A stretch of 64,000 nt of DNA from Celeribacter litoreus (GTDB lineage Bacteria > Pseudomonadota > Alphaproteobacteria > Rhodobacterales > Rhodobacteraceae). Shown one piece after another: positions 1 through 64,000 of this stretch. Position 1 is the stretch's first letter, and each line of letters begins with the position of its first letter. The notes beneath the pieces were generated by a model. That model did no database searches. It saw only the letters and a program-made list of their open reading frames with translations, and was not told the DNA's origin. Location of the stretch: NCBI RefSeq assembly GCF_020165855.1, contig NZ_JAIUFY010000007.1:62001-126000 (forward strand), in the 5' to 3' direction. The position numbers and the translations under genes were made by a program.

Positions 1-90
1 CGCCGAACTGTCGCGAAATACCGCGATATCATGAATATTCCGTCGTCCCTGCAACGCCGCCGCCAGAAAAAGGCAGAAGCGCTCGTTTGA
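1..90 (+). CDS. rpoN: RNA polymerase sigma-54 factor, 3' end (partial)
   Basis: Only the last 29 codons and the TGA stop are in the window; the gene begins upstream. The readable tail is RRTVAKYRDIMNIPSS followed by a basic end (LQRRRQKKAEALV). RRTVAKYR is the RpoN box (ARRTVAKYRE in the family), the C-terminal helix that reads the -24 promoter element. This signature is specific to sigma-54, so the call is secure despite the short fragment. The next gene starts 72 bases downstream behind a sigma-54 promoter. In many proteobacteria rpoN is followed by hpf/raiA and ptsN; here it is followed by catabolic genes, which suggests a second, island-associated copy (inference). Confidence 0.9.
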   Translation, partial: RRTVAKYRDIMNIPSSLQRRRQKKAEALV

Positions 91-109
91 CGCGTCACGC
101 CGGATTCTC

Positions 110-125
110 TGGCACATGGTTTGCG
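110..125 (+). promoter_or_regulatory. Sigma-54 promoter for the 163-3946 operon
   Basis: TGGCACA-TGGT-TTGCG matches the -24/-12 consensus with the required ten bases between GG and GC. Transcription should start near 136, about 27 bases before the TTG start of the first catabolic gene. It lies 19 bases after the rpoN stop. Confidence 0.9.
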
Positions 126-162
126 TTGACTCTGTCAGGAGAAGAGAGAGGGAGCGCAGGCC

Positions 163-969
163 TTGACGGACCAATTTACGGACATTCTTTACGAGATCGA
201 CGGCAACGTCGCCACGATCACGATCAACCGGCCTGAAAAGTTGAACTCGTGCACACCGCACACGATGCGCGAGATCGAAATGGCTCTCAATATGGCGGGC
301 AATGACCCCGTCGTGGGCGTCATCGTCTTTACCGGCGCGGGGGAAAAGTCCTTCTGCACGGGGGCCGATGTCTCGCAACAGCGTGACGGCAAGATGGGCA
401 CCACTGGCCCGCGGGAATTCTCGCCGCCCTATCTGACGTTCAGCCAGTGCCCCAAACCGATCATCGCCCGCGTCAACGGCTATGCCGTCGGTGGCGGCAA
501 CCACTTTGCCTACTTCTGCGATTTCACCATCTCCGCAGATCACGCGATCTACAGCCAGAGCGAACCGCGCGTTGCCTTTCCGACCTCGGGTCCGGTGATC
601 AGCTACCTCGTGCGTGTCATCGGCCATAAACGCGCCCGCGAGATGTGGATGCTCGGCCGCAAATACGATGCGCAGACCATGTATGACTGGGGTCTCGTGA
701 ACGCTGTCGTGCCGATGGCCGATCTCGATGCCGAAGTGAAGAAATGGTGTGACGAGCTGCTCGCCGTCGCCCCCACCTGTCTCAAGGTCTACAAAGCGAC
801 CTTTGTGCAGGAATTCCAGGATCTGCTCGGGCAGGGCGACAGTCTGCGTCGCTGGCTCGTGCCGGACGATTACCGCGAAACGGAACAACGCGAGGGCACG
901 ACCGCTTTCCTCGAAAAGCGCAAGCCCGACTATTCCCGCTTCCGTGCCGCACCTGAAAAGAAGGATTGA
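163..969 (+). CDS. Crotonase-superfamily enzyme of the MenB/BadI type
   Basis: 268 aa enoyl-CoA hydratase/isomerase-fold protein acting on a CoA thioester. It has TINRPEKLNS near residue 21, the oxyanion-hole region CTGAD, and GYAVGGGNHFAYFCD near residue 106. The segment VIGHKRAREMW and the C-terminal FLEKRKPDYS place it near MenB/BadI, ring-closing or ring-opening CoA enzymes. However, the MenB/BadI active-site stretch GSFDxGYG is replaced by AFPTSGPV, and the first hydratase Glu is His115, while the second Glu is kept (Glu134). The reaction is therefore not predictable. The start is TTG: no in-frame ATG lies nearby and GAGAGGGAG sits 8 bases upstream. It is the first gene of the operon and its stop overlaps the next start (TGATG). 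Confidence 0.8.
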   Translation: MTDQFTDILYEIDGNVATITINRPEKLNSCTPHTMREIEMALNMAGNDPVVGVIVFTGAGEKSFCTGADVSQQRDGKMGTTGPREFSPPYLTFSQCPKPIIARVNGYAVGGGNHFAYFCDFTISADHAIYSQSEPRVAFPTSGPVISYLVRVIGHKRAREMWMLGRKYDAQTMYDWGLVNAVVPMADLDAEVKKWCDELLAVAPTCLKVYKATFVQEFQDLLGQGDSLRRWLVPDDYRETEQREGTTAFLEKRKPDYSRFRAAPEKKD

Positions 970-1367
970 TGACCATGGCTTCGACACTCGCGAATGGTGA
1001 CAGCGCCCCGTACTTTGAAGGGGCCGAACAGGGCAAACTGCTGTTCCAGAAATGCACCTCCTGTGGCGAGGTCCAATTCCCGCCGCGCCATCACTGCGCA
1101 AAGTGCTGGGAGGCGGATCTCGAATGGACCGAGAGTGAGGGCAAGGGCGAGGTGGAAACCTTTACCATCGTGCGCCGTGCGCCGCTCGCCGCGTTTCGGG
1201 ACAAAGTGCCCTATGTCGTGGCTTCGGTCATCGTGTCCGAAGGCGTGCGCATGATTGCGTCGCTGACGGGGGAGGATGCGCTCGACGTGGCGATCGGCGA
1301 TGCCGTGACCGTCGATTTCGCGCCTGACGCCGATGGGAACACCCTTCCGGTGTTCCGTCGCAGCTAA
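969..1367 (+). CDS. DUF35 zinc-ribbon/OB-fold acyl-CoA-associated protein
   Basis: 132 aa. The N-terminal zinc ribbon is formed by Cys29, Cys32, Cys43 and Cys46 (CTSCG then HHCAKC), followed by an OB-fold domain with the family segment VETFTIVRRAP. DUF35 proteins act as partners of thiolase-like (SCP-x/Ltp2) enzymes, closing or organising their acyl-CoA site. The natural partner here is the Cys-less thiolase-like protein at 6704-7870 on the opposite strand (inference). The ATG overlaps the stop of the preceding gene, implying translational coupling. Confidence 0.85.
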   Translation: MTMASTLANGDSAPYFEGAEQGKLLFQKCTSCGEVQFPPRHHCAKCWEADLEWTESEGKGEVETFTIVRRAPLAAFRDKVPYVVASVIVSEGVRMIASLTGEDALDVAIGDAVTVDFAPDADGNTLPVFRRS

Positions 1368-1400
1368 CCCACGTTCGAACGGACACTGAAAGGACACCAC

Positions 1401-2246
1401 ATGGCAGATACCGCCCCAAAGACCCCCCGTAGCCCGCTCGAAACCTTTGCCCCCGATGTGCTGAAAGGCAAAGCCGCCTTTGTCACTGGCGGTGGCACCG
1501 GCATCGGCTTTGGCATCGCCCGCGTTCTGGGCCTGCTCGGTGCGAAAGTATGCATCGTCAGCCGCAAGGAAGACGTGCTCCAGAGCGCCGTCGAAAAACT
1601 CGCCGCTGAGGGCATCACCGCGACCTATTCCGTCACCGACATCCGCGATTTCGACGCGGTTCAGAACGCCGTGGATCACTGCGTTGCCGAGCTTGGCGGG
1701 CTTGATATCCTCGTGAACTGTGCGGCGGGTCTGTTCCACAGCCCTGCGGAGAACCTGACCGAAAACGGGTTCAAGGTCCTCGTCGACATCAACCTCAATG
1801 GCGCATGGGCCTGTTGTAAAGCCGCGTTTGAACCGCTCCGCGCAGCGCCTGACGGTGGCCGGATCGTCAACATCGTGTCACCGTTTGCGTGGCTGAGCTG
1901 GCCGGGATCGGTCAACGCCGCTGCCGCAAAGGCGGGTCTCATCTCCATGGCGCACACGCTCGCCGTCGAGTGGGGTCGTTACAACATCCACGTAAACAAC
2001 ATCGCGCCAGGTCCGATTGGCGGCACGGGCGGGATCAACCGCATGGCCGACGATCCGACTCGCTTTGCCGAGGAGATGGAGCGCACCGCGCTTGGCCGTG
2101 TGGGTCAGATCGGGGATATCGCGGAGGCCGTGGCCTATCTCGCCTCGCCTGCCGGCTCGTTCATCTCCGGCGCGGACCTCTTGGTTGATGGCGGGCGTCA
2201 GTATAACGTCGTCCCTTCCAAAGTTCGCAATTTGCACGCGCTCTAA
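1401..2246 (+). CDS. SDR oxidoreductase, 2,4-dienoyl-CoA reductase (DECR)-like
   Basis: 281 aa classical-length SDR. The nucleotide site TGGGTGIG is at residues 29-36 and the NCAAG motif near 106. The normal catalytic Tyr of YxxxK is absent: Lys177 is kept but residue 173 is Ala (VNAAAAKAG). That, with LAVEWGRYNIHVN and the IAPGPIGGT segment, matches the 2,4-dienoyl-CoA reductase branch, in which the Tyr is naturally missing. The likely role is NADPH-dependent reduction of a conjugated dienoyl-CoA during degradation of an unsaturated or ring-derived acyl-CoA. A similar protein is encoded at 22457-23266. The ATG follows AAAGGACACCAC. Confidence 0.8.
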   Translation: MADTAPKTPRSPLETFAPDVLKGKAAFVTGGGTGIGFGIARVLGLLGAKVCIVSRKEDVLQSAVEKLAAEGITATYSVTDIRDFDAVQNAVDHCVAELGGLDILVNCAAGLFHSPAENLTENGFKVLVDINLNGAWACCKAAFEPLRAAPDGGRIVNIVSPFAWLSWPGSVNAAAAKAGLISMAHTLAVEWGRYNIHVNNIAPGPIGGTGGINRMADDPTRFAEEMERTALGRVGQIGDIAEAVAYLASPAGSFISGADLLVDGGRQYNVVPSKVRNLHAL

Positions 2247-2270
2247 GGGTGCGTGCCGGAGACGCCCGTG

Positions 2271-3125
2271 ATGTTTGATCGACTGAAACGCACTGAATCC
2301 GCCGTCGTGTCCTATTCCGGCGCGGTGAAACGCTGGGAGTGTGACCGCAACGGGCATATGAACGTGCAGTTCTATGTGCGGGCGTTTCAGATGGCGTCCG
2401 AAGTGCTCGCGACGCTCGTGCTCGGGGAAAATCCGGGCACGCAAAGCTCCGATCTGCGGCACTACCGGTTTCATGGCGAACTGTTCAGCGGTGAGGCCAT
2501 GCATATCCAGTCCTCGCGCATCGCCGACGGCGAGTTTGCGGGCTGGGTGCTCCACCGGATGTTCAAGGGCGCGCGTCTCTCCGCCACGGCGATTGAACGG
2601 CCCGCCTATCCGGTTGAGGGCCTTCCCGCGTGCCGTCCAGAGGCGCTTGAGAAAGCTTTGCCGCGCGGGCTTTCCCCGACGGCGGAGCGGGCAGGGGGCC
2701 TGTCCGACACTCTTTCCGCCTCACCGGTTGGCGTGCTGCGGCCCTCCGAACTCGACCACCACGGGGCGGTGCAATGGAATGCGTTGACGGCGCTGTGTTC
2801 GAATGCGTCCCACGGATTTCTCGAACAGATCGGTCTCACGGCGGACTGGGTGAACACCAGCAACTGCAACCGGATGGCGGTCGAAATGTCGATTGCACGC
2901 CACGGTCTCGGCGCCGCCGGGGATACGGTGGCGATCCGCGCAGGAATTGCCGACGTTGCGTCGCGGTCCTTCACCATGCGGATGGAGGTGGTTCACGGGG
3001 TGACGGCCGCGCCGCTCGCGACCGTCGAACAGCTTTGCCTCGTCGTTGATCTGGAAAGCCGCAAGCCCGTCATGGTGCCCGAATTCGTCCGCACCGCCGC
3101 CGCGCGCTACGGGATGGGATCATGA
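2271..3125 (+). CDS. Double-hotdog acyl-CoA thioesterase-like protein 1
   Basis: 284 aa with two hotdog (4HBT-like) halves. The first carries RWECDRNGHMNVQFYVRAF near the N-terminus, the D-x-N-x-H-x-N active-site helix of this thioesterase group; the second half begins around GVLRPSEL. The role is probably hydrolysis of a CoA thioester, releasing CoA or removing a dead-end intermediate. I chose the ATG at 2271, 9 bases after CCGGAGA; a GTG at 2253 is an in-frame alternative with a poorer ribosome site. The next gene overlaps by 4 bases (ATGA) and encodes a similar protein. Confidence 0.7.
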   Translation: MFDRLKRTESAVVSYSGAVKRWECDRNGHMNVQFYVRAFQMASEVLATLVLGENPGTQSSDLRHYRFHGELFSGEAMHIQSSRIADGEFAGWVLHRMFKGARLSATAIERPAYPVEGLPACRPEALEKALPRGLSPTAERAGGLSDTLSASPVGVLRPSELDHHGAVQWNALTALCSNASHGFLEQIGLTADWVNTSNCNRMAVEMSIARHGLGAAGDTVAIRAGIADVASRSFTMRMEVVHGVTAAPLATVEQLCLVVDLESRKPVMVPEFVRTAAARYGMGS

Positions 3126-3946
3126 GCGCGCCGATGACGACGTTGCACGGCTTTGTGCCTGCGTGGGAAATCGATGCGAACGATCACTGGAACACAGCCT
3201 TCTACCTGCGCAGTTTTCAATATGCATCAGAGCGGTTCGCAGAGGAGGCAGGTCTCCCCGCATCGCCGCCGCAGGTTCTGCACACCCGCTTTTTCCGCGA
3301 GTTGCGGCATCAGAAGACGTTCACCGTCGAGTCCCACCGGATCGACACGGCGCAGTCTGGCTACGACGCGCTGCATCTGATGCGGGATCAGACCACGGGA
3401 AAGGTGGCCGCCGCGTCTTTGGAGATGCGCGCGGGATTGCCGCCTGTGATCGAAGAATTTGACGCGACCAACTACGCGCCGCGAAGCCTCCCCGTCGGGC
3501 CGGACACGCCGGTGGATGCGACAGAGATGCTGCGCGACGGGCGGGCGACCGTGTCGCACGCAGGGGTTCTCCGGCCCGATGATTTCGACGCGGAGGGGCG
3601 GCTTTTGTCCCATGCGATCCACATGCGTGTCTCCGAAGGCAACAGCCACCTCTGGCATCATGTAGACGTGACGCCAGATGACTTCTATGGACGTGGCCTT
3701 GGGCGCGCAATTGTCGAGCACAAACTGTCGCGCCACGGCGCGGCCAAACCGGGCATGGCGATCCGACAGGTATCCTATTTTGATAATTTCGGCGGCAAGT
3801 CCGTTGGTTTGACGCACCAAGTTGAGGACCTCACGACCGGCGCAGTGCTCTCGATCATCCGCACGACGACGCTCGTCCTTGATCTCAAAGCCCGCAAATC
3901 CGTTGCCTTGCCCGACGATCTGATCCAGCGCCTCAACCGCGCCTAA
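3122..3946 (+). CDS. Double-hotdog acyl-CoA thioesterase-like protein 2
   Basis: 274 aa, similar in layout to the preceding gene: WEIDANDHWNTAFYLRSF (the same D-x-N-x-H-x-N helix) at the N-terminus, then a second half starting near GVLRPDDFD. The tandem pair may form a heteromer or split two substrates. It is the last gene of the operon and ends just before a pair of strong hairpins. Specificity cannot be predicted from the sequence. Confidence 0.7.
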   Translation: MSAPMTTLHGFVPAWEIDANDHWNTAFYLRSFQYASERFAEEAGLPASPPQVLHTRFFRELRHQKTFTVESHRIDTAQSGYDALHLMRDQTTGKVAAASLEMRAGLPPVIEEFDATNYAPRSLPVGPDTPVDATEMLRDGRATVSHAGVLRPDDFDAEGRLLSHAIHMRVSEGNSHLWHHVDVTPDDFYGRGLGRAIVEHKLSRHGAAKPGMAIRQVSYFDNFGGKSVGLTHQVEDLTTGAVLSIIRTTTLVLDLKARKSVALPDDLIQRLNRA

Positions 3947-3959
3947 ACGATATCTTCCG

Positions 3960-4018
3960 TCCGGAGGCGTTGACCTCCGGAATATGAAAGGCCGCAGACG
4001 AGGGGACGTCTGCGGCCT
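3960..4018. terminator. Double hairpin between convergent operons
   Basis: Two inverted repeats lie in tandem. CCGGAGG/CCTCCGG is at 3961-3980. A perfect 12-bp stem AGGCCGCAGACG/CGTCTGCGGCCT is at 3989-4018 with a 6-base loop. CATTT follows on the + strand and TTTCAT on the - strand. It can stop the + operon ending at 3946 and the - operon ending at 4052. Confidence 0.75.
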
Positions 4019-4051
4019 CATTTCTGAACCCGATCAGTGAGGATAGGCGGG

Positions 4052-5254
4052 TCAGACAGCTTCGATGATCATGGCCGTGCCCTGACCGACGCCCACGCAC
4101 ATGGTGCAGAGCGCATAGCGCCCGCCGCGGCGTTTGAGTTCGTAGGCGGCGGTCATCACGAGACGGGTGCCCGACATGCCGAGCGGGTGCCCGAGTGCAA
4201 TCGCGCCGCCGTTCGGGTTCACGTGCTCCGCATCATCCGGCACACCGAGTTCGCGCAAGGTGGCGAGGGCCTGGCTCGCGAAGGCTTCGTTCAACTCGAT
4301 AACATCCATGTCCTCGATCTTGAGACCCGCGCGGGCGAGCACCTTTTGCGAGGCGGGGACAGGACCGATGCCCATGACGCGCGGCGGCACACCGGCGGCG
4401 GCCATGGCGACGACGCGGGCCATCGGTTTGAGGCCGTGCTGATCGACCGCGCCCTGATTGGCGAGGATCATCGCCGCCGCCCCGTCGTTCACGCCGGAGG
4501 CGTTGCCGGCGGTCACGGTGAGATCCGGCCCGTTCACGCCGCGCAGTTTGGCGAGCTTTTCGGCGCTCGTGCCCGGGCGCGGGTGTTCGTCGGTGTCGAA
4601 GATGATCGGATCGGCTTTGCGCTGTGGCACGGAGACGGGCGCGATCTCGTCGGCAAAGATGCCTTTCTCATGCGCCGCTTGCCAACGGGCCTGCGAGCGG
4701 GCGGCAAAGGCGTCCTGATCTTCGCGGCTGATGTTGTAGTCCGCTGCCACGTTGTCGGCGGTTTGCGGCATGGAGTCTGTGCCGTGCTCCGCATTCATTT
4801 TCGGGTTGATGAAGCGCCAACCGATTGTCGTGTCGTAGACCGCGTTGTTGCGGGTGAAGGCGCTCGTGGCTTTGGGCATCACGAAGGGGGCGCGGCTCAT
4901 GCTTTCCACCCCGCCTGCGATGACGAAATCGTAGTCGCCTGCACGGATACCGCGCGAGCCTGCGCCCACGGCGTCCATGCCGCTCGCGCAGAGGCGGTTC
5001 AATGTGGTGCCGGAGACATTCACCGGCAGTCCGGCGAGGAGCGCGGCCATGCGCGCGACGTTGCGGTTGTCTTCGCCAGCCTGGTTTGCGGAGCCATAGA
5101 GCACCTCGTCGAGAGCGGACCAATCGACGTCGGGGTTGCGCTCCATGAGGGCTTTGATCGGCAGCGCGGCCAGATCGTCGGCGCGGATCGAGGACAGCGC
5201 GCCGCCGTAGCGTCCGATCGGGGTGCGGATGGCGTCGCAGATGAATGAATCCAT
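4052..5254 (-). CDS. pcaF: 3-oxoadipyl-CoA/acetyl-CoA thiolase (PcaF/PaaJ family)
   Basis: 400 aa, full length. It cleaves a 3-oxoacyl-CoA with CoA to acetyl-CoA plus a shortened acyl-CoA. Cys89 (NRLCASGM) is the acylated nucleophile, His356 (ALGHPLG) and Cys386 (CVGVGQG) the other catalytic residues. The C-terminal third, with NPNGGAIALGHPLGMSG, is typical of the PcaF/PaaJ branch, which handles dicarboxylyl-CoA substrates; this fits a pimeloyl/adipoyl-type product after ring opening. It is the last gene of the leftward operon and is separated from the gene before it by two hairpins (5299-5381). The exact chain length handled is inference. Confidence 0.85.
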   Translation of the reverse strand: MDSFICDAIRTPIGRYGGALSSIRADDLAALPIKALMERNPDVDWSALDEVLYGSANQAGEDNRNVARMAALLAGLPVNVSGTTLNRLCASGMDAVGAGSRGIRAGDYDFVIAGGVESMSRAPFVMPKATSAFTRNNAVYDTTIGWRFINPKMNAEHGTDSMPQTADNVAADYNISREDQDAFAARSQARWQAAHEKGIFADEIAPVSVPQRKADPIIFDTDEHPRPGTSAEKLAKLRGVNGPDLTVTAGNASGVNDGAAAMILANQGAVDQHGLKPMARVVAMAAAGVPPRVMGIGPVPASQKVLARAGLKIEDMDVIELNEAFASQALATLRELGVPDDAEHVNPNGGAIALGHPLGMSGTRLVMTAAYELKRRGGRYALCTMCVGVGQGTAMIIEAV

Positions 5255-5298
5255 GGTTGGTCTCCGAAGGTGGGCGAGTGTCTTCGCGTCAAATTTTC

Positions 5299-5381
5299 CC
5301 GGGCAGGCATCACGAGGAGTTTTGCGTGCCTGCCCGGCGCTTGCCTCTGACCGCGTGAAATGGGAGGGCGCATGTCAGAGG
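5299..5381 (-). repeat. Two intercistronic hairpins
   Basis: CCGGGCAGGCA at 5299-5309 pairs perfectly with TGCCTGCCCGG at 5327-5337. CCTCTGAC at 5344-5351 pairs with GTCAGAGG at 5374-5381. They fill the 152-base gap between the crotonase and thiolase genes of one operon. There is no clear U-run, so an mRNA processing or attenuation role is more likely than full termination. Confidence 0.55.
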
Positions 5382-5406
5382 GGGGACTGTGGAACCTGTT
5401 GCGGAG

Positions 5407-6207
5407 TTATTGCCCGCGGAACACAGGTTTCCGTTTTTCTTTAAAGGCCGCGACGGCCTCTTTGTGGTCGTCACTGGTGCGCACGAGCGCGATGTGGGAG
5501 CTCAGAGTGTCGAGGTGGGAATGCAGGTCGGTGTTGAGGCTCTGCAGAACCATCCGCTTGATCATGCGCACGGACATAGGCGCGGCCGCGGCGATCTGTT
5601 CGGCGTAGGCCGTCACGTCGTCGCGGAAGCTTTCGTCAGGGAACACGCGATTGACCAGCCCGAGCGACAGCGCCTCATCCGCCTCGACCCAGCGCGAGGT
5701 CCAGAACATATCGAGCGCGGCAGAGGTGCCGATGATGCGCGGCAGGAACCATGCGCCGCCGACACCGGGGATCAGGCCCATTTTGGCGTAGGTTTCGGCC
5801 ACACGTGCGGAGGCCGTCATGAGACGTACATCGCACATCAGCGCAACGTCGAGACCGCCACCGACCGCCATGCCGTTGATCGCAGCGATGATCGGTTTGT
5901 CGATCTCGGCCACTTTGCGGGCGAGCGACTGGGTGTTGCGGGTCATGCCTTCCTTGGCCTGAAGCGGGGTTTGTTCCGCCTTGTCCTTGAACCGGCTGGT
6001 GTCGCCGCCGGCGGAGAAGGAGTTCTCCGTGCCGGTGAACACTATGACCTTCACGTCGTCGCGGGTTTTGCATTCGTCGAGCCACGCCACCCACTGACGC
6101 ACCATGTCGTCGTGGAAGGAATTGCGCTTTTCAGGACGGTTAATGGTGATGGTTGCGACGCCGTTTTTGACGTCGAACACCAGCTCGTTTTGGGCCTCTT
6201 CGCTCAT
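5407..6207 (-). CDS. Enoyl-CoA hydratase/isomerase-family protein
   Basis: 266 aa crotonase fold. TINRPEKRNS, SAGGD and GMAVGGGLDVALMCD mark the CoA and oxyanion-hole regions. At the two hydratase catalytic positions it has Asp120 (GGGLD) and Tyr140 (AETYAKMGL) instead of two Glu residues, so simple hydratase activity is doubtful; isomerase, hydrolase or other crotonase chemistry is possible. C-terminal FKEKRKPVF is typical of the family. The ATG at 6207 follows GAGGAGCACAAG, and the preceding MaoC gene ends 10 bases upstream in the same operon. Confidence 0.75.
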   Translation of the reverse strand: MSEEAQNELVFDVKNGVATITINRPEKRNSFHDDMVRQWVAWLDECKTRDDVKVIVFTGTENSFSAGGDTSRFKDKAEQTPLQAKEGMTRNTQSLARKVAEIDKPIIAAINGMAVGGGLDVALMCDVRLMTASARVAETYAKMGLIPGVGGAWFLPRIIGTSAALDMFWTSRWVEADEALSLGLVNRVFPDESFRDDVTAYAEQIAAAAPMSVRMIKRMVLQSLNTDLHSHLDTLSSHIALVRTSDDHKEAVAAFKEKRKPVFRGQ

Positions 6208-6217
6208 CTTGTGCTCC

Positions 6218-6682
6218 TCATGCCTCGGGACGACACTTGTACATGAAGGTGGCCATCATTGTCTGCACGACTTCGTCGCGCTGGTTCATGAATTCGCGTT
6301 TGACCTTCACAACGCCACGCCCCGGTTTAGAGGTCAGGCGTTTTTCCAAAACGGTGCTCCGCATGTGGACAGTGTCACCATGAAGGACAGGTTTGAGCAT
6401 GCGCCACTCGTCGATGCCGATCACAGCCAGAAGCGTGCCGTCGTTGACGCCCGCAGCGTAGTTCAGCCCGCCCATGATCGCGTAGATCAGCGGCGCGTGG
6501 GCAATCGGTTCGCCGAAGGGCGTGTTCTTGGCGTATTCCCAGTTGGTGTGGACCTCGTTGAAGTCGCCGGACAGGCAGGCAAAGTTCACGATGTCGGTGT
6601 TGGTCACGGTGCGGCGGGGCGTCTCGAACGCCTCTCCGACGGTGAAGTCTTCGTAGTATTTTCCGCGGGGCTCGGTAGCCAT
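6218..6682 (-). CDS. MaoC-family (R)-enoyl-CoA hydratase
   Basis: 154 aa single hotdog protein. The hydratase-2 motif is clear: Asp40 and His45 in SGDFNEVHTNWEYA, followed by FGEPIAHAP. It would add water across an enoyl-CoA double bond to give a 3-hydroxyacyl-CoA. It sits directly after the thiolase-like gene; in SCP-x/Ltp2 systems a MaoC hydratase makes the 3-hydroxyacyl-CoA that is then cleaved, and that pairing may apply here (inference). The ATG follows AAGGGAGAACTAGAC. Confidence 0.85.
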   Translation of the reverse strand: MATEPRGKYYEDFTVGEAFETPRRTVTNTDIVNFACLSGDFNEVHTNWEYAKNTPFGEPIAHAPLIYAIMGGLNYAAGVNDGTLLAVIGIDEWRMLKPVLHGDTVHMRSTVLEKRLTSKPGRGVVKVKREFMNQRDEVVQTMMATFMYKCRPEA

Positions 6683-6703
6683 GTCTAGTTCTCCCTTAAT
6701 TTC

Positions 6704-7870
6704 TCAGCGCGCCTCGGAGGTGAGCACCATCGTCAGATGCGACGACAGGATGCCCCCCTCGCCGTGAATGACGGCGGCATTTGCATCTTTGACCTGACGG
6801 GCATCGGCTTCGCCGCGCAGCTGGCGCACGGCTTCGATGATCGCCATCAGTCCGCCAACGGCCCCGGCGTGGGCATGGCTGAGCATGCCGCCGTGGGTGT
6901 TGACCGGAATTTTCCCGCCAACGGCGGCGAGCCCTTCGGCGAAGTAGGCCCCGCCTTCTCCGCGCGGCGCGAGGCCGAGCTCTTCCATTTCAATGATCGG
7001 CACGATGCTGAAACAGTCGTAGAGCATCGCCAGATCCATATCCTCCGGCCCGAGACCGGCCATGCTGTAGGCCGCCCGCGCGGTTTCACCGGCGCCGAAT
7101 TCCGTGAGGCTCGGGGCGGAGGTCAGGTGTTCGTGGGTGTGCAGTTCGCCGATGCCCGCGAGGTAGATTTCCTTACCCGGCATGTCTTTGGCGCGTTCCG
7201 GCGAAGTCACGATAAACGCCCCGCCTGCATCCGAGATGAGACAGCAGTCGAGCATGTTGAGCGGATCGGAGATCGGTTTCGAGCTCAGCACGTCATCCAC
7301 CGTGATCGCCGTTTTCATATGGGCGTTCGGGTGTTTGAGCGCGTGGTTGCGGGTGTTCACCGACACGGCAGCCATCTGTTCGCGGGTGGTGCCGTATTTG
7401 TGCATGTAGGCATTCGCCACAATCGCGTAGAGCGACGGGATGCCGACACCATAAGGGGCCTCGAAATAGGGGTGACCGACCGCAGAGAGGGCGGAGACGG
7501 CGGCGTCGCGCGACAGACCCGTTGCTCGGTTCTCACCGGCGCAGACCAGAACGACCTCGGCCTGACCCGTCTCAATCGCCTGCGCCGCGTGGTGCAGCAT
7601 CGCGGCGGGGGACGCGCCGCCGACGACGAGAGATCCGCCAAAGCGCGGCGTGATCCCGAGGTATTCGGCCAGAACGGAGCCGAGCATGAAATACGGCTCT
7701 GTAAAGGAGTAGGCGGTCAGAACGCCGTCAATATCCGTGTGTTTGATCCCCGCATCCGCGATGGCGCGTCGGGCGGCCTGCGCGTTGAGGCCCAGCCCGC
7801 TCATATGCGGCATCTTGCCGATGTCGCTTTCGCCCACACCTACGATGACGGCTCGGTTTCTCAGGCTCAT
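6704..7870 (-). CDS. Thiolase-like (SCP-x/Ltp2 type) protein lacking the nucleophilic Cys
   Basis: 388 aa thiolase-fold protein. The region that carries the acylated Cys in true thiolases reads VVGGASPAAML, with no Cys. The C-terminal HTHGGMLSHAHAGAVGG and YDCFSIVP match the lipid-transfer-protein thiolase branch. Proteins of this branch that lack the Cys and pair with DUF35 partners include the Ltp2 retro-aldolases of steroid side-chain breakdown, so carbon-carbon cleavage of a 3-hydroxyacyl-CoA is a reasonable hypothesis. The start ATG at 7870 follows GGGAGACAGTGT; the frame stays open further upstream, but that stretch is not family-like. First gene of the leftward operon, behind a sigma-54 promoter. 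Confidence 0.8.
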   Translation of the reverse strand: MSLRNRAVIVGVGESDIGKMPHMSGLGLNAQAARRAIADAGIKHTDIDGVLTAYSFTEPYFMLGSVLAEYLGITPRFGGSLVVGGASPAAMLHHAAQAIETGQAEVVLVCAGENRATGLSRDAAVSALSAVGHPYFEAPYGVGIPSLYAIVANAYMHKYGTTREQMAAVSVNTRNHALKHPNAHMKTAITVDDVLSSKPISDPLNMLDCCLISDAGGAFIVTSPERAKDMPGKEIYLAGIGELHTHEHLTSAPSLTEFGAGETARAAYSMAGLGPEDMDLAMLYDCFSIVPIIEMEELGLAPRGEGGAYFAEGLAAVGGKIPVNTHGGMLSHAHAGAVGGLMAIIEAVRQLRGEADARQVKDANAAVIHGEGGILSSHLTMVLTSEAR

Positions 7871-7991
7871 ACACTGTCTCCCAATCTGGCGCGGCTCGCT
7901 TCTCGCGCGCCCGTCTTTGTGTTCCGCGTCAGCCGGTGACCTGCCGTCGGCGGGGGCCTGTGGCGGGTCGGCTAAACTTTGATCGGAACAA

Positions 7992-8007
7992 CGCAAACTC
8001 CGTGCCA
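7992..8007 (-). promoter_or_regulatory. Sigma-54 promoter for the 7870-4052 operon
   Basis: On the - strand: TGGCACG-GAGT-TTGCG, a full consensus match. Predicted start near 7980, about 110 bases before the ATG at 7870. It is divergent from the promoter at 8070. The 323-base gap 7871-8193 holds these two promoters and a perfect repeat GGGAC-T-GTCCC at 8030-8040 between them. Confidence 0.9.
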
Positions 8008-8069
8008 TGTCAGGACGATGCAGCGCGTCGGGACTGTCCCCGCGGGGCCGAAGGGTGGCGCGGGACGTT

Positions 8070-8085
8070 TGGCACGCGAGTTGCG
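8070..8085 (+). promoter_or_regulatory. Sigma-54 promoter for the acyl-CoA dehydrogenase at 8194
   Basis: TGGCACG-CGAG-TTGCG, a full -24/-12 match. Predicted start near 8097, roughly 97 bases upstream of the ATG at 8194. Confidence 0.9.
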
Positions 8086-8193
8086 TAGAGACGGGTGAAA
8101 TTCCGGATGCCCTACCTGTGCGTTTGATGCACACTCCTTCTGAACAGGCGCGTCGGAATGAACCACAGTCGAAGAAGAGGACTCTTTAAGAAT

Positions 8194-9393
8194 ATGGATG
8201 AAATGCTTCCTGAAGAAATCCCGGCAATCCGTGACTCGGTGCGTCGTTTCATGGAGACCGAAGTCTGCCCTGTGATGGACGACTACGAGGCAAAGCGTGA
8301 ATTGCCGCGCGACCTGATCAAGAAAGCCGGTGCCGCAGGTTACTATGGCGCGACCTTCCCGGAATCGGTGGGTGGCAGCGACATGGGCTACCTCGCCGCT
8401 GCTGTGATCATCGAAGAGATGGCGCGCAATGACATCCGCTATGGCGGGTTCAACCAGAACGGCGGCAACTGTCCGGCCTGTATCTATCTGGGCGGCACGC
8501 AGGAACAGATCGACAAGTATGTGCCTGATCTCCTCGCCGGGAATACCGTTGGTATGATGGCTCTGACCGAGGCCGGTGGCGGCTCTGACGCGGCGGGCTC
8601 GATGAAGACCGTGGCCAAGCGTGATGGCGATGTCTACCGTCTGAACGGCTCCAAAATGTGGGCGACCCTCGGGGACGAATGCGATGTGGGTATCCTGCTC
8701 GCGAAAACCGATCCTGAGGCCGGCGCACGTGGTGTGACCGCGTTCATCGTAGAGCCGAAGAAATACCCGGGCTTCACCGCGCAGCCGATTGAAGTTGGTC
8801 TGTCCAACTCCTTCCGCGTGGCGGCTCTCTTCCTCGACGATTTTATCGTGCCGGTCGAGAACCGTCTCGGTGAAGAGGGCGAAGGCTTTAAAATCATCAT
8901 GCGCGCGCTTCAGGGCGGTCGTGCCATCGTGGGCGCAAAGGCGCTCGGCATTGCGCAGGGTGCGTTCGAGGATGCGGTGCGCTACTCCAACGAGCGGATC
9001 ATCAAAGGCACGCCGATCGGTCACCACCAGCTGATCAAAGGCCAGATCGCAGAGATGGCTGTCGCGATCGAGGCGAGCCGTGGTCTCGTGTATCGCGCGG
9101 CGGAACTCATGGACCGTGACCTGCCGACCAACCGGATTGCGTCCATCGCGAAATTCCACGCGTCGCAAACTGCGAAATTCTGCACCGAACAGGCGCAGCA
9201 GATTTTTGGCGGTTACGGCCTGTCGCGCGAATACCGCATCTCCAAATACAAAGCCTATGCGGACCTGATGTTCACCGGTGAAGGCACCGCGAACATTCAG
9301 AAGCTGCTGATCGCAGACGACGCGCTCGGGTATAAGCTCGCCGACCGTCACCACGGCAAAACCGGCCTGCGTTCGATGGGTCGTCCGGCCTAA
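8194..9393 (+). CDS. Acyl-CoA dehydrogenase 1
   Basis: 399 aa FAD enzyme making an alpha,beta-double bond in an acyl-CoA and passing electrons to ETF. Visible marks are MALTEAGGGSDAAGS (flavin/substrate loop), FGGYGLSREYRISK and the catalytic base Glu363 in GEGTANIQK. I chose the ATG at 8194 because the paralogue at 19435 starts with the same DxxLPEEIPAIR; an ATG at 8158 would add 12 residues. It stands alone in its transcription unit between a sigma-54 promoter and a terminator. With the 19435 copy it may handle successive desaturations or two isomers (inference). Confidence 0.88.
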   Translation: MDEMLPEEIPAIRDSVRRFMETEVCPVMDDYEAKRELPRDLIKKAGAAGYYGATFPESVGGSDMGYLAAAVIIEEMARNDIRYGGFNQNGGNCPACIYLGGTQEQIDKYVPDLLAGNTVGMMALTEAGGGSDAAGSMKTVAKRDGDVYRLNGSKMWATLGDECDVGILLAKTDPEAGARGVTAFIVEPKKYPGFTAQPIEVGLSNSFRVAALFLDDFIVPVENRLGEEGEGFKIIMRALQGGRAIVGAKALGIAQGAFEDAVRYSNERIIKGTPIGHHQLIKGQIAEMAVAIEASRGLVYRAAELMDRDLPTNRIASIAKFHASQTAKFCTEQAQQIFGGYGLSREYRISKYKAYADLMFTGEGTANIQKLLIADDALGYKLADRHHGKTGLRSMGRPA

Positions 9394-9416
9394 GTCGCCG
9401 ACAAACGGAAAAGAGA

Positions 9417-9450
9417 AAGGGCGGTGGAGAGTTACTCCACCGCCCTTTTC
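9417..9450. terminator. Bidirectional rho-independent terminator
   Basis: Perfect 11-bp stem GGGCGGTGGAG/CTCCACCGCCC (9419-9429 and 9435-9445) with loop AGTTA, flanked by AAA on the left and TTTT on the right. It serves the convergent genes ending at 9393 (+) and 9475 (-). Confidence 0.92.
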
Positions 9451-9474
9451 GTTTCGGGACGCTGCCGGTCCCGC

Positions 9475-11814
9475 TTATCCGGCTTTGTCGAGCGAGACCT
9501 CTTGCAACGCGCTCCAGATGCGGAACGGCGTCATCGGCATCTCCGGCAGAATGGCGCCGCGCTGTGACAGGGCGTTGTCGATGGCATTGGCGAGCGCAGG
9601 CATCGCGCCCACAGTCCCGCTTTCGCCCGCGCCTTTGACACCCGTCGGGTTCGTCGGCGTCGGCACGGGGTGGCTCCCCGCCTCAACGGAGCAATAGTCG
9701 GCCATGCGCGGCATCGCGTAATCCATGAAGGAGCCGGAGAGGATCTGACCGTCCTCATCATAGACCATGTCCTCCATGAGAATCTGACCTGCCCCCTGAA
9801 GCACACCGCCGTGCAACTGGCCCTTCACGATCATCGGGTTGATTTCAAAGCCCACGTCATCGACGAGCACATGCGACATCACATCGACCGTGCCCATGTC
9901 CGGATCAATCTCCACCTCACAGATGTGGCAGCCGTTGGGGAAGCTCGGGCCGCTCAAATCGCTGCGCCCGTAGACGTGGAACCCGTCTTCCATCCCTTCG
10001 GGACGCGTGTCGGCAGAGAAAGCGGCGCGGACAACCTCGACAAAGGTGATTTCCTGCGCGGCGGTTTTATAGATACCGTCGGCAAAGCTCAGATCGGCCT
10101 CGTCCGCCTGCAACAGATGCGCGGCGATCTTGCGCCCTTTGTCGACGGCTTTCGCGATGGCGTCCTCGACGGCGGCAGAGGCATAGGCCGCCGTGCGCGA
10201 GCCGCCGGTGCCGACACCGTCCTTGATCTCGCGGGTGTCACTCTCGACGACAGAAATGTCGTCGCCGTCATAGCCGAGCCGCTGTGAGATATACTGCGCA
10301 AAGAGGGTGGAGTGGCCCTGACCGTGATTCGTGGTGCCCGCGAGGACACGCACTGTGCCGTCGGGCGCGAATTTGAGTTCCGTGGTCTCGTATCCGGCGG
10401 CGCCTGCGGTCTCGATACACATCGCCACGCCAATCCCGCGCAGACGTCCGCGGGCCTCTGTTTCGGCCTTGCGCGCGACAAAGCCGCTGTAGTCGGCAGA
10501 GGTGATGGCTTTGTCGAGCACCTTTTCGAACTCGCCACAGTCATAGGTAAAGGTCAGCGCCGTCTTATAAGGCATCGCATCCTCGGGGATGAGGTTACGG
10601 CGGCGGATGTCCACGGGGTCCATGCCAATCTTGCGCGCGGCCTGATCGACCATGCGTTCGATCACATAGGCGGCTTCGGGACGACCCGCGCCACGGTAGG
10701 GCGCGACCGGACCTGTGTTGGTCCAGACGCCCACGGCTTCGACATGCATCGCGGGAATGGTGTAGGGGCCCGCCATGGAGCCGAGGTTGAGCACCGCCGG
10801 TGCGATGCCGAAATAGCCGGAGAACGCGCCGATGTTGGAGGTTGTCTCCGCCTTGAACCCGAGGAAGTCGCCGTCGTCGTTAAAGGCAAGCGTCGCCTCC
10901 ACGATCACGTCGCGGGCATGGTCATCGCCGATGAGCACTTCGGTGCGGGTGGCGGTCCATTTGACGGGCGCGCCGAGACGCTTCGCCGCCCAGCCGACGA
11001 GCGGCATTTCCATATTCATGGACCCTTTGAGCCCGAATGAGCCGCCCACATCCCCCGGCACGATGTCCACCTGTTCGGGCGAGACGTGATACATGTCTTT
11101 CGCGAACATATCGCGGAAGGAGAAAGAGCGCTGCACCCCGCCGTAGATCGTGTAGTGATCGCGCTCTGCGTCATAGACACCCGTGACGGAGCGCGGCTCC
11201 ATCGGGTTCGCGTGGATGCGGTTGATGACGATGCGGTCGCTCACCTGATGGGGCGCGTCCTCAATGGCCTGCGCTGCGGCGTCCTTGTCACCGATGTTAT
11301 GCACGAAAATCTCGTTGCGCGGAAAGTCGTCCCAGATCTGGACCGCGTCGGGATCACGGGCCTCTGCGGTGCGCACCACGGCGGGCAGGGGATCGAGATC
11401 AATCTCCACCGCTTCTGCCGCGAGCGAGGCCTCCGCCGGTGTCTCCGCAATCACGAGCGCGACGGGTTCCCCGAGATAGCGCACGCGGTCGATGGGAAGG
11501 GGATAGCGGCCCGGGTTCACGAACGGGGAGCCATCCGCCTTTGTCAGCGGGGTTTTGAGGACGATGCCGGGGTTCATCACCTGCCCGAGACCGTCATCGA
11601 TCCAGTCCTGACCCGTCAGCACCGCTTTGACCCCCGGCATGTCGAGCGCGCCTTCGGTGTCGATACCTTTGATCTCCGCATGCGCGTAAGGAGAGCGGAC
11701 CACAGCGGCATAGAGCATGCCCGGCAATTTCACATCGTCGGAGTATTGCCCCTTGCCTGTCAGGAGACGATCGTCTTCGTGGCGGGGGTTGGCTTCACCT
11801 GGACTGAACTTCAT
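9475..11814 (-). CDS. Xanthine dehydrogenase-family molybdopterin-binding (CoxL-like) subunit
   Basis: 779 aa, normal length for the large subunit of molybdenum hydroxylases, which insert water-derived oxygen at C-H bonds of ring or heterocycle substrates. The N-terminal DDRLLTGKGQYSDDVKLPGM is typical. The loop PYRGAGR is the 'form II' version; true aerobic CO dehydrogenase has a Cys-containing loop (form I), so CO oxidation is unlikely. Glu731 in GAGESG is the catalytic base. The iron-sulfur and FAD subunits are not adjacent: they lie at 27961-29270, 16 kb away on the other strand, behind their own sigma-54 promoter. The substrate is unknown. The start ATG follows GAGGCAGGAAC. Confidence 0.87.
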   Translation of the reverse strand: MKFSPGEANPRHEDDRLLTGKGQYSDDVKLPGMLYAAVVRSPYAHAEIKGIDTEGALDMPGVKAVLTGQDWIDDGLGQVMNPGIVLKTPLTKADGSPFVNPGRYPLPIDRVRYLGEPVALVIAETPAEASLAAEAVEIDLDPLPAVVRTAEARDPDAVQIWDDFPRNEIFVHNIGDKDAAAQAIEDAPHQVSDRIVINRIHANPMEPRSVTGVYDAERDHYTIYGGVQRSFSFRDMFAKDMYHVSPEQVDIVPGDVGGSFGLKGSMNMEMPLVGWAAKRLGAPVKWTATRTEVLIGDDHARDVIVEATLAFNDDGDFLGFKAETTSNIGAFSGYFGIAPAVLNLGSMAGPYTIPAMHVEAVGVWTNTGPVAPYRGAGRPEAAYVIERMVDQAARKIGMDPVDIRRRNLIPEDAMPYKTALTFTYDCGEFEKVLDKAITSADYSGFVARKAETEARGRLRGIGVAMCIETAGAAGYETTELKFAPDGTVRVLAGTTNHGQGHSTLFAQYISQRLGYDGDDISVVESDTREIKDGVGTGGSRTAAYASAAVEDAIAKAVDKGRKIAAHLLQADEADLSFADGIYKTAAQEITFVEVVRAAFSADTRPEGMEDGFHVYGRSDLSGPSFPNGCHICEVEIDPDMGTVDVMSHVLVDDVGFEINPMIVKGQLHGGVLQGAGQILMEDMVYDEDGQILSGSFMDYAMPRMADYCSVEAGSHPVPTPTNPTGVKGAGESGTVGAMPALANAIDNALSQRGAILPEMPMTPFRIWSALQEVSLDKAG

Positions 11815-11891
11815 GTTCCTGCCTCGCTTTCAACGGCTGCGTTCGGAGCTTCGCGCGCGCGGGCGCGCAACTCAATATGACACGGGAACGA

Positions 11892-11907
11892 CGCAATCGT
11901 TGTGCCA
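11892..11907 (-). promoter_or_regulatory. Sigma-54 promoter for the molybdopterin subunit gene
   Basis: On the - strand: TGGCACA-ACGA-TTGCG. Predicted start near 11880, 66 bases before the ATG at 11814. The 364-base gap 11815-12178 holds this and the divergent promoter at 12046. Between them are a perfect repeat CTGTT-A-AACAG (11942-11952) and the palindrome TGTGCACA (12021-12028), possible activator sites. Confidence 0.9.
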
Positions 11908-12045
11908 TCGTTAAATAGTCTGCCGCAAGGGGCTTGTGCGTCTGTTAAACAGTTGCGTTGAAAGGCGGAATGCGGCTTACTCTGCCGCGTTCGCGAAGGT
12001 GCGGAGGGGCTACATGGTATTGTGCACAGTGCCCGAACCGCGTCT

Positions 12046-12061
12046 TGGCATAGGGTTTGCA
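12046..12061 (+). promoter_or_regulatory. Sigma-54 promoter for the TRAP transporter operon
   Basis: TGGCATA-GGGT-TTGCA, GG-N10-GC spacing. Predicted start near 12073, about 106 bases upstream of the ATG at 12179. Confidence 0.88.
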
Positions 12062-12178
12062 TAGAGGATTTTACCGCCTGAGGGGCTCATACGGTTTGGA
12101 GGAACCGGAGCACCTGACCACAGGCAAGAGATTGACCCGACCGGCACGAACCGGCGGGCCACAACGGAGGAGAAGATT

Positions 12179-13318
12179 ATGAATTCCACATTGAAGAAGG
12201 CTCTGGCCGTCACCGCGCTCACCGCACTGGCCGCAGCGCCTGCAACGGCGAAAGAGCTGACTTACGCCATCGGCTTCCCGACAGGGAGCACGCCGGTCAA
12301 CTCGCTCGAGAAGATGGTGGACTACGCGAAAGAGACCCACGGCCTCGAGATCAAACTGTTCCCGATGTCGCTGCTCGATCTGCGTCAGACCCCGCAGGGC
12401 ATCGCCGACCATATCGTCGACATGGGGTGGTCCACCTATCAGTATCAGCCCGCCGAATTCGCCAACAGCAACCTCGCCGCCGCGCTCAACATGACCGCGA
12501 CTGCCGACACCGATCCGCGCGTGGCGAGCTTTGCCATGGCGGGGGCTGTCACCGAATACCTCACTCTGAAATGTCCGGAATGTGTGGCGGAGTTCTCCCG
12601 TCAGAACCAGGTCTATCTCGGCGGTCACTCCACCGGCGTGTATCTCACCCAGTGCACGAAACCCGTCGTGACCCTCGCCGATTTCGAAGGCATCAAGGTC
12701 CGCACCGCGGCCCCGAGCTGGGCACGTTGGGCCGAAAACGTCGGCGCGACCGCTGTGACCATCTCCGCAAACGAAGCCTATGATGCGCTCTCGCAGGGTG
12801 TTGTGGATTGTGTGTTCTTTGCTCCGACCGAGCTTGTGAACTTCCAGCTCACTGACGTTGTGACCGATATGACCACGGGTGTTCCCGGTGGCGTGTTCCC
12901 GGGTGTGGGTGACATCAACACCAACATCGACGTCTGGCGTGGTATGTCCGAGGAAGAGCGTGCTGCGCTGATCGACACCGCCGCCTATCTCGTCGCCTAC
13001 GGCACCCACGCCTATGTCGAGGCCTCTGAAGCCGCGATGGATGTGGCCCGTGAGAACAACATCAACATCCACGCCGCCGCCGACGATCTGGCCGCCGCCT
13101 CTGCCGCCTTTGTCGAAGCTGACAAGCCGGTGATCTCCGAAGAGTTTGCGACCAAATACAACCTCGAAGACGCAGCCGGCAAAGCCGCCATCATTTCCGG
13201 TCTGATCGAGAAATGGAAAGGCCTCGTGGCCGATGTCGAAACGCCGGAAGCCCTCAAAGAGGTCTACGTCAGCGAGATCTATTCCAAGATCGACCCTGCG
13301 TCCTACGCACTCCAATAA
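12179..13318 (+). CDS. dctP: TRAP transporter substrate-binding protein (DctP family) 1
   Basis: 379 aa periplasmic binding protein with a Sec signal peptide (basic start MNSTLKK, hydrophobic core, cleavage near APATAKE, about residue 24). It would capture an organic acid and deliver it to the DctQM permease encoded just downstream. It carries a CPEC motif and a further Cys in TQCTKPV, both shared with the second binding protein at 47481-48626, so the two are close paralogues. TRAP carriers of this type usually bind carboxylates, which fits import of an alicyclic acid. RBS GGAGGAGAAG. Confidence 0.88.
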   Translation: MNSTLKKALAVTALTALAAAPATAKELTYAIGFPTGSTPVNSLEKMVDYAKETHGLEIKLFPMSLLDLRQTPQGIADHIVDMGWSTYQYQPAEFANSNLAAALNMTATADTDPRVASFAMAGAVTEYLTLKCPECVAEFSRQNQVYLGGHSTGVYLTQCTKPVVTLADFEGIKVRTAAPSWARWAENVGATAVTISANEAYDALSQGVVDCVFFAPTELVNFQLTDVVTDMTTGVPGGVFPGVGDINTNIDVWRGMSEEERAALIDTAAYLVAYGTHAYVEASEAAMDVARENNINIHAAADDLAAASAAFVEADKPVISEEFATKYNLEDAAGKAAIISGLIEKWKGLVADVETPEALKEVYVSEIYSKIDPASYALQ

Positions 13319-13335
13319 TCAATAAAATGCCACGT

Positions 13336-13362
13336 CACCGTCCGGCCCCGTGCCGGGCGGTG
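13336..13362 (+). repeat. Intercistronic hairpin after the binding-protein gene
   Basis: CACCGTCCGGC (13336-13346) pairs with GCCGGGCGGTG (13352-13362) around loop CCCGT, with one T-G wobble. There is no T-run. Such hairpins after binding-protein genes commonly protect the upstream mRNA and raise binding-protein yield over permease. Confidence 0.65.
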
Positions 13363-13388
13363 GATACACACAATCGGGAGAGCGTAAC

Positions 13389-13961
13389 ATGCTCGTTCTG
13401 TTAGAGAAATTCGTGATGGGCCTGTCGCGTCTCGTAACCCTTATCGGGGCGCTGATCATCGTGTTGATGATGGTGCACGTGACGGCAGACGTGGTGTCCA
13501 AGTTCCTGTTTTCGAAACCGCTGCCTGGCACGATTACCTTCGTATCGAGTTACTACATGGTCACAGTGACCTTCCTGTGCCTCTGCGTGGTCGAGGCCCG
13601 CAACGCGCACATTGATGTGGAGCTGATTGCCCAGCATCTGCCGAAACGCATTCAAAAGATCCTGACCGCTTTTGCGCTCGTGATCGGTCTCGGTGTGTTC
13701 GGTACCCTGACGTGGAAATCGTCGAGCGTCGCCTATGACAAATTCGAGGTCGGCGCATTCGAGACGGAACAGCGTGTGAAGGTCATCACCTGGCCCTCCT
13801 ATTTCCTCGTGCCGATTGGTGCGGGTCTCATGACGCTCATGATTTTCACAAAGATCGCCGGTCGCCGGTTTGATCTCAAACACGACACTCTGGCGGACCT
13901 CTACGAGCGCGCGAATGAGCTCGAGGCCGAAGAAGAAGAGCGCGAAAAGGGATCGAAATGA
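13389..13961 (+). CDS. dctQ: TRAP transporter small permease (DctQ family)
   Basis: 190 aa membrane protein with four hydrophobic segments (roughly residues 10-35, 45-65, 85-110 and 130-150) and a charged C-terminal tail rich in Glu, Lys and Arg. It is the small membrane subunit that bridges the binding protein and the DctM carrier. The ATG at 13389 follows TCGGGAGAGCGTAAC. Its last codons overlap the DctM start (ATGA), as is usual for QM pairs. Confidence 0.85.
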   Translation: MLVLLEKFVMGLSRLVTLIGALIIVLMMVHVTADVVSKFLFSKPLPGTITFVSSYYMVTVTFLCLCVVEARNAHIDVELIAQHLPKRIQKILTAFALVIGLGVFGTLTWKSSSVAYDKFEVGAFETEQRVKVITWPSYFLVPIGAGLMTLMIFTKIAGRRFDLKHDTLADLYERANELEAEEEEREKGSK

Positions 13962-15265
13962 CACCTGCAGAAACCGGTTTTGCGGGAATTGCCATCCTGC
14001 TCCTCCTTATCCTGATCCGTGTGCCGATTGGCATCTCGTTGATCACGGTCTCTTTCACCGGCCTTTGGGTCCTCGTCGGCCCGAGTGCGGCGTGGGGGTC
14101 TCTCGGCCTTATTCCCTATAGCTTTGCCGCGCATTGGCAGCTGAGTTCCGTGCCGATGTTCGTCCTGATGGGCTTTGTCTGCTTTCACGCCGGTCTGACC
14201 AAGGGGCTCTTTGACGCCGCGCGGCTCTGGCTTGCGAAGTTACCCGGCGGGCTTGCGATTGCGGCTGTGTTCGGGGCCACCGGCTTTGCGGCTGTGACGG
14301 GCTCTTCGCTCGCCTGTTCCGCGGCTATGGGCCGGATCGCGGTGCCGGAAATGATGAAATCCCGCTATGACGCGGCGCTGGCCACGGGCAGCGTTGCGGC
14401 GGCGGGCACCATTGGCGCGCTCATTCCGCCGTCCATCCTGCTCATCCTTTATGGCATCATCGCACAGGTGCCGGTCGGGGCGCTGTTCCTCGGCGGTGTC
14501 GGCGTCGGTGTTCTGACCTCTGTTGCCTATATCTCCGTCATCATGATCCGCGTTCTGCTGAAACCGGAACTCGCGCCGAAGTCGGACGAGGACGCAAGCT
14601 GGGCCGCCCGTTTCCGCGCTCTGGCGGACATCTGGCCGGTGCTTTTGCTGATGCTCGGCGTGTTCGGGGGCCTGTTCAGCGGTCTCTTCACCCCGACCGA
14701 AGCCGGTGCCGTGGGGGCCTCCCTCTCCGTGATCATTGCGTTTGTCAAACGCACCCTGACATGGAAGCGCATGTGGGATTCCCTCTATGAAACGCTGATG
14801 GTCTCTGCGTCGATCTTCATCATCGCCATCGGTGCCAACATGCTGACCCGCTTTATCGCGTTCAGCGGCTCCGGCGATGCGCTCGCAGATCTGGTGGCGA
14901 GCCTTGAGGCCAACCGCTATGTGCTCCTGCTCGGCATCACCATCGTTTACCTGCTGTTGGGCATGTTCCTTGATCCCATCGGGGCGATGCTCCTGACGCT
15001 GCCGATCCTGCTGCCGATCCTCAAGGACACGGGCTATGACCTGCTGTGGTTCGGCGTGCTGTTGGCGAAATATCTCGAGATCGGGATGATCACGCCGCCC
15101 ATTGGATTGAACGTGTTCGTGCTCAAGGGGGTCGTGGGCGACAAGATATCGCTCGGCACGATCTTTAAGGGCGTGGCGTGGTTCCTTGTGGCGGACCTGT
15201 TCATCGTGCTGGGGGTCATCATGTTCCCGGGCATCGTGACCTATCTGCCCTCGCTTCTCAAATAA
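13958..15265 (+). CDS. dctM: TRAP transporter large permease (DctM family)
   Basis: 435 aa, usual length, polytopic along its whole length. Family segments include FVLMGFVCFHAGLTKGLFDAA, TGSSLACSAAMGRIAVPEM and PPSILLILYGII in the first half and PTEAGAVGA in the middle. It is the sodium-driven carrier that takes substrate from DctP into the cytoplasm. Translation is coupled to dctQ. Confidence 0.92.
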   Translation: MTPAETGFAGIAILLLLILIRVPIGISLITVSFTGLWVLVGPSAAWGSLGLIPYSFAAHWQLSSVPMFVLMGFVCFHAGLTKGLFDAARLWLAKLPGGLAIAAVFGATGFAAVTGSSLACSAAMGRIAVPEMMKSRYDAALATGSVAAAGTIGALIPPSILLILYGIIAQVPVGALFLGGVGVGVLTSVAYISVIMIRVLLKPELAPKSDEDASWAARFRALADIWPVLLLMLGVFGGLFSGLFTPTEAGAVGASLSVIIAFVKRTLTWKRMWDSLYETLMVSASIFIIAIGANMLTRFIAFSGSGDALADLVASLEANRYVLLLGITIVYLLLGMFLDPIGAMLLTLPILLPILKDTGYDLLWFGVLLAKYLEIGMITPPIGLNVFVLKGVVGDKISLGTIFKGVAWFLVADLFIVLGVIMFPGIVTYLPSLLK

Positions 15266-15283
15266 GACTTAACCCGAAACGCC

Positions 15284-15303
15284 CCGGACCCCGTGTGGTC
15301 CGG
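15284..15303 (+). repeat. Hairpin between dctM and the aldehyde dehydrogenase gene
   Basis: CCGGACC/GGTCCGG, a perfect 7-bp stem with loop CCGTGT. Without a T-run it is probably an mRNA processing or stability element inside the operon. Confidence 0.45.
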
Positions 15304-15332
15304 CAGGCGGGGTGTAACCAAAGGATATCGAA

Positions 15333-16820
15333 ATGACCGTTCAAGAGATTATCGAAAACCCAAATCAGTTTTACATCGGCGGCGCATGGACCGACCCGTC
15401 CACCGCCGACAAAATCACCGTTCTGAACTCTGCGACCGAAGAAGTGTTCGAAGTTGTGGCCGAGGCCCAGCCTGCCGACGTGGACCGCGCTGTCGCGGCA
15501 GCGCGCGAAGCTTTTGACAAAGGCCCGTGGCCGCGCATGAGCCATCTGGAGCGGGCGGAGTATATCCGCGCGCTGGCCGATGAGCTTGAAAAGCGGGCGG
15601 ATCGTCATTCGCGCATTTGGACGACGGAGTCCGGCGTGATCCACTCCATCGCCTCCGCGCGGATGGACTCGATCACTGCGAACTACCGCTTCCACGCCGA
15701 TCTGGCGTCCACCTTCCCGTTTCAGGAACGCCATCCGTCGGCCTCCGGCGGGGCGCTTTCTCTTCTCGTGCGGGAACCCGTTGGCGTTGTCGGCGCAATC
15801 GTTCCGTGGAACGGTACGCCGGGCCTGATCACGAGCAAGGTTGCCCCCGCGCTCCTCGCCGGGTGCACCGTGATCGTGAAAGCCTCCCCCGAGGCACCGG
15901 GGTCCGCCTACATCCTCGCCGAAGCCGCGCACGCTGCCGGTATTCCGGCCGGTGTGATCAACATCCTCACCGCCGACCGCGCCGCATCCGAGCGTCTCGT
16001 GGAGCATCCGGACGTCGACAAGATCGCCTTCACCGGCTCCACGATTGCGGGCATGAAAATCGGCTCTATCTGCGGTGGCCGGATCGCGCGTCAGACGCTT
16101 GAACTTGGAGGGAAATCTCCGGCGCTCATCCTTGATGACTACGACATCGAGACCGCCGCGAAAACGATCACGGAAAAAGCGACCTTCCTCACCGGTCAGG
16201 TCTGTGCTTCTTTGACCCGCATCATCGTCTCGCGCAGCCGTCACGATGATCTGGTGGAAGCGCTCGCGAGCCGCTTCTCCGAGGTTTCCGTCGGCGATCC
16301 GTTCGAAGCGAGCTGTCAGATGGGCCCGCTCGCCATGAGCCGCCAGCGCGACCGCGTCGAAGGCTATATCGCCAAAGGCAAGGAAGAGGGCGCAAAACTC
16401 GCCACCGGTGGCAGCCGTCCGGCGCATCTCAACCGCGGGTATTTCATCGAACCGACCGTCTTCGGCAACGTGGACAACAACTTCACCATCGCGCGTGAGG
16501 AGATCTTTGGTCCGGTGCTCTCCGTCATTCCGGCCGACAGCGACGCCGATATGATCGAAATCGCCAACGACACCGATTTCGGTCTGAACGCCTCGGTGTT
16601 CACGAACGATGTGGACCGCGCCTATTCCGTGGCGCGTGAAATCCGCTCCGGCACCGTGGGTCAGAACGGCTACCGCGCCGAGCTGGGTATTGCGTTCGGT
16701 GGCTTCAAACAATCCGGTCTCGGTCGCGAAGGCGGCACCGAGGGCGTGCATCCCTATCTCGAAACCAAAGTGGTCGTTCTCGACGGTATGCCCGAGAACG
16801 CCGGCCGCGTGGTCGAGTGA
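15333..16820 (+). CDS. NAD(P)-dependent aldehyde dehydrogenase 1
   Basis: 495 aa, full length. Asn160 (IVPWN), general base Glu257 (LELGGKSP) and nucleophile Cys291 (TGQVCAS) are all present, and FGGFKQSGLGRE near the C-terminus is the family oligomerisation region. It oxidises an aldehyde to the acid (or to a CoA-ready carboxylate), the expected step before CoA ligation. It lies between the TRAP transporter and an alcohol dehydrogenase, which points to a peripheral alcohol-aldehyde-acid route for the imported compound (inference). Confidence 0.9.
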   Translation: MTVQEIIENPNQFYIGGAWTDPSTADKITVLNSATEEVFEVVAEAQPADVDRAVAAAREAFDKGPWPRMSHLERAEYIRALADELEKRADRHSRIWTTESGVIHSIASARMDSITANYRFHADLASTFPFQERHPSASGGALSLLVREPVGVVGAIVPWNGTPGLITSKVAPALLAGCTVIVKASPEAPGSAYILAEAAHAAGIPAGVINILTADRAASERLVEHPDVDKIAFTGSTIAGMKIGSICGGRIARQTLELGGKSPALILDDYDIETAAKTITEKATFLTGQVCASLTRIIVSRSRHDDLVEALASRFSEVSVGDPFEASCQMGPLAMSRQRDRVEGYIAKGKEEGAKLATGGSRPAHLNRGYFIEPTVFGNVDNNFTIAREEIFGPVLSVIPADSDADMIEIANDTDFGLNASVFTNDVDRAYSVAREIRSGTVGQNGYRAELGIAFGGFKQSGLGREGGTEGVHPYLETKVVVLDGMPENAGRVVE

Positions 16821-16830
16821 GACCAGATAG

Positions 16831-16860
16831 GTCGGGCGTCATAGTGCGCCCGGCTGTTTT
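16831..16860 (+). terminator. Weak intra-operon hairpin with short T-run
   Basis: GTCGGGCG (16831-16838) pairs with CGCCCGGC (16847-16854) with one wobble, followed by TGTTTTC. It may attenuate transcription between the two dehydrogenase genes. Confidence 0.4.
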
Positions 16861-16877
16861 CAAAGGGAGAGGTTCAG

Positions 16878-17975
16878 ATGAAGGTCAAAGCGGCGATTGC
16901 CACCGGACAGTTACAACCCCTCGTCGTTGATGAGGTCGATCTCGACGGTCCGCGCGAGGGTGAGGTTCTTATCGAGATCAAATCCGCAGGTCTGTGTCAC
17001 ACCGATCAGATGCTGATCGACGGCTCCCGCGATTGGCCCGATTATCCGCTCATTCTCGGCCATGAGGGCGCGGGGATCGTGCGGGAGGTCGGCAAGGGCG
17101 TGACCCGTCTCAAAGAGGGCGATGCGGTGATCCCGCTCGCCATGCCCGAATGCGGGGAATGCCCGCCGTGCAAGAGCAACAAAAGCAACCTGTGCGACCT
17201 GTATTTCAAACCGCGCGACCGCAAGCCGTTCTCGTGGAACGGCAAGCCGATCACCTCTTTCATCAACCTCGGCACCTTTGCGCAATATGTCGTTGTGCGG
17301 GACTTCCACGTCGCCAAAATTCGTCAGGACGCGCCGCTGGATCAGGTCTGCTGCATGGGCTGCGCGGGGATTACCGGCATCGGCGCCGCGCTCAATACGG
17401 CGCGTGTTGAGGCGGGGTCGAGCGTGGTTGTGTTCGGTCTCGGCGGCATCGGTCTCAACGTGATCGACGGGGCGCGCCTCGCAGGTGCGACGACGATCAT
17501 TGGCGTTGATACCAACACCGACAAAGAGGCCCCCGCGCGCAAGGCGGGTCTCACGCATTTCCTCAACGCCAAGGATTTCCAAGGCGACGACATCGTCACC
17601 ACGATCCACAACCTGACCAATGGCGGGGCGGATTATTCGTTTGAATGCGTTGGTCATCCGGCGCTCGCACAGCAGGCGGTGAACAGTTCGCGCATGGGCT
17701 GGGGCACGACGGTTCTCATCGGGATCATGCCTGGTGCGATCACGGACACGATGCCGATCCAGCCGCGCTCCATTCAGGCGGGGCGTTGGGTCACGGGGTC
17801 TTACCTCGGCAACATCAAACCGATCTCGCAGTTCCCTGAACTGGTGGACTGGTATGTCGAGGGCAAGCTCACGCAGGACAACCTGATCTCCCACCGCTTC
17901 CCGATCGAGCAGATCAACGAGGGCTTCGACCTCCTGAAATCCGGCAAGGCCGGACGGGTCGTCATCGATTTCTAA
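16878..17975 (+). CDS. Zinc-dependent alcohol dehydrogenase 1 (class III-like)
   Basis: 365 aa medium-chain dehydrogenase. Catalytic zinc ligands Cys40 (GLCHTD), His62-Glu63 (GHEGAG) and structural zinc Cys92, Cys95, Cys98 and Cys106 (CGECPPC...C) are all present. The nucleotide site is VFGLGGIGLNV. Layout and length fit the class III/aryl-alcohol branch. It probably oxidises a primary alcohol to the aldehyde used by the preceding enzyme. Last gene of the TRAP operon; RBS GGGAGAGG. Confidence 0.88.
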   Translation: MKVKAAIATGQLQPLVVDEVDLDGPREGEVLIEIKSAGLCHTDQMLIDGSRDWPDYPLILGHEGAGIVREVGKGVTRLKEGDAVIPLAMPECGECPPCKSNKSNLCDLYFKPRDRKPFSWNGKPITSFINLGTFAQYVVVRDFHVAKIRQDAPLDQVCCMGCAGITGIGAALNTARVEAGSSVVVFGLGGIGLNVIDGARLAGATTIIGVDTNTDKEAPARKAGLTHFLNAKDFQGDDIVTTIHNLTNGGADYSFECVGHPALAQQAVNSSRMGWGTTVLIGIMPGAITDTMPIQPRSIQAGRWVTGSYLGNIKPISQFPELVDWYVEGKLTQDNLISHRFPIEQINEGFDLLKSGKAGRVVIDF

Positions 17976-17993
17976 GCCAAACGGAGGAGGGGC

Positions 17994-19049
17994 CTAGCGC
18001 CCCTCCAGCCGATGTATCCGGTCGATGATGAACGGGATACTCGGGATCACGATGAAGATCCGCGTCAGGTGGAACGCGGTGATCAGCGCCACATCAATGC
18101 CGAGGAACTTGGCCGTCAGCGCCATCTCCGTGACACCCCCCGGCGTCGAGGCAAGCACCAGCGTCTCCCACGACAGATCGACAAAGACCGATAGCCCCGC
18201 CGCGATGAGCGCCGAGGCGGCGATGAACATGAAGGTCGACACCACAGACGCGACCATCATCCGCCCCGCCGAAGAGAACAGCGAGCGACGGAAATTCGAC
18301 CCTAGCCACGTCCCGAGCACCACTTGCGCCGCCCATAGGATGACCGACGGGTAGGGTTCGAACTGGATGCCTGCGGCGGTGATAGCCGAGCTGAAGGCGA
18401 GCGGCCCGAGGAAGAACGGGTTTGAAATCTTGAGCTTGCGGAAGAGATACATCCCGATCCCCGACAGGACGAGCAGCGAGACGATGCTGACAATGTCGTA
18501 ATCCGCATTGAAGGCGCGCGCGACGCGGGCTGTTTCGCCGTCGATAAAGAAGATCGCCATTGGGATGAGCACCACCACGAGAGAGATGCGCATCGTCTGC
18601 GACAGAATGATGGGCGCGGGCGGGAACCCGTAGCGCTCTCCGACAATGGCGGCTTCGACGGGACTCGTGGGCAGGGTCGCGATCATGGCGGAGGTCAGGG
18701 GCACCCGTGCCATGCGCGACAGGGCGATGGCGATGAGAAAGGCGGTGATGATGATGACAATGGCCATCCCCACCAACAGAGGCGCGAGTTGGAGCAGTGA
18801 GGCAAAAACCGCAGGCGAGAACGACAGGCCAACCTGTGAGGCGACCACCATCTGACCGAAGGGGCGCGTTTGCACAGGGATGCGGAACTCGAACAGCTCG
18901 AAAATGCCAATCGCCGCGGCGACGATGATCGGGCCGATCATCCACGGGAGCGGCAGTCCGAGCTTGTAGAATAAATAGCCGCCCGCCGCTGTGAGCGGGT
19001 AGACAAGTAGGGTTTTTAACACTTCACTCTCACTTTCAACCTGTCGCAT
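17994..19049 (-). CDS. AbrB-family integral membrane protein (possible transporter or regulator)
   Basis: 351 aa, hydrophobic throughout, about ten membrane segments in two similar halves (GGYLFYKLGLPLPWMIGP in the first, GMYLFRKLKISNPFFLGP in the second). This is the AbrB/'ammonia monooxygenase-like' membrane family, whose function is poorly established; it is not the AbrB DNA-binding protein. Its own sigma-54 promoter ties it to the island, so uptake or efflux of a pathway compound is a fair guess. Start: the ATG at 19049 has no clear ribosome site; a GTG at 19022 behind GAAAGTGAGAG is an alternative. Confidence 0.7.
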   Translation of the reverse strand: MRQVESESEVLKTLLVYPLTAAGGYLFYKLGLPLPWMIGPIIVAAAIGIFELFEFRIPVQTRPFGQMVVASQVGLSFSPAVFASLLQLAPLLVGMAIVIIITAFLIAIALSRMARVPLTSAMIATLPTSPVEAAIVGERYGFPPAPIILSQTMRISLVVVLIPMAIFFIDGETARVARAFNADYDIVSIVSLLVLSGIGMYLFRKLKISNPFFLGPLAFSSAITAAGIQFEPYPSVILWAAQVVLGTWLGSNFRRSLFSSAGRMMVASVVSTFMFIAASALIAAGLSVFVDLSWETLVLASTPGGVTEMALTAKFLGIDVALITAFHLTRIFIVIPSIPFIIDRIHRLEGR

Positions 19050-19155
19050 GTTTTAGGTTGGCGCGTCGATTGGTCCAGTGTGCATGTGCACCGCACGGTT
19101 TGCACAGACGGGGTCCGGCGTGGTCTCGGTTGCGATACCGGGAATCAAATAGACC

Positions 19156-19171
19156 TGCAATTTTTGTGCCA
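19156..19171 (-). promoter_or_regulatory. Sigma-54 promoter for the AbrB-family gene
   Basis: On the - strand: TGGCACA-AAAA-TTGCA, full consensus. Predicted start near 19144, 95 bases before the ATG at 19049. The 385-base gap 19050-19434 holds this and the divergent promoter at 19243, and I see no gene in it. Confidence 0.9.
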
Positions 19172-19242
19172 TGCGTTTGGGAGGACGCTGACACGGCCTG
19201 TGAGATTTTAGACGTGCTGCGCCTGTGCTGTCTGCGATGAAC

Positions 19243-19258
19243 TGGCACGGCGATTGCG
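19243..19258 (+). promoter_or_regulatory. Sigma-54 promoter for acyl-CoA dehydrogenase 2 and the GMC oxidoreductase
   Basis: TGGCACG-GCGA-TTGCG, full consensus. Predicted start near 19270, leaving a 165-base leader before the ATG at 19435. Confidence 0.9.
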
Positions 19259-19434
19259 TTTGTTTGTGCAAGGCCGGAACGCCGCGCCATCCAACACCTG
19301 ATTGGATCATGAGTCAGCATGGAGGTGCTGACTGGCGTTCTCGGTACATTGATCGGCGGCGAGCGCACGCCTGAGCCGATATCTGTTGAGCCGCGCCGGT
19401 GAGCCGGAGGGCGGCATTTGAGAGGAGAGACAAA

Positions 19435-20667
19435 ATGGACGATTTTCTTCCAGAAGAGATTCCGGCGATCCGCGAGAGCGTGATCAAGTTCATGGAAACC
19501 GAAGTAAATCCGGTCATGGACAAATACGAAGAACGCGGCGAAGCCCCGCGTGATCTGGTGCTCAAGGCGGGTGAAGCCGGTTTCTTTGGTGCGGTGTTCC
19601 CTGAGTCCGTGGGCGGCACGGATCTCGGGTATCTGGCGGCTGTGGTGATTCAGGAAGAAGTGGCCCGTAACGACATCCGTTTCGCGGCCTGTCTGAACCA
19701 GCAGAGCTCCACGTGTCCGAACTTCATCTACTACGGCGGCACGCCGGAGCAGGTGATGAAATACGTTCCGAACCTCGTTGCGGGTAAAACCATCGGCATG
19801 ATGTCCCTGACAGAACCGGGTGGCGGCTCTGACGCGCTCGGCGCGATGAAGACCGTCGCGAAGCGCGAAGGCGATGTCTACAAGATCAACGGGTCCAAGA
19901 TGTGGGCCTCGCTCGCCAACGAGACCGATGTGGGGGTGCTCGTCTGTAAGACCGACCCGAGCGCGGGTGCAAAGGGCGTCTCCGCCTTTATCGTCGAGCC
20001 GAAGAAATATCCGGGTTGGACAGCGCAGCCGGTGCCGATGATGGGTCTGTCCAAGGCCTTCCGCACCAATGCACTGTTCCTCGACGACTTCGTTGTGCCT
20101 GCCGAAAACCTGATCGGTCAGGAAGGCGACGGGTTCAAAATCGCCATGCGCGCGCTTCAGCCGGGTCGTGTAACCGTGGGTGCAAAGGCGCTCGGCATCG
20201 CCCGTGCGGCGTTTGACGAGGCGGTGAAATACGCGAACGACCGTGTGATCAAAGGCAGCCCGATCGGCAAGTTCCAGATGATCCAGTCCGACATCGCCGA
20301 CATGGCCGCCCAGATCGAAGCCAGCCGTGCCCTGATCTACCATGCCGCGCGTTGCCTCGACGCAAACCTGCCGTCGAACCGCATCGCCTCTATCGCGAAA
20401 TACCACGCGTCTCTCACGGCAAAGTTTGTGGCCGACAAGGCGCAGCAAATCTTCGGCGGCTATGGTCTCTCGACGGAATATAAGATTTCCTACCTCAAAG
20501 CCTATTCCGACATGTTCTACACGGGTGAAGGCACCGCAAACGTGCAGAAAATCGTGATTGCCGAAGACGCGCTTGGCTACAAGCTCGCCGATCGTCACCA
20601 CGGGTCGAGCACGCTGCGCAACCCGCGTCTGAGCGACGTGGCCCGCGAACTGCAGGGCGCGGAATAA
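19435..20667 (+). CDS. Acyl-CoA dehydrogenase 2
   Basis: 410 aa, a clear paralogue of the enzyme at 8194 (same DDFLPEEIPAIRESV-type start, MSLTEPGGGSDALGA loop and FGGYGLSTEYKIS). Catalytic Glu365 lies in GEGTANVQK. It introduces the alpha,beta double bond in an acyl-CoA, with ETF as electron acceptor. The ATG follows GAGAGGAGAGACAAA, a strong ribosome site, which also supports the shorter start chosen for the paralogue. Confidence 0.88.
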   Translation: MDDFLPEEIPAIRESVIKFMETEVNPVMDKYEERGEAPRDLVLKAGEAGFFGAVFPESVGGTDLGYLAAVVIQEEVARNDIRFAACLNQQSSTCPNFIYYGGTPEQVMKYVPNLVAGKTIGMMSLTEPGGGSDALGAMKTVAKREGDVYKINGSKMWASLANETDVGVLVCKTDPSAGAKGVSAFIVEPKKYPGWTAQPVPMMGLSKAFRTNALFLDDFVVPAENLIGQEGDGFKIAMRALQPGRVTVGAKALGIARAAFDEAVKYANDRVIKGSPIGKFQMIQSDIADMAAQIEASRALIYHAARCLDANLPSNRIASIAKYHASLTAKFVADKAQQIFGGYGLSTEYKISYLKAYSDMFYTGEGTANVQKIVIAEDALGYKLADRHHGSSTLRNPRLSDVARELQGAE

Positions 20668-20683
20668 TCGGAAGATCACAGGC

Positions 20684-20705
20684 GCCGCGCCCCAAAGGGT
20701 GCGGC
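20684..20705 (+). repeat. Intercistronic hairpin
   Basis: GCCGCGCCC (20684-20692) pairs with GGGTGCGGC (20697-20705) with one G-T wobble around loop CAAA. No T-run; it probably affects the relative expression of the two genes on either side. Confidence 0.4.
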
Positions 20706-20730
20706 ACTGTTGACGCAAGTGAGGTGGAGC

Positions 20731-22347
20731 ATGGCGGCCAAGAGCTATGACTATATCGTCGTCGGGTCCGGGTCGGCGGGGGGCATCGTCGCCGCCCGAC
20801 TGTCCGAGAGCGGCAAATACAAGGTGCTGTTGCTTGAGGCCGGCACGAAAGACAGCAAATACATCTTTACCCAGCCACCGGCGGGCACGGTGTTTCTCAT
20901 CGACAACCCGAAAGTGAACTGGCGCTATCGCTCTGAGCCGAACAAGGATCTCGGCGGGCGCGAGATTTACGTGCCGCGCGGCAAGATGCTCGGCGGGTCG
21001 AGTTCGATCAACGGGACGATCTACAACCGTGGCCAGTCCATCGACTATGACACATGGGCGCAGATGGGGAACCGTGGCTGGAGCTACGACGACGTGCTCC
21101 CGTTCTTTAAAAAGATCGAAAACACCAAGCTCGGCGATGACACCTATCGCGGCCGCTCCGGCCCGATCCGTGTCACCGAGACGAGCAAGATCACACCTTT
21201 CTACGATCTCTTCATCGCCGCCGCGCAAAAGGCCGGACTGCCCTACAACAGCGACTACAGCGGGGCGAGCCAAGAAGGCGTCGCCATGGCGCAACAGACC
21301 GTGCATCGCGGCAAACGTCACAGCGTGGCGAACCGCTATGTCGAACCGGCCAAACGCAAAGGCCGTCTAGATGTGATGCAGGGCGCGGAGGCCACGTCTC
21401 TGATCCTCGACGGCAAACGTTGCGTCGGGGTGCGGGTGCTTCAGAACGGCACGCCGGTCGAAGTGCGCGCCACCCGCGAGGTGATTGTGTCCTGTGGCGC
21501 GGCGAACTCGCCAAAGCTTTTGGAACTGTCGGGCATCGGCAACCCCGATATCCTCCGCGAAACCGGCATCACGCCGGTGCATGATCTGCCGGGCGTGGGT
21601 GAGAACCTGCGCGATCACTATGCGGCGATCCTCAAATGGAAGATCACCAAGCCGGGTATTTCGCTCGCGAAACGCGGGCGGGGACTTGGCCTCGTGAAAG
21701 AGGTGATCCGCTACGGTTTGACGCGCACGGGCTTTATCTCTCAGGGGATCGGCACGATGCGCGTTTTCATGAAATCGCGCGAGGACAAACAAGAGCCGGA
21801 CATCATGATGGTGGTTGCGCCCTTCCTCATCGAGATCAAGACAGGCGAAGGCCGTCGGATGGCGAAGGAAGACGGCTTCTTCATGTATTCGCACGTCCAG
21901 CGGACGGAAAGTTCGGGCAGCATCCACGCCCGTTCCGCCGACCCGCTCGACCCGCCGAAGATCGACTTCCGTTTCCTCGAAACCGAGGGCGACCGTCAAA
22001 CCGCGATCCTCGCCGTGCGTCAGGCGCGGGCCATCATTGACAAGGACCCGATCAAGTCGGTCGTTGGCGAAGAGATGGCACCGGGCAAAAACGTTCAGAC
22101 CGATGAAGAAATCCTCAACTTCATCCGCGAAACGGGCCAGATCACGCACCACATGGTCGGCACCTGCCGGATGGGCTCTGACCCGATGGCGGTGGTCGAT
22201 GACCGCCTGCGCGTCCACGGCCTTCAGGGGCTGCGCGTGGCGGATGCCTCCATCATGCCGACAGTGCCGTCGGGCAACACCAACATTCCGTGCATGATGG
22301 TTGGTGAAAAATGCGCTGCGATGATCCTTGAGGACGTAGTAGGCTGA
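20731..22347 (+). CDS. GMC-family FAD oxidoreductase (choline dehydrogenase-like)
   Basis: 538 aa, normal GMC length. The ADP-binding motif GSGSAG is at residues 12-17 with Glu36 after it; the GMC signature GKMLGGSSSINGTIYNRG is near residue 90; the C-terminal active site has the His pair in THHMVGTCRMG and Asn in SGNTNIPC. These enzymes oxidise primary or ring alcohols using bound FAD. Here it probably oxidises a substrate hydroxymethyl or ring hydroxyl group early in the route (inference). I used the ATG at 20731 behind GTGAGGTGGAGC; an in-frame TTG at 20710 is possible. Confidence 0.88.
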   Translation: MAAKSYDYIVVGSGSAGGIVAARLSESGKYKVLLLEAGTKDSKYIFTQPPAGTVFLIDNPKVNWRYRSEPNKDLGGREIYVPRGKMLGGSSSINGTIYNRGQSIDYDTWAQMGNRGWSYDDVLPFFKKIENTKLGDDTYRGRSGPIRVTETSKITPFYDLFIAAAQKAGLPYNSDYSGASQEGVAMAQQTVHRGKRHSVANRYVEPAKRKGRLDVMQGAEATSLILDGKRCVGVRVLQNGTPVEVRATREVIVSCGAANSPKLLELSGIGNPDILRETGITPVHDLPGVGENLRDHYAAILKWKITKPGISLAKRGRGLGLVKEVIRYGLTRTGFISQGIGTMRVFMKSREDKQEPDIMMVVAPFLIEIKTGEGRRMAKEDGFFMYSHVQRTESSGSIHARSADPLDPPKIDFRFLETEGDRQTAILAVRQARAIIDKDPIKSVVGEEMAPGKNVQTDEEILNFIRETGQITHHMVGTCRMGSDPMAVVDDRLRVHGLQGLRVADASIMPTVPSGNTNIPCMMVGEKCAAMILEDVVG

Positions 22348-22360
22348 GCCGACGTCGGCT

Positions 22361-22376
22361 TGGCACTCAATTTGCG
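22361..22376 (+). promoter_or_regulatory. Sigma-54 promoter for the 22457-25028 operon
   Basis: TGGCACT-CAAT-TTGCG with GG-N10-GC spacing, 14 bases after the GMC oxidoreductase stop. Predicted start near 22388, 69 bases before the ATG at 22457. Confidence 0.87.
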
Positions 22377-22456
22377 ACCATCACTGTGAACACCGGATCG
22401 GGACACCTGACGGACAGGCGCCTGATCCGGCCACAGACTTGAAGGAGCAAAAACAA

Positions 22457-23266
22457 ATGACCTTTACAAAAGACGCACTTGCAGGCCGCGTGGCACTCAT
22501 CACCGGCGGCGGGAGCGGCATCGGCTTCGGCATCGCCAAGGCGATGGCCGCCGCAGGCGCCAAACTCGTGATCGCCAGCCGCAACGCCGAACGTCTCGAA
22601 GGAGCTGTCGCCCAGCTCAAGGAGATGGGTGCAGAGGCAATGGCTGTCACCTGTGACGTGCGCGATCCGGAGGCCGTGAGCGCCGCCGTGGACGAAGCTG
22701 TCAAAGCCTATGGTGGCCTCGACGTGATGATCGCGAACGCTGCGGGCAACTTTGTCGTGCCGGTGTCTGAGATGTCCCCGAACGCATGGCGCACTGTGGT
22801 CGATATCGACCTGAACGGCACGTTCAACTGCGCGAAAGCCGCCTATCCGGCGCTCAAGGCCTCTGCAAACGGCGGTCGCTTTATCGCGATCTCCACCACC
22901 CGCGCGCTCGAGGGCTGGCCGGGCTGTGCGCACGCCGGCGCCGCGAAAGCCGGTATCATGTCCCTGATGCGCACACTCTGTGGTGAGTGGGGCAAAGACG
23001 GCATCCGTTGTAACACCATCGCACCGGGCGCAATTGGCGACACCGAGGGCGTGAAACGCATCTATGAGGACTCCGGTCGCAAGGAGCTCGAGCTTTCCTC
23101 CATCCCGCTTGGCGAATTCGGCAAGACCTCCGACATCGCGAACGCAGCCGTGTTCCTGTGCTCTGACGCGGGTCAATACATCACCGGCGCAGACATCGTT
23201 GTGGACGGCGGGCGTAACCGTTCCCGCTCCTCCACCGGTGTCGCCGTTGCGGAGGCGACAGCATGA
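22457..23266 (+). CDS. SDR oxidoreductase, 2,4-dienoyl-CoA reductase-like 2
   Basis: 269 aa. TGGGSGIG lies at residues 16-23 and NAAG near 94. Lys164 is kept but the Tyr position is Ala160 (CAHAGAAKAG), as in peroxisomal-type 2,4-dienoyl-CoA reductases; EWGKDGIRCN and the following IAPGAIGDTEG agree. Likely function is reduction of a dienoyl-CoA or related enoyl-CoA. A sister protein is encoded at 1401-2246. RBS GAAGGAG; its stop overlaps the next start (ATGA). Confidence 0.8.
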   Translation: MTFTKDALAGRVALITGGGSGIGFGIAKAMAAAGAKLVIASRNAERLEGAVAQLKEMGAEAMAVTCDVRDPEAVSAAVDEAVKAYGGLDVMIANAAGNFVVPVSEMSPNAWRTVVDIDLNGTFNCAKAAYPALKASANGGRFIAISTTRALEGWPGCAHAGAAKAGIMSLMRTLCGEWGKDGIRCNTIAPGAIGDTEGVKRIYEDSGRKELELSSIPLGEFGKTSDIANAAVFLCSDAGQYITGADIVVDGGRNRSRSSTGVAVAEATA

Positions 23267-24105
23267 GTGAGATCAAATCCTATCCCCACGTAGAGACAGA
23301 GCGCCGCGGGGCGGTGCTCATCATCCGCCTCGACAACGCGAAGGCGAGCAACTCTCTCACCCGTGAACTGCGCATGTCCCTGCGGGATATCGTGCGCGAG
23401 ATCGAGGACGACCACACGGTCCGCGCCGTCTATCTCACGGGTAAGGGCAAGAACTTCTGCGCGGGGGGTGATCTGCGGATGCTCACCGGCGCGAACGAGC
23501 CGTGGCCGGTGCATCGCCGTTTCCAACACGCGGCCTCCCTGTTCCCGCCGCTGATGCAGCTCAACCGTCCGGTTGTCTGTGGTGTGCGCGGTGTCGCCAT
23601 AGGGGGCGGCATGGGTCTAGCGCTCATGAGCGATCTCATCGTCGTGGGCGAAAGCGCGAAGTTCAGCGCAGGCTTCTTCCGCCTCGGGGCGGTGCCAGAT
23701 TGTCTCACGCTCTTCACCCTGCCGCGCACCATCGGTTTGGCGAAAACGCGCAACTTCATCTACACAAACGGGTCCTGGGACGCGCAGGAGATCGTGGACA
23801 ACGGCCTCGCGCTCAAGGTGGTGCCGGATGACGATGTGGACGCCGAAGGCATCGCGATCGCTGAAAAGCTCGCGGCCGGTCCGGCGGAGATCATGGGCGT
23901 GGCCAAGCAGATGCTGCTCAAGAGCTTCGAAAGCAGCCTCGATGAACTCATGGACTACGAAGGCTTCGGTCAGGTGCTCGCCATGAGCTCTGTGGAGTTC
24001 CGCGAGGGGCTTCAGGCGCTCATCGAAAAACGCCCGTCCGACCCGATGGGGGCCGCTGCGGCCACGCCATACAATGACGGTCTGCCCTCGTCCGAGGGCT
24101 CCTGA
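23263..24105 (+). CDS. Enoyl-CoA hydratase/isomerase-family protein (PaaG-like)
   Basis: 280 aa crotonase. The hydratase Glu positions are Gly118 (GGGMG) and Phe138, so it is not a normal hydratase. The segment AKFSAGFFRLGAVPDC resembles PaaG-type isomerases, whose catalytic Asp lies in the PDC motif (Asp146 here). Double-bond or ring-form isomerisation of an acyl-CoA is the best guess. It is translationally coupled to the dienoyl-CoA reductase-like gene, which fits a role in moving double bonds before reduction. Confidence 0.72.
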   Translation: MSEIKSYPHVETERRGAVLIIRLDNAKASNSLTRELRMSLRDIVREIEDDHTVRAVYLTGKGKNFCAGGDLRMLTGANEPWPVHRRFQHAASLFPPLMQLNRPVVCGVRGVAIGGGMGLALMSDLIVVGESAKFSAGFFRLGAVPDCLTLFTLPRTIGLAKTRNFIYTNGSWDAQEIVDNGLALKVVPDDDVDAEGIAIAEKLAAGPAEIMGVAKQMLLKSFESSLDELMDYEGFGQVLAMSSVEFREGLQALIEKRPSDPMGAAAATPYNDGLPSSEGS

Positions 24106-24131
24106 CCACACGAAAAGAGGAGGGTCCGGCC

Positions 24132-25028
24132 ATGGCGCTCGGCTATATCGGTTTGGGAAATATGGGCGGTCCGCTCGCGCGGCGTCTGCTTCTGGCCGGC
24201 CCCCTCATCGTCTATGATCGCAGCGAGGCCGCCTGTGCGGCCTTTGCCGAGGCAGGCGCAACCGTGGCGGAAAGTGCCGCGGCACTCGCCGAAAGCTGTG
24301 ATGTGATTGTCCTGTGTCTGCCAACGACGCCCCATGTCGAGGGGCTGCTCTTTGGCGAGGACGGGATTGCCGGGGTCCTCGCGCCCGGCACGCTGTTGAT
24401 TGACCAGACGTCGGGCGATCCGATTGCGTCGCGCAAACTCGCCGCGCGACTGGCGGAACAGGGTGTTTCCATCGTGGATGCGCCTGTCTCCGGCGGTCCC
24501 GAGGGGGCGAACGCAGGCACGATTGCGATGCTGGTCGGCTGCACGGACGCGGAATTCGAGCGCGTCGAGAGGATCCTCTCCGCCATCAGCCCCAATGTGA
24601 TCCACGCAGGCGGCTTCGGCACGGGCTATGTCGCGAAACTCACCAACAACCTGCTGTTCTCCGCGCAAAGACTGATGACGTTTGAGGCCGTCGCGCTCGC
24701 CGCCAAAAACGGCCTCGCGCCGGAAAAGGCGGTGGAAATCCTGAGCAAAGGGTCTGCGCGGAATTTTTTCCTCGAACACACGATGGCGCCGCGGGTTCTG
24801 ACGGGGAAGCTGGACTCGGGCTTCACGCTCGGCCTTGCGCATAAAGACGTGCGGCTCGCGACGGAATTGGGGATCGCCTCGGATGTGCCGATGGTCTTCG
24901 GCAATCTGGTGCGGGACATGTACACGATGGCGATCAATGAAATCGGACGGGAGGCGCAGGTGAATGAAGTGGCGCGCCTCGTGGATCGTGCCTCGGGCAC
25001 GCAAGTCGTTCCTGAGACAGAAGACTGA
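24132..25028 (+). CDS. NAD(P)-dependent beta-hydroxyacid dehydrogenase (3-hydroxyisobutyrate dehydrogenase family)
   Basis: 298 aa, usual length. The Rossmann motif GLGNMGG is at residues 7-13, the substrate-binding motif DAPVSGGPEGA near 117, and the catalytic KxxxN pair is Lys169/Asn173 (YVAKLTNN). It oxidises a 3-hydroxy acid (not a CoA ester) to the semialdehyde or keto acid. A 3-hydroxyisobutyrate-like substrate would fit a methyl-branched pathway, but this is inference. Last gene of its operon, followed by a strong terminator. Confidence 0.82.
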   Translation: MALGYIGLGNMGGPLARRLLLAGPLIVYDRSEAACAAFAEAGATVAESAAALAESCDVIVLCLPTTPHVEGLLFGEDGIAGVLAPGTLLIDQTSGDPIASRKLAARLAEQGVSIVDAPVSGGPEGANAGTIAMLVGCTDAEFERVERILSAISPNVIHAGGFGTGYVAKLTNNLLFSAQRLMTFEAVALAAKNGLAPEKAVEILSKGSARNFFLEHTMAPRVLTGKLDSGFTLGLAHKDVRLATELGIASDVPMVFGNLVRDMYTMAINEIGREAQVNEVARLVDRASGTQVVPETED

Positions 25029-25059
25029 TATTTTAAAAAATCAATTTTCAGAAAGAGTT

Positions 25060-25097
25060 GCCCGGCTGGTGTCCTGACCAGCCGGGCGTTTTCGTTT
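25060..25097. terminator. Rho-independent terminator between convergent genes
   Basis: Perfect 11-bp stem GCCCGGCTGGT/ACCAGCCGGGC (25060-25070 and 25077-25087), loop GTCCTG, then GTTTTCGTTT. It ends the operon finishing at 25028 and overlaps the stop of the leftward gene ending at 25096. Confidence 0.88.
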
Positions 25098-27216
25098 AGT
25101 CGCGCGTGGTGCCGAGGAAGTCGACCGCCACGAGGCCTTTGCCTTCAGGGCGCACCATCACAGGGTTGACCTCTGCTTCTGCGAGGGTCGGCGTGCGCAG
25201 GATCGTGTCACCGAAGCCGACGGCGGCTTTGATCAGCGCATCGATGTCCGCCTTCGGCGCACCACGGAAGCCTTCGAGAAGGTGCCAGAGCTTGAGCTTT
25301 TTGAGCGCCGCTTCGACCTGCGCCGGGGTCACCGGCAGGGCGAGGTAGGTCACATCGCGGTAGAGTTCGATCGCGACACCGCCGGAGCCGATGGAGAGCA
25401 CCGGACCGAAGTCGGTGTTGCCGAGGCAGGACAGAACGACCTCAACGCTATCGGACACCATTTCCTGCACCAGAACGCCCATGTCGGGTTTGTTCAGGAT
25501 TTTGCGGAATTCGGCGGCGTGGGCATCGACGTCTTCCGGCGTCTGCACCTTGAGCTTCACGAGGCCAAGCTCCGTCTTGTGCTCGGCGGCATCCGGCAGA
25601 ACCTTGACCACGAGCGGGTAGGTGAGGTCTTTGCAGGCCTCTGCGGCGGACTCGTCCGGACCGATCACGCGCCAGTTGGCAGGCGTCACAGATGCGGTTT
25701 CGAGGAAGTCCATCATTTCGCCCCAGGTTTCCGGCGGCGTCAACTCGGACTGCGTCGTGTCGCGCTTTGCGATCTCGATGGTTTTGAACCGCTTGCGGTC
25801 ATAGAGCCATTTCAGCGCGCGCATGGTGTTCGCCGGATCGTCAGAGATCAGGATGCCAGCGGCCATGAAGTCTTCTTTGATCGCGAGGTCGATCTTTTCC
25901 TGCGCGAAGGTGATGACGATGGGCAGGCCGCTTTCCTTGGCCGCGTTTTTGAAGTCGTCGCCGTTGTCCAAGAGGTCACGCAGACCGCTGGAGGCGAACT
26001 GGACCACGATGGCCTCGGTGCGCGGGTCTTCGTTGAGGACAGCGAGCGTGTCGCGGAACAGGTTCGGGAAGGAACGGATCTGGCCGGTGAGATCGACCGG
26101 GTTCGCCTTGCGCGCGAATTCCGGCAGGATGTCTTCGAGCTTGGCCGCGGCCGCATCGCTGAACGTCGCCATCGGCAGGCCGCGTTCGTCGCTGTGGTCG
26201 GCCAAGAGCGCGCCTGCGCCACCGGAGGAGGACATGACAGAAATGCCGCCCATCGGATCGCCGGAGACACGCGGGTCGGGCATGAAGGACAAAACTTCAA
26301 CAGCCGCCATGGCTTCGCCGAGGCTCTCGACCATGATGATACCGGCCTGATCGAGCACGTCTTTGTAGATGCCGTAGGGCGACGCGATTTTACCGGTGTG
26401 GGAGGCGGTGGCCTCTTGACCAAAGGCGGAGCGGCCTGCCTTGAGCGTTACGATCTGAACACCGCGCTCACGGGCGCGGGCGGCGAGCGGCAGAAGTCGC
26501 GCCGCATCATCAAGGCCTTCGAGATAGAGCGCGACAACGCGCACGTCGTCCTGTTCGATCACCCAGGACAGTGCATCGAGCGCGTCCATGCAGGTCTCGT
26601 TGCCGACACTGACAATGTAGGAACAGCCGAGGCCGTTGCGCTGAAGATAGTTGCCGATCGCACCGGCGAGGGCGCCGGACTGGCTCACAATTGCAATCGG
26701 AGAGTGGCGCAGGTTTTCGAGACCGAAGGCCGCCGCACCAAAGGTCAGCATGGTTTTCGATTTGATCGACCAGACACCCTGACCGTTCGGGCCGAGGACG
26801 TTCACGTTGTGCTTGCGCGCGGCTTCTTTGAGCTGGCGGGCGATGTCTTTGCCGCTCTCGATTTCCTCAAAGCCGGCGGAGTAGACGATGGCACAGGTCA
26901 CGCCTTTTTCACCGCATTCCTCGATGAGACCCGGAACGGTCGCGGCAGGGGTGATGATCAGTGCAACATCAGGCACTTCCGGCAGATCGGCGAGGGTTTT
27001 GTAGGCTTTGTGACCCTCGACTTCGTCGGCGCTCGGCGAGACCGGATAGATGCGGCCTTCAAAGCCGTGCTTGATCAGCACCTTCACAATACGGTTGCGG
27101 GCGCCGGGCTTGGGCGAGGCACCGACGATGGCCACGCTTTGCGCGCGAAAGATCTTGTCGAGTTGCGGAACGAGAATCCCTGTGTCCTCTAGCGTCTGGC
27201 TGTCCATTGTATTCAT
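25096..27216 (-). CDS. NDP-forming acyl-CoA synthetase (fused alpha/beta subunits)
   Basis: 706 aa. Domain order: CoA-binding Rossmann domain (about 25-145, SVAIVGASPKPG), two ligase/flavodoxin-like CoA domains (about 150-460) and a C-terminal ATP-grasp domain (about 480-700). His273 in ASHTGKIA is the His that carries the phosphate in ADP-forming acetyl-CoA synthetases. The enzyme makes (or, in reverse, cleaves) an acyl-CoA using ATP with ADP and phosphate as products. It gives the island a second acid-activation route besides the AMP-forming ligase at 50758. Start ATG at 27216; a second Met at 27207 is possible. Confidence 0.87.
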   Translation of the reverse strand: MNTMDSQTLEDTGILVPQLDKIFRAQSVAIVGASPKPGARNRIVKVLIKHGFEGRIYPVSPSADEVEGHKAYKTLADLPEVPDVALIITPAATVPGLIEECGEKGVTCAIVYSAGFEEIESGKDIARQLKEAARKHNVNVLGPNGQGVWSIKSKTMLTFGAAAFGLENLRHSPIAIVSQSGALAGAIGNYLQRNGLGCSYIVSVGNETCMDALDALSWVIEQDDVRVVALYLEGLDDAARLLPLAARARERGVQIVTLKAGRSAFGQEATASHTGKIASPYGIYKDVLDQAGIIMVESLGEAMAAVEVLSFMPDPRVSGDPMGGISVMSSSGGAGALLADHSDERGLPMATFSDAAAAKLEDILPEFARKANPVDLTGQIRSFPNLFRDTLAVLNEDPRTEAIVVQFASSGLRDLLDNGDDFKNAAKESGLPIVITFAQEKIDLAIKEDFMAAGILISDDPANTMRALKWLYDRKRFKTIEIAKRDTTQSELTPPETWGEMMDFLETASVTPANWRVIGPDESAAEACKDLTYPLVVKVLPDAAEHKTELGLVKLKVQTPEDVDAHAAEFRKILNKPDMGVLVQEMVSDSVEVVLSCLGNTDFGPVLSIGSGGVAIELYRDVTYLALPVTPAQVEAALKKLKLWHLLEGFRGAPKADIDALIKAAVGFGDTILRTPTLAEAEVNPVMVRPEGKGLVAVDFLGTTRD

Positions 27217-27333
27217 GTCGTTCGTCTTTCCGGTTCTTACGGTTTATAGCATCATTGACGGCGCGCCGAGGAGCGCCTTTGATTTTTCTTCCCGCTGACA
27301 AAGCCGCAGCGGAAACGTATTTGAGACCTGAAA

Positions 27334-27349
27334 AGCAATTCGCATGCCA
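27334..27349 (-). promoter_or_regulatory. Sigma-54 promoter for the NDP-forming acyl-CoA synthetase
   Basis: On the - strand: TGGCATG-CGAA-TTGCT with GG-N10-GC spacing. Predicted start near 27322, 106 bases before the ATG at 27216. Divergent from the promoter at 27410. Confidence 0.85.
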
Positions 27350-27409
27350 TTTGCCCTGAAATTCGTATCTGATCTGAAATTGGGTTTCACAGAATCCGCT
27401 GGTGTCCGA

Positions 27410-27425
27410 TGGCACGGCATTTGCA
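27410..27425 (+). promoter_or_regulatory. Sigma-54 promoter for the CoxG/S/M-like operon
   Basis: TGGCACG-GCAT-TTGCA, full consensus. Predicted start near 27437, 53 bases before the ATG at 27490. An inverted repeat TGAAA-N5-TTTCA at 27375-27389 lies between the two divergent promoters. Confidence 0.9.
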
Positions 27426-27489
27426 TGTTTGCGTCAATGAGATGCGTCTTTGTCACCAAAAACGCAGAGGATTCGAGAGGAGAGGCCGA

Positions 27490-27930
27490 ATGGAACTAAA
27501 CGGTGAATACCGCATCCCCGCAGAGCGCGAAAAAGTCTGGAGCATGTTGAATGATCCGGATGTCCTGCGCGACTGCATTCCGGGATGTCAGGAGCTTGAG
27601 GGCAGTCCGGAGGAGGGATTTGCCGCGACGGTCAAGCTCAAGATCGGCCCTGTATCCGCGACCTTCAAAGGCGAAGTGACCCTCACCAACGTGAATGCCC
27701 CCGAGAGCTACACAATTGTCGGCGAGGGCAAGGGCGGTGTTGCCGGTTTCGCGAGCGGCGGGGCCGATGTGTCCTTGGCCGAGGACGGCGCTGAAACCGT
27801 TCTGACCTATGCGGTGAATGCGAAAGTGGGTGGCAAGCTTGCGCAACTCGGGTCGCGGATGATCAAATCGACCTCGGACAAACTCGCGAAGCAGTTTTTT
27901 GATTGTTTCGCAGAAAAAGCTTCGGCCTAA
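27490..27930 (+). CDS. CoxG-like SRPBCC protein of the molybdenum hydroxylase system
   Basis: 146 aa START/SRPBCC-fold protein: ELNGEYRIPAEREKVWSMLNDPDVLRDCIPGC at the N-terminus is the classic CoxG opening. CoxG-type proteins accompany CO-dehydrogenase-like molybdenum hydroxylases and are thought to help maturation or membrane attachment. It is the first gene of an operon with the iron-sulfur and FAD subunits. No membrane anchor is visible at the C-terminus. RBS GAGAGGAGAGGCCGA. Confidence 0.85.
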   Translation: MELNGEYRIPAEREKVWSMLNDPDVLRDCIPGCQELEGSPEEGFAATVKLKIGPVSATFKGEVTLTNVNAPESYTIVGEGKGGVAGFASGGADVSLAEDGAETVLTYAVNAKVGGKLAQLGSRMIKSTSDKLAKQFFDCFAEKASA

Positions 27931-27960
27931 ACAGACCCCACACGCGGAGGAGAGACCGGC

Positions 27961-28440
27961 ATGACAGAAGTGACCATCACCGTGAATGGCGACGCGCAGA
28001 CCCACGATGTCGAAGATCGCACATTGCTGGTCCATTTCCTGCGGGATCACGTTGGGCTGACGGGAACGCACGTGGGCTGTGACACGACGCAATGCGGGGC
28101 TTGCACTGTGCATCTCGACGGCAAGGCCGTGAAATCCTGCACCATCCTCGCTGTGGCGGTGGACGGGGCAGAGGTGCGCACCATCGAAGGCATGGCGGAA
28201 CAGGGCGTTTTGTCCGCGATCCAGCAGGCCTTCAAAGACCACCACGGTCTCCAGTGCGGCTTCTGCACGCCGGGCATGGTGATGGCGGGCGCGGATATGA
28301 TCCGCCGCTATGACGGTCAGCTCGACGAGCACACGATCCGCGAGGAACTCGACGGCAACATCTGCCGCTGCACCGGCTACACGAACATCGTCAAAGCGTT
28401 GCTCAGCGCGGCCGAAAGCCACCGCGCGACCGCATCGTAA
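27961..28440 (+). CDS. Molybdenum hydroxylase [2Fe-2S] small subunit (CoxS-like)
   Basis: 159 aa with two [2Fe-2S] clusters. Cys40, Cys45, Cys48 and Cys60 form the plant-ferredoxin-type site; Cys99, Cys102, Cys135 and Cys137 (CGFC...CRC) form the second. It passes electrons from the molybdenum centre to FAD. With the FAD subunit at 28452 and the molybdopterin subunit at 9475-11814 it completes a three-subunit hydroxylase, although the large subunit is encoded elsewhere. RBS GGAGGAGAGACC. Confidence 0.9.
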   Translation: MTEVTITVNGDAQTHDVEDRTLLVHFLRDHVGLTGTHVGCDTTQCGACTVHLDGKAVKSCTILAVAVDGAEVRTIEGMAEQGVLSAIQQAFKDHHGLQCGFCTPGMVMAGADMIRRYDGQLDEHTIREELDGNICRCTGYTNIVKALLSAAESHRATAS

Positions 28441-28451
28441 GGAGACGCATC

Positions 28452-29270
28452 ATGTACACCTATGAGTTTTCGTATCACAAACCCAAGTCGGTCGAAGAGG
28501 CGCTCACGCTCTTTGGAGAGTTCGATGCGCCGAGCTTTCTGTCCGGTGGACACACGCTCATCCCGACGATGAAAAACCGTCTGGCGATGCCGGACGCGCT
28601 CATTGATCTGCGGTCCATTCCGGATTTGCAGGGCATCCGCCGCAATGGCGACCGGATCGAGATTGGCGCCGCCACGACGCATTATGAGACCTCGACCTCC
28701 GACATCGTGCGCGAGGCGATCCCCGCGCTTGCGGCGCTGGCGGGCTCTATCGCCGATCCGCAGGTGCGCCATGTGGGCACAATGGGCGGCTCTGTTGCGA
28801 ACAATGACCCCTCTGCGGACTATCCGTCGGCGGTCCTGTCGCTCGGCGCGGATGTCGTGACCAATCAACGCGTCATTCCCGCCGACGAGTATTTCGACGG
28901 TCTCTTCACCACCGCGCTCGAAGAAGGCGAGATTATCCAGCATTTCTCCTTCCCGATCCCGGAGAGCGCGGGCTACGCGAAACTGTGCAGTCAGGCCTCC
29001 CGCTATCCTGTCGCAGGCAGCTTTGTGAGCAAATTCGGCGACACTGTCCGCGTTGGCGTCACCGGTGCAGGCAGCGACGGTGTGTTCCGTTGGACCGAGG
29101 CGGAAGAGGCCCTGAGCGCCGATTTCTCCGCGGGCGCTCTCGCCGGTCTATTGCCGGATGCAGAAGAGATGATCACCGATCTGAACGGCTCCGGCGAATA
29201 TCGCGCCAATCTCGTGGCGGTCGTGACCCGCACCGCCGTCGAGCATCAGGGAACTGCGAACGTCCGGTGA
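28452..29270 (+). CDS. Molybdenum hydroxylase FAD-binding medium subunit (CoxM-like)
   Basis: 272 aa, usual length. The family FAD-binding stretches are seen as LSGGHTLIPTMKNRLA near residue 31 and VGTMGGSVANNDPSADYP near 110. There is no insert for an extra [4Fe-4S] cluster, so it is not of the 4-hydroxybenzoyl-CoA reductase type. It begins 11 bases after coxS. The acceptor beyond FAD is unknown. Confidence 0.88.
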   Translation: MYTYEFSYHKPKSVEEALTLFGEFDAPSFLSGGHTLIPTMKNRLAMPDALIDLRSIPDLQGIRRNGDRIEIGAATTHYETSTSDIVREAIPALAALAGSIADPQVRHVGTMGGSVANNDPSADYPSAVLSLGADVVTNQRVIPADEYFDGLFTTALEEGEIIQHFSFPIPESAGYAKLCSQASRYPVAGSFVSKFGDTVRVGVTGAGSDGVFRWTEAEEALSADFSAGALAGLLPDAEEMITDLNGSGEYRANLVAVVTRTAVEHQGTANVR

Positions 29271-29298
29271 TCTGCCGGACGTTCAAGCTCCACCGCAC

Positions 29299-30324
29299 TT
29301 AGACCGTCGCAATCGGGGTCACGGGCGACCCAACCGCCCCGCGCAGACGCAAGGGGGGGGCGGAGAGGAAAAATCCGGAGCGATTGTTGGCGCGCAGCCA
29401 GTCTGCCAGTTCCTTGAAATACCAAAGCTCCCCGAGTTGCAGGCCGAGTTTGAACAGGCAGTGATGGTGCAGCGGCAGCTTTGCGTGCGGATCACAGACT
29501 GGATCGCGGGCGGGGTAGGCCTCCACCGCGAAATTGTCGGCGCAAATAGCGGCAATCCCGCTATCGGTGATCCAATTGAGCAGCTTGTCATCCCGCCCGT
29601 CGAGCCCCGCGCATGAGGTGGCGAGCACTTCTGGATCGGGCTTTTTCTGCATCGACAGGATGAGTTCGCCGAAGCCTGTGTAGAGGCAGAGGAAATCGCC
29701 CGGTTCGACCGTCACATCCATCCCGTCCATCGCCCGCATGAGATCGTCATAGCCGACAAAGGCGCGGTCGCGCCCGTAGATGCGTTCGAGATCGACGAGC
29801 ACCCCGCGCCCCTGCGCGCAGGCGGTGGCGAGGTTTTCGATCCCGAGCTTATGCGCGCCTTTCTCTTCGCCCGGATCCTCCGGTCCTATGAGATCGACGC
29901 CGCCGCGATAGCCGTTGTAATAGACGATCTCGTCCTCCCCGTCGGCATTCGCGTCAAACCGCGCGCCGACATGGCCGAGGGCATCCCAATGCGTCGAATA
30001 CTGCGTGTCGAGTGTCACCGCCTCGTCAGAAATCACGTCGCAAGCGCAGGGTGACAGGCGGGCGAGCTCGAAGTTGAAATTGTAACCGTCGCCGCGCTCC
30101 GCGTAGTGGAACCGTGGCTCTTCGCGATGCGCGAGCAGGGCGTTTCCACCGGGATAATCGAGCGGCAGCGACAGGCAGAAACTTTCGCCCGTGCGGATCT
30201 CCTTGGCCGCGCGGAGCCGCGATTGCGCCGTCACGAGATTGACCCGCCCGACCTGATCGTCCGCGCCGAAGTCACCCCAGTTCGACCCCTCGGGCCGCTG
30301 CGCCCACCGTCTTTGATCCGCCAT
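29299..30324 (-). CDS. Cyclase-family metal-dependent hydrolase
   Basis: 341 aa. The metal site HxDxxxH is visible as His112, Asp114 and His118 (STHWDALGHVG). This family includes kynurenine formamidase and isatin hydrolase, which cleave C-N or ring amide bonds with bound Mn or Zn; some relatives act on other ring systems. Its own sigma-54 promoter places it in the island, where it might open a lactone, lactam or cyclic diketone (inference). The start ATG at 30324 follows GGTGGAGGAGACAG, much better than the longer frame upstream. It converges on the FAD-subunit gene with a 28-base gap. Confidence 0.8.
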   Translation of the reverse strand: MADQRRWAQRPEGSNWGDFGADDQVGRVNLVTAQSRLRAAKEIRTGESFCLSLPLDYPGGNALLAHREEPRFHYAERGDGYNFNFELARLSPCACDVISDEAVTLDTQYSTHWDALGHVGARFDANADGEDEIVYYNGYRGGVDLIGPEDPGEEKGAHKLGIENLATACAQGRGVLVDLERIYGRDRAFVGYDDLMRAMDGMDVTVEPGDFLCLYTGFGELILSMQKKPDPEVLATSCAGLDGRDDKLLNWITDSGIAAICADNFAVEAYPARDPVCDPHAKLPLHHHCLFKLGLQLGELWYFKELADWLRANNRSGFFLSAPPLRLRGAVGSPVTPIATV

Positions 30325-30368
30325 CTGTCTCCTCCACCTACAATTCGCGCCCGTTATCGTCCTCACCA

Positions 30369-30384
30369 TGCAATTTTTATGCCT
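30369..30384 (-). promoter_or_regulatory. Probable sigma-54 promoter for the cyclase-family gene
   Basis: On the - strand: AGGCATA-AAAA-TTGCA. The GG-N10-GC core is intact and the only departure is A for T before GG. Predicted start near 30357, 33 bases before the ATG at 30324. Only 24 bases separate it from the divergent promoter at 30409. Confidence 0.75.
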
Positions 30385-30408
30385 CTATCGACGTGTTTTC
30401 GGCGCGTT

Positions 30409-30424
30409 TGGCCCGTGATTTGCA
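30409..30424 (+). promoter_or_regulatory. Sigma-54 promoter for etfBA
   Basis: TGGCCCG-TGAT-TTGCA with GG-N10-GC spacing. Predicted start near 30436, 74 bases before the etfB ATG. Confidence 0.82.
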
Positions 30425-30509
30425 TTTCCGGCGATGAGACGCGGGCCGGAGAGGTCCGCATATTGCATGACGCAATCATACGTCCCGAAAGGGAAAGGAG
30501 AGCACAAAG

Positions 30510-31265
30510 ATGAAGGTCCTCGTACCCGTCAAACGTGTGATCGATTATAACGTGAAGGTCCGTGTGAAATCGGACGGGAGCGGGGTCGATCTCACCAACG
30601 TCAAAATGTCGATGAACCCGTTCGACGAAATCGCCGTCGAAGAAGCCGTCCGGTTGAAAGAAGCCGGCAGTGCCGAAGAGGTCGTCGTCGTTTCCATCGG
30701 CGTCAAACAGGCTCAGGACACGCTGCGCAATGCGCTCGCTATGGGGGCGGATCGTGCGATCCTCGTGGAGATCGAAGACGCCTCCCAAGACATCGAACCG
30801 CTCACCGTTGCGAAAATCCTCAAGTCGGTGATCGATGACGAGGCCCCCCAACTGGTGATCGCGGGCAAACAGGCCATTGATAACGACATGAACGCGACGG
30901 GTCAGATGCTCGCCGCGCTTCTCGGTTGGGGTCAGGCGACCTTTGCCTCCGAGGTGAAAATCGACGGCGATAGCGCCGACGTGACCCGTGAGGTCGATGG
31001 CGGCCTGCAAACGATCAAAGTCAAACTTCCGGCCATCGTGACCGCCGACCTGCGCCTCAACGAGCCGCGCTATGCGTCTCTGCCGAACATCATGAAGGCG
31101 AAGAAAAAGCCGCTCGACATCAAACCGGCGGCGGAGTTTGGCATCGACATGACCCCGCGCCTCGAAGTCGTGAAAACGGCGGAGCCTGCGGGCCGCACTG
31201 CCGGTGAAATGGTCGGGTCTGTGGATGAACTCGTGGCGAAACTCAAAGAGAAGGGGATCGTGTGA
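30510..31265 (+). CDS. etfB: Electron transfer flavoprotein beta subunit
   Basis: 251 aa, full length. [18 protein letters not shown] is the standard opening, and [22 protein letters not shown] with [16 protein letters not shown] are ETF-beta landmarks (AMP-binding subunit). With EtfA it accepts electrons from acyl-CoA dehydrogenases and passes them to ETF-ubiquinone oxidoreductase. Three acyl-CoA dehydrogenases lie in this island. No ETF-QO gene is seen here, so the island relies on one elsewhere. RBS AAAGGAGAGCAC; the stop overlaps the etfA start (TGATG). Confidence 0.95.
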
Positions 31266-32185
31266 TGGCTGTTCTTTTGTTGGCTGAACTCTCTGGCGAG
31301 GCTCTGGCACTCGATGCCACGGCAAAGGCTGTGACGGCGGCGACCGCGCTTGGCGATGTGACGGTTCTGGTTGCGGGCTCTGCAGCAGCGGCTGCCGAGG
31401 CGGCGAGTATTGCGGGCGTGTCCAAGGTGCTCGTGGCTGAGGACGCGATCTATGCGAAGGGTCTCGCAGAGCCGCTCGCCGACCTCGTGGTCGGTCTCTC
31501 CGGCGACTATTCCCACATCGTCGCACCGTCCACCGCGTCGGCGAAAAACGTCATGCCGCGTGTTGCTGCGCTCCTTGATGTGATGGTGATGTCGGATGTC
31601 ATCGCTGTGATCGACGCGGACACGTTTGACCGTCCGGTCTATGCGGGCAACGCGATCCAGACGGTGAAATCGCGCGATGCGAAAAAGGTGCTCACTGTGC
31701 GCACCTCCAATTTCGACGCCGCCGCGACGGGCAATTCCGCGCCGGTCGAGGCCACGTCGGCACAGGCCGATCCGGCGCTCAGCACATGGGTGGACGAGAA
31801 GGTCGCAGAAAGCGATCGTCCCGAACTGACCTCCGCGCAGGTGGTTGTGTCCGGTGGTCGGGGTATCGGTTCTGAAGAGAACTTCCAAATTGTGGAGGCC
31901 CTCGCCGACAAACTCGGGGCGGCTGTTGGGGCCTCGCGCGCGGCGGTGGACTCCGGCTTTGCGCCGAACGACTGGCAGGTTGGCCAGACCGGCAAAGTCG
32001 TCGCGCCGGGTCTCTATATTGCCGTCGGCATCTCCGGCGCGATCCAGCACCTTGCGGGGATGAAGGACTCCAAGATCATTGTCGCGATCAACAAGGACGA
32101 GGAGGCCCCGATCTTCCAGGTGGCCGATTACGGTCTCGTGGCGGACCTGTTCGACGCTGTGCCGGAACTGACGGACAAGCTCTGA
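31265..32185 (+). CDS. etfA: Electron transfer flavoprotein alpha subunit
   Basis: 306 aa, full length. The C-terminal FAD domain is unmistakable: [44 protein letters not shown] and [20 protein letters not shown]. Together with etfB it forms the heterodimer carrying FAD and AMP. Having its own sigma-54 promoter implies that ETF supply is raised together with the catabolic dehydrogenases. Confidence 0.96.
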
Positions 32186-32221
32186 TTTCGAGGACACGCG
32201 TGCGCCTCAAACACACACACC

Positions 32222-32249
32222 AAAGGTCCGCCTCGTGCGGGCCTTTTTT
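32222..32249 (+). terminator. Rho-independent terminator after etfBA
   Basis: AAAGGTCCGC pairs with GCGGGCCTTT (one G-T wobble) around loop CTCGT, continuing into a run of six T at 32244-32249. Confidence 0.85.
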
Positions 32250-32287
32250 CATGCGGGATCGCGCGGGCCAAAGAGCGGCGATCCGGT

Positions 32288-32320
32288 GGGGAAAATGTGG
32301 GCGGTAACATTTCTTTCCCC
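32288..32320. repeat. Inverted repeat upstream of a sigma-54 promoter (possible activator site)
   Basis: GGGGAAAATGT (32288-32298) and ACATTTCTTTCCCC (32307-32320) form an imperfect palindrome with ATGT/ACAT inner arms and GGGGAAA/TTTCCCC outer arms. It ends 25 bases before the promoter at 32345, closer than most enhancer sites. Confidence 0.4.
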
Positions 32321-32344
32321 GAATGCCGCCCGCGCGCGGCAACT

Positions 32345-32360
32345 TGGCATGCCTTTTGCT
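32345..32360 (+). promoter_or_regulatory. Sigma-54 promoter for the CoA-transferase gene at 32393
   Basis: TGGCATG-CCTT-TTGCT with GG-N10-GC spacing. Predicted start near 32372, 21 bases before the ATG. Confidence 0.86.
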
Positions 32361-32392
32361 TCTCTAAAACTCAAGACGAATAAAGGTGACTC

Positions 32393-33610
32393 ATGGACAA
32401 TGTAAAAGAGCAATTAAAGGAAGCATCAGCGCCCGTTCCCGGACACAATCTTCCGCGATTGCGAACGGGGGAGGGGTTTGGCTTTCTTTCCGGTGTGCGC
32501 ATTGTCGATCTGACGACCTCGGTTGCGGGTCCGTATGGCACAATGCTTCTGTCCGATTTCGGGGCCGAAGTGATCAAGGTCGAACGCCCGAGCGGCGACG
32601 ACGCGCGCCAATGGGGGCCTCCGTTTCTCGACGGGCAGGCGCTCTGGTTCGCGTCGGTCAACCGCAACAAAAAGAGCGTCGCGCTCGACCTGCGCCAAGA
32701 GGAGGCGCGGGCGTCTCTCACCACTCTGATCGAAGGCGCGGACGTCTTCATCACGAACCAGCCGCCAGACGTGCAGCGCAAGCTCGGACTCGATTACGAG
32801 AGCATCAAGGCCATCCGCGAGGACATCATTTTCGTGTCCATCACGGGCTTCGGTCTCTCCGGTCCACGTGCGGAACTCACCTGTTACGACCTCATCGCAG
32901 AGGGCTATTCCGGCATCATGGACATCACGGGTGCTGCCGGTGGCAAGCCGCAGAAAATCGGGGCACCGGCGGCGGATATGCTCGCTGGTCAGGACGCTGC
33001 GATGGCGACCATGGCCGCCCTGATGGACCGTCAGCGCACGAAGCAGGGGCACAAGATCGACATCAGCCTCGTCGAGAGCATGACCCGTTTCCTGACCTGC
33101 CGGATTTCGTCCTACCTCGGCTCTGGCGACGTGCCGGTCCGCTCGGGCGGGACCGACAGCGTGATCGCGATCTATCAGCCGTTCGACACCGCCGACCTTC
33201 CGATCAACCTTGGCCTTGGCTCCGATCCGATCTGGACACGGTTCTGGAAGGCGATGGGGGACGAGGAATACGGCGCACGTCCGGAGTTTGCGAGCAACGC
33301 AAAGCGGCGCGAGGCCCGCGCCGAGATCGTGGACCGCATTCAGGAAATTCTGTTGACCCGCTCCCGCGCCGAGTGGCTCGCGCTTTTCGCGACCGCGCGG
33401 GTGCCTGCGGGACCGATCAACCGTGTGGACGAAGTCGCCGGAGATGCGGAGCTGCAAGCGCGTGGCCTGTTTTTTGCTCTGGAAGACGACGCGGGGAACG
33501 TGTCGCCGCAGATCGGGCTGGGCATTCAGGTGGACGACAGCATCTGCGTCCCGCGCAGCGTGCCGCCGCGCCTTGGTGAGCACAACGACGAGGTCTTGGG
33601 GCAAACATAA
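32393..33610 (+). CDS. Family III (CaiB/BaiF) CoA-transferase
   Basis: 405 aa. The family opening SGVRIVDLTTSVAGPYGTMLLSDFGAEVIKVERP begins near residue 33 after an unusual extension of about 30 residues; the Asp that carries the acyl group is Asp195 (APAADMLAG). It would move CoA from a donor such as succinyl-CoA to a pathway acid, or recycle CoA from the end product. It lacks the AMACR triad His seen in the protein at 56513, so transferase rather than racemase function is favoured. Followed by a terminator-like hairpin. Confidence 0.83.
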   Translation: MDNVKEQLKEASAPVPGHNLPRLRTGEGFGFLSGVRIVDLTTSVAGPYGTMLLSDFGAEVIKVERPSGDDARQWGPPFLDGQALWFASVNRNKKSVALDLRQEEARASLTTLIEGADVFITNQPPDVQRKLGLDYESIKAIREDIIFVSITGFGLSGPRAELTCYDLIAEGYSGIMDITGAAGGKPQKIGAPAADMLAGQDAAMATMAALMDRQRTKQGHKIDISLVESMTRFLTCRISSYLGSGDVPVRSGGTDSVIAIYQPFDTADLPINLGLGSDPIWTRFWKAMGDEEYGARPEFASNAKRREARAEIVDRIQEILLTRSRAEWLALFATARVPAGPINRVDEVAGDAELQARGLFFALEDDAGNVSPQIGLGIQVDDSICVPRSVPPRLGEHNDEVLGQT

Positions 33611-33691
33611 AGGACGGATCGCCTGACGGCTATTTGCCGCGACCAGACGACGAACCGGACAAGGAATAGGACGACGCAATGAATTGATTTC

Positions 33692-33731
33692 AAAAGGGGA
33701 CCTCGCGGAGGAGGAACTGCGGGCCCCCTTT
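33692..33731 (+). terminator. Possible terminator after the CoA-transferase gene
   Basis: AAAGGGG (33693-33699) pairs with CCCCTTT (33725-33731) across a long G-rich loop. It lies in the 360-base gap 33611-33970, which holds this element and a small reading frame at its right end but no recognisable sigma-54 promoter. Confidence 0.4.
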
Positions 33732-33831
33732 CATCCGGCGACAGGGCAGTTGGAGGACTGCAACCAGACGTTCGGACATTTTGATTGGAGCGGCGGTGTT
33801 TGACCGTCGTCTCACAGGGAGGAGAATACCA

Positions 33832-33978
33832 ATGCGAGATTGGGACGTTGCACGGGATGCACGGAAGGGCGGCTATGGAATGCCGGACCTTTCGCGTGCC
33901 TGCTGTGCCCGTACGGATCATCGGTTTGCTCTCTTCCCTGACGGGTTGGAGACAAACGGAGGATCCCGGAATGTATAA
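33832..33978 (+). CDS. Possible 48-aa small protein or leader peptide
   Basis: Not a recognised family. The ATG at 33832 sits 7 bases after a near-ideal ribosome site (GGGAGGAG), better than that of many real genes here. The frame encodes a polar peptide beginning MRDWDVARD with a CC pair in the middle and ends at a TAA overlapping the first codons of the aldehyde dehydrogenase gene at 33971. It could be a coupled leader or a remnant; coding is not proven. Confidence 0.35.
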   Translation: MRDWDVARDARKGGYGMPDLSRACCARTDHRFALFPDGLETNGGSRNV

Positions 33979-35350
33979 ACTTTTTATCAATGGTGAGTTG
34001 GTCGAGGGCGCGAAGATGTCGCCCGTGCTCAACCCCGCAACCGAAGAGCCGCTCGCGGATTGCCCGCGCGCCTCGAAAGAACAGCTCGACGATGCCGTTG
34101 CCGCCGCGAAAGCCGCGTTTCCGGCCTGGGCGGGGCTCACCCTCGCGGAGCGTCAGGACTACCTCTCCAAACTCGCGGATGTGATCGACGCGCATACCGA
34201 CGAACTCGCGCGTCTGATGACGCAAGAGCAGGGTAAGGTGCTCGCAGAAACCACGGGCGAAGTGATGTATTCCGCGATGCTCCTGCGCTACAACGCGGAC
34301 CGCGATATTCCGGTGCAGGTGATTGAAGACAGCGACACCCGCAAGGTCGAGCTTTACCGCAAGCCGCTCGGTGTCGTTGCGACGATCACGCCGTGGAACT
34401 TCCCTCTCGTCACCCCGATCATCAAAGCGGCGCCTGCGCTCTTGGCGGGTAACACCGTGGTCTCCAAACCCGCTCCGACGACGCCGCTCACGCTCCTGCG
34501 CTTTATCGAACTGGCGAAAGACGTTCTGCCCGCAGGTGTGTTCAACGTGATCGTGGACGAAAACGATCTCGGCGCGGCGCTCGTGGCGCATCCGGATGTG
34601 GCGAAGATTTCCTTCACCGGCTCCACCGAGACCGGCAAGAAAGTCATGGCTTCCGCCGCAGAGACAGTGAAACGCGTGACCCTCGAACTTGGCGGGAATG
34701 ACGCGGCCATCGTGCTCGACGACTCCGATCCGAAAGTGGTCGCGCCGGGTCTCTTTGCGAAGGCCTTTGTGAACACCGGTCAGGTCTGTGTCGCGATCAA
34801 ACGCATCTACGCGCCGGAGACGATCTACGACGAGCTGTGCGACGAACTCGCGACGCTCGCGAAAGACGCCATCGTGGACGACGGCCTGTCGCAAGGCACC
34901 ACGATGGGGCCGGTCCAGAACAAGATGCAGTATGAAAAGCTCAAGGGCTTTCTCGAAGACGCGCATGCAAACGGCACCATTATTGCCGGTGGCGCGGTCA
35001 TGGATCGTCCGGGCTATTTCATCGAGCCGACCGTTGTGCGTGACATCTCCGAAGGCTCCCGCCTCGTGGACGAAGAGCAGTTTGGCCCGATCGTGCCTGT
35101 CATCAAATACGAGAGCCTCGACGATGCCGTCGAGCGGGCGAACGCGACCTCCTATGGTCTCGGCGCCTCTGTCTGGACCTCCAACCGCGCGCGCGGTGTC
35201 GAAGTCGCGAACAAGCTCGTGGCGGGCTCTGTCTGGGTCAACAAGCACGATGACGCCTTCACCCACATTCCGTTTGGCGGGGCGAAGCAGTCGGGCGTCG
35301 GTGTCGATGGCATCGAAGAATACACCCAGCTCACCGTCATCAATTCCTGA
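33971..35350 (+). CDS. NAD(P)-dependent aldehyde dehydrogenase 2
   Basis: 459 aa, slightly short for the family at the N-terminus but with all catalytic residues: Asn143 (TPWNFP), Glu239 (LELGGNDAAI) and Cys273 (NTGQVCVAIKR). It oxidises an aldehyde to its acid. The ATG at 33971 follows GGAGGATCCCGGA. It differs clearly from the enzyme at 15333, so the pathway may produce two different aldehydes, or the two act on peripheral and lower-pathway aldehydes. Next gene: an alcohol dehydrogenase 61 bases downstream. Confidence 0.9.
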   Translation: MYKLFINGELVEGAKMSPVLNPATEEPLADCPRASKEQLDDAVAAAKAAFPAWAGLTLAERQDYLSKLADVIDAHTDELARLMTQEQGKVLAETTGEVMYSAMLLRYNADRDIPVQVIEDSDTRKVELYRKPLGVVATITPWNFPLVTPIIKAAPALLAGNTVVSKPAPTTPLTLLRFIELAKDVLPAGVFNVIVDENDLGAALVAHPDVAKISFTGSTETGKKVMASAAETVKRVTLELGGNDAAIVLDDSDPKVVAPGLFAKAFVNTGQVCVAIKRIYAPETIYDELCDELATLAKDAIVDDGLSQGTTMGPVQNKMQYEKLKGFLEDAHANGTIIAGGAVMDRPGYFIEPTVVRDISEGSRLVDEEQFGPIVPVIKYESLDDAVERANATSYGLGASVWTSNRARGVEVANKLVAGSVWVNKHDDAFTHIPFGGAKQSGVGVDGIEEYTQLTVINS

Positions 35351-35362
35351 CATCTGATTTGC

Positions 35363-35388
35363 GCGGGCCGCGTCTGTGGCCCGCTTCT
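35363..35388 (+). terminator. Intra-operon hairpin with short T-rich tail
   Basis: GCGGGCC (35363-35369) pairs with GGCCCGC (35378-35384) followed by TTCTTT. It is possibly a partial terminator between the aldehyde and alcohol dehydrogenase genes. Confidence 0.45.
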
Positions 35389-35411
35389 TTCCCGATATTT
35401 GAGGTTCACAA

Positions 35412-36509
35412 ATGGCTCATATTCACACGTCGATCCCGAAAACCATGAAAGCTGCGGTCATGACCGCGAAACGTGCGCCTCTTGAGGTGCAAACCGTCCC
35501 CGTGCCGGAAATCGGTGAGGACGAAGCCCTCGTTAAAATCATCGCCTCCGGCATCTGCCGCAGCGACTGGCACCTGTGGAACGGTGATTGGGGCTGGTTT
35601 GCGGAACTGCCGCTGCCTGCCGTGCTCGGTCACGAAATCGGCGCGGAAGTGGTGGCCGTCGGCTCCGGCGTGCGCAACGTCAAAGTTGGCCAGCGCGTCA
35701 CGATCCCGTTCAACCTCGCCTGTGGTCACTGCCCGTATTGCCACACCGGTTCGCAGAACCTCTGCGACAACCTGATGGTGCCGCTCTTTGTGCCGGGTGG
35801 CGGTGGCTGGGGCGAATACGCCCGTGTGCCGACGGCGGATATGAACTGTATTGCCCTGCCGGATGAGGTGGATGCGCTCTCTGCGGCGGCGCTCGGCTGT
35901 CGCTACATGACCGCGTGGCGCGCCGTGCGTGACCGCGCGCACGTGACGGCGGGCGAGTTTGTGGCCGTGATCGGCTGCGGTGGCGTGGGTCTTGCCGCGA
36001 TTGAAATCGCGAGCGCCATGGGCGGTCTCGTGATCGCGGTGGACATCGACGACGCGAAACTCACCGAGGCCAAAAAGAACGGCGCAATCCACACGATTTC
36101 GGTGAAGGGTCTGAGCCCCGAGGAGAGCGTCGCTAAGATTCAGGAAGTGGCCGGCGGTCTCGGGCCGCATGTGTCCATCGACGCCTTGGGCGGGAGCCGC
36201 ACGGCGCTTCCCGCCGTGAACTGTCTGCGCAAGGGCGGTCGTTTTATCCAGGTGGGTCTCACGGGTGCAGAGGACGAGGGCAAGGTCAACTTCCCTGCCG
36301 ATGACATCGTGAACAAGGAAATCTCCGTCATTGGCAGCCTCGGCAACCCGCAATCCACGTTCCCCGAACTGCTCAACATGGTCGCCGCTGGCCGGTTGAA
36401 GCCCGGGGCGCTCGTCAGTCGTGAGGTGAACATCTCCGAGGTCAGCGGTGTGCTGACCGAAATGGATAACTTCGCGACCTCTGGATACGTGCTCATCACC
36501 TCGTTCTGA
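35412..36509 (+). CDS. Zinc-dependent alcohol dehydrogenase 2
   Basis: 365 aa medium-chain dehydrogenase. Catalytic zinc ligands Cys49 (GICRSD) and His74-Glu75 (GHEIGAE); structural zinc Cys104, Cys107, Cys110 and Cys118. The nucleotide site is VIGCGGVGLAAIEIA. The group includes secondary-alcohol and polyol dehydrogenases. Paired with the aldehyde dehydrogenase just upstream, it probably oxidises an alcohol in the same route. An in-frame Met at residue 12 is an alternative start; the ATG at 35412 has GAGG upstream. Confidence 0.87.
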   Translation: MAHIHTSIPKTMKAAVMTAKRAPLEVQTVPVPEIGEDEALVKIIASGICRSDWHLWNGDWGWFAELPLPAVLGHEIGAEVVAVGSGVRNVKVGQRVTIPFNLACGHCPYCHTGSQNLCDNLMVPLFVPGGGGWGEYARVPTADMNCIALPDEVDALSAAALGCRYMTAWRAVRDRAHVTAGEFVAVIGCGGVGLAAIEIASAMGGLVIAVDIDDAKLTEAKKNGAIHTISVKGLSPEESVAKIQEVAGGLGPHVSIDALGGSRTALPAVNCLRKGGRFIQVGLTGAEDEGKVNFPADDIVNKEISVIGSLGNPQSTFPELLNMVAAGRLKPGALVSREVNISEVSGVLTEMDNFATSGYVLITSF

Positions 36510-36601
36510 GCCGAGACATCGGGCCCCGGCACCCCAGCCGCAGGGGTGTCGGTGTCCGTCGGCGGGGCGTCCCGTCGATCAAAAACATGCGGTACCCGAC
36601 A

Positions 36602-36616
36602 GGATCGCAGCGATCC
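36602..36616. promoter_or_regulatory. Palindromic operator candidate for the ABC/SMP-30 operon
   Basis: GGATCG-CAG-CGATCC is a perfect inverted repeat 24 bases before the first gene of the sugar-type ABC operon. This is the only large operon in the island without a visible sigma-54 promoter, so a repressor of LacI/GntR type acting here is plausible. Confidence 0.5.
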
Positions 36617-36639
36617 GAAACATCGAATGGGAGGACACC

Positions 36640-37896
36640 ATGGAAGATAAAGAGCTCAAGATCGTGAAGACGGCCTTGGCAATGCCCGAGGGCATGCAGC
36701 GTCGGACATTCCTGAAACTGGCGAGTGCGGCGGGCATCTCGATGGCGATGACGCCGGCGATGACCCGTCTGGCCGAAGCCGCCGACATCATGCGCCCGAC
36801 GCTCGCCAGCACGAGCTACAACCGCGCCATCGACTTTTTCCGTATCTGGGAGGACGGATTTAACGGGGCCAACGGGGCGTTCGAGACGGACCCGAAATAC
36901 TACTATTCCGAATTTGACATTTCCCGCACCCTGTCCCAGATCCGCAGCATGCCGGCCGCTGGTGTCAAAGGTCTCGCCGGTGTGATTACGCCGACGGGTG
37001 CGATCCCGCAGGTCTCGCGTCTGTGTGCCGAGAACGACATCATGTTCACCCCGACATGGGATACGCCGGATTGGTGGAGTCCGGTGGACGAAGGCGATCA
37101 CGTTGTGTCCCTCGTCACGCTCGACTCTGTCCGCGATGGCTACGAAGTGGCAAAGCTCCTGTTCGACAGCATCGGCGGCGAAGGCAAGGTTGTGCATATC
37201 AAGGGCCTTCCGGCGCCGACCGACACCTACCGCACCCTTGGTCTCATGAAAGCGGCCGAAGAGTATCCGGGCATCGAAATCGTTGGCGGTCTGCGCGCGG
37301 ACTGGGACCGCGACAAGGCGCGGCAGGTCATGCTCTCCATGTTTGCCGCTCATCCGGACATGAAGGCCGTCTTCGCCCAATCTGACGACATGGCCTTTGG
37401 CGTCATCAGTGCGCTGCGCGAGCGTGGCATGAAGGACGTGAAAGTTGCGGGTGTTGTGGGTCTGCCGGAAGGCATCCAAGAGGTGCAGAAGGGCGACTAC
37501 TTCGTCGCCACCGCAACCAACGTCCCGACCTACATGGCAGGTCTGTGTAGCACCCTGTTGTTCGATGCGATCAACGGTTGGAAACCGACGCTCGGCGAGC
37601 GGATGCTCTACGTAGGGTCCGTCATGGTGACGCAGGAGAACGCGCAGACCATGCTCGATAAAATCTATGGCGAAGGCGATAGCTTTGACTGGGCGAAAAT
37701 GAGCCGCACGCTCAATCCGGAAGACTGGGATCCGCAATACGAAGTGCGCTCCATCGATCCGGACCAGCTTTATGCGAGTGCGGAGACCGAGCGCAAACTG
37801 AACCCTGTCTATGACGGTGCCGCCGCGGCCGGAGAGTTCTCCAAAGTCGATGCGCTCTATGCCGAGCACTACAAGACCGGCCCCCTGAAATCCTGA
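36640..37896 (+). CDS. Sugar-type ABC transporter substrate-binding protein 1 (Tat-exported)
   Basis: 418 aa periplasmic binding protein of the type 1 (ribose/xylose-like) fold. The N-terminus is a twin-arginine signal: RRTFLK at residues 21-26, hydrophobic stretch, cleavage near LAEAADI (about 47). Most sugar-binding proteins use Sec, so folding before export may be needed. Regions such as FAQSDDMAFGVISAL and AGVVGLPEGIQEVQKGDYFVAT match the second lobe of this fold. First gene of a nine-gene operon with two ATPases, three permease domains and a second binding protein. Ligand unknown. RBS GGGAGGACACC. Confidence 0.83.
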   Translation: MEDKELKIVKTALAMPEGMQRRTFLKLASAAGISMAMTPAMTRLAEAADIMRPTLASTSYNRAIDFFRIWEDGFNGANGAFETDPKYYYSEFDISRTLSQIRSMPAAGVKGLAGVITPTGAIPQVSRLCAENDIMFTPTWDTPDWWSPVDEGDHVVSLVTLDSVRDGYEVAKLLFDSIGGEGKVVHIKGLPAPTDTYRTLGLMKAAEEYPGIEIVGGLRADWDRDKARQVMLSMFAAHPDMKAVFAQSDDMAFGVISALRERGMKDVKVAGVVGLPEGIQEVQKGDYFVATATNVPTYMAGLCSTLLFDAINGWKPTLGERMLYVGSVMVTQENAQTMLDKIYGEGDSFDWAKMSRTLNPEDWDPQYEVRSIDPDQLYASAETERKLNPVYDGAAAAGEFSKVDALYAEHYKTGPLKS

Positions 37897-37910
37897 TTGA
37901 GGTGAAAGCG

Positions 37911-39434
37911 ATGTCGCATCCGCCCGCATTGAAGCTCAGCAATATCTGCAAGCGATACGGCCCCGTTACGGCGCTCCATTCTGTCGATCTCACGCTCAAC
38001 AAGCATGAGATCCTCGGGTTGGTCGGCGAGAACGGGGCAGGGAAATCGACCATGATTTCCGTCATCAACGGCACTGTGCGCCCGACCGAGGGCACACTTG
38101 CGGTCAACGGTGAGGAATTCACCTTTGGTCACACCGCCGAAGCCGGGCGGGTGGGCGTCGCCACCGTGTTTCAGGAACAAGGTCTGATCGGCAATCTGCC
38201 GGTCTATGAAAACATCCTGCTCGGGCGCGAGAGTGAATTCTCGCGCCTCGGCATCCGCAACCGCGCGGCGATGGTGCGTTTGACCCAGGAGGTGCTCGAC
38301 GATCTCGGTCTCGACATCAGCCCGTATGCGATCACCGGCAACCTGACCTTCGGTCAGCGCCAGTTGGTCGAGATCGCCAAGGCCTTTGCCCTCGGCCGCA
38401 TCTATCCGGTTGATCCCATTATCCTGCTCGACGAGCCGACGAGTGCGCTCTCGGACAAGGAAACGCAGATTTTCTTTGATCTCATTCGCAAATGGCGCGG
38501 CAAGGCGTCGATCATATTTATCTCTCACCACCTGTCCGACGTGTTCGAGGTCTGCGACTCTGTTGTCGCCCTGCGCGACGGGACGGTGAATGGTCGCTGG
38601 CCCATCGAAGAGGCCACGCCCGACATCCTGCACGAAGCCATCGTGGGCCGCAAAAGATCGGCGGGCTATTACAAGGAAACCGAGCAGCGCGAAGAGCTCG
38701 GCGAAGTGGTTCTTGACGTGCAGGACGTGTCCATTCCGGGCGAAATCCATGACATCACCTTTGAGGTGCGCGCCGGTGAAATCGTCGGCGTGGCGGGGGT
38801 GCTCGGGTCCGGCAAAACGGATCTGGGCAAGGTCATCACAGGCGAGAAACGTCAGGGCACGGGCAGCGTGCGCGTCAATGGCGTCACCCTCAAACCCGGC
38901 TCGCGCGCTTCGGCGCTTGAGGCAGATGTCGGCTCCATCCCGTCGGAACGCAATGTCGCCGGTGTGATCGGGATGCATTCGATCGAATGGAACCTGACGC
39001 TCCCCGCGCTCAAGAATTTCAAAATGGGCAATACGCCGTTTCTGTCGAGCAAGGCACAGGCCGAAACGACCGACTGGTGGATCGACCGGCTCAAGGTCAA
39101 AACCCCGAGCCGCGCTGTCCTCATCAGCAACATGTCTGGCGGCAACGCGCAGAAGGTCGTGTTCGCGAAATGGCTCGCCCGCGGGGTGAAGGTCTTTGTC
39201 CTCGACGATCCGTGTCGCGGTCTCGATGTGGGCGCGAAAGAGGAGATTTACATCCTGCTGCGCGAACTGGCCCGCGAAGGCGTCGCCATCGTGCTGATCT
39301 CCGACAACCTGCCGGAAGTCATCGGATTGTCGAACCGCATTCTCGTGCTGCGCTCCGGAATTATCTCGGCGGAAATTCCCGCCCCCATCCATAGCAAACC
39401 GAGCGAAACGTCCGTCGTTTCCCGAATGGTCTAA
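37911..39434 (+). CDS. Sugar-type ABC transporter ATPase 1 (RbsA-like, two nucleotide-binding domains)
   Basis: 507 aa duplicated ATPase. The first Walker A GENGAGKS is at residues 39-46 with LTFGQRQ signature and ILLDEPTSALSD Walker B; the second domain has GVLGSGKT as Walker A and MSGGNAQK as signature. Unusually for this family, the second Walker A keeps its Lys. It energises import through the two permeases encoded next. ATG at 37911 (a GTG 9 bases upstream is possible); the gap to the binding-protein gene is 14 bases. Confidence 0.92.
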   Translation: MSHPPALKLSNICKRYGPVTALHSVDLTLNKHEILGLVGENGAGKSTMISVINGTVRPTEGTLAVNGEEFTFGHTAEAGRVGVATVFQEQGLIGNLPVYENILLGRESEFSRLGIRNRAAMVRLTQEVLDDLGLDISPYAITGNLTFGQRQLVEIAKAFALGRIYPVDPIILLDEPTSALSDKETQIFFDLIRKWRGKASIIFISHHLSDVFEVCDSVVALRDGTVNGRWPIEEATPDILHEAIVGRKRSAGYYKETEQREELGEVVLDVQDVSIPGEIHDITFEVRAGEIVGVAGVLGSGKTDLGKVITGEKRQGTGSVRVNGVTLKPGSRASALEADVGSIPSERNVAGVIGMHSIEWNLTLPALKNFKMGNTPFLSSKAQAETTDWWIDRLKVKTPSRAVLISNMSGGNAQKVVFAKWLARGVKVFVLDDPCRGLDVGAKEEIYILLRELAREGVAIVLISDNLPEVIGLSNRILVLRSGIISAEIPAPIHSKPSETSVVSRMV

Positions 39435-39452
39435 CCGAATAGGAAATCACCC

Positions 39453-40442
39453 ATGTCTGTTACACAATCCGGGACCCCCGCGCCCGCGTCGAAATTCTCA
39501 ACCTGGTTCTTCGCCAACACCGCCACGATCTATCCGCTTTTGGTGATCCTCGCGCTGGTGGTCATGTTCGCGATCATGAACCCGTATTTCGCGACGTTTA
39601 ACAATTTCACCAACATCGGGCGGCAATCCTCGGTGCTGTTGATCGTGGCGCTCGCCGGAACGATGGTGATCATGATCGGGTCCATTGACCTGTCGGTCGG
39701 CTCCACCGTGACGCTCGCCGGTGTCCTTGCGGCGATGGCGATGGACACAGTCGGACCCGTTGGCGCGGTGTTCGCTGGTGTCGGTGTCGGCGCATTCATT
39801 GGCCTGATCAACGGCGGCATCATGTTGACGCTGAAGGTGCCCTCGTTCCTCGTGACGCTCGGGATGCTCTCGATCCTGACAGGGATCACCAACACGATCT
39901 GTAACGGTCAGTCGATCCTCTTCAACGACCTGTCGCTGAACAGCTTTGTGAACTCCAGCCCGATCTTCGGCATTCCGAACATCATCTTCATCGCGCTCAT
40001 CACCGCCGCGATCCTCGTGTTCATGTCCTTCAAAACCGTCGTCGGGCGTCACCTCTTTGCCATCGGCGGCGGGGAAATCGTCGCGGCGAACGCAGGCGTG
40101 CCGGTGAACCGCACGAAGATCTACGCTTTTATGCTCTGTGGCGGTCTTGCTGGGCTCGGCGGCGTGGTTCTCGCGGCGCAGGTGGGCGCAGGCTCTCCGA
40201 CCGGTATCCCGACCATACTGCTCGACTCCATCGCAGCCATCGTGATGGGCGGCACCGCCCTGTCGGGTGGCGTCGGCGGCCCGCAGCGCACCATTCTCGG
40301 CGCGATGGTCATCGCCATCCTGTCCAACGGCATGGATGTGACCGGTGTGAGCAGCTTCACCCAACAGATCGTCAAAGGTGCCGTGATCATCCTCGCCGTC
40401 GCGTCGACCATCGACCGTCGCAAGTATCCGTTCATCAAGTGA
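39453..40442 (+). CDS. Sugar-type ABC transporter permease 1 (RbsC-like)
   Basis: 329 aa polytopic membrane protein of the BPD_transp_2 family, about ten segments. Family marks are MIGSIDLSVGSTVTLAG, INGGIMLTLKVPSFLVTLGML and MGGTALSGGVGG. It probably pairs with permease 2 as a heterodimer served by ATPase 1. RBS AGGAAATC. Confidence 0.9.
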   Translation: MSVTQSGTPAPASKFSTWFFANTATIYPLLVILALVVMFAIMNPYFATFNNFTNIGRQSSVLLIVALAGTMVIMIGSIDLSVGSTVTLAGVLAAMAMDTVGPVGAVFAGVGVGAFIGLINGGIMLTLKVPSFLVTLGMLSILTGITNTICNGQSILFNDLSLNSFVNSSPIFGIPNIIFIALITAAILVFMSFKTVVGRHLFAIGGGEIVAANAGVPVNRTKIYAFMLCGGLAGLGGVVLAAQVGAGSPTGIPTILLDSIAAIVMGGTALSGGVGGPQRTILGAMVIAILSNGMDVTGVSSFTQQIVKGAVIILAVASTIDRRKYPFIK

Positions 40443-40473
40443 CGGCCCGTCTCAATCCATTGAGGTCAACTAA

Positions 40474-41457
40474 ATGAGTGTGAAATCAAGCATCGGTCGC
40501 TTGGATCAGGAAAAGGTCGTGCTTGTGATTTCCGCGGCCATGTTCCTGATCTTCGCGATGACCCTGAACGGTTTTGCGACCATTCCGAACATCCTCTCCC
40601 TGTTCCAGAGCGTGTCTATCATCGGCGCTCTGGGATTGGGGATGGCAATTGTGATCATCGGGCGTGGCATTGACCTGTCGATGATTGCGGTGATGGTCAT
40701 GCCGGTGGCGTGGTCGTTCATGCAGATCGCGGACGGGATGCCGGTCTCTATGGCCTTCGGCTTTGCGATCCTAATCGCTGTGGGGCTCGGGCTTTTGAAC
40801 GGCTGGCTCGTGGCCTTCGTAGAAGTGCCTTCGATCTTTGCGACGCTTGCCACAGGCATGATCCTCTTCGGCGGCATGCAGTATATCAAAGTGCAGAGCG
40901 ACATCATTCAGCTCCCGCCCGTCCTCGAATGGTTCAACACCGTCATGACGCGCACCACGCTCGGCGTGCCGAACTCGATGGTTTTCCTGCTCGTCTTGTC
41001 CGCGATTGTGTGGCTGTTCCTGCGCTTTACGCGGCAGGGGCGGTTCATCTACGCGATCGGCGACAACCCGATGGCGGCGCGGACGACGGGTCTGCCGGTG
41101 CGCCAGATCGTGGTGCTGCAATACGTGCTCGCCGCTGTGCTCGCGCTCTTCGTGGGCAATGTTCTCGCGGCGATGGTGGATAGCGCCAACACGCGGCTGT
41201 TCTATTCCAACATGATGTATGACGTGATCCTTGTTGTTGTGCTCGGCGGTGTCGGGCTCGGCGGTGGCAAGGGTCGCATTTCCAACGTCCTCGCCGGAAC
41301 CGCCCTGATCGGCATTCTGGTGAACGGCATGACGATCCTGGACGTGAGCTACATGGTCCAGAATTTGGTCAAGGCGTCCGTGCTGCTTTTGGCACTCGTC
41401 GTGGACAGCCTGATCAACCCCAGAGACGAACAAACATCGCAACAAGGGGACATTTGA
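40474..41457 (+). CDS. Sugar-type ABC transporter permease 2 (RbsC-like)
   Basis: 327 aa, same family as the preceding gene. IIGRGIDLSMIAVMVMP, LLNGWLVAFVEVPSIFATLATG and VVLGGVGLGGGKG are the corresponding motifs. Having two different permease genes in a row implies a heterodimeric channel. RBS TGAGGT. Confidence 0.9.
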   Translation: MSVKSSIGRLDQEKVVLVISAAMFLIFAMTLNGFATIPNILSLFQSVSIIGALGLGMAIVIIGRGIDLSMIAVMVMPVAWSFMQIADGMPVSMAFGFAILIAVGLGLLNGWLVAFVEVPSIFATLATGMILFGGMQYIKVQSDIIQLPPVLEWFNTVMTRTTLGVPNSMVFLLVLSAIVWLFLRFTRQGRFIYAIGDNPMAARTTGLPVRQIVVLQYVLAAVLALFVGNVLAAMVDSANTRLFYSNMMYDVILVVVLGGVGLGGGKGRISNVLAGTALIGILVNGMTILDVSYMVQNLVKASVLLLALVVDSLINPRDEQTSQQGDI

Positions 41458-41461
41458 TCGA

Positions 41462-41480
41462 CCGGACCGGAGGAGTCCGG
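41462..41480 (+). repeat. Hairpin upstream of the second binding-protein gene
   Basis: CCGGAC/GTCCGG, 6-bp perfect stem with a 7-base loop, in the 55-base gap before the binding-protein gene. Probably an mRNA processing or stability element. Confidence 0.4.
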
Positions 41481-41512
41481 CGACAAGCCAAATCTCAATA
41501 GTGGAGGAAGAG

Positions 41513-42577
41513 ATGAACATTCAAAAAGCAGGTGCGCGCACGCGCCTCGGTGCATGGGGCGGCAAACTCGGCGCAGCCGTGCTGACCGCCGCAGCGCTCT
41601 CGATCACCGCGACCGCAGGTGTCGCCGAGGAGCGCAGCTACGACGACGGGTTGCTCAACAGCTATTACGAAGCTGCCAAAGGCAAGACCGTGGCCTTCGT
41701 GCCGATCGCGATGAGCTTTGACATCACCCAGGGCTACGCCGCGGGGATGCAGCGTCAGGCCGACAAACTCGGCTACGAACTGGTCATCCGTGACCCGAAC
41801 TTTAGCGTGGAGCAGGCCGTGCAGGCCATTGACCAGCTCATCGTTGAAAAGCCGGACGTGATCATCGCGCACCCGCTCGATGCGGCGGCGTTCAACCGTC
41901 TCGCGATCAAGGCGCAGAAGGCGGGCATTTACTGGATCTGGGCGAACCTCAAGGGCGGTCCGAACGGCGACGGATACGTTGGCGGCAACCACTACGAAAC
42001 CGGTGTCGTGGAAACCCGTCTTGCCGCAGAGGCCTGTGCCGACAGCGAGTCCAAGAAGATCGCGCTGATTACTGCCCCGCCGACCAACTCCGTGACCATC
42101 GCGTCCAACGCAGGCATTCAGGACGAGTTGAAAAACCACCCCGATCTCAAAGTGGTGGCCACCCAATCCGCTGACTCCGACGCTGGCAAGGCCCGCGCGA
42201 TTGCGAGCACGGTTCTCAAACAGCACCCTGATCTCTGCGCCATCATCGGCCAGTGGGACGGCACCGACATCGCGATCCCGTCCGCAGTCGAAGAGGCCGG
42301 TCTGACCGGCAAAGTGGCCGTGATCACCCAAGGTGGCGGCAGCAAGGCGACGGCCTGTGACAAGGTCGCAGACGGCTCTTTCTACGCCTTCGTGAGCTAC
42401 GATGTCGGCGCGCAGACGCAGGACCTCAACAACCTGATCCTGCAACTCCTGCAGGCCAAGCCGGAACCGGCGAGCCAGCCTGTCGCGCTCTACATGAATC
42501 CGAAGGTGCTCACCAAGGACTCGCTTGCCTACACCTCGTGCTGGACGGTCGAAGACCTCTCCCGCCCGCTTGATTGA
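41513..42577 (+). CDS. Sugar-type ABC transporter substrate-binding protein 2 (Sec-exported)
   Basis: 354 aa. It has a Sec-type signal peptide (basic start, hydrophobic core to about residue 37, cleavage near GVAEE), in contrast with the Tat signal of binding protein 1. AFVPIAMSFDITQGYAAGM and DPNFSVEQAVQAIDQLI, followed by PDVIIAHPLD, are typical of the ribose/rhizopine-like type 1 fold. Two Cys near the C-terminus (ATACDK, TSCWT) could pair. ATG at 41513 behind GGAGGAAG. Confidence 0.85.
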   Translation: MNIQKAGARTRLGAWGGKLGAAVLTAAALSITATAGVAEERSYDDGLLNSYYEAAKGKTVAFVPIAMSFDITQGYAAGMQRQADKLGYELVIRDPNFSVEQAVQAIDQLIVEKPDVIIAHPLDAAAFNRLAIKAQKAGIYWIWANLKGGPNGDGYVGGNHYETGVVETRLAAEACADSESKKIALITAPPTNSVTIASNAGIQDELKNHPDLKVVATQSADSDAGKARAIASTVLKQHPDLCAIIGQWDGTDIAIPSAVEEAGLTGKVAVITQGGGSKATACDKVADGSFYAFVSYDVGAQTQDLNNLILQLLQAKPEPASQPVALYMNPKVLTKDSLAYTSCWTVEDLSRPLD

Positions 42578-42585
42578 TCCCTAGA

Positions 42586-42612
42586 GCCGGCCGCCGCCGC
42601 CCGGTGGCGGCT
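42586..42612 (+). repeat. Hairpin after the second binding-protein gene
   Basis: GCCGCC and GGCGGC arms in a G+C block between the binding-protein and fused permease genes, followed by TGTGCCTTTT. It may partly terminate transcription or protect the binding-protein mRNA. Confidence 0.4.
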
Positions 42613-42640
42613 GTGCCTTTTGGAGCGCTGAAAATACGCC

Positions 42641-44788
42641 ATGTCCGACACCTATTCCAATGATCGCCCGGGCACGTGGACCCGGCTCCGGTATCGCCTG
42701 ATCCCTGATCACGCCATCGGTGAAATCCTGTCAAAACCATGGATCGACACCGCCATTCCGGTCCTGTTCCTGTTGATGCTCGCCGGGTTTTTCAGCGTCG
42801 TTTCGCCGGAATTCTTTCTACCTGCCAACCTGAACAACCTCTCCCGTATCCTCGGCGAGAACATGTTGCTTGCGATCGGGCTTGCCATCGTCGTGATCGG
42901 CGGCGGGATCGACCTGAGCGTCGGGTCTATTTTCGCGCTCTGTAACTTCGTGGCGCTTGCGCTCATCTTCCATTTTCAGGTCCACGTGGCCCTCGTGTTC
43001 CCGCTCGTCGTGCTCTGTGGGGCGTTGTGCGGAGCGTTCAACGGTTTACTGATTGGCTATCTGCGCCTCCGCGCGTTTCTCTCGACGCTCGTGACGCTCA
43101 TCATCATCCGCGCGATTGTTGAAATTCTCGCGCTGAACTACGCCTCGACGATCATGAGCAGCTATGATGCGAACGGATGGGATCTTCTCGACTTCGTCGC
43201 GGACGGCTCTGTCTTTGGCCTGCCGTCGAGCTTTATCTTCGCCCTCATCGTCGCTGTCATCGCGCATATCTTCATGACGCGGATGCGGATGGGGTGGCAT
43301 ATCCTCGCTGTGGGTGGCGCGCGTCGCTCTGCGTTCAACGTGGGGATCAAGGTCCGCTTTACCGTCTTTATGACCTACGTCATCTCCGGCGCGCTCGCCG
43401 GTGCGGCGGCCTATTTCTACGCCGCGCGTCTCAATGCGGCGGGGAACCAGACGGGTCTCGGCCTCGAACTCATCGTGATCACCGGCGTCGTGCTCGGCGG
43501 TGTGAGCCTCGGCGGGGGTCGTGGCTCCATCACCAAGGCGATGATCGGCACCATCATTGTCGTGTCCATCGTCAACGGCTTGCTGCGCCTCGGTCTCGCG
43601 AGCGGCGGCAGCACCGCGATCCTCGGGATCATCCTGCTTTTGGCTGTGGTCGTCGACATCCGCTGGAACAAGAACCGCCTCAAAGTACTCAACCGCGCCT
43701 ATGTGTCGCCGACGCTCGTTGAAATGGACGAGATGCCGAGCATTGAAGAGGGATCGACCTCTCCCTACGCCCGCAATGCCGCCCTCAAAGACGCGCGGCC
43801 CATTGGCCTTGGCGTGCTCGACGGGCCGGAGGACATGGTGCTCGACGATGAGGGCAACCTCTTCGCCGGTTCGCGCGAAGGCGATATCTTCCGCTTCTTC
43901 GGCCCTGACTTCACCCGTCATGAGCTTTACGCGCATATCGGGGGGCGTCCGCTCGGCGTGCAGGTGGATCGCGATGGCTCTATCGTGGTCTGTGTGGCTG
44001 GTATGGGTCTCTACCGCGTGACGAAAGAGCGCGAGGTTGTGCCGCTCTCGGTGCGCACGAACCGCTCCTTCTTCTCTGTGCTCGACGACTCCCGTGTGCG
44101 GATGGCGGACGATCTCGACATTGCGCCGGATGGCCGGATTTTCTTCTCCGACCCGACGACGCGTTATGAGATCAGCGGCTGGCTCACCGATGCGCTCGAA
44201 GGGCGCGGGAACGGGCGACTGTTGTGCTACGACCCGAAAGACGGGCGCACCAAGACGGTGCTCAAGAACCTCGTCTTCGCCAACGGCATCTGTCTCATGA
44301 ACGACGGCGACTCTGTCCTCGTCGCGGAAACATGGGCCGCGCGCATCCGTCGCTACTGGATTTCCGGTCCGAAGGCTGGGCAGGACGAGGTGTTCCTCGA
44401 CAATCTCCCCGGCTATCCGGACAACATCAACCGCGCCTCGGACGGCACCTATTGGGCCGCGCTGGTGGGGGTTCGCTCTCCGTCGTTCGATTTGGCCCTC
44501 AACATGCCGAAGTTCCGCAAACGCATGATCAGCCGCGTTGCACCCGACAACTGGATCATGCCGAACTCCAACCATGGCTGTGTGATCAAGTTCGACGACG
44601 ACGCCAAGATCGTCGGCTCGCTCTGGGACAGTCCGGACGGCAGCCACCCGCAGGTGACGTCGATCCGCGAACATAAGGGCAAGCTCTATCTCGGCGGCGT
44701 GTTCAACAACCGTGTGGGCGAGATCGATCTGCCGGACGCAGATCAGGAGTGGACGGGCTACACATCCTATTGGGGGACCAAAGCATGA
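42641..44788 (+). CDS. Fusion: RbsC-like ABC permease + SMP-30/strictosidine-synthase-like domain
   Basis: 715 aa in one uninterrupted frame. Residues 1 to about 345 are a full sugar-type permease (LAIVVIGGGIDLSVGSIFAL, AFNGLLIGYLRLRAFLSTLV, GVSLGGGRGS). After a polar linker (about 345-385) the rest is a six-bladed beta-propeller of the SMP-30/strictosidine synthase superfamily (MADDLDIAPDGRIFFSDPTTRYE, FANGICLMNDGDSVLVAETW, GYPDNINRASDGTYW). Such propellers include lactonases and related hydrolases. If the permease keeps both termini inside, as RbsC does, the propeller is cytoplasmic and could process cargo on arrival (inference). The next gene encodes a free propeller of the same type and overlaps by 4 bases. 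Confidence 0.88.
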   Translation: MSDTYSNDRPGTWTRLRYRLIPDHAIGEILSKPWIDTAIPVLFLLMLAGFFSVVSPEFFLPANLNNLSRILGENMLLAIGLAIVVIGGGIDLSVGSIFALCNFVALALIFHFQVHVALVFPLVVLCGALCGAFNGLLIGYLRLRAFLSTLVTLIIIRAIVEILALNYASTIMSSYDANGWDLLDFVADGSVFGLPSSFIFALIVAVIAHIFMTRMRMGWHILAVGGARRSAFNVGIKVRFTVFMTYVISGALAGAAAYFYAARLNAAGNQTGLGLELIVITGVVLGGVSLGGGRGSITKAMIGTIIVVSIVNGLLRLGLASGGSTAILGIILLLAVVVDIRWNKNRLKVLNRAYVSPTLVEMDEMPSIEEGSTSPYARNAALKDARPIGLGVLDGPEDMVLDDEGNLFAGSREGDIFRFFGPDFTRHELYAHIGGRPLGVQVDRDGSIVVCVAGMGLYRVTKEREVVPLSVRTNRSFFSVLDDSRVRMADDLDIAPDGRIFFSDPTTRYEISGWLTDALEGRGNGRLLCYDPKDGRTKTVLKNLVFANGICLMNDGDSVLVAETWAARIRRYWISGPKAGQDEVFLDNLPGYPDNINRASDGTYWAALVGVRSPSFDLALNMPKFRKRMISRVAPDNWIMPNSNHGCVIKFDDDAKIVGSLWDSPDGSHPQVTSIREHKGKLYLGGVFNNRVGEIDLPDADQEWTGYTSYWGTKA

Positions 44789-45873
44789 TCGGCGCTGTGA
44801 CCAGAATGTGGGATGCCATCCGCGGGACAGGGGATGCGGCGCTGACCGTGCCTGCGATGGACGGGGCCTTTATGGCCGACACCGCCATCGAGACGGCCGA
44901 TGTGCTCTATGCCTGCGCGGAGCCCGATAACCTCGTGGCGACCTCTTCGGGCGTGGTATTCTCCACCGGCGGGACAATCCTGCGGGTAGAGCAGGGCGGT
45001 GCGCCTGTGGTGGTTGAAGAGGGCGATGCCTCTGTGACCGCCTTGGCTGCGCTGTCCGACGGGCGGGTGATTGTCGCGCGCTCGGGCGCGGCGCCGTATA
45101 TCCTCGGGGAAGTCGGTCAGGCCCCGCTCTTTCCCGACACCAAGGGGATGACAGGCGACATCACGGCGCTCACGGTGCTGCCCGACGGGCGGGTCGCCGC
45201 GACCATCGGCGCGGAGGGGTTGGCAGAGGCCGACTGGCCCCGCGACTTTCTCAAGCGCGGGTCCACGGGCTCCGTCTGGGTCGGACTGCCGGGGCAGGCG
45301 GCGCAGCGTGTCGCAAAGGATCTCGCCTATCCGAACGGCGTTGTGGCGGATGATGACGGTGCGCTCGTCGTGTCGCTGGCGTGGCGCTGCGCGCTCGTGC
45401 GGGTGCGGACGGGTAAGGCGCCTGAGACGCTCTTGAGCAACCTGCCGGGCTATCCGGCGCGGATCACGCGGTCTGCGTCAGGGGGCTATTGGCTCTCGCT
45501 TTTCGCGCCGCGCAACCAGTTCATCGAATTCGTCCTGCGCGAACCGGCCTACGTGCGCCGGATGATTGCAGAGGTCGATCCGCGCTACTGGGTCACGCCG
45601 CGTCTCAGTCCCGAAATCGGGCCGCTTGATCCGATGTTGGAGGGCTGCACCAAGAAAGGGTCGGAAATCAAACCCTGGGCGCCGTCGTTGTCCTACGGCA
45701 TGGTCGCGCATTTGCGGCCTGATTTTCATCCCGATAGCAGCGTCCAGAGCCGCGCCAACGGGCATCGCCACGGCATCCGCAGCGCCGTCGAGGCAGACGG
45801 CACGCTCTATATCGCAAGCCGCGGCGGAAACGTCATCGTCACGCTGCCGACCGCACAGGAGACTGTCCAATGA
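44785..45873 (+). CDS. SMP-30/strictosidine-synthase-like beta-propeller protein
   Basis: 362 aa soluble propeller, related to the C-terminal half of the preceding fusion protein (AYPNGVVADDDGALVVSLAW and LLSNLPGYPARITRSASGGYW match the fused domain). No signal peptide is seen, so it should be cytoplasmic. It could be a lactonase-type hydrolase or a partner of the fused domain. Its start overlaps the previous stop (ATGA) and its stop overlaps the ATPase 2 start, so the three genes are tightly coupled. Substrate unknown. Confidence 0.75.
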   Translation: MIGAVTRMWDAIRGTGDAALTVPAMDGAFMADTAIETADVLYACAEPDNLVATSSGVVFSTGGTILRVEQGGAPVVVEEGDASVTALAALSDGRVIVARSGAAPYILGEVGQAPLFPDTKGMTGDITALTVLPDGRVAATIGAEGLAEADWPRDFLKRGSTGSVWVGLPGQAAQRVAKDLAYPNGVVADDDGALVVSLAWRCALVRVRTGKAPETLLSNLPGYPARITRSASGGYWLSLFAPRNQFIEFVLREPAYVRRMIAEVDPRYWVTPRLSPEIGPLDPMLEGCTKKGSEIKPWAPSLSYGMVAHLRPDFHPDSSVQSRANGHRHGIRSAVEADGTLYIASRGGNVIVTLPTAQETVQ

Positions 45874-47405
45874 ACGCGATGAACATGCCGCTCGGTGGCC
45901 AAGAGACGACGACCGGCCCGCTGGTCAAAATGAAGGGGATCACCAAGGAGTATCACGGTGTGCCTGCGGTGAAGAACGTGGATTTCACGCTCGAACGCGG
46001 AGAGGTCCATGCGCTCTTGGGCGAAAACGGTGCGGGGAAATCGACGCTGACAAAGATGCTGTCGGGTGTGACGAACCCCACCCACGGCGTGATCGAGGTG
46101 GACGGAAAAGAAGTGCGGATCGGATCTCCGTCGGATGCGCGCGATCTCGGCATCGTCATGGTCTATCAGGAGACGAGCCTCGTGTCCTCCATGAGCGTGG
46201 GGCAAAACCTGTTTCTCGGCGATGAGGCGCGGTTCAATAAGCTGCGCGATCTCTACATTCAGGCGCAGGTGATCCTGCACTCGCTCAATTTCGACGTGAA
46301 CCCGTGGGATCAGGTCGACACCTTGGGCGCGGCGCAGAAACAGATGGTCGAGATCGCGCGCGCCGTCCGTCAGAACGCGCGTGTCATCATCTTTGACGAA
46401 CCGACCGCAACCCTGACACCAGAGGAGCGTGCGCATTTCTTTTCTCTCATCGGGCGTCTGCGCAATCAGGGCGTCACCATCGTCTTCATCACCCACGCGC
46501 TCGAAGAGGCGCTCAATGTCTCCGACCGGATCACCATCCTGCGGGATGGCGAGATCGTCACCTCGGACGTCACATCCAACTTCACGCAGGACTCCATCGT
46601 GCGCGACATGGTGGGGCGTGATCTGACCGAGGAACTCTATGGTCACGTTGAAAAGCGGGAGGCCCGTCAAGCCAAAGGCGAGGTTCTGAGCGTCGAGAAC
46701 CTGTCGCTGGGGAGTATCGTGCGCAACAACTCCTTCACGATCTACGGGGGACAAATCACCGGCTTTTTCGGTCTCGTCGGCTCCGGTCGGACCGAGGCGG
46801 CGAAGATCGTGTCGGGTGTGCTCAAGCGCAACTTCTTCCACGGGGGCACGGTGCGTCTCGGCGGGAAACCCGTGCGCTACCGTGTGCCGCTTCAGGCGAT
46901 GCGCGACGGGATCGTCTATGTGACCGAGGACCGCAAGATTGAGGGCTTCTTTGAAACCATGTCGATCGGGGAGAACCTGCACATCGCCGACCTCGCGGCC
47001 TCACCCGAAAAAGGGTCCGTCATCCGCATGAGCGAGGCGAAGGAACTGTTCAAGGTCTGGAAAGAAAAGCTCTCGATCCGCGCCATGAGCGCAGAGGCGA
47101 AGGTGCTCGAACTGTCGGGTGGCAACCAGCAGAAGGTCGTGATCGCGAAATCGCTTTTGCAAAAGCCGAAGCTCATCATCTTTGACGAGCCGACGCGCGG
47201 TGTGGACGTGGGGGCGATTGCGGAGATTCACAAGATCATCAACGAACTCGCGGATAGCGGGATGGCCGTCGTCGTGATCTCTTCCTACCTGCCGGAAATC
47301 CAGCACCTCTCCGACCGCATTCTCGTGAACCGCGGCGGGCGGGTCGTGGCGGAGTTTCCGCGCGGGGCGACCGACGACGAGATCATGTTCGCCTCTGTCC
47401 ACTAG
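45870..47405 (+). CDS. Sugar-type ABC transporter ATPase 2 (RbsA-like)
   Basis: 511 aa duplicated ATPase. The first Walker A GENGAGKS is at residues 51-58 with Walker B VIIFDEPTATLTPEE. The second Walker A is GLVGSGRT, with Lys replaced by Arg as is usual for the weak second site of this family, and LSGGNQQK is its signature. It presumably drives the permease-propeller fusion with binding protein 2. Last gene of the operon, followed by a terminator. Confidence 0.92.
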   Translation: MNAMNMPLGGQETTTGPLVKMKGITKEYHGVPAVKNVDFTLERGEVHALLGENGAGKSTLTKMLSGVTNPTHGVIEVDGKEVRIGSPSDARDLGIVMVYQETSLVSSMSVGQNLFLGDEARFNKLRDLYIQAQVILHSLNFDVNPWDQVDTLGAAQKQMVEIARAVRQNARVIIFDEPTATLTPEERAHFFSLIGRLRNQGVTIVFITHALEEALNVSDRITILRDGEIVTSDVTSNFTQDSIVRDMVGRDLTEELYGHVEKREARQAKGEVLSVENLSLGSIVRNNSFTIYGGQITGFFGLVGSGRTEAAKIVSGVLKRNFFHGGTVRLGGKPVRYRVPLQAMRDGIVYVTEDRKIEGFFETMSIGENLHIADLAASPEKGSVIRMSEAKELFKVWKEKLSIRAMSAEAKVLELSGGNQQKVVIAKSLLQKPKLIIFDEPTRGVDVGAIAEIHKIINELADSGMAVVVISSYLPEIQHLSDRILVNRGGRVVAEFPRGATDDEIMFASVH

Positions 47406-47425
47406 GTCGCGACCGAAGACACGAA

Positions 47426-47460
47426 AAAACCCCCGGCTGATCCTGTCGGCCGGGGGTTTT
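47426..47460. terminator. Bidirectional rho-independent terminator
   Basis: AAAACCCCCGGC/GCCGGGGGTTTT, a 12-bp stem counting A-T pairs, loop of 11 bases. It ends the ABC operon (+) and the convergent binding-protein gene (-). Confidence 0.92.
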
Positions 47461-47480
47461 CTATTTTTGTGCGGTGTGGA

Positions 47481-48626
47481 TCACTCCATGCCGTAGGTGG
47501 TCGCGTCCACTTTCGAGAAAATCTCGTCCTCGTAAATCTGTGCGAGCGTCTCCACGTCTTTGACATCGCGGGTCAGGCCTTTCCACTTTTCGACCAGCGC
47601 GCGGACAGTCGCCACTTTCTCGGCGGCGTTATCGACGCCGTAGGTCTCGGTGAAAAGTTCGGAAATCAGCGCAGCGTCTTCCATCACGAAGGTCTCGGTG
47701 GCTTCGGTGAGTTCAGGGCCGGCCTCGATGATGTCGATGCCTTCTTCACGCGCGGCGGCGAGGGCCTCCATCGGACGGGTGTAGTAGTTGAAGGTGATTT
47801 CCGCGCTGTTGAACGCGGCGGCTTTAAGCATTGCGACACGTTCGTCCGTGCTCAGGCTGCGCCATGCGTCGATGTTGGTGTTTGCGGCACCCACACCCAC
47901 GAACAGACCACCCGGCACGCCGAGGGTGATGTGCTTGGTCACGTCCATGAGTTGCAGGTCGAGCAAGTCGGCAGGGTGCACCACGGTGCAATCCACGAGA
48001 CCCTGGCTCAGTGCCTCATAGGTTTCGTTGGCGGAGATGCTCACACGGGTTGCGCCCATGGCTTCGGCCCAACGGCCCCAGTTGGCGGAGGCCACGCGGA
48101 GTTTCTTGCCCTTGAGGTCCTCGACCGCGCGGATCGGGGTGGTGCAGAGCAGGGCGTAATCGTGGGTGGCGATGCTGCCGAGGTAAATCTGCTGCTCACG
48201 CGCAAATTCGGCGGTGCATTCGGGGCAGTCGAGCATGATGTATTCGGTCAGCGCGCCTGTCATCGCAAAGCCCGGGGCGTCAATCCGCTCGCCCACGGTG
48301 GAGAGCATGTTGAGGTCCGCGCCAAGGTTTGAGTTCGCGTATTCCGCCGGATGGTAGGGCATGATCACATAGCCCATGTCCACGATGTGATCGCGCAGAC
48401 CCGGCCCGGTCTGTTTGAGATCAAGCAGCGAGAGCGGGTAGAGCTTGATCGTCGGGCCGCCGTTTTCAGCGACTTTGGCGACGAATTTTTCAAGGCTCTG
48501 GACCACGGTGCTCCCCGACGGGAAGCCGACGGCGTAGGTCAGATCCTTTGCGCTAACGGCTTGGCCGGCGAACATGAGGGCAGCGATGCTGGCCCCCTTG
48601 ATTGCGGTTTTCCATGATGTGTTCAT
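47481..48626 (-). CDS. dctP: TRAP transporter substrate-binding protein (DctP family) 2, orphan
   Basis: 381 aa with a Sec signal (MNTSWKTAIKGAS to about AVSAKD). It is close to the binding protein at 12179: DLTYAVGFPSGST against ELTYAIGFPTGST, the same CPEC motif, and the same DHIVDMG. No DctQ or DctM gene is next to it, so it may deliver a second ligand to the permease encoded at 13389-15265 (inference). It follows an alcohol dehydrogenase gene by 34 bases in one operon. RBS GGAGGAGGAACTCA. Confidence 0.87.
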   Translation of the reverse strand: MNTSWKTAIKGASIAALMFAGQAVSAKDLTYAVGFPSGSTVVQSLEKFVAKVAENGGPTIKLYPLSLLDLKQTGPGLRDHIVDMGYVIMPYHPAEYANSNLGADLNMLSTVGERIDAPGFAMTGALTEYIMLDCPECTAEFAREQQIYLGSIATHDYALLCTTPIRAVEDLKGKKLRVASANWGRWAEAMGATRVSISANETYEALSQGLVDCTVVHPADLLDLQLMDVTKHITLGVPGGLFVGVGAANTNIDAWRSLSTDERVAMLKAAAFNSAEITFNYYTRPMEALAAAREEGIDIIEAGPELTEATETFVMEDAALISELFTETYGVDNAAEKVATVRALVEKWKGLTRDVKDVETLAQIYEDEIFSKVDATTYGME

Positions 48627-48660
48627 TGAGTTCCTCCTCCTCTGTTAACTTTTTGCGCGC

Positions 48661-49713
48661 CTATGGCACGAGCACGGCGCGACCGACGATGCGGCCTTCT
48701 TCGAGTTCGTGCATGGCGTCATTCGCCTCTTCGAGCGCATAGCGCGTGGTCTGGAGCGGCTGGACTTTGCCCGCGCGTGCCAGATCAATCAGTTCGGCAA
48801 ATTCCGGCAGGCTTCCGACGACGGAGCCGATGACGCTCACCGCCTTGAGCGGGAACATCGGCAACGGCCAGTCAGAGGCCCCGCCAAACAAACCCACGAG
48901 AATGACTTTTCCGCCCTTGCTCACCATGTCGAACGACATGCCCGCCGTTGCGGGGGCGGCAACAAAATCGATGACGGAGGGGATCGGCGCGCCGACGGCG
49001 GCCTGAATCTGGGCCATGGCATCTTCGGCCTTGCCGTCGATCACCGCACCGGCCCCGGCCTCAAGCGCGGCGGCGCGTTTGGCGGGATCGATGTCCACAA
49101 CGACCGGCGGCAGACCGCCAAGCGCCTGAACGAGACCGACACACATCAACCCGAGACCACCGGCTCCGATGATGACCAGCGGGGTCTCCGCAATTGTGTC
49201 TTCGACCTTCTTGAGCGCAGAAAACGCCGTCAGGCCAGAACAGGCGAGCGGCGCCGCAATCGCGGGGTCCATGTCGCCGATGTCAAAGAGGTAGCGCGGG
49301 TGCTTCACCTTGATCATCGAGGCAAAGCCGCCGTCGGTATGAAATCCGAGATTGCGCGGTTTGAGGCAGAAGTTCTCCGCCCCTTCGAGGCATTTGCGGC
49401 ACTCGCCGCAGCCCTGCCACGGAAAGACGACATAGGTGCTGTTGGTGTCGAGGCCCTTGACCTCTGCGCCCGTCGCGACGATTTCGCCCGCGATCTCGTG
49501 GCCGAGGATCACAGGGAGTTCGAGACCACGGCTCGCAAACTCCAATTTGCGCCCGTGACCGAGGTCGTAATTGCCGCTGTGGATATGCAGATCGCTGTGG
49601 CACAGGCCCGCTGCGGTGATCTTGACCAATACTTCTGTACCGGTGGGTGTCGGGTCGCTCCGGTCCTCATGAACCAACGGTGCACCGAACTCGTGCATGC
49701 ATTCACAGCGCAT
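48661..49713 (-). CDS. Zinc-dependent alcohol dehydrogenase 3
   Basis: 350 aa medium-chain dehydrogenase. Catalytic ligands Cys38 (GLCHSD) and His72-Glu73 (GHEIAGE); structural zinc Cys102, Cys105, Cys108 and Cys116. The nucleotide site is VIIGAGGLGLMCVGL. Relatives include 6-hydroxycyclohex-1-ene-1-carbonyl-CoA dehydrogenases, an attractive option beside a ring-opening operon, but sequence alone cannot separate this from a plain alcohol dehydrogenase. The ATG at 49713 follows GTTCAGGAGGAAAA; the frame is open far upstream, but only this part is family-like. Confidence 0.83.
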   Translation of the reverse strand: MRCECMHEFGAPLVHEDRSDPTPTGTEVLVKITAAGLCHSDLHIHSGNYDLGHGRKLEFASRGLELPVILGHEIAGEIVATGAEVKGLDTNSTYVVFPWQGCGECRKCLEGAENFCLKPRNLGFHTDGGFASMIKVKHPRYLFDIGDMDPAIAAPLACSGLTAFSALKKVEDTIAETPLVIIGAGGLGLMCVGLVQALGGLPPVVVDIDPAKRAAALEAGAGAVIDGKAEDAMAQIQAAVGAPIPSVIDFVAAPATAGMSFDMVSKGGKVILVGLFGGASDWPLPMFPLKAVSVIGSVVGSLPEFAELIDLARAGKVQPLQTTRYALEEANDAMHELEEGRIVGRAVLVP

Positions 49714-49762
49714 TTTTCCTCCTGAACGCGGATGTCGCGAATTTTTCTCCTGACCCATGGCG

Positions 49763-49778
49763 CGCAATTCCTGTGCCA
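49763..49778 (-). promoter_or_regulatory. Sigma-54 promoter for the 49713-47481 operon
   Basis: On the - strand: TGGCACA-GGAA-TTGCG, full consensus. Predicted start near 49751, 38 bases before the ATG at 49713. Confidence 0.9.
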
Positions 49779-49846
49779 AGGTGCTGTTGGGGCAAAAACA
49801 GGGGTGGCGCGAAATATCCGGCGCTCGCGCGGTTTTTGGCCGGAGC

Positions 49847-49862
49847 TGGCACAACTTTTGCG
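49847..49862 (+). promoter_or_regulatory. Sigma-54 promoter for the ring-opening operon
   Basis: TGGCACA-ACTT-TTGCG, full consensus. Predicted start near 49874, 95 bases before the ATG at 49969. An inverted repeat CTGTT-N8-AACAG lies between this and the divergent promoter at 49763. Confidence 0.9.
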
Positions 49863-49968
49863 TGGTTCGAAAACAGACCTCAGTGGAACTGTCCTCGGGC
49901 GCTCCACTTTGAGGAAAAACAGCAAATTTACGCTCCGAAAAAGGAGTGGGAAGTGGAAGGACGACACT

Positions 49969-50748
49969 ATGAGCTTTAGCGAAATTCTCTTTGAGGAAGA
50001 TGGTCCAATCGCCAAGATCACGCTGAACCGGCCGGACAACGGCAACATGTTCACCGAGACCATGTGCCACGAGATCCGCGACTGTATCGAAGGCATCCGC
50101 CGTGAAACCCGCACGCGTGTCGTGGTGATCACCGGCGCGGGCGACCGGTTCTTCTGCATCGGCGGCCAGAAAGACGGGATGGAGAAGACCAATCTCTATG
50201 CTGGCACGCTTCCGGTTCTGGAAATGTATGAAGCCATCGACAAGCTGCAAAAGCCGGTGATCGCCTCTGTGAACGGCTATGCCGTGGGCGGCGGCAACGT
50301 GCTTCAGGTTGTGTGTGATGTGACCATCGCCAAAGAGAGCGCGGTGTTCCGTCAGGTCGGCCCGATGATGGGCTCTTTCGATGCGGGCTATGGCACCTGG
50401 TATCTCGAAGATCTCGTCGGCAAGAAACGCGCCAAAGAGATTTGGTACTGCAACAAGAAGATGACCGCGGCCGAGGCCAAAGAGATCGGCATGATCAACC
50501 GTGTCGTGCCGGATGACCAGCTTGAGGAAAAGACGCGCGAATTTGCGCTTGAGATCGCGGATCGCGGGTCGTTTGCTCTGGCCTCGATCAAAGGTGCGTT
50601 CAATGCTCGTCACGGCGGCGTCGGTGGTCTGTCGCGCGTCACGCACGACCTGCTTTTGACCCAGTATCTCGGCAGCGATGAACACAAGGAGCTCAACGAG
50701 AGCTTTAACGGTCGCCGCGCGCCCGATCCGTCCAAATTCGGCAAGTGA
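49969..50748 (+). CDS. badI: 2-ketocyclohexanecarboxyl-CoA hydrolase (BadI)-like ring-opening enzyme
   Basis: 259 aa crotonase of the MenB/BadI branch. GYAVGGGNVLQVVCDVTI, the GSFDAGYG motif (Ser136, Asp138 and Tyr141 kept, unlike the protein at 163) and GKKRAKEIWYCNKK match BadI closely. BadI adds water across the ring C-C bond of a 2-oxocyclohexanecarboxyl-CoA to give pimeloyl-CoA. The following genes supply exactly the earlier steps of that route, which supports the call. A dihydroxynaphthoyl-CoA synthase role is unlikely, since no other menaquinone genes are here. ATG at 49969 behind GGAAGGACGACACT. Confidence 0.78.
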   Translation: MSFSEILFEEDGPIAKITLNRPDNGNMFTETMCHEIRDCIEGIRRETRTRVVVITGAGDRFFCIGGQKDGMEKTNLYAGTLPVLEMYEAIDKLQKPVIASVNGYAVGGGNVLQVVCDVTIAKESAVFRQVGPMMGSFDAGYGTWYLEDLVGKKRAKEIWYCNKKMTAAEAKEIGMINRVVPDDQLEEKTREFALEIADRGSFALASIKGAFNARHGGVGGLSRVTHDLLLTQYLGSDEHKELNESFNGRRAPDPSKFGK

Positions 50749-50757
50749 GGTGATCCA

Positions 50758-52374
50758 ATGCGCCCGTTTCTGACGCTCCACGATCCGCAATCGTCCCGGA
50801 AATACTACGAAGCCGGGCTTTGGCAGAACGAGACATTCTACGATCTCCTCGCGCAGCATGCAGAGGCCAATCCCGACGGCTTCGCCCTGCGTGACGGGCG
50901 CGAAACGCTTGATTGGCAGAGCCTCAAGGCCCGTGTCGATGCCATGGCCGACAACCTGTTCGAACATGGCGTCGTTGCAGGCGACCGGATTTCTATCTGG
51001 ATGTCGAACCGTGTTGAGGTGGTGATCACCTTCCTCGCCTGTTCGCGTCAGGGGATTGCCTGCAACCCGTCCCTGCACCGCAGCTACACCTGCGCGGAGA
51101 TCATTGATCTGCTCACGGAACTCAACGCCAAGGCGCTCGTGACCGAAGAGGGCTGGGGCGCGGACCGGACGCAGCATGACTTCACGGCGATGGCCAAAGC
51201 GCTGCCGTTCATGGAAAAGGTCTACACCCCGCAGAATTTCCCGAACCACATCACGCAGGTAGATCCTGAACCGCATTCGAACCCCGATAGCGTGGCCTAT
51301 CTGGCGTTTACCTCGGGGACGACCGGACGCCCGAAATGCGTGATGCATTCGTGCAATACGCTCCTCGCCAACGCCCGTGATCTGGCGCGGGACTGGGCGC
51401 TCGACGAGCACAGCGTCATCCTCACACTGAGCCCGTTTTCGCACCATATCGCGTGGGTCGCGCTCGGGCAGTGGCTCGTGTGTGGTGGCCAGTTGGTGAT
51501 GGATGACCCGCCAGAGGGTCTGAGCCGCCTCGACTGGATCGTTGAAACGGGCGCAACCTATGTGATGGGCGTGCCGACGCATGCGATGGACATTCTGTCC
51601 GAACAAAAACGCCGTGGCATCGCCCGCATCGGTCAGGTGCAGACCTTCTATATGGCGGGCTCGCCCATTCCCGAAGTCGTCGCGCAGGAGTTCGTCGAAC
51701 AGGGGATCACGCCGCAGAACATCTACGGCATGACCGAATGTTCCTCTCACCAATACACCCATCCGAGCGACGACAAAGCCGTCTGGATTTCGACCTGCGG
51801 GCGCGGGGGGCCGGGCTATGAGGTGAAAATCTGGGACCCCGAAAACCCCGATGTGGAACTGCCGCAGGGCAAATCCGGCGAGATCGGCGGTCGCGGTGCG
51901 GCGATGATGCTCGGTTATTTTGCCAACCAGGCGGCGACCGAGAAGACGTTTAACAAACACGGATATCTTCTCTCGGGCGATCTCGGGTCGTTTGACACGA
52001 ACGGCAACCTGCGGATCGAGGGCCGGATTAAGGACCTCATCATCCGTGGCGGCCACAACATCTTCCCGTCGCGGATCGAGGCCCTGACGCTCACTCATTC
52101 GCGCATTGAAAAGGCAGCGGCCTTTGGTGTGCCGGATGATCGTCTCGGCGAAAAGGTCTGTCTGGCGGTCATCGGTGACGTCGAGGCAGGGGACATGCTG
52201 CGCCACCTCGCGCATGAAGGCCTGTCCAAGTTCGACATGCCGGAATGGTATCTCGCCGTGGATAGCCTGCCGCTCACCGCCAGCGGCAAAATTCTCAAAC
52301 GCGAACTGACCGAGATGGTCAAACGCGGTGAAATCACGCCCGAGCCGGTGCGTTATGTCGAAGAAAAGGTCTGA
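50758..52374 (+). CDS. AMP-forming acyl-CoA ligase (cyclohexanecarboxylate-CoA ligase, AliA-like)
   Basis: 538 aa adenylating enzyme. The AMP-binding loop is FTSGTTGRPKCVMHS; YGMTECSS, the hinge region LLSGDLGSFDTNGNLRIEGR and the catalytic Lys in SGKILKRE complete the family set. It activates a carboxylic acid to its CoA thioester. Its position directly after the BadI-like gene, as in the ali/bad genes of Rhodopseudomonas palustris, suggests an alicyclic acid as substrate; other acids cannot be excluded. The gap to the previous gene is 9 bases and it ends 3 bases before the next start. Confidence 0.82.
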   Translation: MRPFLTLHDPQSSRKYYEAGLWQNETFYDLLAQHAEANPDGFALRDGRETLDWQSLKARVDAMADNLFEHGVVAGDRISIWMSNRVEVVITFLACSRQGIACNPSLHRSYTCAEIIDLLTELNAKALVTEEGWGADRTQHDFTAMAKALPFMEKVYTPQNFPNHITQVDPEPHSNPDSVAYLAFTSGTTGRPKCVMHSCNTLLANARDLARDWALDEHSVILTLSPFSHHIAWVALGQWLVCGGQLVMDDPPEGLSRLDWIVETGATYVMGVPTHAMDILSEQKRRGIARIGQVQTFYMAGSPIPEVVAQEFVEQGITPQNIYGMTECSSHQYTHPSDDKAVWISTCGRGGPGYEVKIWDPENPDVELPQGKSGEIGGRGAAMMLGYFANQAATEKTFNKHGYLLSGDLGSFDTNGNLRIEGRIKDLIIRGGHNIFPSRIEALTLTHSRIEKAAAFGVPDDRLGEKVCLAVIGDVEAGDMLRHLAHEGLSKFDMPEWYLAVDSLPLTASGKILKRELTEMVKRGEITPEPVRYVEEKV

Positions 52375-52377
52375 TTG

Positions 52378-53148
52378 ATGGCAGTTGAACTGACACGGAG
52401 CGGCGATTGCGCCGTTCTCACTCTGAACCGTCCCGAGGCGCTCAATGCATTGAGCTTTGCGATCCTGCGCGAAATCGGCGCGGCGATTGACGAAGTGGCG
52501 GCCATGACCGACGTGCGGGCGCTGCTCGTGACGGGGGCAGGCGAAAAGGCGTTTTGCGCCGGTGCGGACATCAAAGAACTGCGCAACCGTCCGCTGATGG
52601 ATCAGCTCCGCGGCGCGGAACTCGGCCAGTCCGTCTTTGCGAAACTCGACACGCTGCCGGTGCCGTCTGTGGCGCTCGTGAACGGGTATGCGTTTGGTGG
52701 CGGCTCCGAGTTGGCATTGGCATGCACCTTCCGTCTCGCGGCGCCGAACGCGATTTTCGGCTTGCCGGAGATCAAGCTCGGCCTCATCCCCGGATATGGC
52801 GGCACCCAGCGTCTGCCGCGCCTGATCGGTGAGGGCCGTGCGCTCGAAATCATCATGACCGGCCGCAACGTGAAGGCCGACGAAGCGGAACGCATCGGTC
52901 TCGTGAACGCGGTCGTCGAGGGCGACCTGATGGAAGCCGGACTGGAATTCGCTGGCAAGTTCACACGCTACAGCCTGCCTGCGCTCGGATTTGCCCGCAG
53001 CGCCGTGCAGCGCGCCGCCGATCTGTCGCTGACAGAGGGTCTGCGGGTGGAGGCGGAGCTGTCGACGCTCGCCTACCGGACCGAGGACGCCGAAGAGGGC
53101 ATGGCGGCCTTTGAAGAGAAACGTAAACCGGAGTTCAAAGATGGCTAA
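52378..53148 (+). CDS. Enoyl-CoA hydratase (BadK-like role)
   Basis: 256 aa. This is the only crotonase in the window with both hydratase glutamates: Glu111 (GGGSELALAC) and Glu131 (FGLPEIKLG), 20 residues apart as in rat mitochondrial hydratase. It should add water to an enoyl-CoA such as cyclohex-1-ene-1-carboxyl-CoA to give the 2-hydroxy compound. C-terminal FEEKRKPEF is typical. The ATG at 52378 is preceded in frame by a TTG; the next gene starts 8 bases before its stop. Confidence 0.85.
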   Translation: MAVELTRSGDCAVLTLNRPEALNALSFAILREIGAAIDEVAAMTDVRALLVTGAGEKAFCAGADIKELRNRPLMDQLRGAELGQSVFAKLDTLPVPSVALVNGYAFGGGSELALACTFRLAAPNAIFGLPEIKLGLIPGYGGTQRLPRLIGEGRALEIIMTGRNVKADEAERIGLVNAVVEGDLMEAGLEFAGKFTRYSLPALGFARSAVQRAADLSLTEGLRVEAELSTLAYRTEDAEEGMAAFEEKRKPEFKDG

Positions 53149-53845
53149 CGGGCAGATTATCGTAACAGGCGGCTCCAAAGGGATCGGGGCCGCGATCGCA
53201 GAGGAGCTGCAGGGCCGTGGCTTTGACATCGTGTGTCTGTCCCGCTCCGGCGGCGGCAGCATCGGCCACCAGATCGCCTGCGACATGACTGACGAGGCGG
53301 CGGTGAAAGCCGCGTTTGAGGAGGCCGCCGCGCGTGGTCCGATCGCGGGTCTCGTGAACAATGCGGGTGTGCATATCGGCGGCTCGATTGCGGATCTGAC
53401 TGTGGAGAGCTTTGACAAAACCATCGCGCTCAACGCGACCGCCGTCATGGTCGCCGCGCGCGAGGTCTATCCGCACCTGCGCGAAAGCGGCGGAACCATC
53501 GTCAATATCGGCTCTTTCTTCGACAAACTCGGCGTGCCCGACAACCTCGCCTACTGCGCCTCCAAGGCGGCGGTGGCGGCGATGACGCGCTGCATGGCGG
53601 TCGAATGGGCCCGTGACGGCATCCGCGTGATGAACGTCGCGCCCGGCTACATCGAAACCGATCTCAACCGTGATTTTCTGGCGCGCGAAAAGGTCAAGGC
53701 ATGGATGGCACAACGCATCCCGACCGGCGCACCAGGCAAGCCTGAAGACGTGTCCAAACTCGTGGCCGCGATCTTTGACGAACAAATCAACTTCCTGACC
53801 GGCGAGACAATCTACATCGACGGCGCACAAGGGATGAACCACTGA
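53141..53845 (+). CDS. SDR dehydrogenase (BadH-like role)
   Basis: 234 aa classical SDR with an intact active site: Ser125 (NIGS), Tyr138 and Lys142 (YCASK), and the nucleotide motif TGGSKGIG at residues 9-16. It should oxidise a hydroxyacyl-CoA; in this operon the 2-hydroxycyclohexanecarboxyl-CoA to 2-oxo step is the missing reaction. It is short, and the sequence is closer to general SDRs than to BadH itself, so the role rests on gene order. The ATG lies inside the end of the previous gene. Confidence 0.72.
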   Translation: MANGQIIVTGGSKGIGAAIAEELQGRGFDIVCLSRSGGGSIGHQIACDMTDEAAVKAAFEEAAARGPIAGLVNNAGVHIGGSIADLTVESFDKTIALNATAVMVAAREVYPHLRESGGTIVNIGSFFDKLGVPDNLAYCASKAAVAAMTRCMAVEWARDGIRVMNVAPGYIETDLNRDFLAREKVKAWMAQRIPTGAPGKPEDVSKLVAAIFDEQINFLTGETIYIDGAQGMNH

Positions 53846-55011
53846 TGAATATGTATGAACGCTTACTGAGCTACCGTAACTGGAGCGACGACGAACAGGC
53901 CATTCTCGATCAGGTCCAGCGCATGACCAATGAGGTCATCGCCCCCAACGCAGAACACATCGACGCAACCGGCGAATTTCCGTGGAAGAACGTCGAGGCG
54001 ATCAACGCGCTCGGCCTCAATGCCGTGTTCGTGCCTGAGGAATATGGTGGGATGCCGATGCGCTTCCGTCTCTACCTCGAGATCGTGTCGATCATCTCCG
54101 AGGCCTGCGCCTCCACAGGCATCATCTATGCCACGAACTATCACGGTATGAAGCCGCTGATCGAATACGGCAACGACGAACAGAAAGAGCGCCTGCTGCC
54201 CTGCATCGCAGAGGGTGGTCTTGGCGCGCTAGCCATCACGGAGCCGACCGCAGGGTCCGATGCGACGGGCATGAAGACCTCCTTCACGCCGGATGGTGAC
54301 GACATTATCCTGAAGGGCAACAAGGTCTTTATCTCCAACGGCGATGTGGCCGACCGCTATCTCGTCTTCGGAAAATGGTCCGAGATCGACGACCCAAAAC
54401 GCGCGATTTCCGCGCTGATCCTCGAAAAAGGGTCCGAAGGGTTCAGCGTCATCAGCAAAGAGAAAAAGATGGGTCACAATGGCTCGTCCACCTGTGCGCT
54501 CGCGTTCGACAACGTGCGCGTGCCGCGCAAGAACCTTTTGTGCGAACCGGGCGACGGTCTCAAAATCCTGCTCGGTTCTCTCAACCGCTCGCGTCCGTCT
54601 GTCGCGGCCCATGCCCTCGGCATCGCGCGCGCCGCGTTCAAGGACATGGTCGCATACGGCAGCGACCGCGTGCAGAGCCGCAAGAAAGTGCTCGAATTCC
54701 AGGGCAACCAATTCACGCTCGCTGACCTCGCGGGTGAATTGCTCATGGCGGAGAAGTGGCTCGATTACGTCGCTGACCTCATTGAAGCGGGTGAAACCGA
54801 CTTCGGCATGGAAGCCTCTCTCGCGAAACTGCGCGCCTCTGATCTCGCCATGAAGATGGCGACCGAATGCGTCCAGTTCCACGGCGGCTACGGCTACTGC
54901 CGCGACTACCGCGCGGAACGGCTCATGCGCGACGCCAAAATCACCCAGATCTGGGAAGGCACCAATCAGGTTCACCGCCAACTCATCGGACGGAGTTTCA
55001 TTCAAAAATGA
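53845..55011 (+). CDS. Acyl-CoA dehydrogenase 3 (AliB-like role)
   Basis: 388 aa. AITEPTAGSDATGM is the flavin loop, HGGYGYCRDYRAERLMRDAKI the C-terminal signature, and Glu371 in WEGTNQVHR the catalytic base. It is less similar to the enzymes at 8194 and 19435 than those are to each other. In this operon it would desaturate the ring acyl-CoA before hydration, with ETF as electron acceptor. Start and stop both overlap neighbouring genes (TGATG and ATGA). Confidence 0.88.
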   Translation: MNMYERLLSYRNWSDDEQAILDQVQRMTNEVIAPNAEHIDATGEFPWKNVEAINALGLNAVFVPEEYGGMPMRFRLYLEIVSIISEACASTGIIYATNYHGMKPLIEYGNDEQKERLLPCIAEGGLGALAITEPTAGSDATGMKTSFTPDGDDIILKGNKVFISNGDVADRYLVFGKWSEIDDPKRAISALILEKGSEGFSVISKEKKMGHNGSSTCALAFDNVRVPRKNLLCEPGDGLKILLGSLNRSRPSVAAHALGIARAAFKDMVAYGSDRVQSRKKVLEFQGNQFTLADLAGELLMAEKWLDYVADLIEAGETDFGMEASLAKLRASDLAMKMATECVQFHGGYGYCRDYRAERLMRDAKITQIWEGTNQVHRQLIGRSFIQK

Positions 55012-56516
55012 CCAATATCAAGAAAGTCGCCGTCTGCGGCGCAGGCGGCACCATGGGTGCGGGGATTGCCATCGTGGCGGCACGTGGCGGGTTTGAAACG
55101 ATCTGCTTTGACATGTCTGCCGAGGGTCTCGCACGCTCGCGCAAGAACGCGGAGAAGTTCTTTGGCAAGTCGGTTGCCAAGGGCCGGATGAGCCAGGAGG
55201 ACGCCGATGCCGCTCTCGGGCGCATGTCGGATTCCACCGATCTCAACGACCTCGCCGATTGCGACCTGATCATTGAGGCGATCTTTGAGAGCCTTGAGGT
55301 CAAAAAGGATCTGTTCGGCAAGTTGAACGGCATCTGCAAAGCCGAGACAATCTTTGCTTCGAACACCTCGACCCTGTCGATCACCGAGATTGCGGGCGGC
55401 TCCGGTCGTGACGACCGTGTGGTCGGCATGCACTTCTGTCTGCCAGCGGAGGTGATGAAACTCATCGAGATGTCGCGCGGCATCAACACCTCTGCGGAGA
55501 CCTTTGACACCGCATGGGCATGGACCGAGGCCTGCAAACAGATTCCGGTGGAAACGCAGGACAAGCCGGGCTTCATCCTCAACGCGCTCTTGGTTCCGTT
55601 CAATAACGACGTGATCCGTGCCATCGAGGCGGGCCTTTGCTCTGCCGAGGACATCGACCTCGCGATCAAATCGGGCCTTGGCTACAAGATGGGGCCGTGC
55701 ACTCTGTTGGACCTGATCGGTCTCGACACGCAGGTGCGTCTGGGGGAAGCGTTCTATCCGATCACGCTCGACACCCGCGCCTCCGTGCCGCCGCTCTGCC
55801 GCCGTATGGTGGCTGCCGGTCGTCTGGGCAACAAATCCGGCTCCGGCCTGCTCACCGCACCGGCTGCGGAGAAGGCCACAGAAGCCCCCGCCTATAGCAT
55901 CGCGTCTGCGGGCGAGAGCCGTTCCTTTGCGGAGGGTGACGCCTTCCTCGGCGGTGCGAGTGATGGGGCGCCTGTCACGATCCACCTCGGCGGTGGGTTT
56001 GCGCCGGACGACAGCAAAACCGCCGTTCTGGTCGAACTCGACACCGAATGCCTCGGCGTTCACACGGGTGAGGACATGGGGCGCGAAGGCTCCAATGCAG
56101 TGGGCTTTGCCCGCTACCGCAACGGCAATGATGCGCCGTCGAACCTCATTGAACTCGTCAAGCAGCCGAACACCGATGCCGCCGCGCTCGCCGCTGCGCG
56201 GGCTGTGTTCGAGGTCGCGGGCTTTGACGTCGTGGTCTGCGCCGACCAACCGGGCCGCATCGTGGACCGCCTTGTCCGTCCGAAATACAACGACGCGCTG
56301 CGCTTCCTCGATGAGGGTCTCGCGAGTGCGGCGGATATGGACAAGACCTGCTGCATGGGTCTCGGCTATCCGGACGGTCCGATCGAGCGCGTCGTGCGCG
56401 GCGGTCTTGCCCGTCACTTCGACGTGACCACCGCCATCGCGGACATGACCGGCCAGAAGGGCTATGCCCCCGCGCGTGCCGCTGTCGTGGCCAAAGCGCG
56501 CGAGGCTGCGGAATGA
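55008..56516 (+). CDS. 3-hydroxyacyl-CoA dehydrogenase 1
   Basis: 502 aa with two dehydrogenase C-terminal domains. The Rossmann motif GAGGTMGAG lies at the N-terminus and the catalytic His in VVGMHFCLPAEVMKLIEM. The usual HFFNP sequence has changed to HFCLP, so substrate preference may differ from the paralogue at 58670. It oxidises a 3-hydroxyacyl-CoA to the 3-oxo form during shortening of the ring-opened acyl-CoA. The ATG overlaps the previous stop. Confidence 0.85.
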   Translation: MTNIKKVAVCGAGGTMGAGIAIVAARGGFETICFDMSAEGLARSRKNAEKFFGKSVAKGRMSQEDADAALGRMSDSTDLNDLADCDLIIEAIFESLEVKKDLFGKLNGICKAETIFASNTSTLSITEIAGGSGRDDRVVGMHFCLPAEVMKLIEMSRGINTSAETFDTAWAWTEACKQIPVETQDKPGFILNALLVPFNNDVIRAIEAGLCSAEDIDLAIKSGLGYKMGPCTLLDLIGLDTQVRLGEAFYPITLDTRASVPPLCRRMVAAGRLGNKSGSGLLTAPAAEKATEAPAYSIASAGESRSFAEGDAFLGGASDGAPVTIHLGGGFAPDDSKTAVLVELDTECLGVHTGEDMGREGSNAVGFARYRNGNDAPSNLIELVKQPNTDAAALAAARAVFEVAGFDVVVCADQPGRIVDRLVRPKYNDALRFLDEGLASAADMDKTCCMGLGYPDGPIERVVRGGLARHFDVTTAIADMTGQKGYAPARAAVVAKAREAAE

Positions 56517-57646
56517 AAGGGGCTCTCGACGGAATTCGGGTGCTCGATTTCTCGACGCTTTTGCCCGGGCCGATGGCCACGCTGATCCTCGCCGAAGCAG
56601 GCGCAGAGGTCATCAAGGTCGAACGCCCCGGTCGCGGCGAAGAGATGCGCAGCTATGTTCCGAAATGGGGCGGGAGTGACAGTTCCAACTTTCACCTCCT
56701 GAACCGTGGTAAAAAGAGCATCGCGGTCGACCTGAAAGACCCTAAGTCCCGCGCCAAACTCACGCCGCTGATCGAGAGCGCCGATATCGTGATGGAGCAA
56801 TTCCGCCCCGGTGTCATGGCGCGTCTCGGCCTGTCCTACGACGACATGCGCGCGATCAATCCGGACATCATCTATTGCTCGATCACCGGCTACGGCCAGA
56901 CGGGTCCAAAGGCGATGGTCGCGGGTCATGACCTCAACTATCAAGGCGACGCTGGCATGGCCGCGCTGAGCCTCGGCACGCCCGAGGTGCCCGTCATGCC
57001 GCCTGCGCTCACCGCCGACATTGCGGGGGGCACGTATCCGGCGCTGGTCAACATCCTCATGGCGCTTTGGCGGCGCGAGAAGACCGGCGAAGGCGCGCAG
57101 ATCGACATTGCGATGGCCGAAAACCTCTTTCCCTTCCTCTACTGGGCGCAGGGCGAGGGTCAGGTCACGGGCGATTGGCCGGGCAATGGTGATGCGCTCG
57201 TCACCGGTGGCACGCCACGCTACCGCCTCTACCCGACGTCTGACGGTCGCTTTGCAGCCATTGCGCCGATTGAGCAGAAGTTCTGGGAAGGGTTCTGCGC
57301 CGCGATCGACCTCGATCCCGCGCTCCGCGACGATGCGAAGGATCCGGCGGCAACAACCGCGCGTGTGGCCGAGATTCTGGCCAGCAAACCCGCGAGCCAC
57401 TGGGCCCCGATCTTTGAGGCGGCTGATTGCTGCTGTTCCATTGTGAACGGTCTCGATGAGGCCATGTCCGACCCGCATTTCCGGGCGCGTGGGGTGTTCG
57501 ATCATCAGATCACCGGCCCGGACGGATCGCAGATGCCTGCGCTCCCCGTGCCTGTGGCGCCCGCCTTCCGCGCGGCCACTGACGAGGCCCGCTCTGCCCC
57601 CGCGCTCGGGGCGGATAACGCGGCCTGTCTCGGATCAACGGACTAA
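56513..57646 (+). CDS. Alpha-methylacyl-CoA racemase-like family III CoA-transferase
   Basis: 377 aa of the CaiB/AMACR fold. His139 (AGHDLNY), Asp169 (LTADIAGG) and Glu254 (PIEQKFW) have exactly the spacing of His126, Asp156 and Glu241 in Mycobacterium tuberculosis MCR (30 and 115 residues). This supports racemisation at the alpha carbon of a 2-methylacyl-CoA rather than CoA transfer. Such an enzyme is needed when a methyl-branched acyl-CoA reaches a stereospecific acyl-CoA dehydrogenase, pointing to a branched or isoprenoid-like substrate (inference). Coupled to the previous gene by ATGA. Confidence 0.82.
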   Translation: MKGALDGIRVLDFSTLLPGPMATLILAEAGAEVIKVERPGRGEEMRSYVPKWGGSDSSNFHLLNRGKKSIAVDLKDPKSRAKLTPLIESADIVMEQFRPGVMARLGLSYDDMRAINPDIIYCSITGYGQTGPKAMVAGHDLNYQGDAGMAALSLGTPEVPVMPPALTADIAGGTYPALVNILMALWRREKTGEGAQIDIAMAENLFPFLYWAQGEGQVTGDWPGNGDALVTGGTPRYRLYPTSDGRFAAIAPIEQKFWEGFCAAIDLDPALRDDAKDPAATTARVAEILASKPASHWAPIFEAADCCCSIVNGLDEAMSDPHFRARGVFDHQITGPDGSQMPALPVPVAPAFRAATDEARSAPALGADNAACLGSTD

Positions 57647-57658
57647 AGGGGGATCGCC

Positions 57659-58663
57659 ATGAAAGCCGTCATCGTCCGCGAATTCACGCCTTTCGATCAG
57701 GCGCAGTATGGCGATTTGCCCGATCCGGAACCTGCCGAGGGCGAGGTCGTCGTCGATCTCGCCACGGCGGAAGCAAACTTTCCGGACATCCTCTATATCG
57801 AAGGAAAGTATCAGAAAAAGCCGCCATTTCCCTTTTCCCCCGGTCTTGCGGGGGCAGGGGTCGTGTCAAAACTCGGTGCGGGTGTCAGTGATCTGACGGT
57901 CGGGCAACGGGTGATGGTTCTGCCCTATTACGGGACTTACGCGGAAAAGATTGCGCTCCCTGCGGGCTACTGTTTTCCGATGCCGGACGAGATGCCGTTC
58001 GACGTCGCGGCGGCCTTTGGCCTCGTCTATCAAACCGCGTGGTTCGCGCTCACGGACCGCGGTGCGATGAAGGCGGGGGATACGGTCCTCGTGCTTGGCG
58101 CGACGGGCGGGGTCGGCATGGCGGCGGTGCAAATCGCCAAGGCGCTCGGCGCGGGCAAGGTGATCGCAGCCACCCGTGGCGAAGAGGGGGCCAAGACCGC
58201 CCTCGGGTTCGGCGCGGATGCGACCATTGATACGAGCGCGGGTGATCTGCGCAGTGAACTGCGCGACCGTGTGAAGGAACTCACCGACGGACAGGGTGCG
58301 GATGTTGTCATTGATCCGGTCGGCGGCGATGTGACGGGTGCTGCACTGCGCGCGATGGCGTGGCAGGGGCGGCTCGTGGTTGTGGGCTTTGCCTCCGGCA
58401 CCATTCCGCAGATCGGAGCCAATTATCTCCTCGTGAAAAACATCTCGGTGGGCGGTGTCCAATGGACCGACTACCGCGCCCGCCAACTCGACCGCGTGCA
58501 TGACGCGCAAACGCAGATGTTCGACCTTTGGCGCGCGGGCAAACTCGCCCCGCATATCGTCCGGCGTCTGCCGCTCGCCGACTTTGCCGAGGCGCTGCGC
58601 GCGCTTCAGCAGGCCAAGGTCGCGGGCAAAATCATTCTGACAATTCAAGAACCAGAGGAGTAA
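57659..58663 (+). CDS. Quinone oxidoreductase-like medium-chain reductase (zinc-free)
   Basis: 334 aa NADPH-dependent medium-chain reductase. The nucleotide site LVLGATGGVGMAAVQIAKALGA is the quinone oxidoreductase version, and there are no zinc Cys clusters. Relatives reduce activated double bonds, including enoyl-CoA and enone groups. In this operon it could saturate a pathway enoyl-CoA or enone; the exact reaction is unknown. RBS AAAGGGGGATCGCC. Confidence 0.8.
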   Translation: MKAVIVREFTPFDQAQYGDLPDPEPAEGEVVVDLATAEANFPDILYIEGKYQKKPPFPFSPGLAGAGVVSKLGAGVSDLTVGQRVMVLPYYGTYAEKIALPAGYCFPMPDEMPFDVAAAFGLVYQTAWFALTDRGAMKAGDTVLVLGATGGVGMAAVQIAKALGAGKVIAATRGEEGAKTALGFGADATIDTSAGDLRSELRDRVKELTDGQGADVVIDPVGGDVTGAALRAMAWQGRLVVVGFASGTIPQIGANYLLVKNISVGGVQWTDYRARQLDRVHDAQTQMFDLWRAGKLAPHIVRRLPLADFAEALRALQQAKVAGKIILTIQEPEE

Positions 58664-58669
58664 ATCCCG

Positions 58670-60094
58670 GTGACAGCACTCAGCACATCCTGCAGCATTG
58701 GCGTGATCGGCGCCGGAACCATGGGCGCAGGGATCGCGCAACTCGCGGCTGCCGCGGGCCATCCGGTCCTGTTGTTCGACGCCATGGACGGCGCCGCCGC
58801 GACAGGGAAGGCGAAGATCGGCAAGGGTCTCGAAAAACTCGTCGCACGGGGCAAGATGACCGAAGGTGACGTTGCCGCGCTCCTCGACCGGATTTCTGTC
58901 GCAGGGTCGCTGGAGGATTTCGCAGGGGTGTCTCTCGCCGTTGAGGCCATTGTCGAAAACCTCGACATCAAACGCAAAGTGTTCGGCCAGCTCGAAGAGA
59001 TCATGGCGGAGGATGCGATCCTCGGGACCAACACGTCTTCGATCTCCGTCACCTCCATCGGGCGCGACCTAAAACGTCCGGGGCAGTTGGTCGGCATGCA
59101 CTTCTTCAACCCCGCGCCGGTGATGAAACTCGTCGAAGTGATTTCCGGCGTGTCCACCGATCCGGCGGTCGCGGAGACCGTGTTTGACACCGCGGAGGCC
59201 TGGGGCAAGGTTGCGGTCCATGCGAAATCGACGCCCGGGTTCATCGTGAACCGCGTTGCGCGGCCCTATTATGCAGAGGCGCTGCGTCTCTATGAAGAAC
59301 AGGTGGCCGATCCCGCCACTCTGGACGCGCTCATGACCGAGGGGGCAGGGTTCCGCATGGGGCCGTTCACGCTCATGGACCTGATCGGGCATGACGTGAA
59401 CTATGCCGTGAGCACCTCCGTCTTTGACGCCTACTATCAGGAACCGCGCTTCCGCCCGTCGATTGCGCAGCTCGAACTCGTCAACGCGGGCCGTCTCGGT
59501 CGCAAGACGGGGCAGGGGTTCTATGACTACCGCGATGGTGCGGAAAAGGGCGAACCGCGCGCCGAAGCTGTGGCGGATGACGTGGACCAATTCGCGGGCT
59601 TTACGTTCGAAGCTCCGTTCGATTGCGGCACAGTCATGATCCAGCCCACCGATGGCCGCACGGCAAAAGCCGTCGCGCAGACCACGGGCAAAGCGACCAT
59701 CGTTTATGACCTCGTGGACAAGGCCTCCGGCAGCACCCGCGTCGCATTCGCCGCCTCTCCCGACGTCGCGCCGGACCAGATCGAGCGCTTTGTCGCCACG
59801 ATGTATCTACAGGGCCTGACCGCGACCCATCTACCGGACTGGCCGGGTCTCGTGGCGCTGCGCACGGTCGCGATGCTCGCCAACGAAGGCTTCGAAGCCA
59901 TGCTTCAGGGCGTGGCGGACGAAGACGGGATCGACAAGGCGATGCGCTTTGGTGTGAACTACCCCAAAGGGCCAATCGCATGGGCCAAAGAGATCGGTCT
60001 GACCCGCGTGCTCTCTGCCCTTGACGCCCTGCACGATATCACCGGCGACCCGCGCTACCGTGCCTCCATGGCACTGCGCATGGCCGCGAGCTAA
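58670..60094 (+). CDS. 3-hydroxyacyl-CoA dehydrogenase 2
   Basis: 474 aa. The Rossmann motif is GAGTMGAG, the catalytic His is in GMHFFNPAPVMKLVEV (the standard form), and a duplicated C-terminal domain follows. It oxidises 3-hydroxyacyl-CoA with NAD. There is no hydratase domain, so it is not a fused FadB-type protein. The start is GTG at 58670, set by AGAGGAG 9 bases upstream. It may act after the ring-opened dicarboxylyl-CoA has been desaturated and hydrated. Confidence 0.87.
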   Translation: MTALSTSCSIGVIGAGTMGAGIAQLAAAAGHPVLLFDAMDGAAATGKAKIGKGLEKLVARGKMTEGDVAALLDRISVAGSLEDFAGVSLAVEAIVENLDIKRKVFGQLEEIMAEDAILGTNTSSISVTSIGRDLKRPGQLVGMHFFNPAPVMKLVEVISGVSTDPAVAETVFDTAEAWGKVAVHAKSTPGFIVNRVARPYYAEALRLYEEQVADPATLDALMTEGAGFRMGPFTLMDLIGHDVNYAVSTSVFDAYYQEPRFRPSIAQLELVNAGRLGRKTGQGFYDYRDGAEKGEPRAEAVADDVDQFAGFTFEAPFDCGTVMIQPTDGRTAKAVAQTTGKATIVYDLVDKASGSTRVAFAASPDVAPDQIERFVATMYLQGLTATHLPDWPGLVALRTVAMLANEGFEAMLQGVADEDGIDKAMRFGVNYPKGPIAWAKEIGLTRVLSALDALHDITGDPRYRASMALRMAAS

Positions 60095-60118
60095 GCCAGA
60101 CGACGAGAGGAGGCGCGC

Positions 60119-60685
60119 GTGCCCCATCTTCCCTTCCTGCCCGAAAACGCAGGCCCGCCGAATGTGTTCAAACGCTACAAAGAGATCTACGGCCCGTTTT
60201 CCGAAATGAGCCAGGCTCTCATGAACGGGCCGTCGCCCCTGACGCCAGCGCAGCGCGAAATCATCCTCGCGTTCGCGGCGGGGGTGTCGGGGAACAACTT
60301 TGTTTTCACGGGCCACAGTGCGGTCGCCTATGCCCACGGGGTTGAGGAGGGTCTGTTGGAGGCGCTCGTTGCGGATCTCGACACCGCCAATGTCGCGGAT
60401 GATTTCCGCGAATTGCTGCGCTTTGTCCGCAAACTGATGCTCACCCCGTCAGAGATGGAACAGGCGGACGCCGATGAGGTATTTGCCGCCGGTTGGGACG
60501 AAGACGCCCTCCACAGCGGCATCGCCGTCGCAGGCCGCGCCGCCTTTATGCACCGCCTGATCGCCGGATGCGGCTTTGCCCCCCTCGATCCCGAAGTCGC
60601 CGCCAAACACGCCGCGAAACGGGTGCAAAACGGCTACGTCCAGATGTACGGGTTCCTGAAGGACAAGAAAGAGCGGTCGGCTTAA
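60119..60685 (+). CDS. AhpD/carboxymuconolactone decarboxylase-like protein lacking the redox Cys pair
   Basis: 188 aa helical protein of the peroxidase-related AhpD-like group. The family site CxxCxxH is degenerate: the Cys positions are Asn60 and Phe63, but His66 is kept (SGNNFVFTGH). Peroxidase activity through cysteines is therefore unlikely. It is the last gene of the ring-opening operon. The start is GTG at 60119 behind GAGAGGAGGCGCGC. Function unknown. Confidence 0.68.
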   Translation: MPHLPFLPENAGPPNVFKRYKEIYGPFSEMSQALMNGPSPLTPAQREIILAFAAGVSGNNFVFTGHSAVAYAHGVEEGLLEALVADLDTANVADDFRELLRFVRKLMLTPSEMEQADADEVFAAGWDEDALHSGIAVAGRAAFMHRLIAGCGFAPLDPEVAAKHAAKRVQNGYVQMYGFLKDKKERSA

Positions 60686-60915
60686 GCTCCGCCGCGTGTC
60701 TTGGGCCAACTCTGTAACGCTTTGCGGTGGCCCTTTGGTGCGCACGGTCTCCTCTGACGTGGCATGATATTGCGTGGAAAGGGCTAGCAAATTCTTTCCC
60801 GTTTTTCGGGTCCCGCAGAAAATTTTTGCCGAATATCGTGATTGCGTTCGGAAGAACGAAAAAGAGGTGCGCGGTGCTTCGGGTAGAATGGGGCTGACCA
60901 CTTAGGAAAAGGCCC

Positions 60916-62346
60916 ATGGACGCACAAAACCAACATCCCCTGCTGACCCAATTCCGCGATGCGATGCCCAAAGGGGCGGACCTCGCCGCGCATCTCGTCG
61001 GGAAGGGCGCGGAGTTCGACGGGCCGTTCGGCACGAAAAAGATCGTCTATGCAGACTATGTGGCGTCTGGCCGTGCGCTGATGTGTGTTGAGCAATTCAT
61101 TCTGGAAAACGTGCTGCCTTTCTACGCCAACAGCCACACCGAAGCCTCCCATTGCGGTGGCTTTATGACCCGGTTGAGGAATGCGGCCCGTGCGACGGTT
61201 GCGGCGCATTGCGGCGCGGATGAACGTCATGCCGTCGTGTTCGCCGGATCGGGCGCGACCGCCGGTATCAATCGGCTGGTGCGGCTCTTCGAGGCAGATA
61301 CAGGGCGGGTGAAAGTCATCATTGGCCCGTATGAACATCACTCCAATATTCTTCCGTGGCGCGAGAGCGGGGCGGAGGTGGTCGAGCTGCCCGAAGCTCC
61401 GACGGGCGGTCCCGACATGGACGCGCTTGATGCCGAACTGCGAAATGCCGACGCCTATGACCGCGTCATCTGCGCGTTTTCTGCGGCCTCTAACGTGTCG
61501 GGCATCATTGCCGATGTTGAACAGATCACCCGCAAAGTCAAAGCGGCGGGGGCCAAGATCATCTGGGATTACGCCGGAGGCGGCCCCTACCTGCCGATGA
61601 ATATGTCACCGGCGAAGGACGCCGAAATTGATGCGTTGGTCTTCTCTCCGCACAAATTCATCGGCGGGCCGGGCGCGTCCGGTGTGCTTGTCCTGCGTCG
61701 CGATGCCGTGATGTCCGACCGCCCGACCTGGGTTGGCGGCGGCACTGTGCGGTTCGTGTCTTCAGAGACGCATGACTACAGCAGCCAGATCGAACACCGT
61801 GAAGAAGCCGGAACGCCGAATGTCATTGGCGATATCCGCGCGGGTCTGGCGGTGATTGTCAAAGAGGAGATCGGGCAGGATTTCATGTTTGAGCGCAATC
61901 GCCACCTCGCGAAACGTGCGCTCGCCGAGCTTGAGAAATCGCCGATGATCGAACAGCTCGGATTGACCGAGCCTGACCGCCTTCCGATCCTGTCTTTCCG
62001 TGTGCGTCATCCGGAGGGTGGCTTCGTCCACCATCAGTTCGTGACCAAATTGCTGAGCGACCGATACGGGGTGCAAGCGCGCGGCGGCTGCGCCTGTGCT
62101 GGTCCTTATGTCCTGCGGCTGCTCGGTCTGAGCGATGTTGCTGCGGATTTGCGCGACGAAATCCTCGCAGGGCATGAGATGGAGAAGCCGGGCTTTGTGC
62201 GGTTCAATCTCTCCGTGCTGATGAGCGACGCCGAAGTGGCGTTCATTCTGGAAAGCGTGCGCGCCATTTCAGAGGAGGCGCACCGCTTTTCCGACTCCTA
62301 TTGCGTGGACCCCTCACGGGCGATTTTCACGGCGCAAGCGGCCTAA
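60916..62346 (+). CDS. Class V PLP-dependent aminotransferase (cysteine desulfurase-like)
   Basis: 476 aa. Lys247 (SPHKFIGGPGASG) binds PLP; Asp and Tyr in IIWDYAGGGPY and HHSNILPWRE match the class V fold. The Cys-rich loop GGCACAGPY near the C-terminus sits where desulfurases have their active Cys. It could be a cysteine desulfurase-like or other class V lyase; no Fe-S assembly genes are adjacent. The 230-base gap upstream (60686-60915) lacks a well-spaced sigma-54 promoter, so I place this gene outside the island. The ATG has GGAAAAGGCCC upstream. Confidence 0.8.
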   Translation: MDAQNQHPLLTQFRDAMPKGADLAAHLVGKGAEFDGPFGTKKIVYADYVASGRALMCVEQFILENVLPFYANSHTEASHCGGFMTRLRNAARATVAAHCGADERHAVVFAGSGATAGINRLVRLFEADTGRVKVIIGPYEHHSNILPWRESGAEVVELPEAPTGGPDMDALDAELRNADAYDRVICAFSAASNVSGIIADVEQITRKVKAAGAKIIWDYAGGGPYLPMNMSPAKDAEIDALVFSPHKFIGGPGASGVLVLRRDAVMSDRPTWVGGGTVRFVSSETHDYSSQIEHREEAGTPNVIGDIRAGLAVIVKEEIGQDFMFERNRHLAKRALAELEKSPMIEQLGLTEPDRLPILSFRVRHPEGGFVHHQFVTKLLSDRYGVQARGGCACAGPYVLRLLGLSDVAADLRDEILAGHEMEKPGFVRFNLSVLMSDAEVAFILESVRAISEEAHRFSDSYCVDPSRAIFTAQAA

Positions 62347-62362
62347 GACATCGGAACGAAGA

Positions 62363-62391
62363 CACATGGCTGGTCCGCGACCGATCATGTG
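62363..62391. terminator. Hairpin between convergent genes
   Basis: CACATG/CATGTG outer arms and GGTC/GACC inner arms form a two-part stem between the aminotransferase (+) and the Lrp gene (-). The T-tail is weak (CTTTAGG). Confidence 0.5.
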
Positions 62392-62393
62392 CT

Positions 62394-62855
62394 TTAGGCG
62401 TAGTCCAGCGGCAGTTCCGTGGAGGATCGGATGGTCTCCATCGCGAACATGGAGGACACGTCGTAAATGTCGACCTTATCAATGAGGCGCTGATACACCA
62501 TGTCAAAGGTTGCAATGTCCGGCACGACGGCGCGGAGCATGTAGTCAACATCTCCGGCGAGCCGGAACACATCCACGATTTCGGGGATTTGGTTCACCGC
62601 ATCCACAAAATCCTTTGCCCATTTTTTCGTGTGCTGATTGGTGCGCACCGCCATAAAGACAGAGACGCCGACGTTAAGCTTGGCTTCATCCAGAAGCGCG
62701 ACGCGCTTTTTGATATACCCTTGCTCCTCGAGCTTTCGGATGCGGCGCCAACAGGGCGTCACGCTCAATCCGATCTCATCGGCGATTTCAGCGACCGATT
62801 GCTCGGTACTTCTCTGCAAGAGCATCAAGATCTTTCGATCATAGCTATCAAGCAT
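62394..62855 (-). CDS. Lrp/AsnC-family transcriptional regulator
   Basis: 153 aa. The winged helix-turn-helix is at about residues 18-50 (SVAEIADEIGLSVTPCWRRI), followed by the RAM ligand-binding domain (GDVDYMLRAVVPDIATF). These proteins sense amino acids and often control neighbouring transport or metabolism genes. It lies downstream of the polyamine-type ABC genes on the same strand. It is the only DNA-binding regulator in the window besides the rpoN fragment and is not of the kind that activates sigma-54. Confidence 0.92.
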   Translation of the reverse strand: MLDSYDRKILMLLQRSTEQSVAEIADEIGLSVTPCWRRIRKLEEQGYIKKRVALLDEAKLNVGVSVFMAVRTNQHTKKWAKDFVDAVNQIPEIVDVFRLAGDVDYMLRAVVPDIATFDMVYQRLIDKVDIYDVSSMFAMETIRSSTELPLDYA

Positions 62856-63033
62856 AGGGGTCTCCTGACTGCCTTGTTCACACCTGACGTTTATGGATTA
62901 TTTTACCCCGTTTATGCTTAAGCGTGAGAAAAATTTTCTATTATTTCGAAGTCTGGCGCATAACATGCCGCGCTCAACCCGTGTTGTCTAGGGCCGTGTG
63001 CGTCCGGCCAGACCTGTCTCAGGGCGCATCTGC

Positions 63034-63825
63034 TCAGGTGGCGACGGTCATCTTTTCGATCCCGTAGAGCCTGTCTGCCACGACGAGCGCGATCACAGCC
63101 AGAGCGAGTTGCAGGGTCGAAAGGGCTGCGATGGAGGGATCAAACTGATGCTCCATGTAGGCCAGCATCACGACCGGAAGCGTGTTGGTCTGCGCAGAGC
63201 CGAAGAAGTAGCTGACCGGCAGGTTGTCAAAGGAGGTCAGGAAGGAAAAGAGCGACCCCGCGGCGATACCTGGCCGGATGAGGGGGAGGGTCACCTCCTG
63301 AAATGTCCGAAAGCGCGACGCGCCGAGGATCATCGCAGCCTCTTCATAGGCAGGCGGCACGGCGCGGTAGACGGCGGCGACAGTGCGGATGACATAAGGC
63401 AGGCAGATCACCGTGTGCACGATGGCGAGTGCGAGGAACGAGATGCCGAAGCCCATCCATGATAGGAAGAAGAGCGAGGCGAACCCGATCACGATCATCG
63501 GCATCGACAGGGGCGAGAGCAGGAAGGTGGTGATTGTTGTCGCCCAGCCGGAGCGCGAGCGCGACAGATAGAGCGCCGCCGGAATGCCGAGGACGCAGGA
63601 GGCGACGGTGGCCACGACTGCGAGTTTGAGACTGACCCAAAGGCTGTCGATGAAGGGTTCGTATTCAAAGATGCGGGCGAACCACTTGAGCGACCAGCCG
63701 GGGATCGGGAAGGCCGCAAAGCCCGCCGAGGTGAAGGAGATCACCACGACAACCGCGATCGGCAGGATCATGAAGATAAAGAAGGCAACGGTGAACAGCC
63801 AGAGGGCCCAGTCAGTGAGACGCAT
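63034..63825 (-). CDS. Polyamine/opine-type ABC transporter permease (PotC-like)
   Basis: 263 aa with six membrane segments and the EAA loop EEAAMILGASRFRTFQEVTLPLIRPGI that contacts the ATPase. It belongs to the spermidine/putrescine-type (PotC) half of an import channel. The ATG at 63825 follows AAGGAGCGTAAC; the frame extends slightly upstream but overlaps the partner gene. Coupled to the partner permease gene, which ends 1 base before the start codon. Confidence 0.88.
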   Translation of the reverse strand: MRLTDWALWLFTVAFFIFMILPIAVVVVISFTSAGFAAFPIPGWSLKWFARIFEYEPFIDSLWVSLKLAVVATVASCVLGIPAALYLSRSRSGWATTITTFLLSPLSMPMIVIGFASLFFLSWMGFGISFLALAIVHTVICLPYVIRTVAAVYRAVPPAYEEAAMILGASRFRTFQEVTLPLIRPGIAAGSLFSFLTSFDNLPVSYFFGSAQTNTLPVVMLAYMEHQFDPSIAALSTLQLALAVIALVVADRLYGIEKMTVAT

Positions 63826-63826
63826 G

Positions 63827-64000
63827 TTACGCTCCTTGTCTGCGCACAAGGCGCAATTGCAGCCAGAGACAGGCCAATGCGATCACCAACAGGATCGTGC
63901 TCATCGTTGAGGCCAGTGCGAAGTCGCGCGTGGTGTTGAACTGCTGGTAGATCAGTAGCGGCAGCGTCTGGAACCCGCCGCCCAGAAGAACGAGTGTCAC
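63827..64000 (-). CDS. Polyamine/opine-type ABC transporter permease (PotB-like), C-terminal part
   Basis: Partial gene: the last 57 codons and TAA stop are visible and the rest lies beyond the right edge. The readable part, VTLVLLGGGFQTLPLLIYQQ, then a membrane segment and a basic tail ending VRRQGA, matches the C-terminus of PotB-type permeases. It is the partner of the PotC-like protein immediately downstream. Confidence 0.75.
   Translation of the reverse strand: MTLVLLGGGFQTLPLLIYQQFNTTRDFALASTMSTILLVIALACLWLQLRLVRRQGA

Follow-up and report, generated by a model that had tools for sequence, protein, structure and literature searches.

Sigma-54 is usually a general-purpose factor that is shared by many activators. 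Ligand-sensing activators of sigma-54 degradation operons, such as XylR and HbpR, act on one to few promoters and use the general sigma-54 of the host. The locus examined here, a window of 64 kb from the probably marine bacterium Celeribacter litoreus, differs from these systems by 15 candidate promoters and a dedicated sigma-54, and raises the question whether a whole catabolic island may be run by one sigma-54 switch. From its sequence and that of related loci, we consider it very probable that a portable and probably insulated module of sigma-54, activator and promoters runs this roughly 60-kb island of CoA-thioester catabolism.

Sigma-54 promoters were defined by GG and GC dinucleotides ten bases apart in TGGCAY-N5-TTGC. 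The original prediction named 15 sites in the window as -24/-12 elements, and the GG-N10-GC spacing was verified for all 15. Thirteen of them read TGGCA[CT]N5TTGC, with two departures from the consensus, AGGCAT at 30369(-) in the original numbering and TGGCCC at 30409(+). The predicted minus-strand coordinates lay one below the 1-based lowest base and are given here as 7993, 11893, 19157, 27335, 30370, and 49764. Start codons (picked by us) are located 33 to 177 nt past the site end, corresponding to predicted leaders of 22 to 166 nt, in agreement with the 21 to 165 claimed before. The features, in window coordinates, are the following.

1..90, plus strand: 3' end of rpoN (Pfam Sigma54_DBD, CBD, AID)
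110..124, plus strand: site A, TGGCACATGGTTTGC, before ECH/OB-fold/SDR/thioesterase operon 163-3946; kept at Salipiger and Celeribacter orthologues
7993..8007, minus strand: site B, before thiolase-like/MaoC/ECH genes, pcaF last; match and orthologue test
8070..8084, plus strand: site C, before acyl-CoA dehydrogenase 8194-9393; match and orthologue test
11893..11907, minus strand: site D, before xanthine-dehydrogenase-type large subunit 9475-11814; match and orthologue test
12046..12060, plus strand: site E, before TRAP transporter/ALDH/ADH genes 12179-17975; match and orthologue test
19157..19171, minus strand: site F, before AbrB-type membrane protein 17994-19049; match and orthologue test
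19243..19257, plus strand: site G, before acyl-CoA dehydrogenase/GMC oxidoreductase 19435-22347; match and orthologue test
22361..22375, plus strand: site H, before SDR/ECH/3-hydroxyisobutyrate-dehydrogenase-like genes 22457-25028; orthologue found in Salipiger only
27335..27349, minus strand: site I, before NDP-forming acyl-CoA ligase 25096-27207; orthologue found in Celeribacter only
27410..27424, plus strand: site J, before CoxG/XDH small and medium subunits 27490-29270; orthologue found in Celeribacter only
30370..30384, minus strand: site K (weaker, AGGCAT), before cyclase-family protein 29299-30324; pattern match, no orthologue found in the plasmid stretches compared
30409..30423, plus strand: site L (TGGCCC), before ETF beta/alpha 30510-32185; orthologue found in Celeribacter only
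32345..32359, plus strand: site M, before CoA-transferase III 32393-33610; kept in Celeribacter, absent at the best Salipiger match
49764..49778, minus strand: site N, before Zn-ADH 48661-49713 and DctP 47481-48626; match and orthologue test
49847..49861, plus strand: site O, before badI-like ECH/CoA ligase/ECH/SDR/ACAD/HCDH/CaiB operon 49969-60685; kept in Salipiger; in Celeribacter absent at the best-matching copy and present at a second copy

The claim that nearly every operon is led by such a site was mostly borne out and slightly generous, as neither the 13.6-kb block 33785-47405 nor pcaF (4052-5254) has a site of its own, even with 2 mismatches tolerated. An Rfam scan of the window gave zero matches.

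Short as the -24/-12 consensus is, the sites might be chance matches in GC-rich intergenic DNA, and 8 to 27 matches per genome do occur in sigma-54-less congeners (eight used of nine rpoN-less ones). In the window, TGGCAYN5TTGC was observed 13 times versus 0.29 expected from dinucleotide shuffles, and none of 100 shuffles reached 13. The looser [TA]GGC[AC][CT]N5TTGC was found 16 times (100 Markov simulations: mean, 1.22; maximum, 6), the 16th match, at 33463, being intragenic. A site density elsewhere in the genome equal to that in the island had been named as the outcome that would speak against a regulon; comparison by exact patterns rather than a weight matrix showed enrichment in the island instead. 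TGGCACN5TTGC is about 100-fold denser in the island stretch than in the remaining genome, with 10 of 17 genome-wide matches inside the window, where the rate of the remaining genome predicts 0.125 (Poisson P, 2e-16), and an 11th (C14:44721) about 17 kb to its left. Of the six matches outside the island, five lie within open frames and one, C11:142227 on another contig, precedes an ABC binding-protein gene and is possibly a target; the base after TTGC in these six is C in four and A in two.

Positional conservation at orthologues also argues against chance. Despite altered gene order between the islands, orthologues of site-led genes retained the site in 11 of 12 cases in the Salipiger and 12 of 13 in the Celeribacter plasmid islands; among control genes, the counts were 0 of 17 and 0 of 19, respectively. 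The comparison covered Salipiger pPABY4 except for about 9 kb (75288-84425), which limits it there for sites I, J, and L. Taken at the level of sequence, the chance reading is refuted, and we give it practically no probability.

Which sigma-54 and which activator would serve these sites? The rpoN gene at the left edge is a 544-codon open frame (L013:17456-19090; window about -1544 to 90) whose true start probably lies some 60 codons inside. Its product scores above cut-off for PF00309, PF04963, and PF04552 and contains the RpoN box ARRTVAKYR, and a second rpoN was not found in the 99.63%-complete genome. No recognizable sigma-54 site precedes rpoN in this genome. Divergent from it, at window about -3337 to -1676 (1.7 to 3.3 kb left of the window), an activator of 553 amino acids is encoded, with an AAA+ domain containing Walker A and a GSFTGA loop, PF00158 (229 bits, the best score of the genome), and a PF02954 Fis-type HTH. 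In an alignment of six other NtrC-like proteins, which left out the two weakest PF00158 matches (L010 and L011, presumably Clp-like), five show a gap in place of the GAFTGA loop; the sixth has a degenerate loop (GANT) and is missing the acidic pair of Walker B as well. The proposal of one activator for the island is supported by this gene content, as the only NtrC-like protein found with an intact GAFTGA-type loop is encoded next to the island, beside the only rpoN found. With no other sigma-54 and no other intact-loop activator found in the host, the module looks self-contained. Searches bearing on whether contig 14 is a plasmid found no RepC (PF03428) in the genome and no tRNA in those parts of the contig that were scanned.

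The sequence itself shows the sites with their enrichment and conservation, the gene content, the clade, and the covariation, and from these we infer transcription, sensing, and insulation along the following lines. The dedicated sigma-54 would form closed complexes at the 15 window promoters and at a further one some 17 kb left of the window, perhaps also at one on another contig. The activator, which has one or more PAS-like sensor domains, would sense the substrate, the ligand probably being a pathway intermediate or CoA thioester, and its AAA+ domain would then open the closed complexes.

The divergent rpoN/activator pair recurs at 18 of the best 80 activator loci (out of 143), on the two plasmids, and in the own genome. 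RpoNs of such islands form one clade spanning Rhodobacterales, Rhizobiales, and Alcaligenaceae, with SH-aLRT support of 100 in a 65-row tree, from which fragments and duplicate rows had been removed. A 47-row tree, made after another 18 rows had been taken out (among them near-copies and long branches), gave the clade a support of 100/99. A matching activator clade had an SH-aLRT of 100 (L064 and L103 were unreadable in that tree). Clade activators without adjacent rpoN occur in Mangrovicoccus, Hoeflea, Alteromonas, and as one C. indicus copy. Of 20 linked loci, 12 have a sigma-54 site in front of rpoN itself, and in eight genomes the island RpoN is the only sigma-54 found. Among the environmental strains carrying the orthologous island, Salipiger abyssi SY10-16 has three RpoN matches and C. 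indicus one. The module probably descends from a single sigma-54/activator pair that moved between the three groups. With its own clade, cognate activator, and own promoters, the set has, by sequence, the features of a specialized pair.

An island under sigma-54 might still be split into sub-regulons by several activators or extra sigma-70 regulators rather than answer to one switch. C. indicus pP73A carries two related activators, an IclR regulator is encoded at the left of the stretch neighboring the window, the 13.6-kb block lacks its own site, and an enhancer motif common to the sites was not found. On 36 regions of three species, dyad enumeration returned nothing but GC-rich dyads, which at best reached or slightly exceeded the shuffle maxima, and the best motif EM scores barely exceeded shuffles. 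Palindromic EM on 87 regions yielded several motifs well above simple shuffles; the most enhancer-like, GTCGCGN6CGCGAC, was rejected, as it is not enriched near sites (72 observed versus 65.6 expected), and a one-mismatch copy at window 10-27 falls within the rpoN coding end. Since the own genome yielded a single protein with an intact loop, we regard a divided island as unlikely. Much less likely still is that the ordinary sigma-54 gene of the host happens to sit in the island and that inherited sites no longer matter. Sigma-54 is indeed unevenly distributed in the family (62 of 198 genomes above cut-off), and the loops of the other NtrC-like proteins are lost or degenerate. However, the island RpoN clusters with activator-linked RpoNs, apart from other sampled RpoNs, and the sites have outlasted changes in gene order. 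We keep to the portable module.

Specialized pairs are known from Cereibacter (Rhodobacter) sphaeroides: two reports (PMC11999139, PMC7277832) describe RpoN1/NifA, RpoN2/FleQ, and RpoN3/AprX, with rpoN2 inside the fla1 locus and a contribution of the -11 base to RpoN1/RpoN2 specificity. The island likewise appears to combine one RpoN, one cognate activator, and one gene set. In contrast to the pairs described there, which serve nif, flagellar, and xrpA genes, it would serve catabolism, its rpoN is divergent from the activator, and it crosses classes and is the sole sigma-54 found in eight genomes. All four RpoNs of G051, taken as C. sphaeroides, fall outside the island clade in the 65-row tree, as do the three included in the 47-row tree. 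According to PMC3538637, the symbiosis island of Mesorhizobium loti R7A carries rpoN2/NifA2 and is similar in that a mobile island supplies its own sigma-54 and activator; it differs in that chromosomal rpoN1 is kept, rpoN2 lies in the prxS operon, and the function is nitrogen fixation. In the literature searched (titles and abstract openings, few subscription papers among them), no catabolic island was described that has an rpoN and an activator of its own, and rpoN is not mentioned in PMC8874975 or PMC5071866.

The operon behind site O resembles the ali/bad pathway, as outlined in PMC4547698, in how its activities are arranged (ring-hydrolase-like ECH, CoA ligase, hydratase, SDR, dehydrogenase). 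Because it falls well short of the curated cut-off scores (badI, 211 of 467.6; cyclohexanecarboxylate ligase, 238 of 792; cyclohexane-1-carbonyl-CoA dehydrogenase, 274 of 650), we did not assign it to cyclohexanecarboxylate degradation.

Linked and unlinked loci differ in promoters, RpoN, and activator. The base after TTGC (-11) is preferentially G or A beside an island RpoN and T in related activator loci without adjacent rpoN. The preference is not strict: linked loci can also have A or T (the latter in 12 of 64), and at sites directly in front of rpoN, G, A, and T are found four times each. The non-Rhodobacterales comparison covered 6 linked versus 27 unlinked loci, picked by taxonomy, with every site counted. 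Island-clade RpoNs differ in the recognition helix (A in place of V) and in region I, and linked activators carry GSFTGA versus GAFTGA in unlinked ones, with exceptions on both sides (GSFTGA in 6 of 59 readable unlinked activators; GAFTGA in the linked L045). Pair and promoters have probably drifted together: the helix change from V to A goes with that from T to G/A at -11, and the change in region I with that from GAFTGA to GSFTGA, in each case in the presumed direction. All linked rows belong to one clade, so that one past event may account for the covariation of the residues. Joint drift would probably insulate the module from a housekeeping sigma-54, where present. We lean toward the fuller account of an orthogonal, horizontally moving module, in which the RpoN clade, a divergent PAS-type activator, and -11 G/A promoters co-drifted at protein-DNA and protein-protein interfaces and which was regained as a self-contained switch for one catabolic island, with the only sigma-54 found in the genome, by a lineage in whose other NtrC-like proteins the GAFTGA loop is lost or degenerate.

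Sigma-54 would here be a portable, private component of an accessory pathway and move together with its promoters. A lineage that has hardly any sigma-54 functions, or none, could in this way use an imported sigma-54 regulon immediately. The -11 shift with its paired residues may offer a natural series for studying how sigma-54 systems become insulated and might supply orthogonal expression parts, and such a promoter before a gene in such a host would mark it as a likely member of one pathway.

A crude gene caller placed 25 linked sites in genes (-11: 18 G, 4 T, 2 C, 1 A), many of which, including four own promoters, were misclassified. When the annotation in the records of the two plasmids is used instead, 34 of 35 sites fall between genes (base after TTGC: G 19, A 9, T 6), and the one within a gene has C.

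The 15 sigma-54 -24/-12 elements of the original prediction (sites A to O) proved to be real: GG and GC lie ten bases apart in all of them, and 13 conform to TGGCAYN5TTGC, for which shuffled sequences predict 0.29 matches. The coordinates proposed for them were correct on the plus strand and off by one on the minus strand. The window corresponds to positions 62001-126000 of contig C14 in the 3.66-Mb genome (G000), which contains 17 matches to TGGCACN5TTGC, ten inside the window and one 17 kb to its left; the rest of the genome gives a window expectation of 0.125 (Poisson P = 2e-16). An equal density of sites elsewhere was not observed, with 164 per Mb in C14:44721-111861 versus 1.7 outside. 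Congeners without rpoN (eight of nine were searched) have 8 to 27 matches per genome. Five of the six matches outside the island sit within open frames, and the remaining one precedes an ABC substrate-binding protein gene on contig 11 (C11:142227-142241, plus strand; L173), with a looser second match about 250 bp upstream. This gene is plausibly a trans member of the island regulon.

Features of the island and its left edge (window positions unless a contig or locus is named):
C14:59119-59622, top-scoring sigma-54 activator domain in the genome, immediately left of the window
ending at 90, sigma-54 gene (rpoN) with all three domains, divergent from the activator gene
110-124 (+), site A, beginning 19 bases beyond the rpoN end
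9475-11814, large subunit of a xanthine-dehydrogenase-type oxidoreductase
27961-29270, probable small and medium subunits of this type plus CoxG, 16 kb off
33785-47405, gene block
42641-44788, 715-aa ABC sugar-type permease fused to a strictosidine-synthase/SMP-30-like propeller
49847-49861 (+), site O
49969-60685, CoA-ligase/ECH/SDR/ACAD operon behind site O (operon O)

Pfam scans identified the island as a CoA-thioester catabolic gene set. It comprises acyl-CoA dehydrogenases, enoyl-CoA hydratases, thiolases, CoA ligases and CoA transferases; SDRs, ETF, ALDH, ADH, and TRAP and ribose-type ABC transporters; and the xanthine-dehydrogenase-type oxidoreductase, whose large subunit is separate from the other two, both gene groups having separate sigma-54 sites. 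Six divergent gaps each hold a back-to-back pair of sites, which accounts for 12 of the 15, and predicted leaders span 22 to 166 nt. The original prediction placed sites before nearly every operon, which is slightly too broad, the block 33785-47405 and pcaF having no sigma-54 site of their own. A second copy of the fused permease-propeller gene lies left of the window (L013:4788-6899), and a Salipiger plasmid carries an SMP-30-annotated gene of similar length adjoining ABC genes.

The activator at the island edge is an NtrC-like protein of 553 aa with a Fis-type HTH and the loop GSFTGA. We aligned it with six other NtrC-like proteins (L002-L006 and L008), one of which is over the NtrX cut-off and another nearest NtrC. 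The GAFTGA loop position is a gap in five of them; the sixth (L003) has most of the loop, reading GANT without the aromatic residue, and no Walker B acidic pair. Rhodobacterales NtrC without a GAFTGA loop has been reported to act with sigma-70 (PMC10274813). No second rpoN was detected with PF04552 in this genome (99.63% complete). Because of these PF04552 and loop results, the genome apparently encodes a single sigma-54 and a single competent activator, adjoining each other at the island edge, in agreement with the single activator initially proposed. The five missing loops and the degenerate one would fit a loss of sigma-54 use elsewhere in the genome.

Similar arrangements occur on two plasmids. 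On a Salipiger abyssi plasmid, the ECH and OB-fold genes again come after this rpoN/activator pair; Celeribacter indicus plasmid pP73A carries an rpoN/activator pair, an additional activator copy and a rearranged island. We sought orthologues of 16 site-led genes and used 21 island genes that have no site in the window as controls. A strict site was found upstream of 11/12 orthologues in Salipiger and 12/13 in Celeribacter, versus 0/17 and 0/19 of the control orthologues found. The lone Celeribacter exception is operon O, whose best match there follows a CoA-transferase gene; a second copy does have the site. In alignments of divergent gaps, sites were in register in some and differently spaced in others. 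pP73A carries two copies each of the activator and the CoA-ligase operon (L026, L025), several of the duplicated genes having identical protein accessions.

Using an alignment of five activators as query, we found an adjacent divergent rpoN in 18 of the best 80 of 143 activator loci ("linked" loci); another locus (L049) has a distant rpoN type nearby. In a 65-row tree, the RpoNs of linked loci group in a single clade (22 rows, SH-aLRT 100), recovered in a 47-row tree (18 rows, support 100/99). Its sole unlinked row, L120, is from a Mangrovicoccus genome that also holds the activator, apparently on a different contig. All four RpoNs of a family genome presumed to be C. sphaeroides (G051) fall outside the clade in the 65-row tree. 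The activators of linked loci likewise form one clade (24 rows, 20 linked and 4 unlinked; SH-aLRT 100). Both clades span Rhodobacterales, Rhizobiales and Alcaligenaceae, implying that the module was transferred between these groups. No rpoN other than the linked one was found in 6/18 linked-locus genomes, in C. indicus (G203, matched by coordinates) or in the genome studied here; each of the five linked Rhizobiales hosts has two. Among 198 family genomes, RpoN was over the cut-off in 62 and the activator (E <= 1e-120) was found only in C. litoreus; within the genus, 3/20 genomes have it, one with the same RpoN coordinates as Celeribacter sp. PS-C1 (L034). The PS-C1 module is a different version, its RpoN being 50% identical. 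Alteromonas lipolytica (L044) has a clade-member activator without adjacent rpoN.

Promoters differ at -11, the base after TTGC, in counts where sites of one locus are non-independent and some chance matches are included: G 57, A 23, T 17 and C 2 at 99 linked sites versus T 64, A 21, G 17 and C 11 at 113 sites of 62 loci with a related activator and no adjacent rpoN of the clade. For sites called upstream of genes, the values were G 31, A 21 and T 12 (n = 64) versus T 50, A 14, G 11 and C 4 (n = 79; Fisher P = 8e-6 for G and 9e-8 for T). The crude gene caller assigned 25 linked sites to gene interiors, many wrongly; by the record annotation of two plasmids, 34/35 sites are intergenic (G 19, A 9, T 6). 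The shift also holds outside Rhodobacterales, with G 18, A 4 and T 1 at 23 linked sites (five Rhizobiales loci and one Alcaligenaceae locus); 50 sites in 27 unlinked Alphaproteobacteria read T 36, G 7, C 4 and A 3.

The proteins covary with this base. The RpoN recognition helix changes from mostly STVSRV outside the clade to STV(C/S)RA inside, with A in 20/22 clade rows versus 5/43 others (V in 34/43), and a region I residue is I in 20/22 versus 0/43. GSFTGA, a known functional variant (PMC4641369, PMC11999139), occurs in 19/20 readable linked activators, 6/59 readable unlinked ones (GAFTGA in 50) and two of the four unlinked rows of the activator clade. As the linked rows form one clade, these residue changes may represent a single event; the -11 change, unlike them, is spread over many separate sites. 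Discrimination between RpoN1 and RpoN2 in C. sphaeroides depends partly on the -11 base and on cognate activators (PMC11999139; cited also in PMC3538637). Dedicated RpoN/activator pairs are already known from that species, and in M. loti a mobile island is known to bring its own rpoN together with NifA. Our literature search found no description of a catabolic rpoN/activator module with putative movement across classes, promoter/protein covariation and a sigma-54 that is the only one found in eight genomes.

A pathway compound could bind the activator and release its AAA+ ring, which would then open sigma-54 complexes across the island. A model of the first 230 residues of the activator from Salipiger (L027) had a mean pLDDT of 85.5 and a pTM of 0.67; its best fold matches were PAS domains, for example that of CitA, and the N-terminal region of DhaR. 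Two PAS-like domains can be read in the model ahead of a long helix, the fold matches backing one domain and the strand/helix order suggesting the other. Pfam PAS scores were weak (1.5e-5 for the best of five members; 0.003, below cut-off, for the C. litoreus activator). Motif searches around the sites found no enhancer for the activator. Allowing at most one mismatch, we found no sigma-54 site before rpoN in C. litoreus; at the same threshold, rpoN has one upstream in 12/20 linked loci, with a mixed -11 base (G 4, A 4, T 4), suggesting that rpoN is under positive feedback there.
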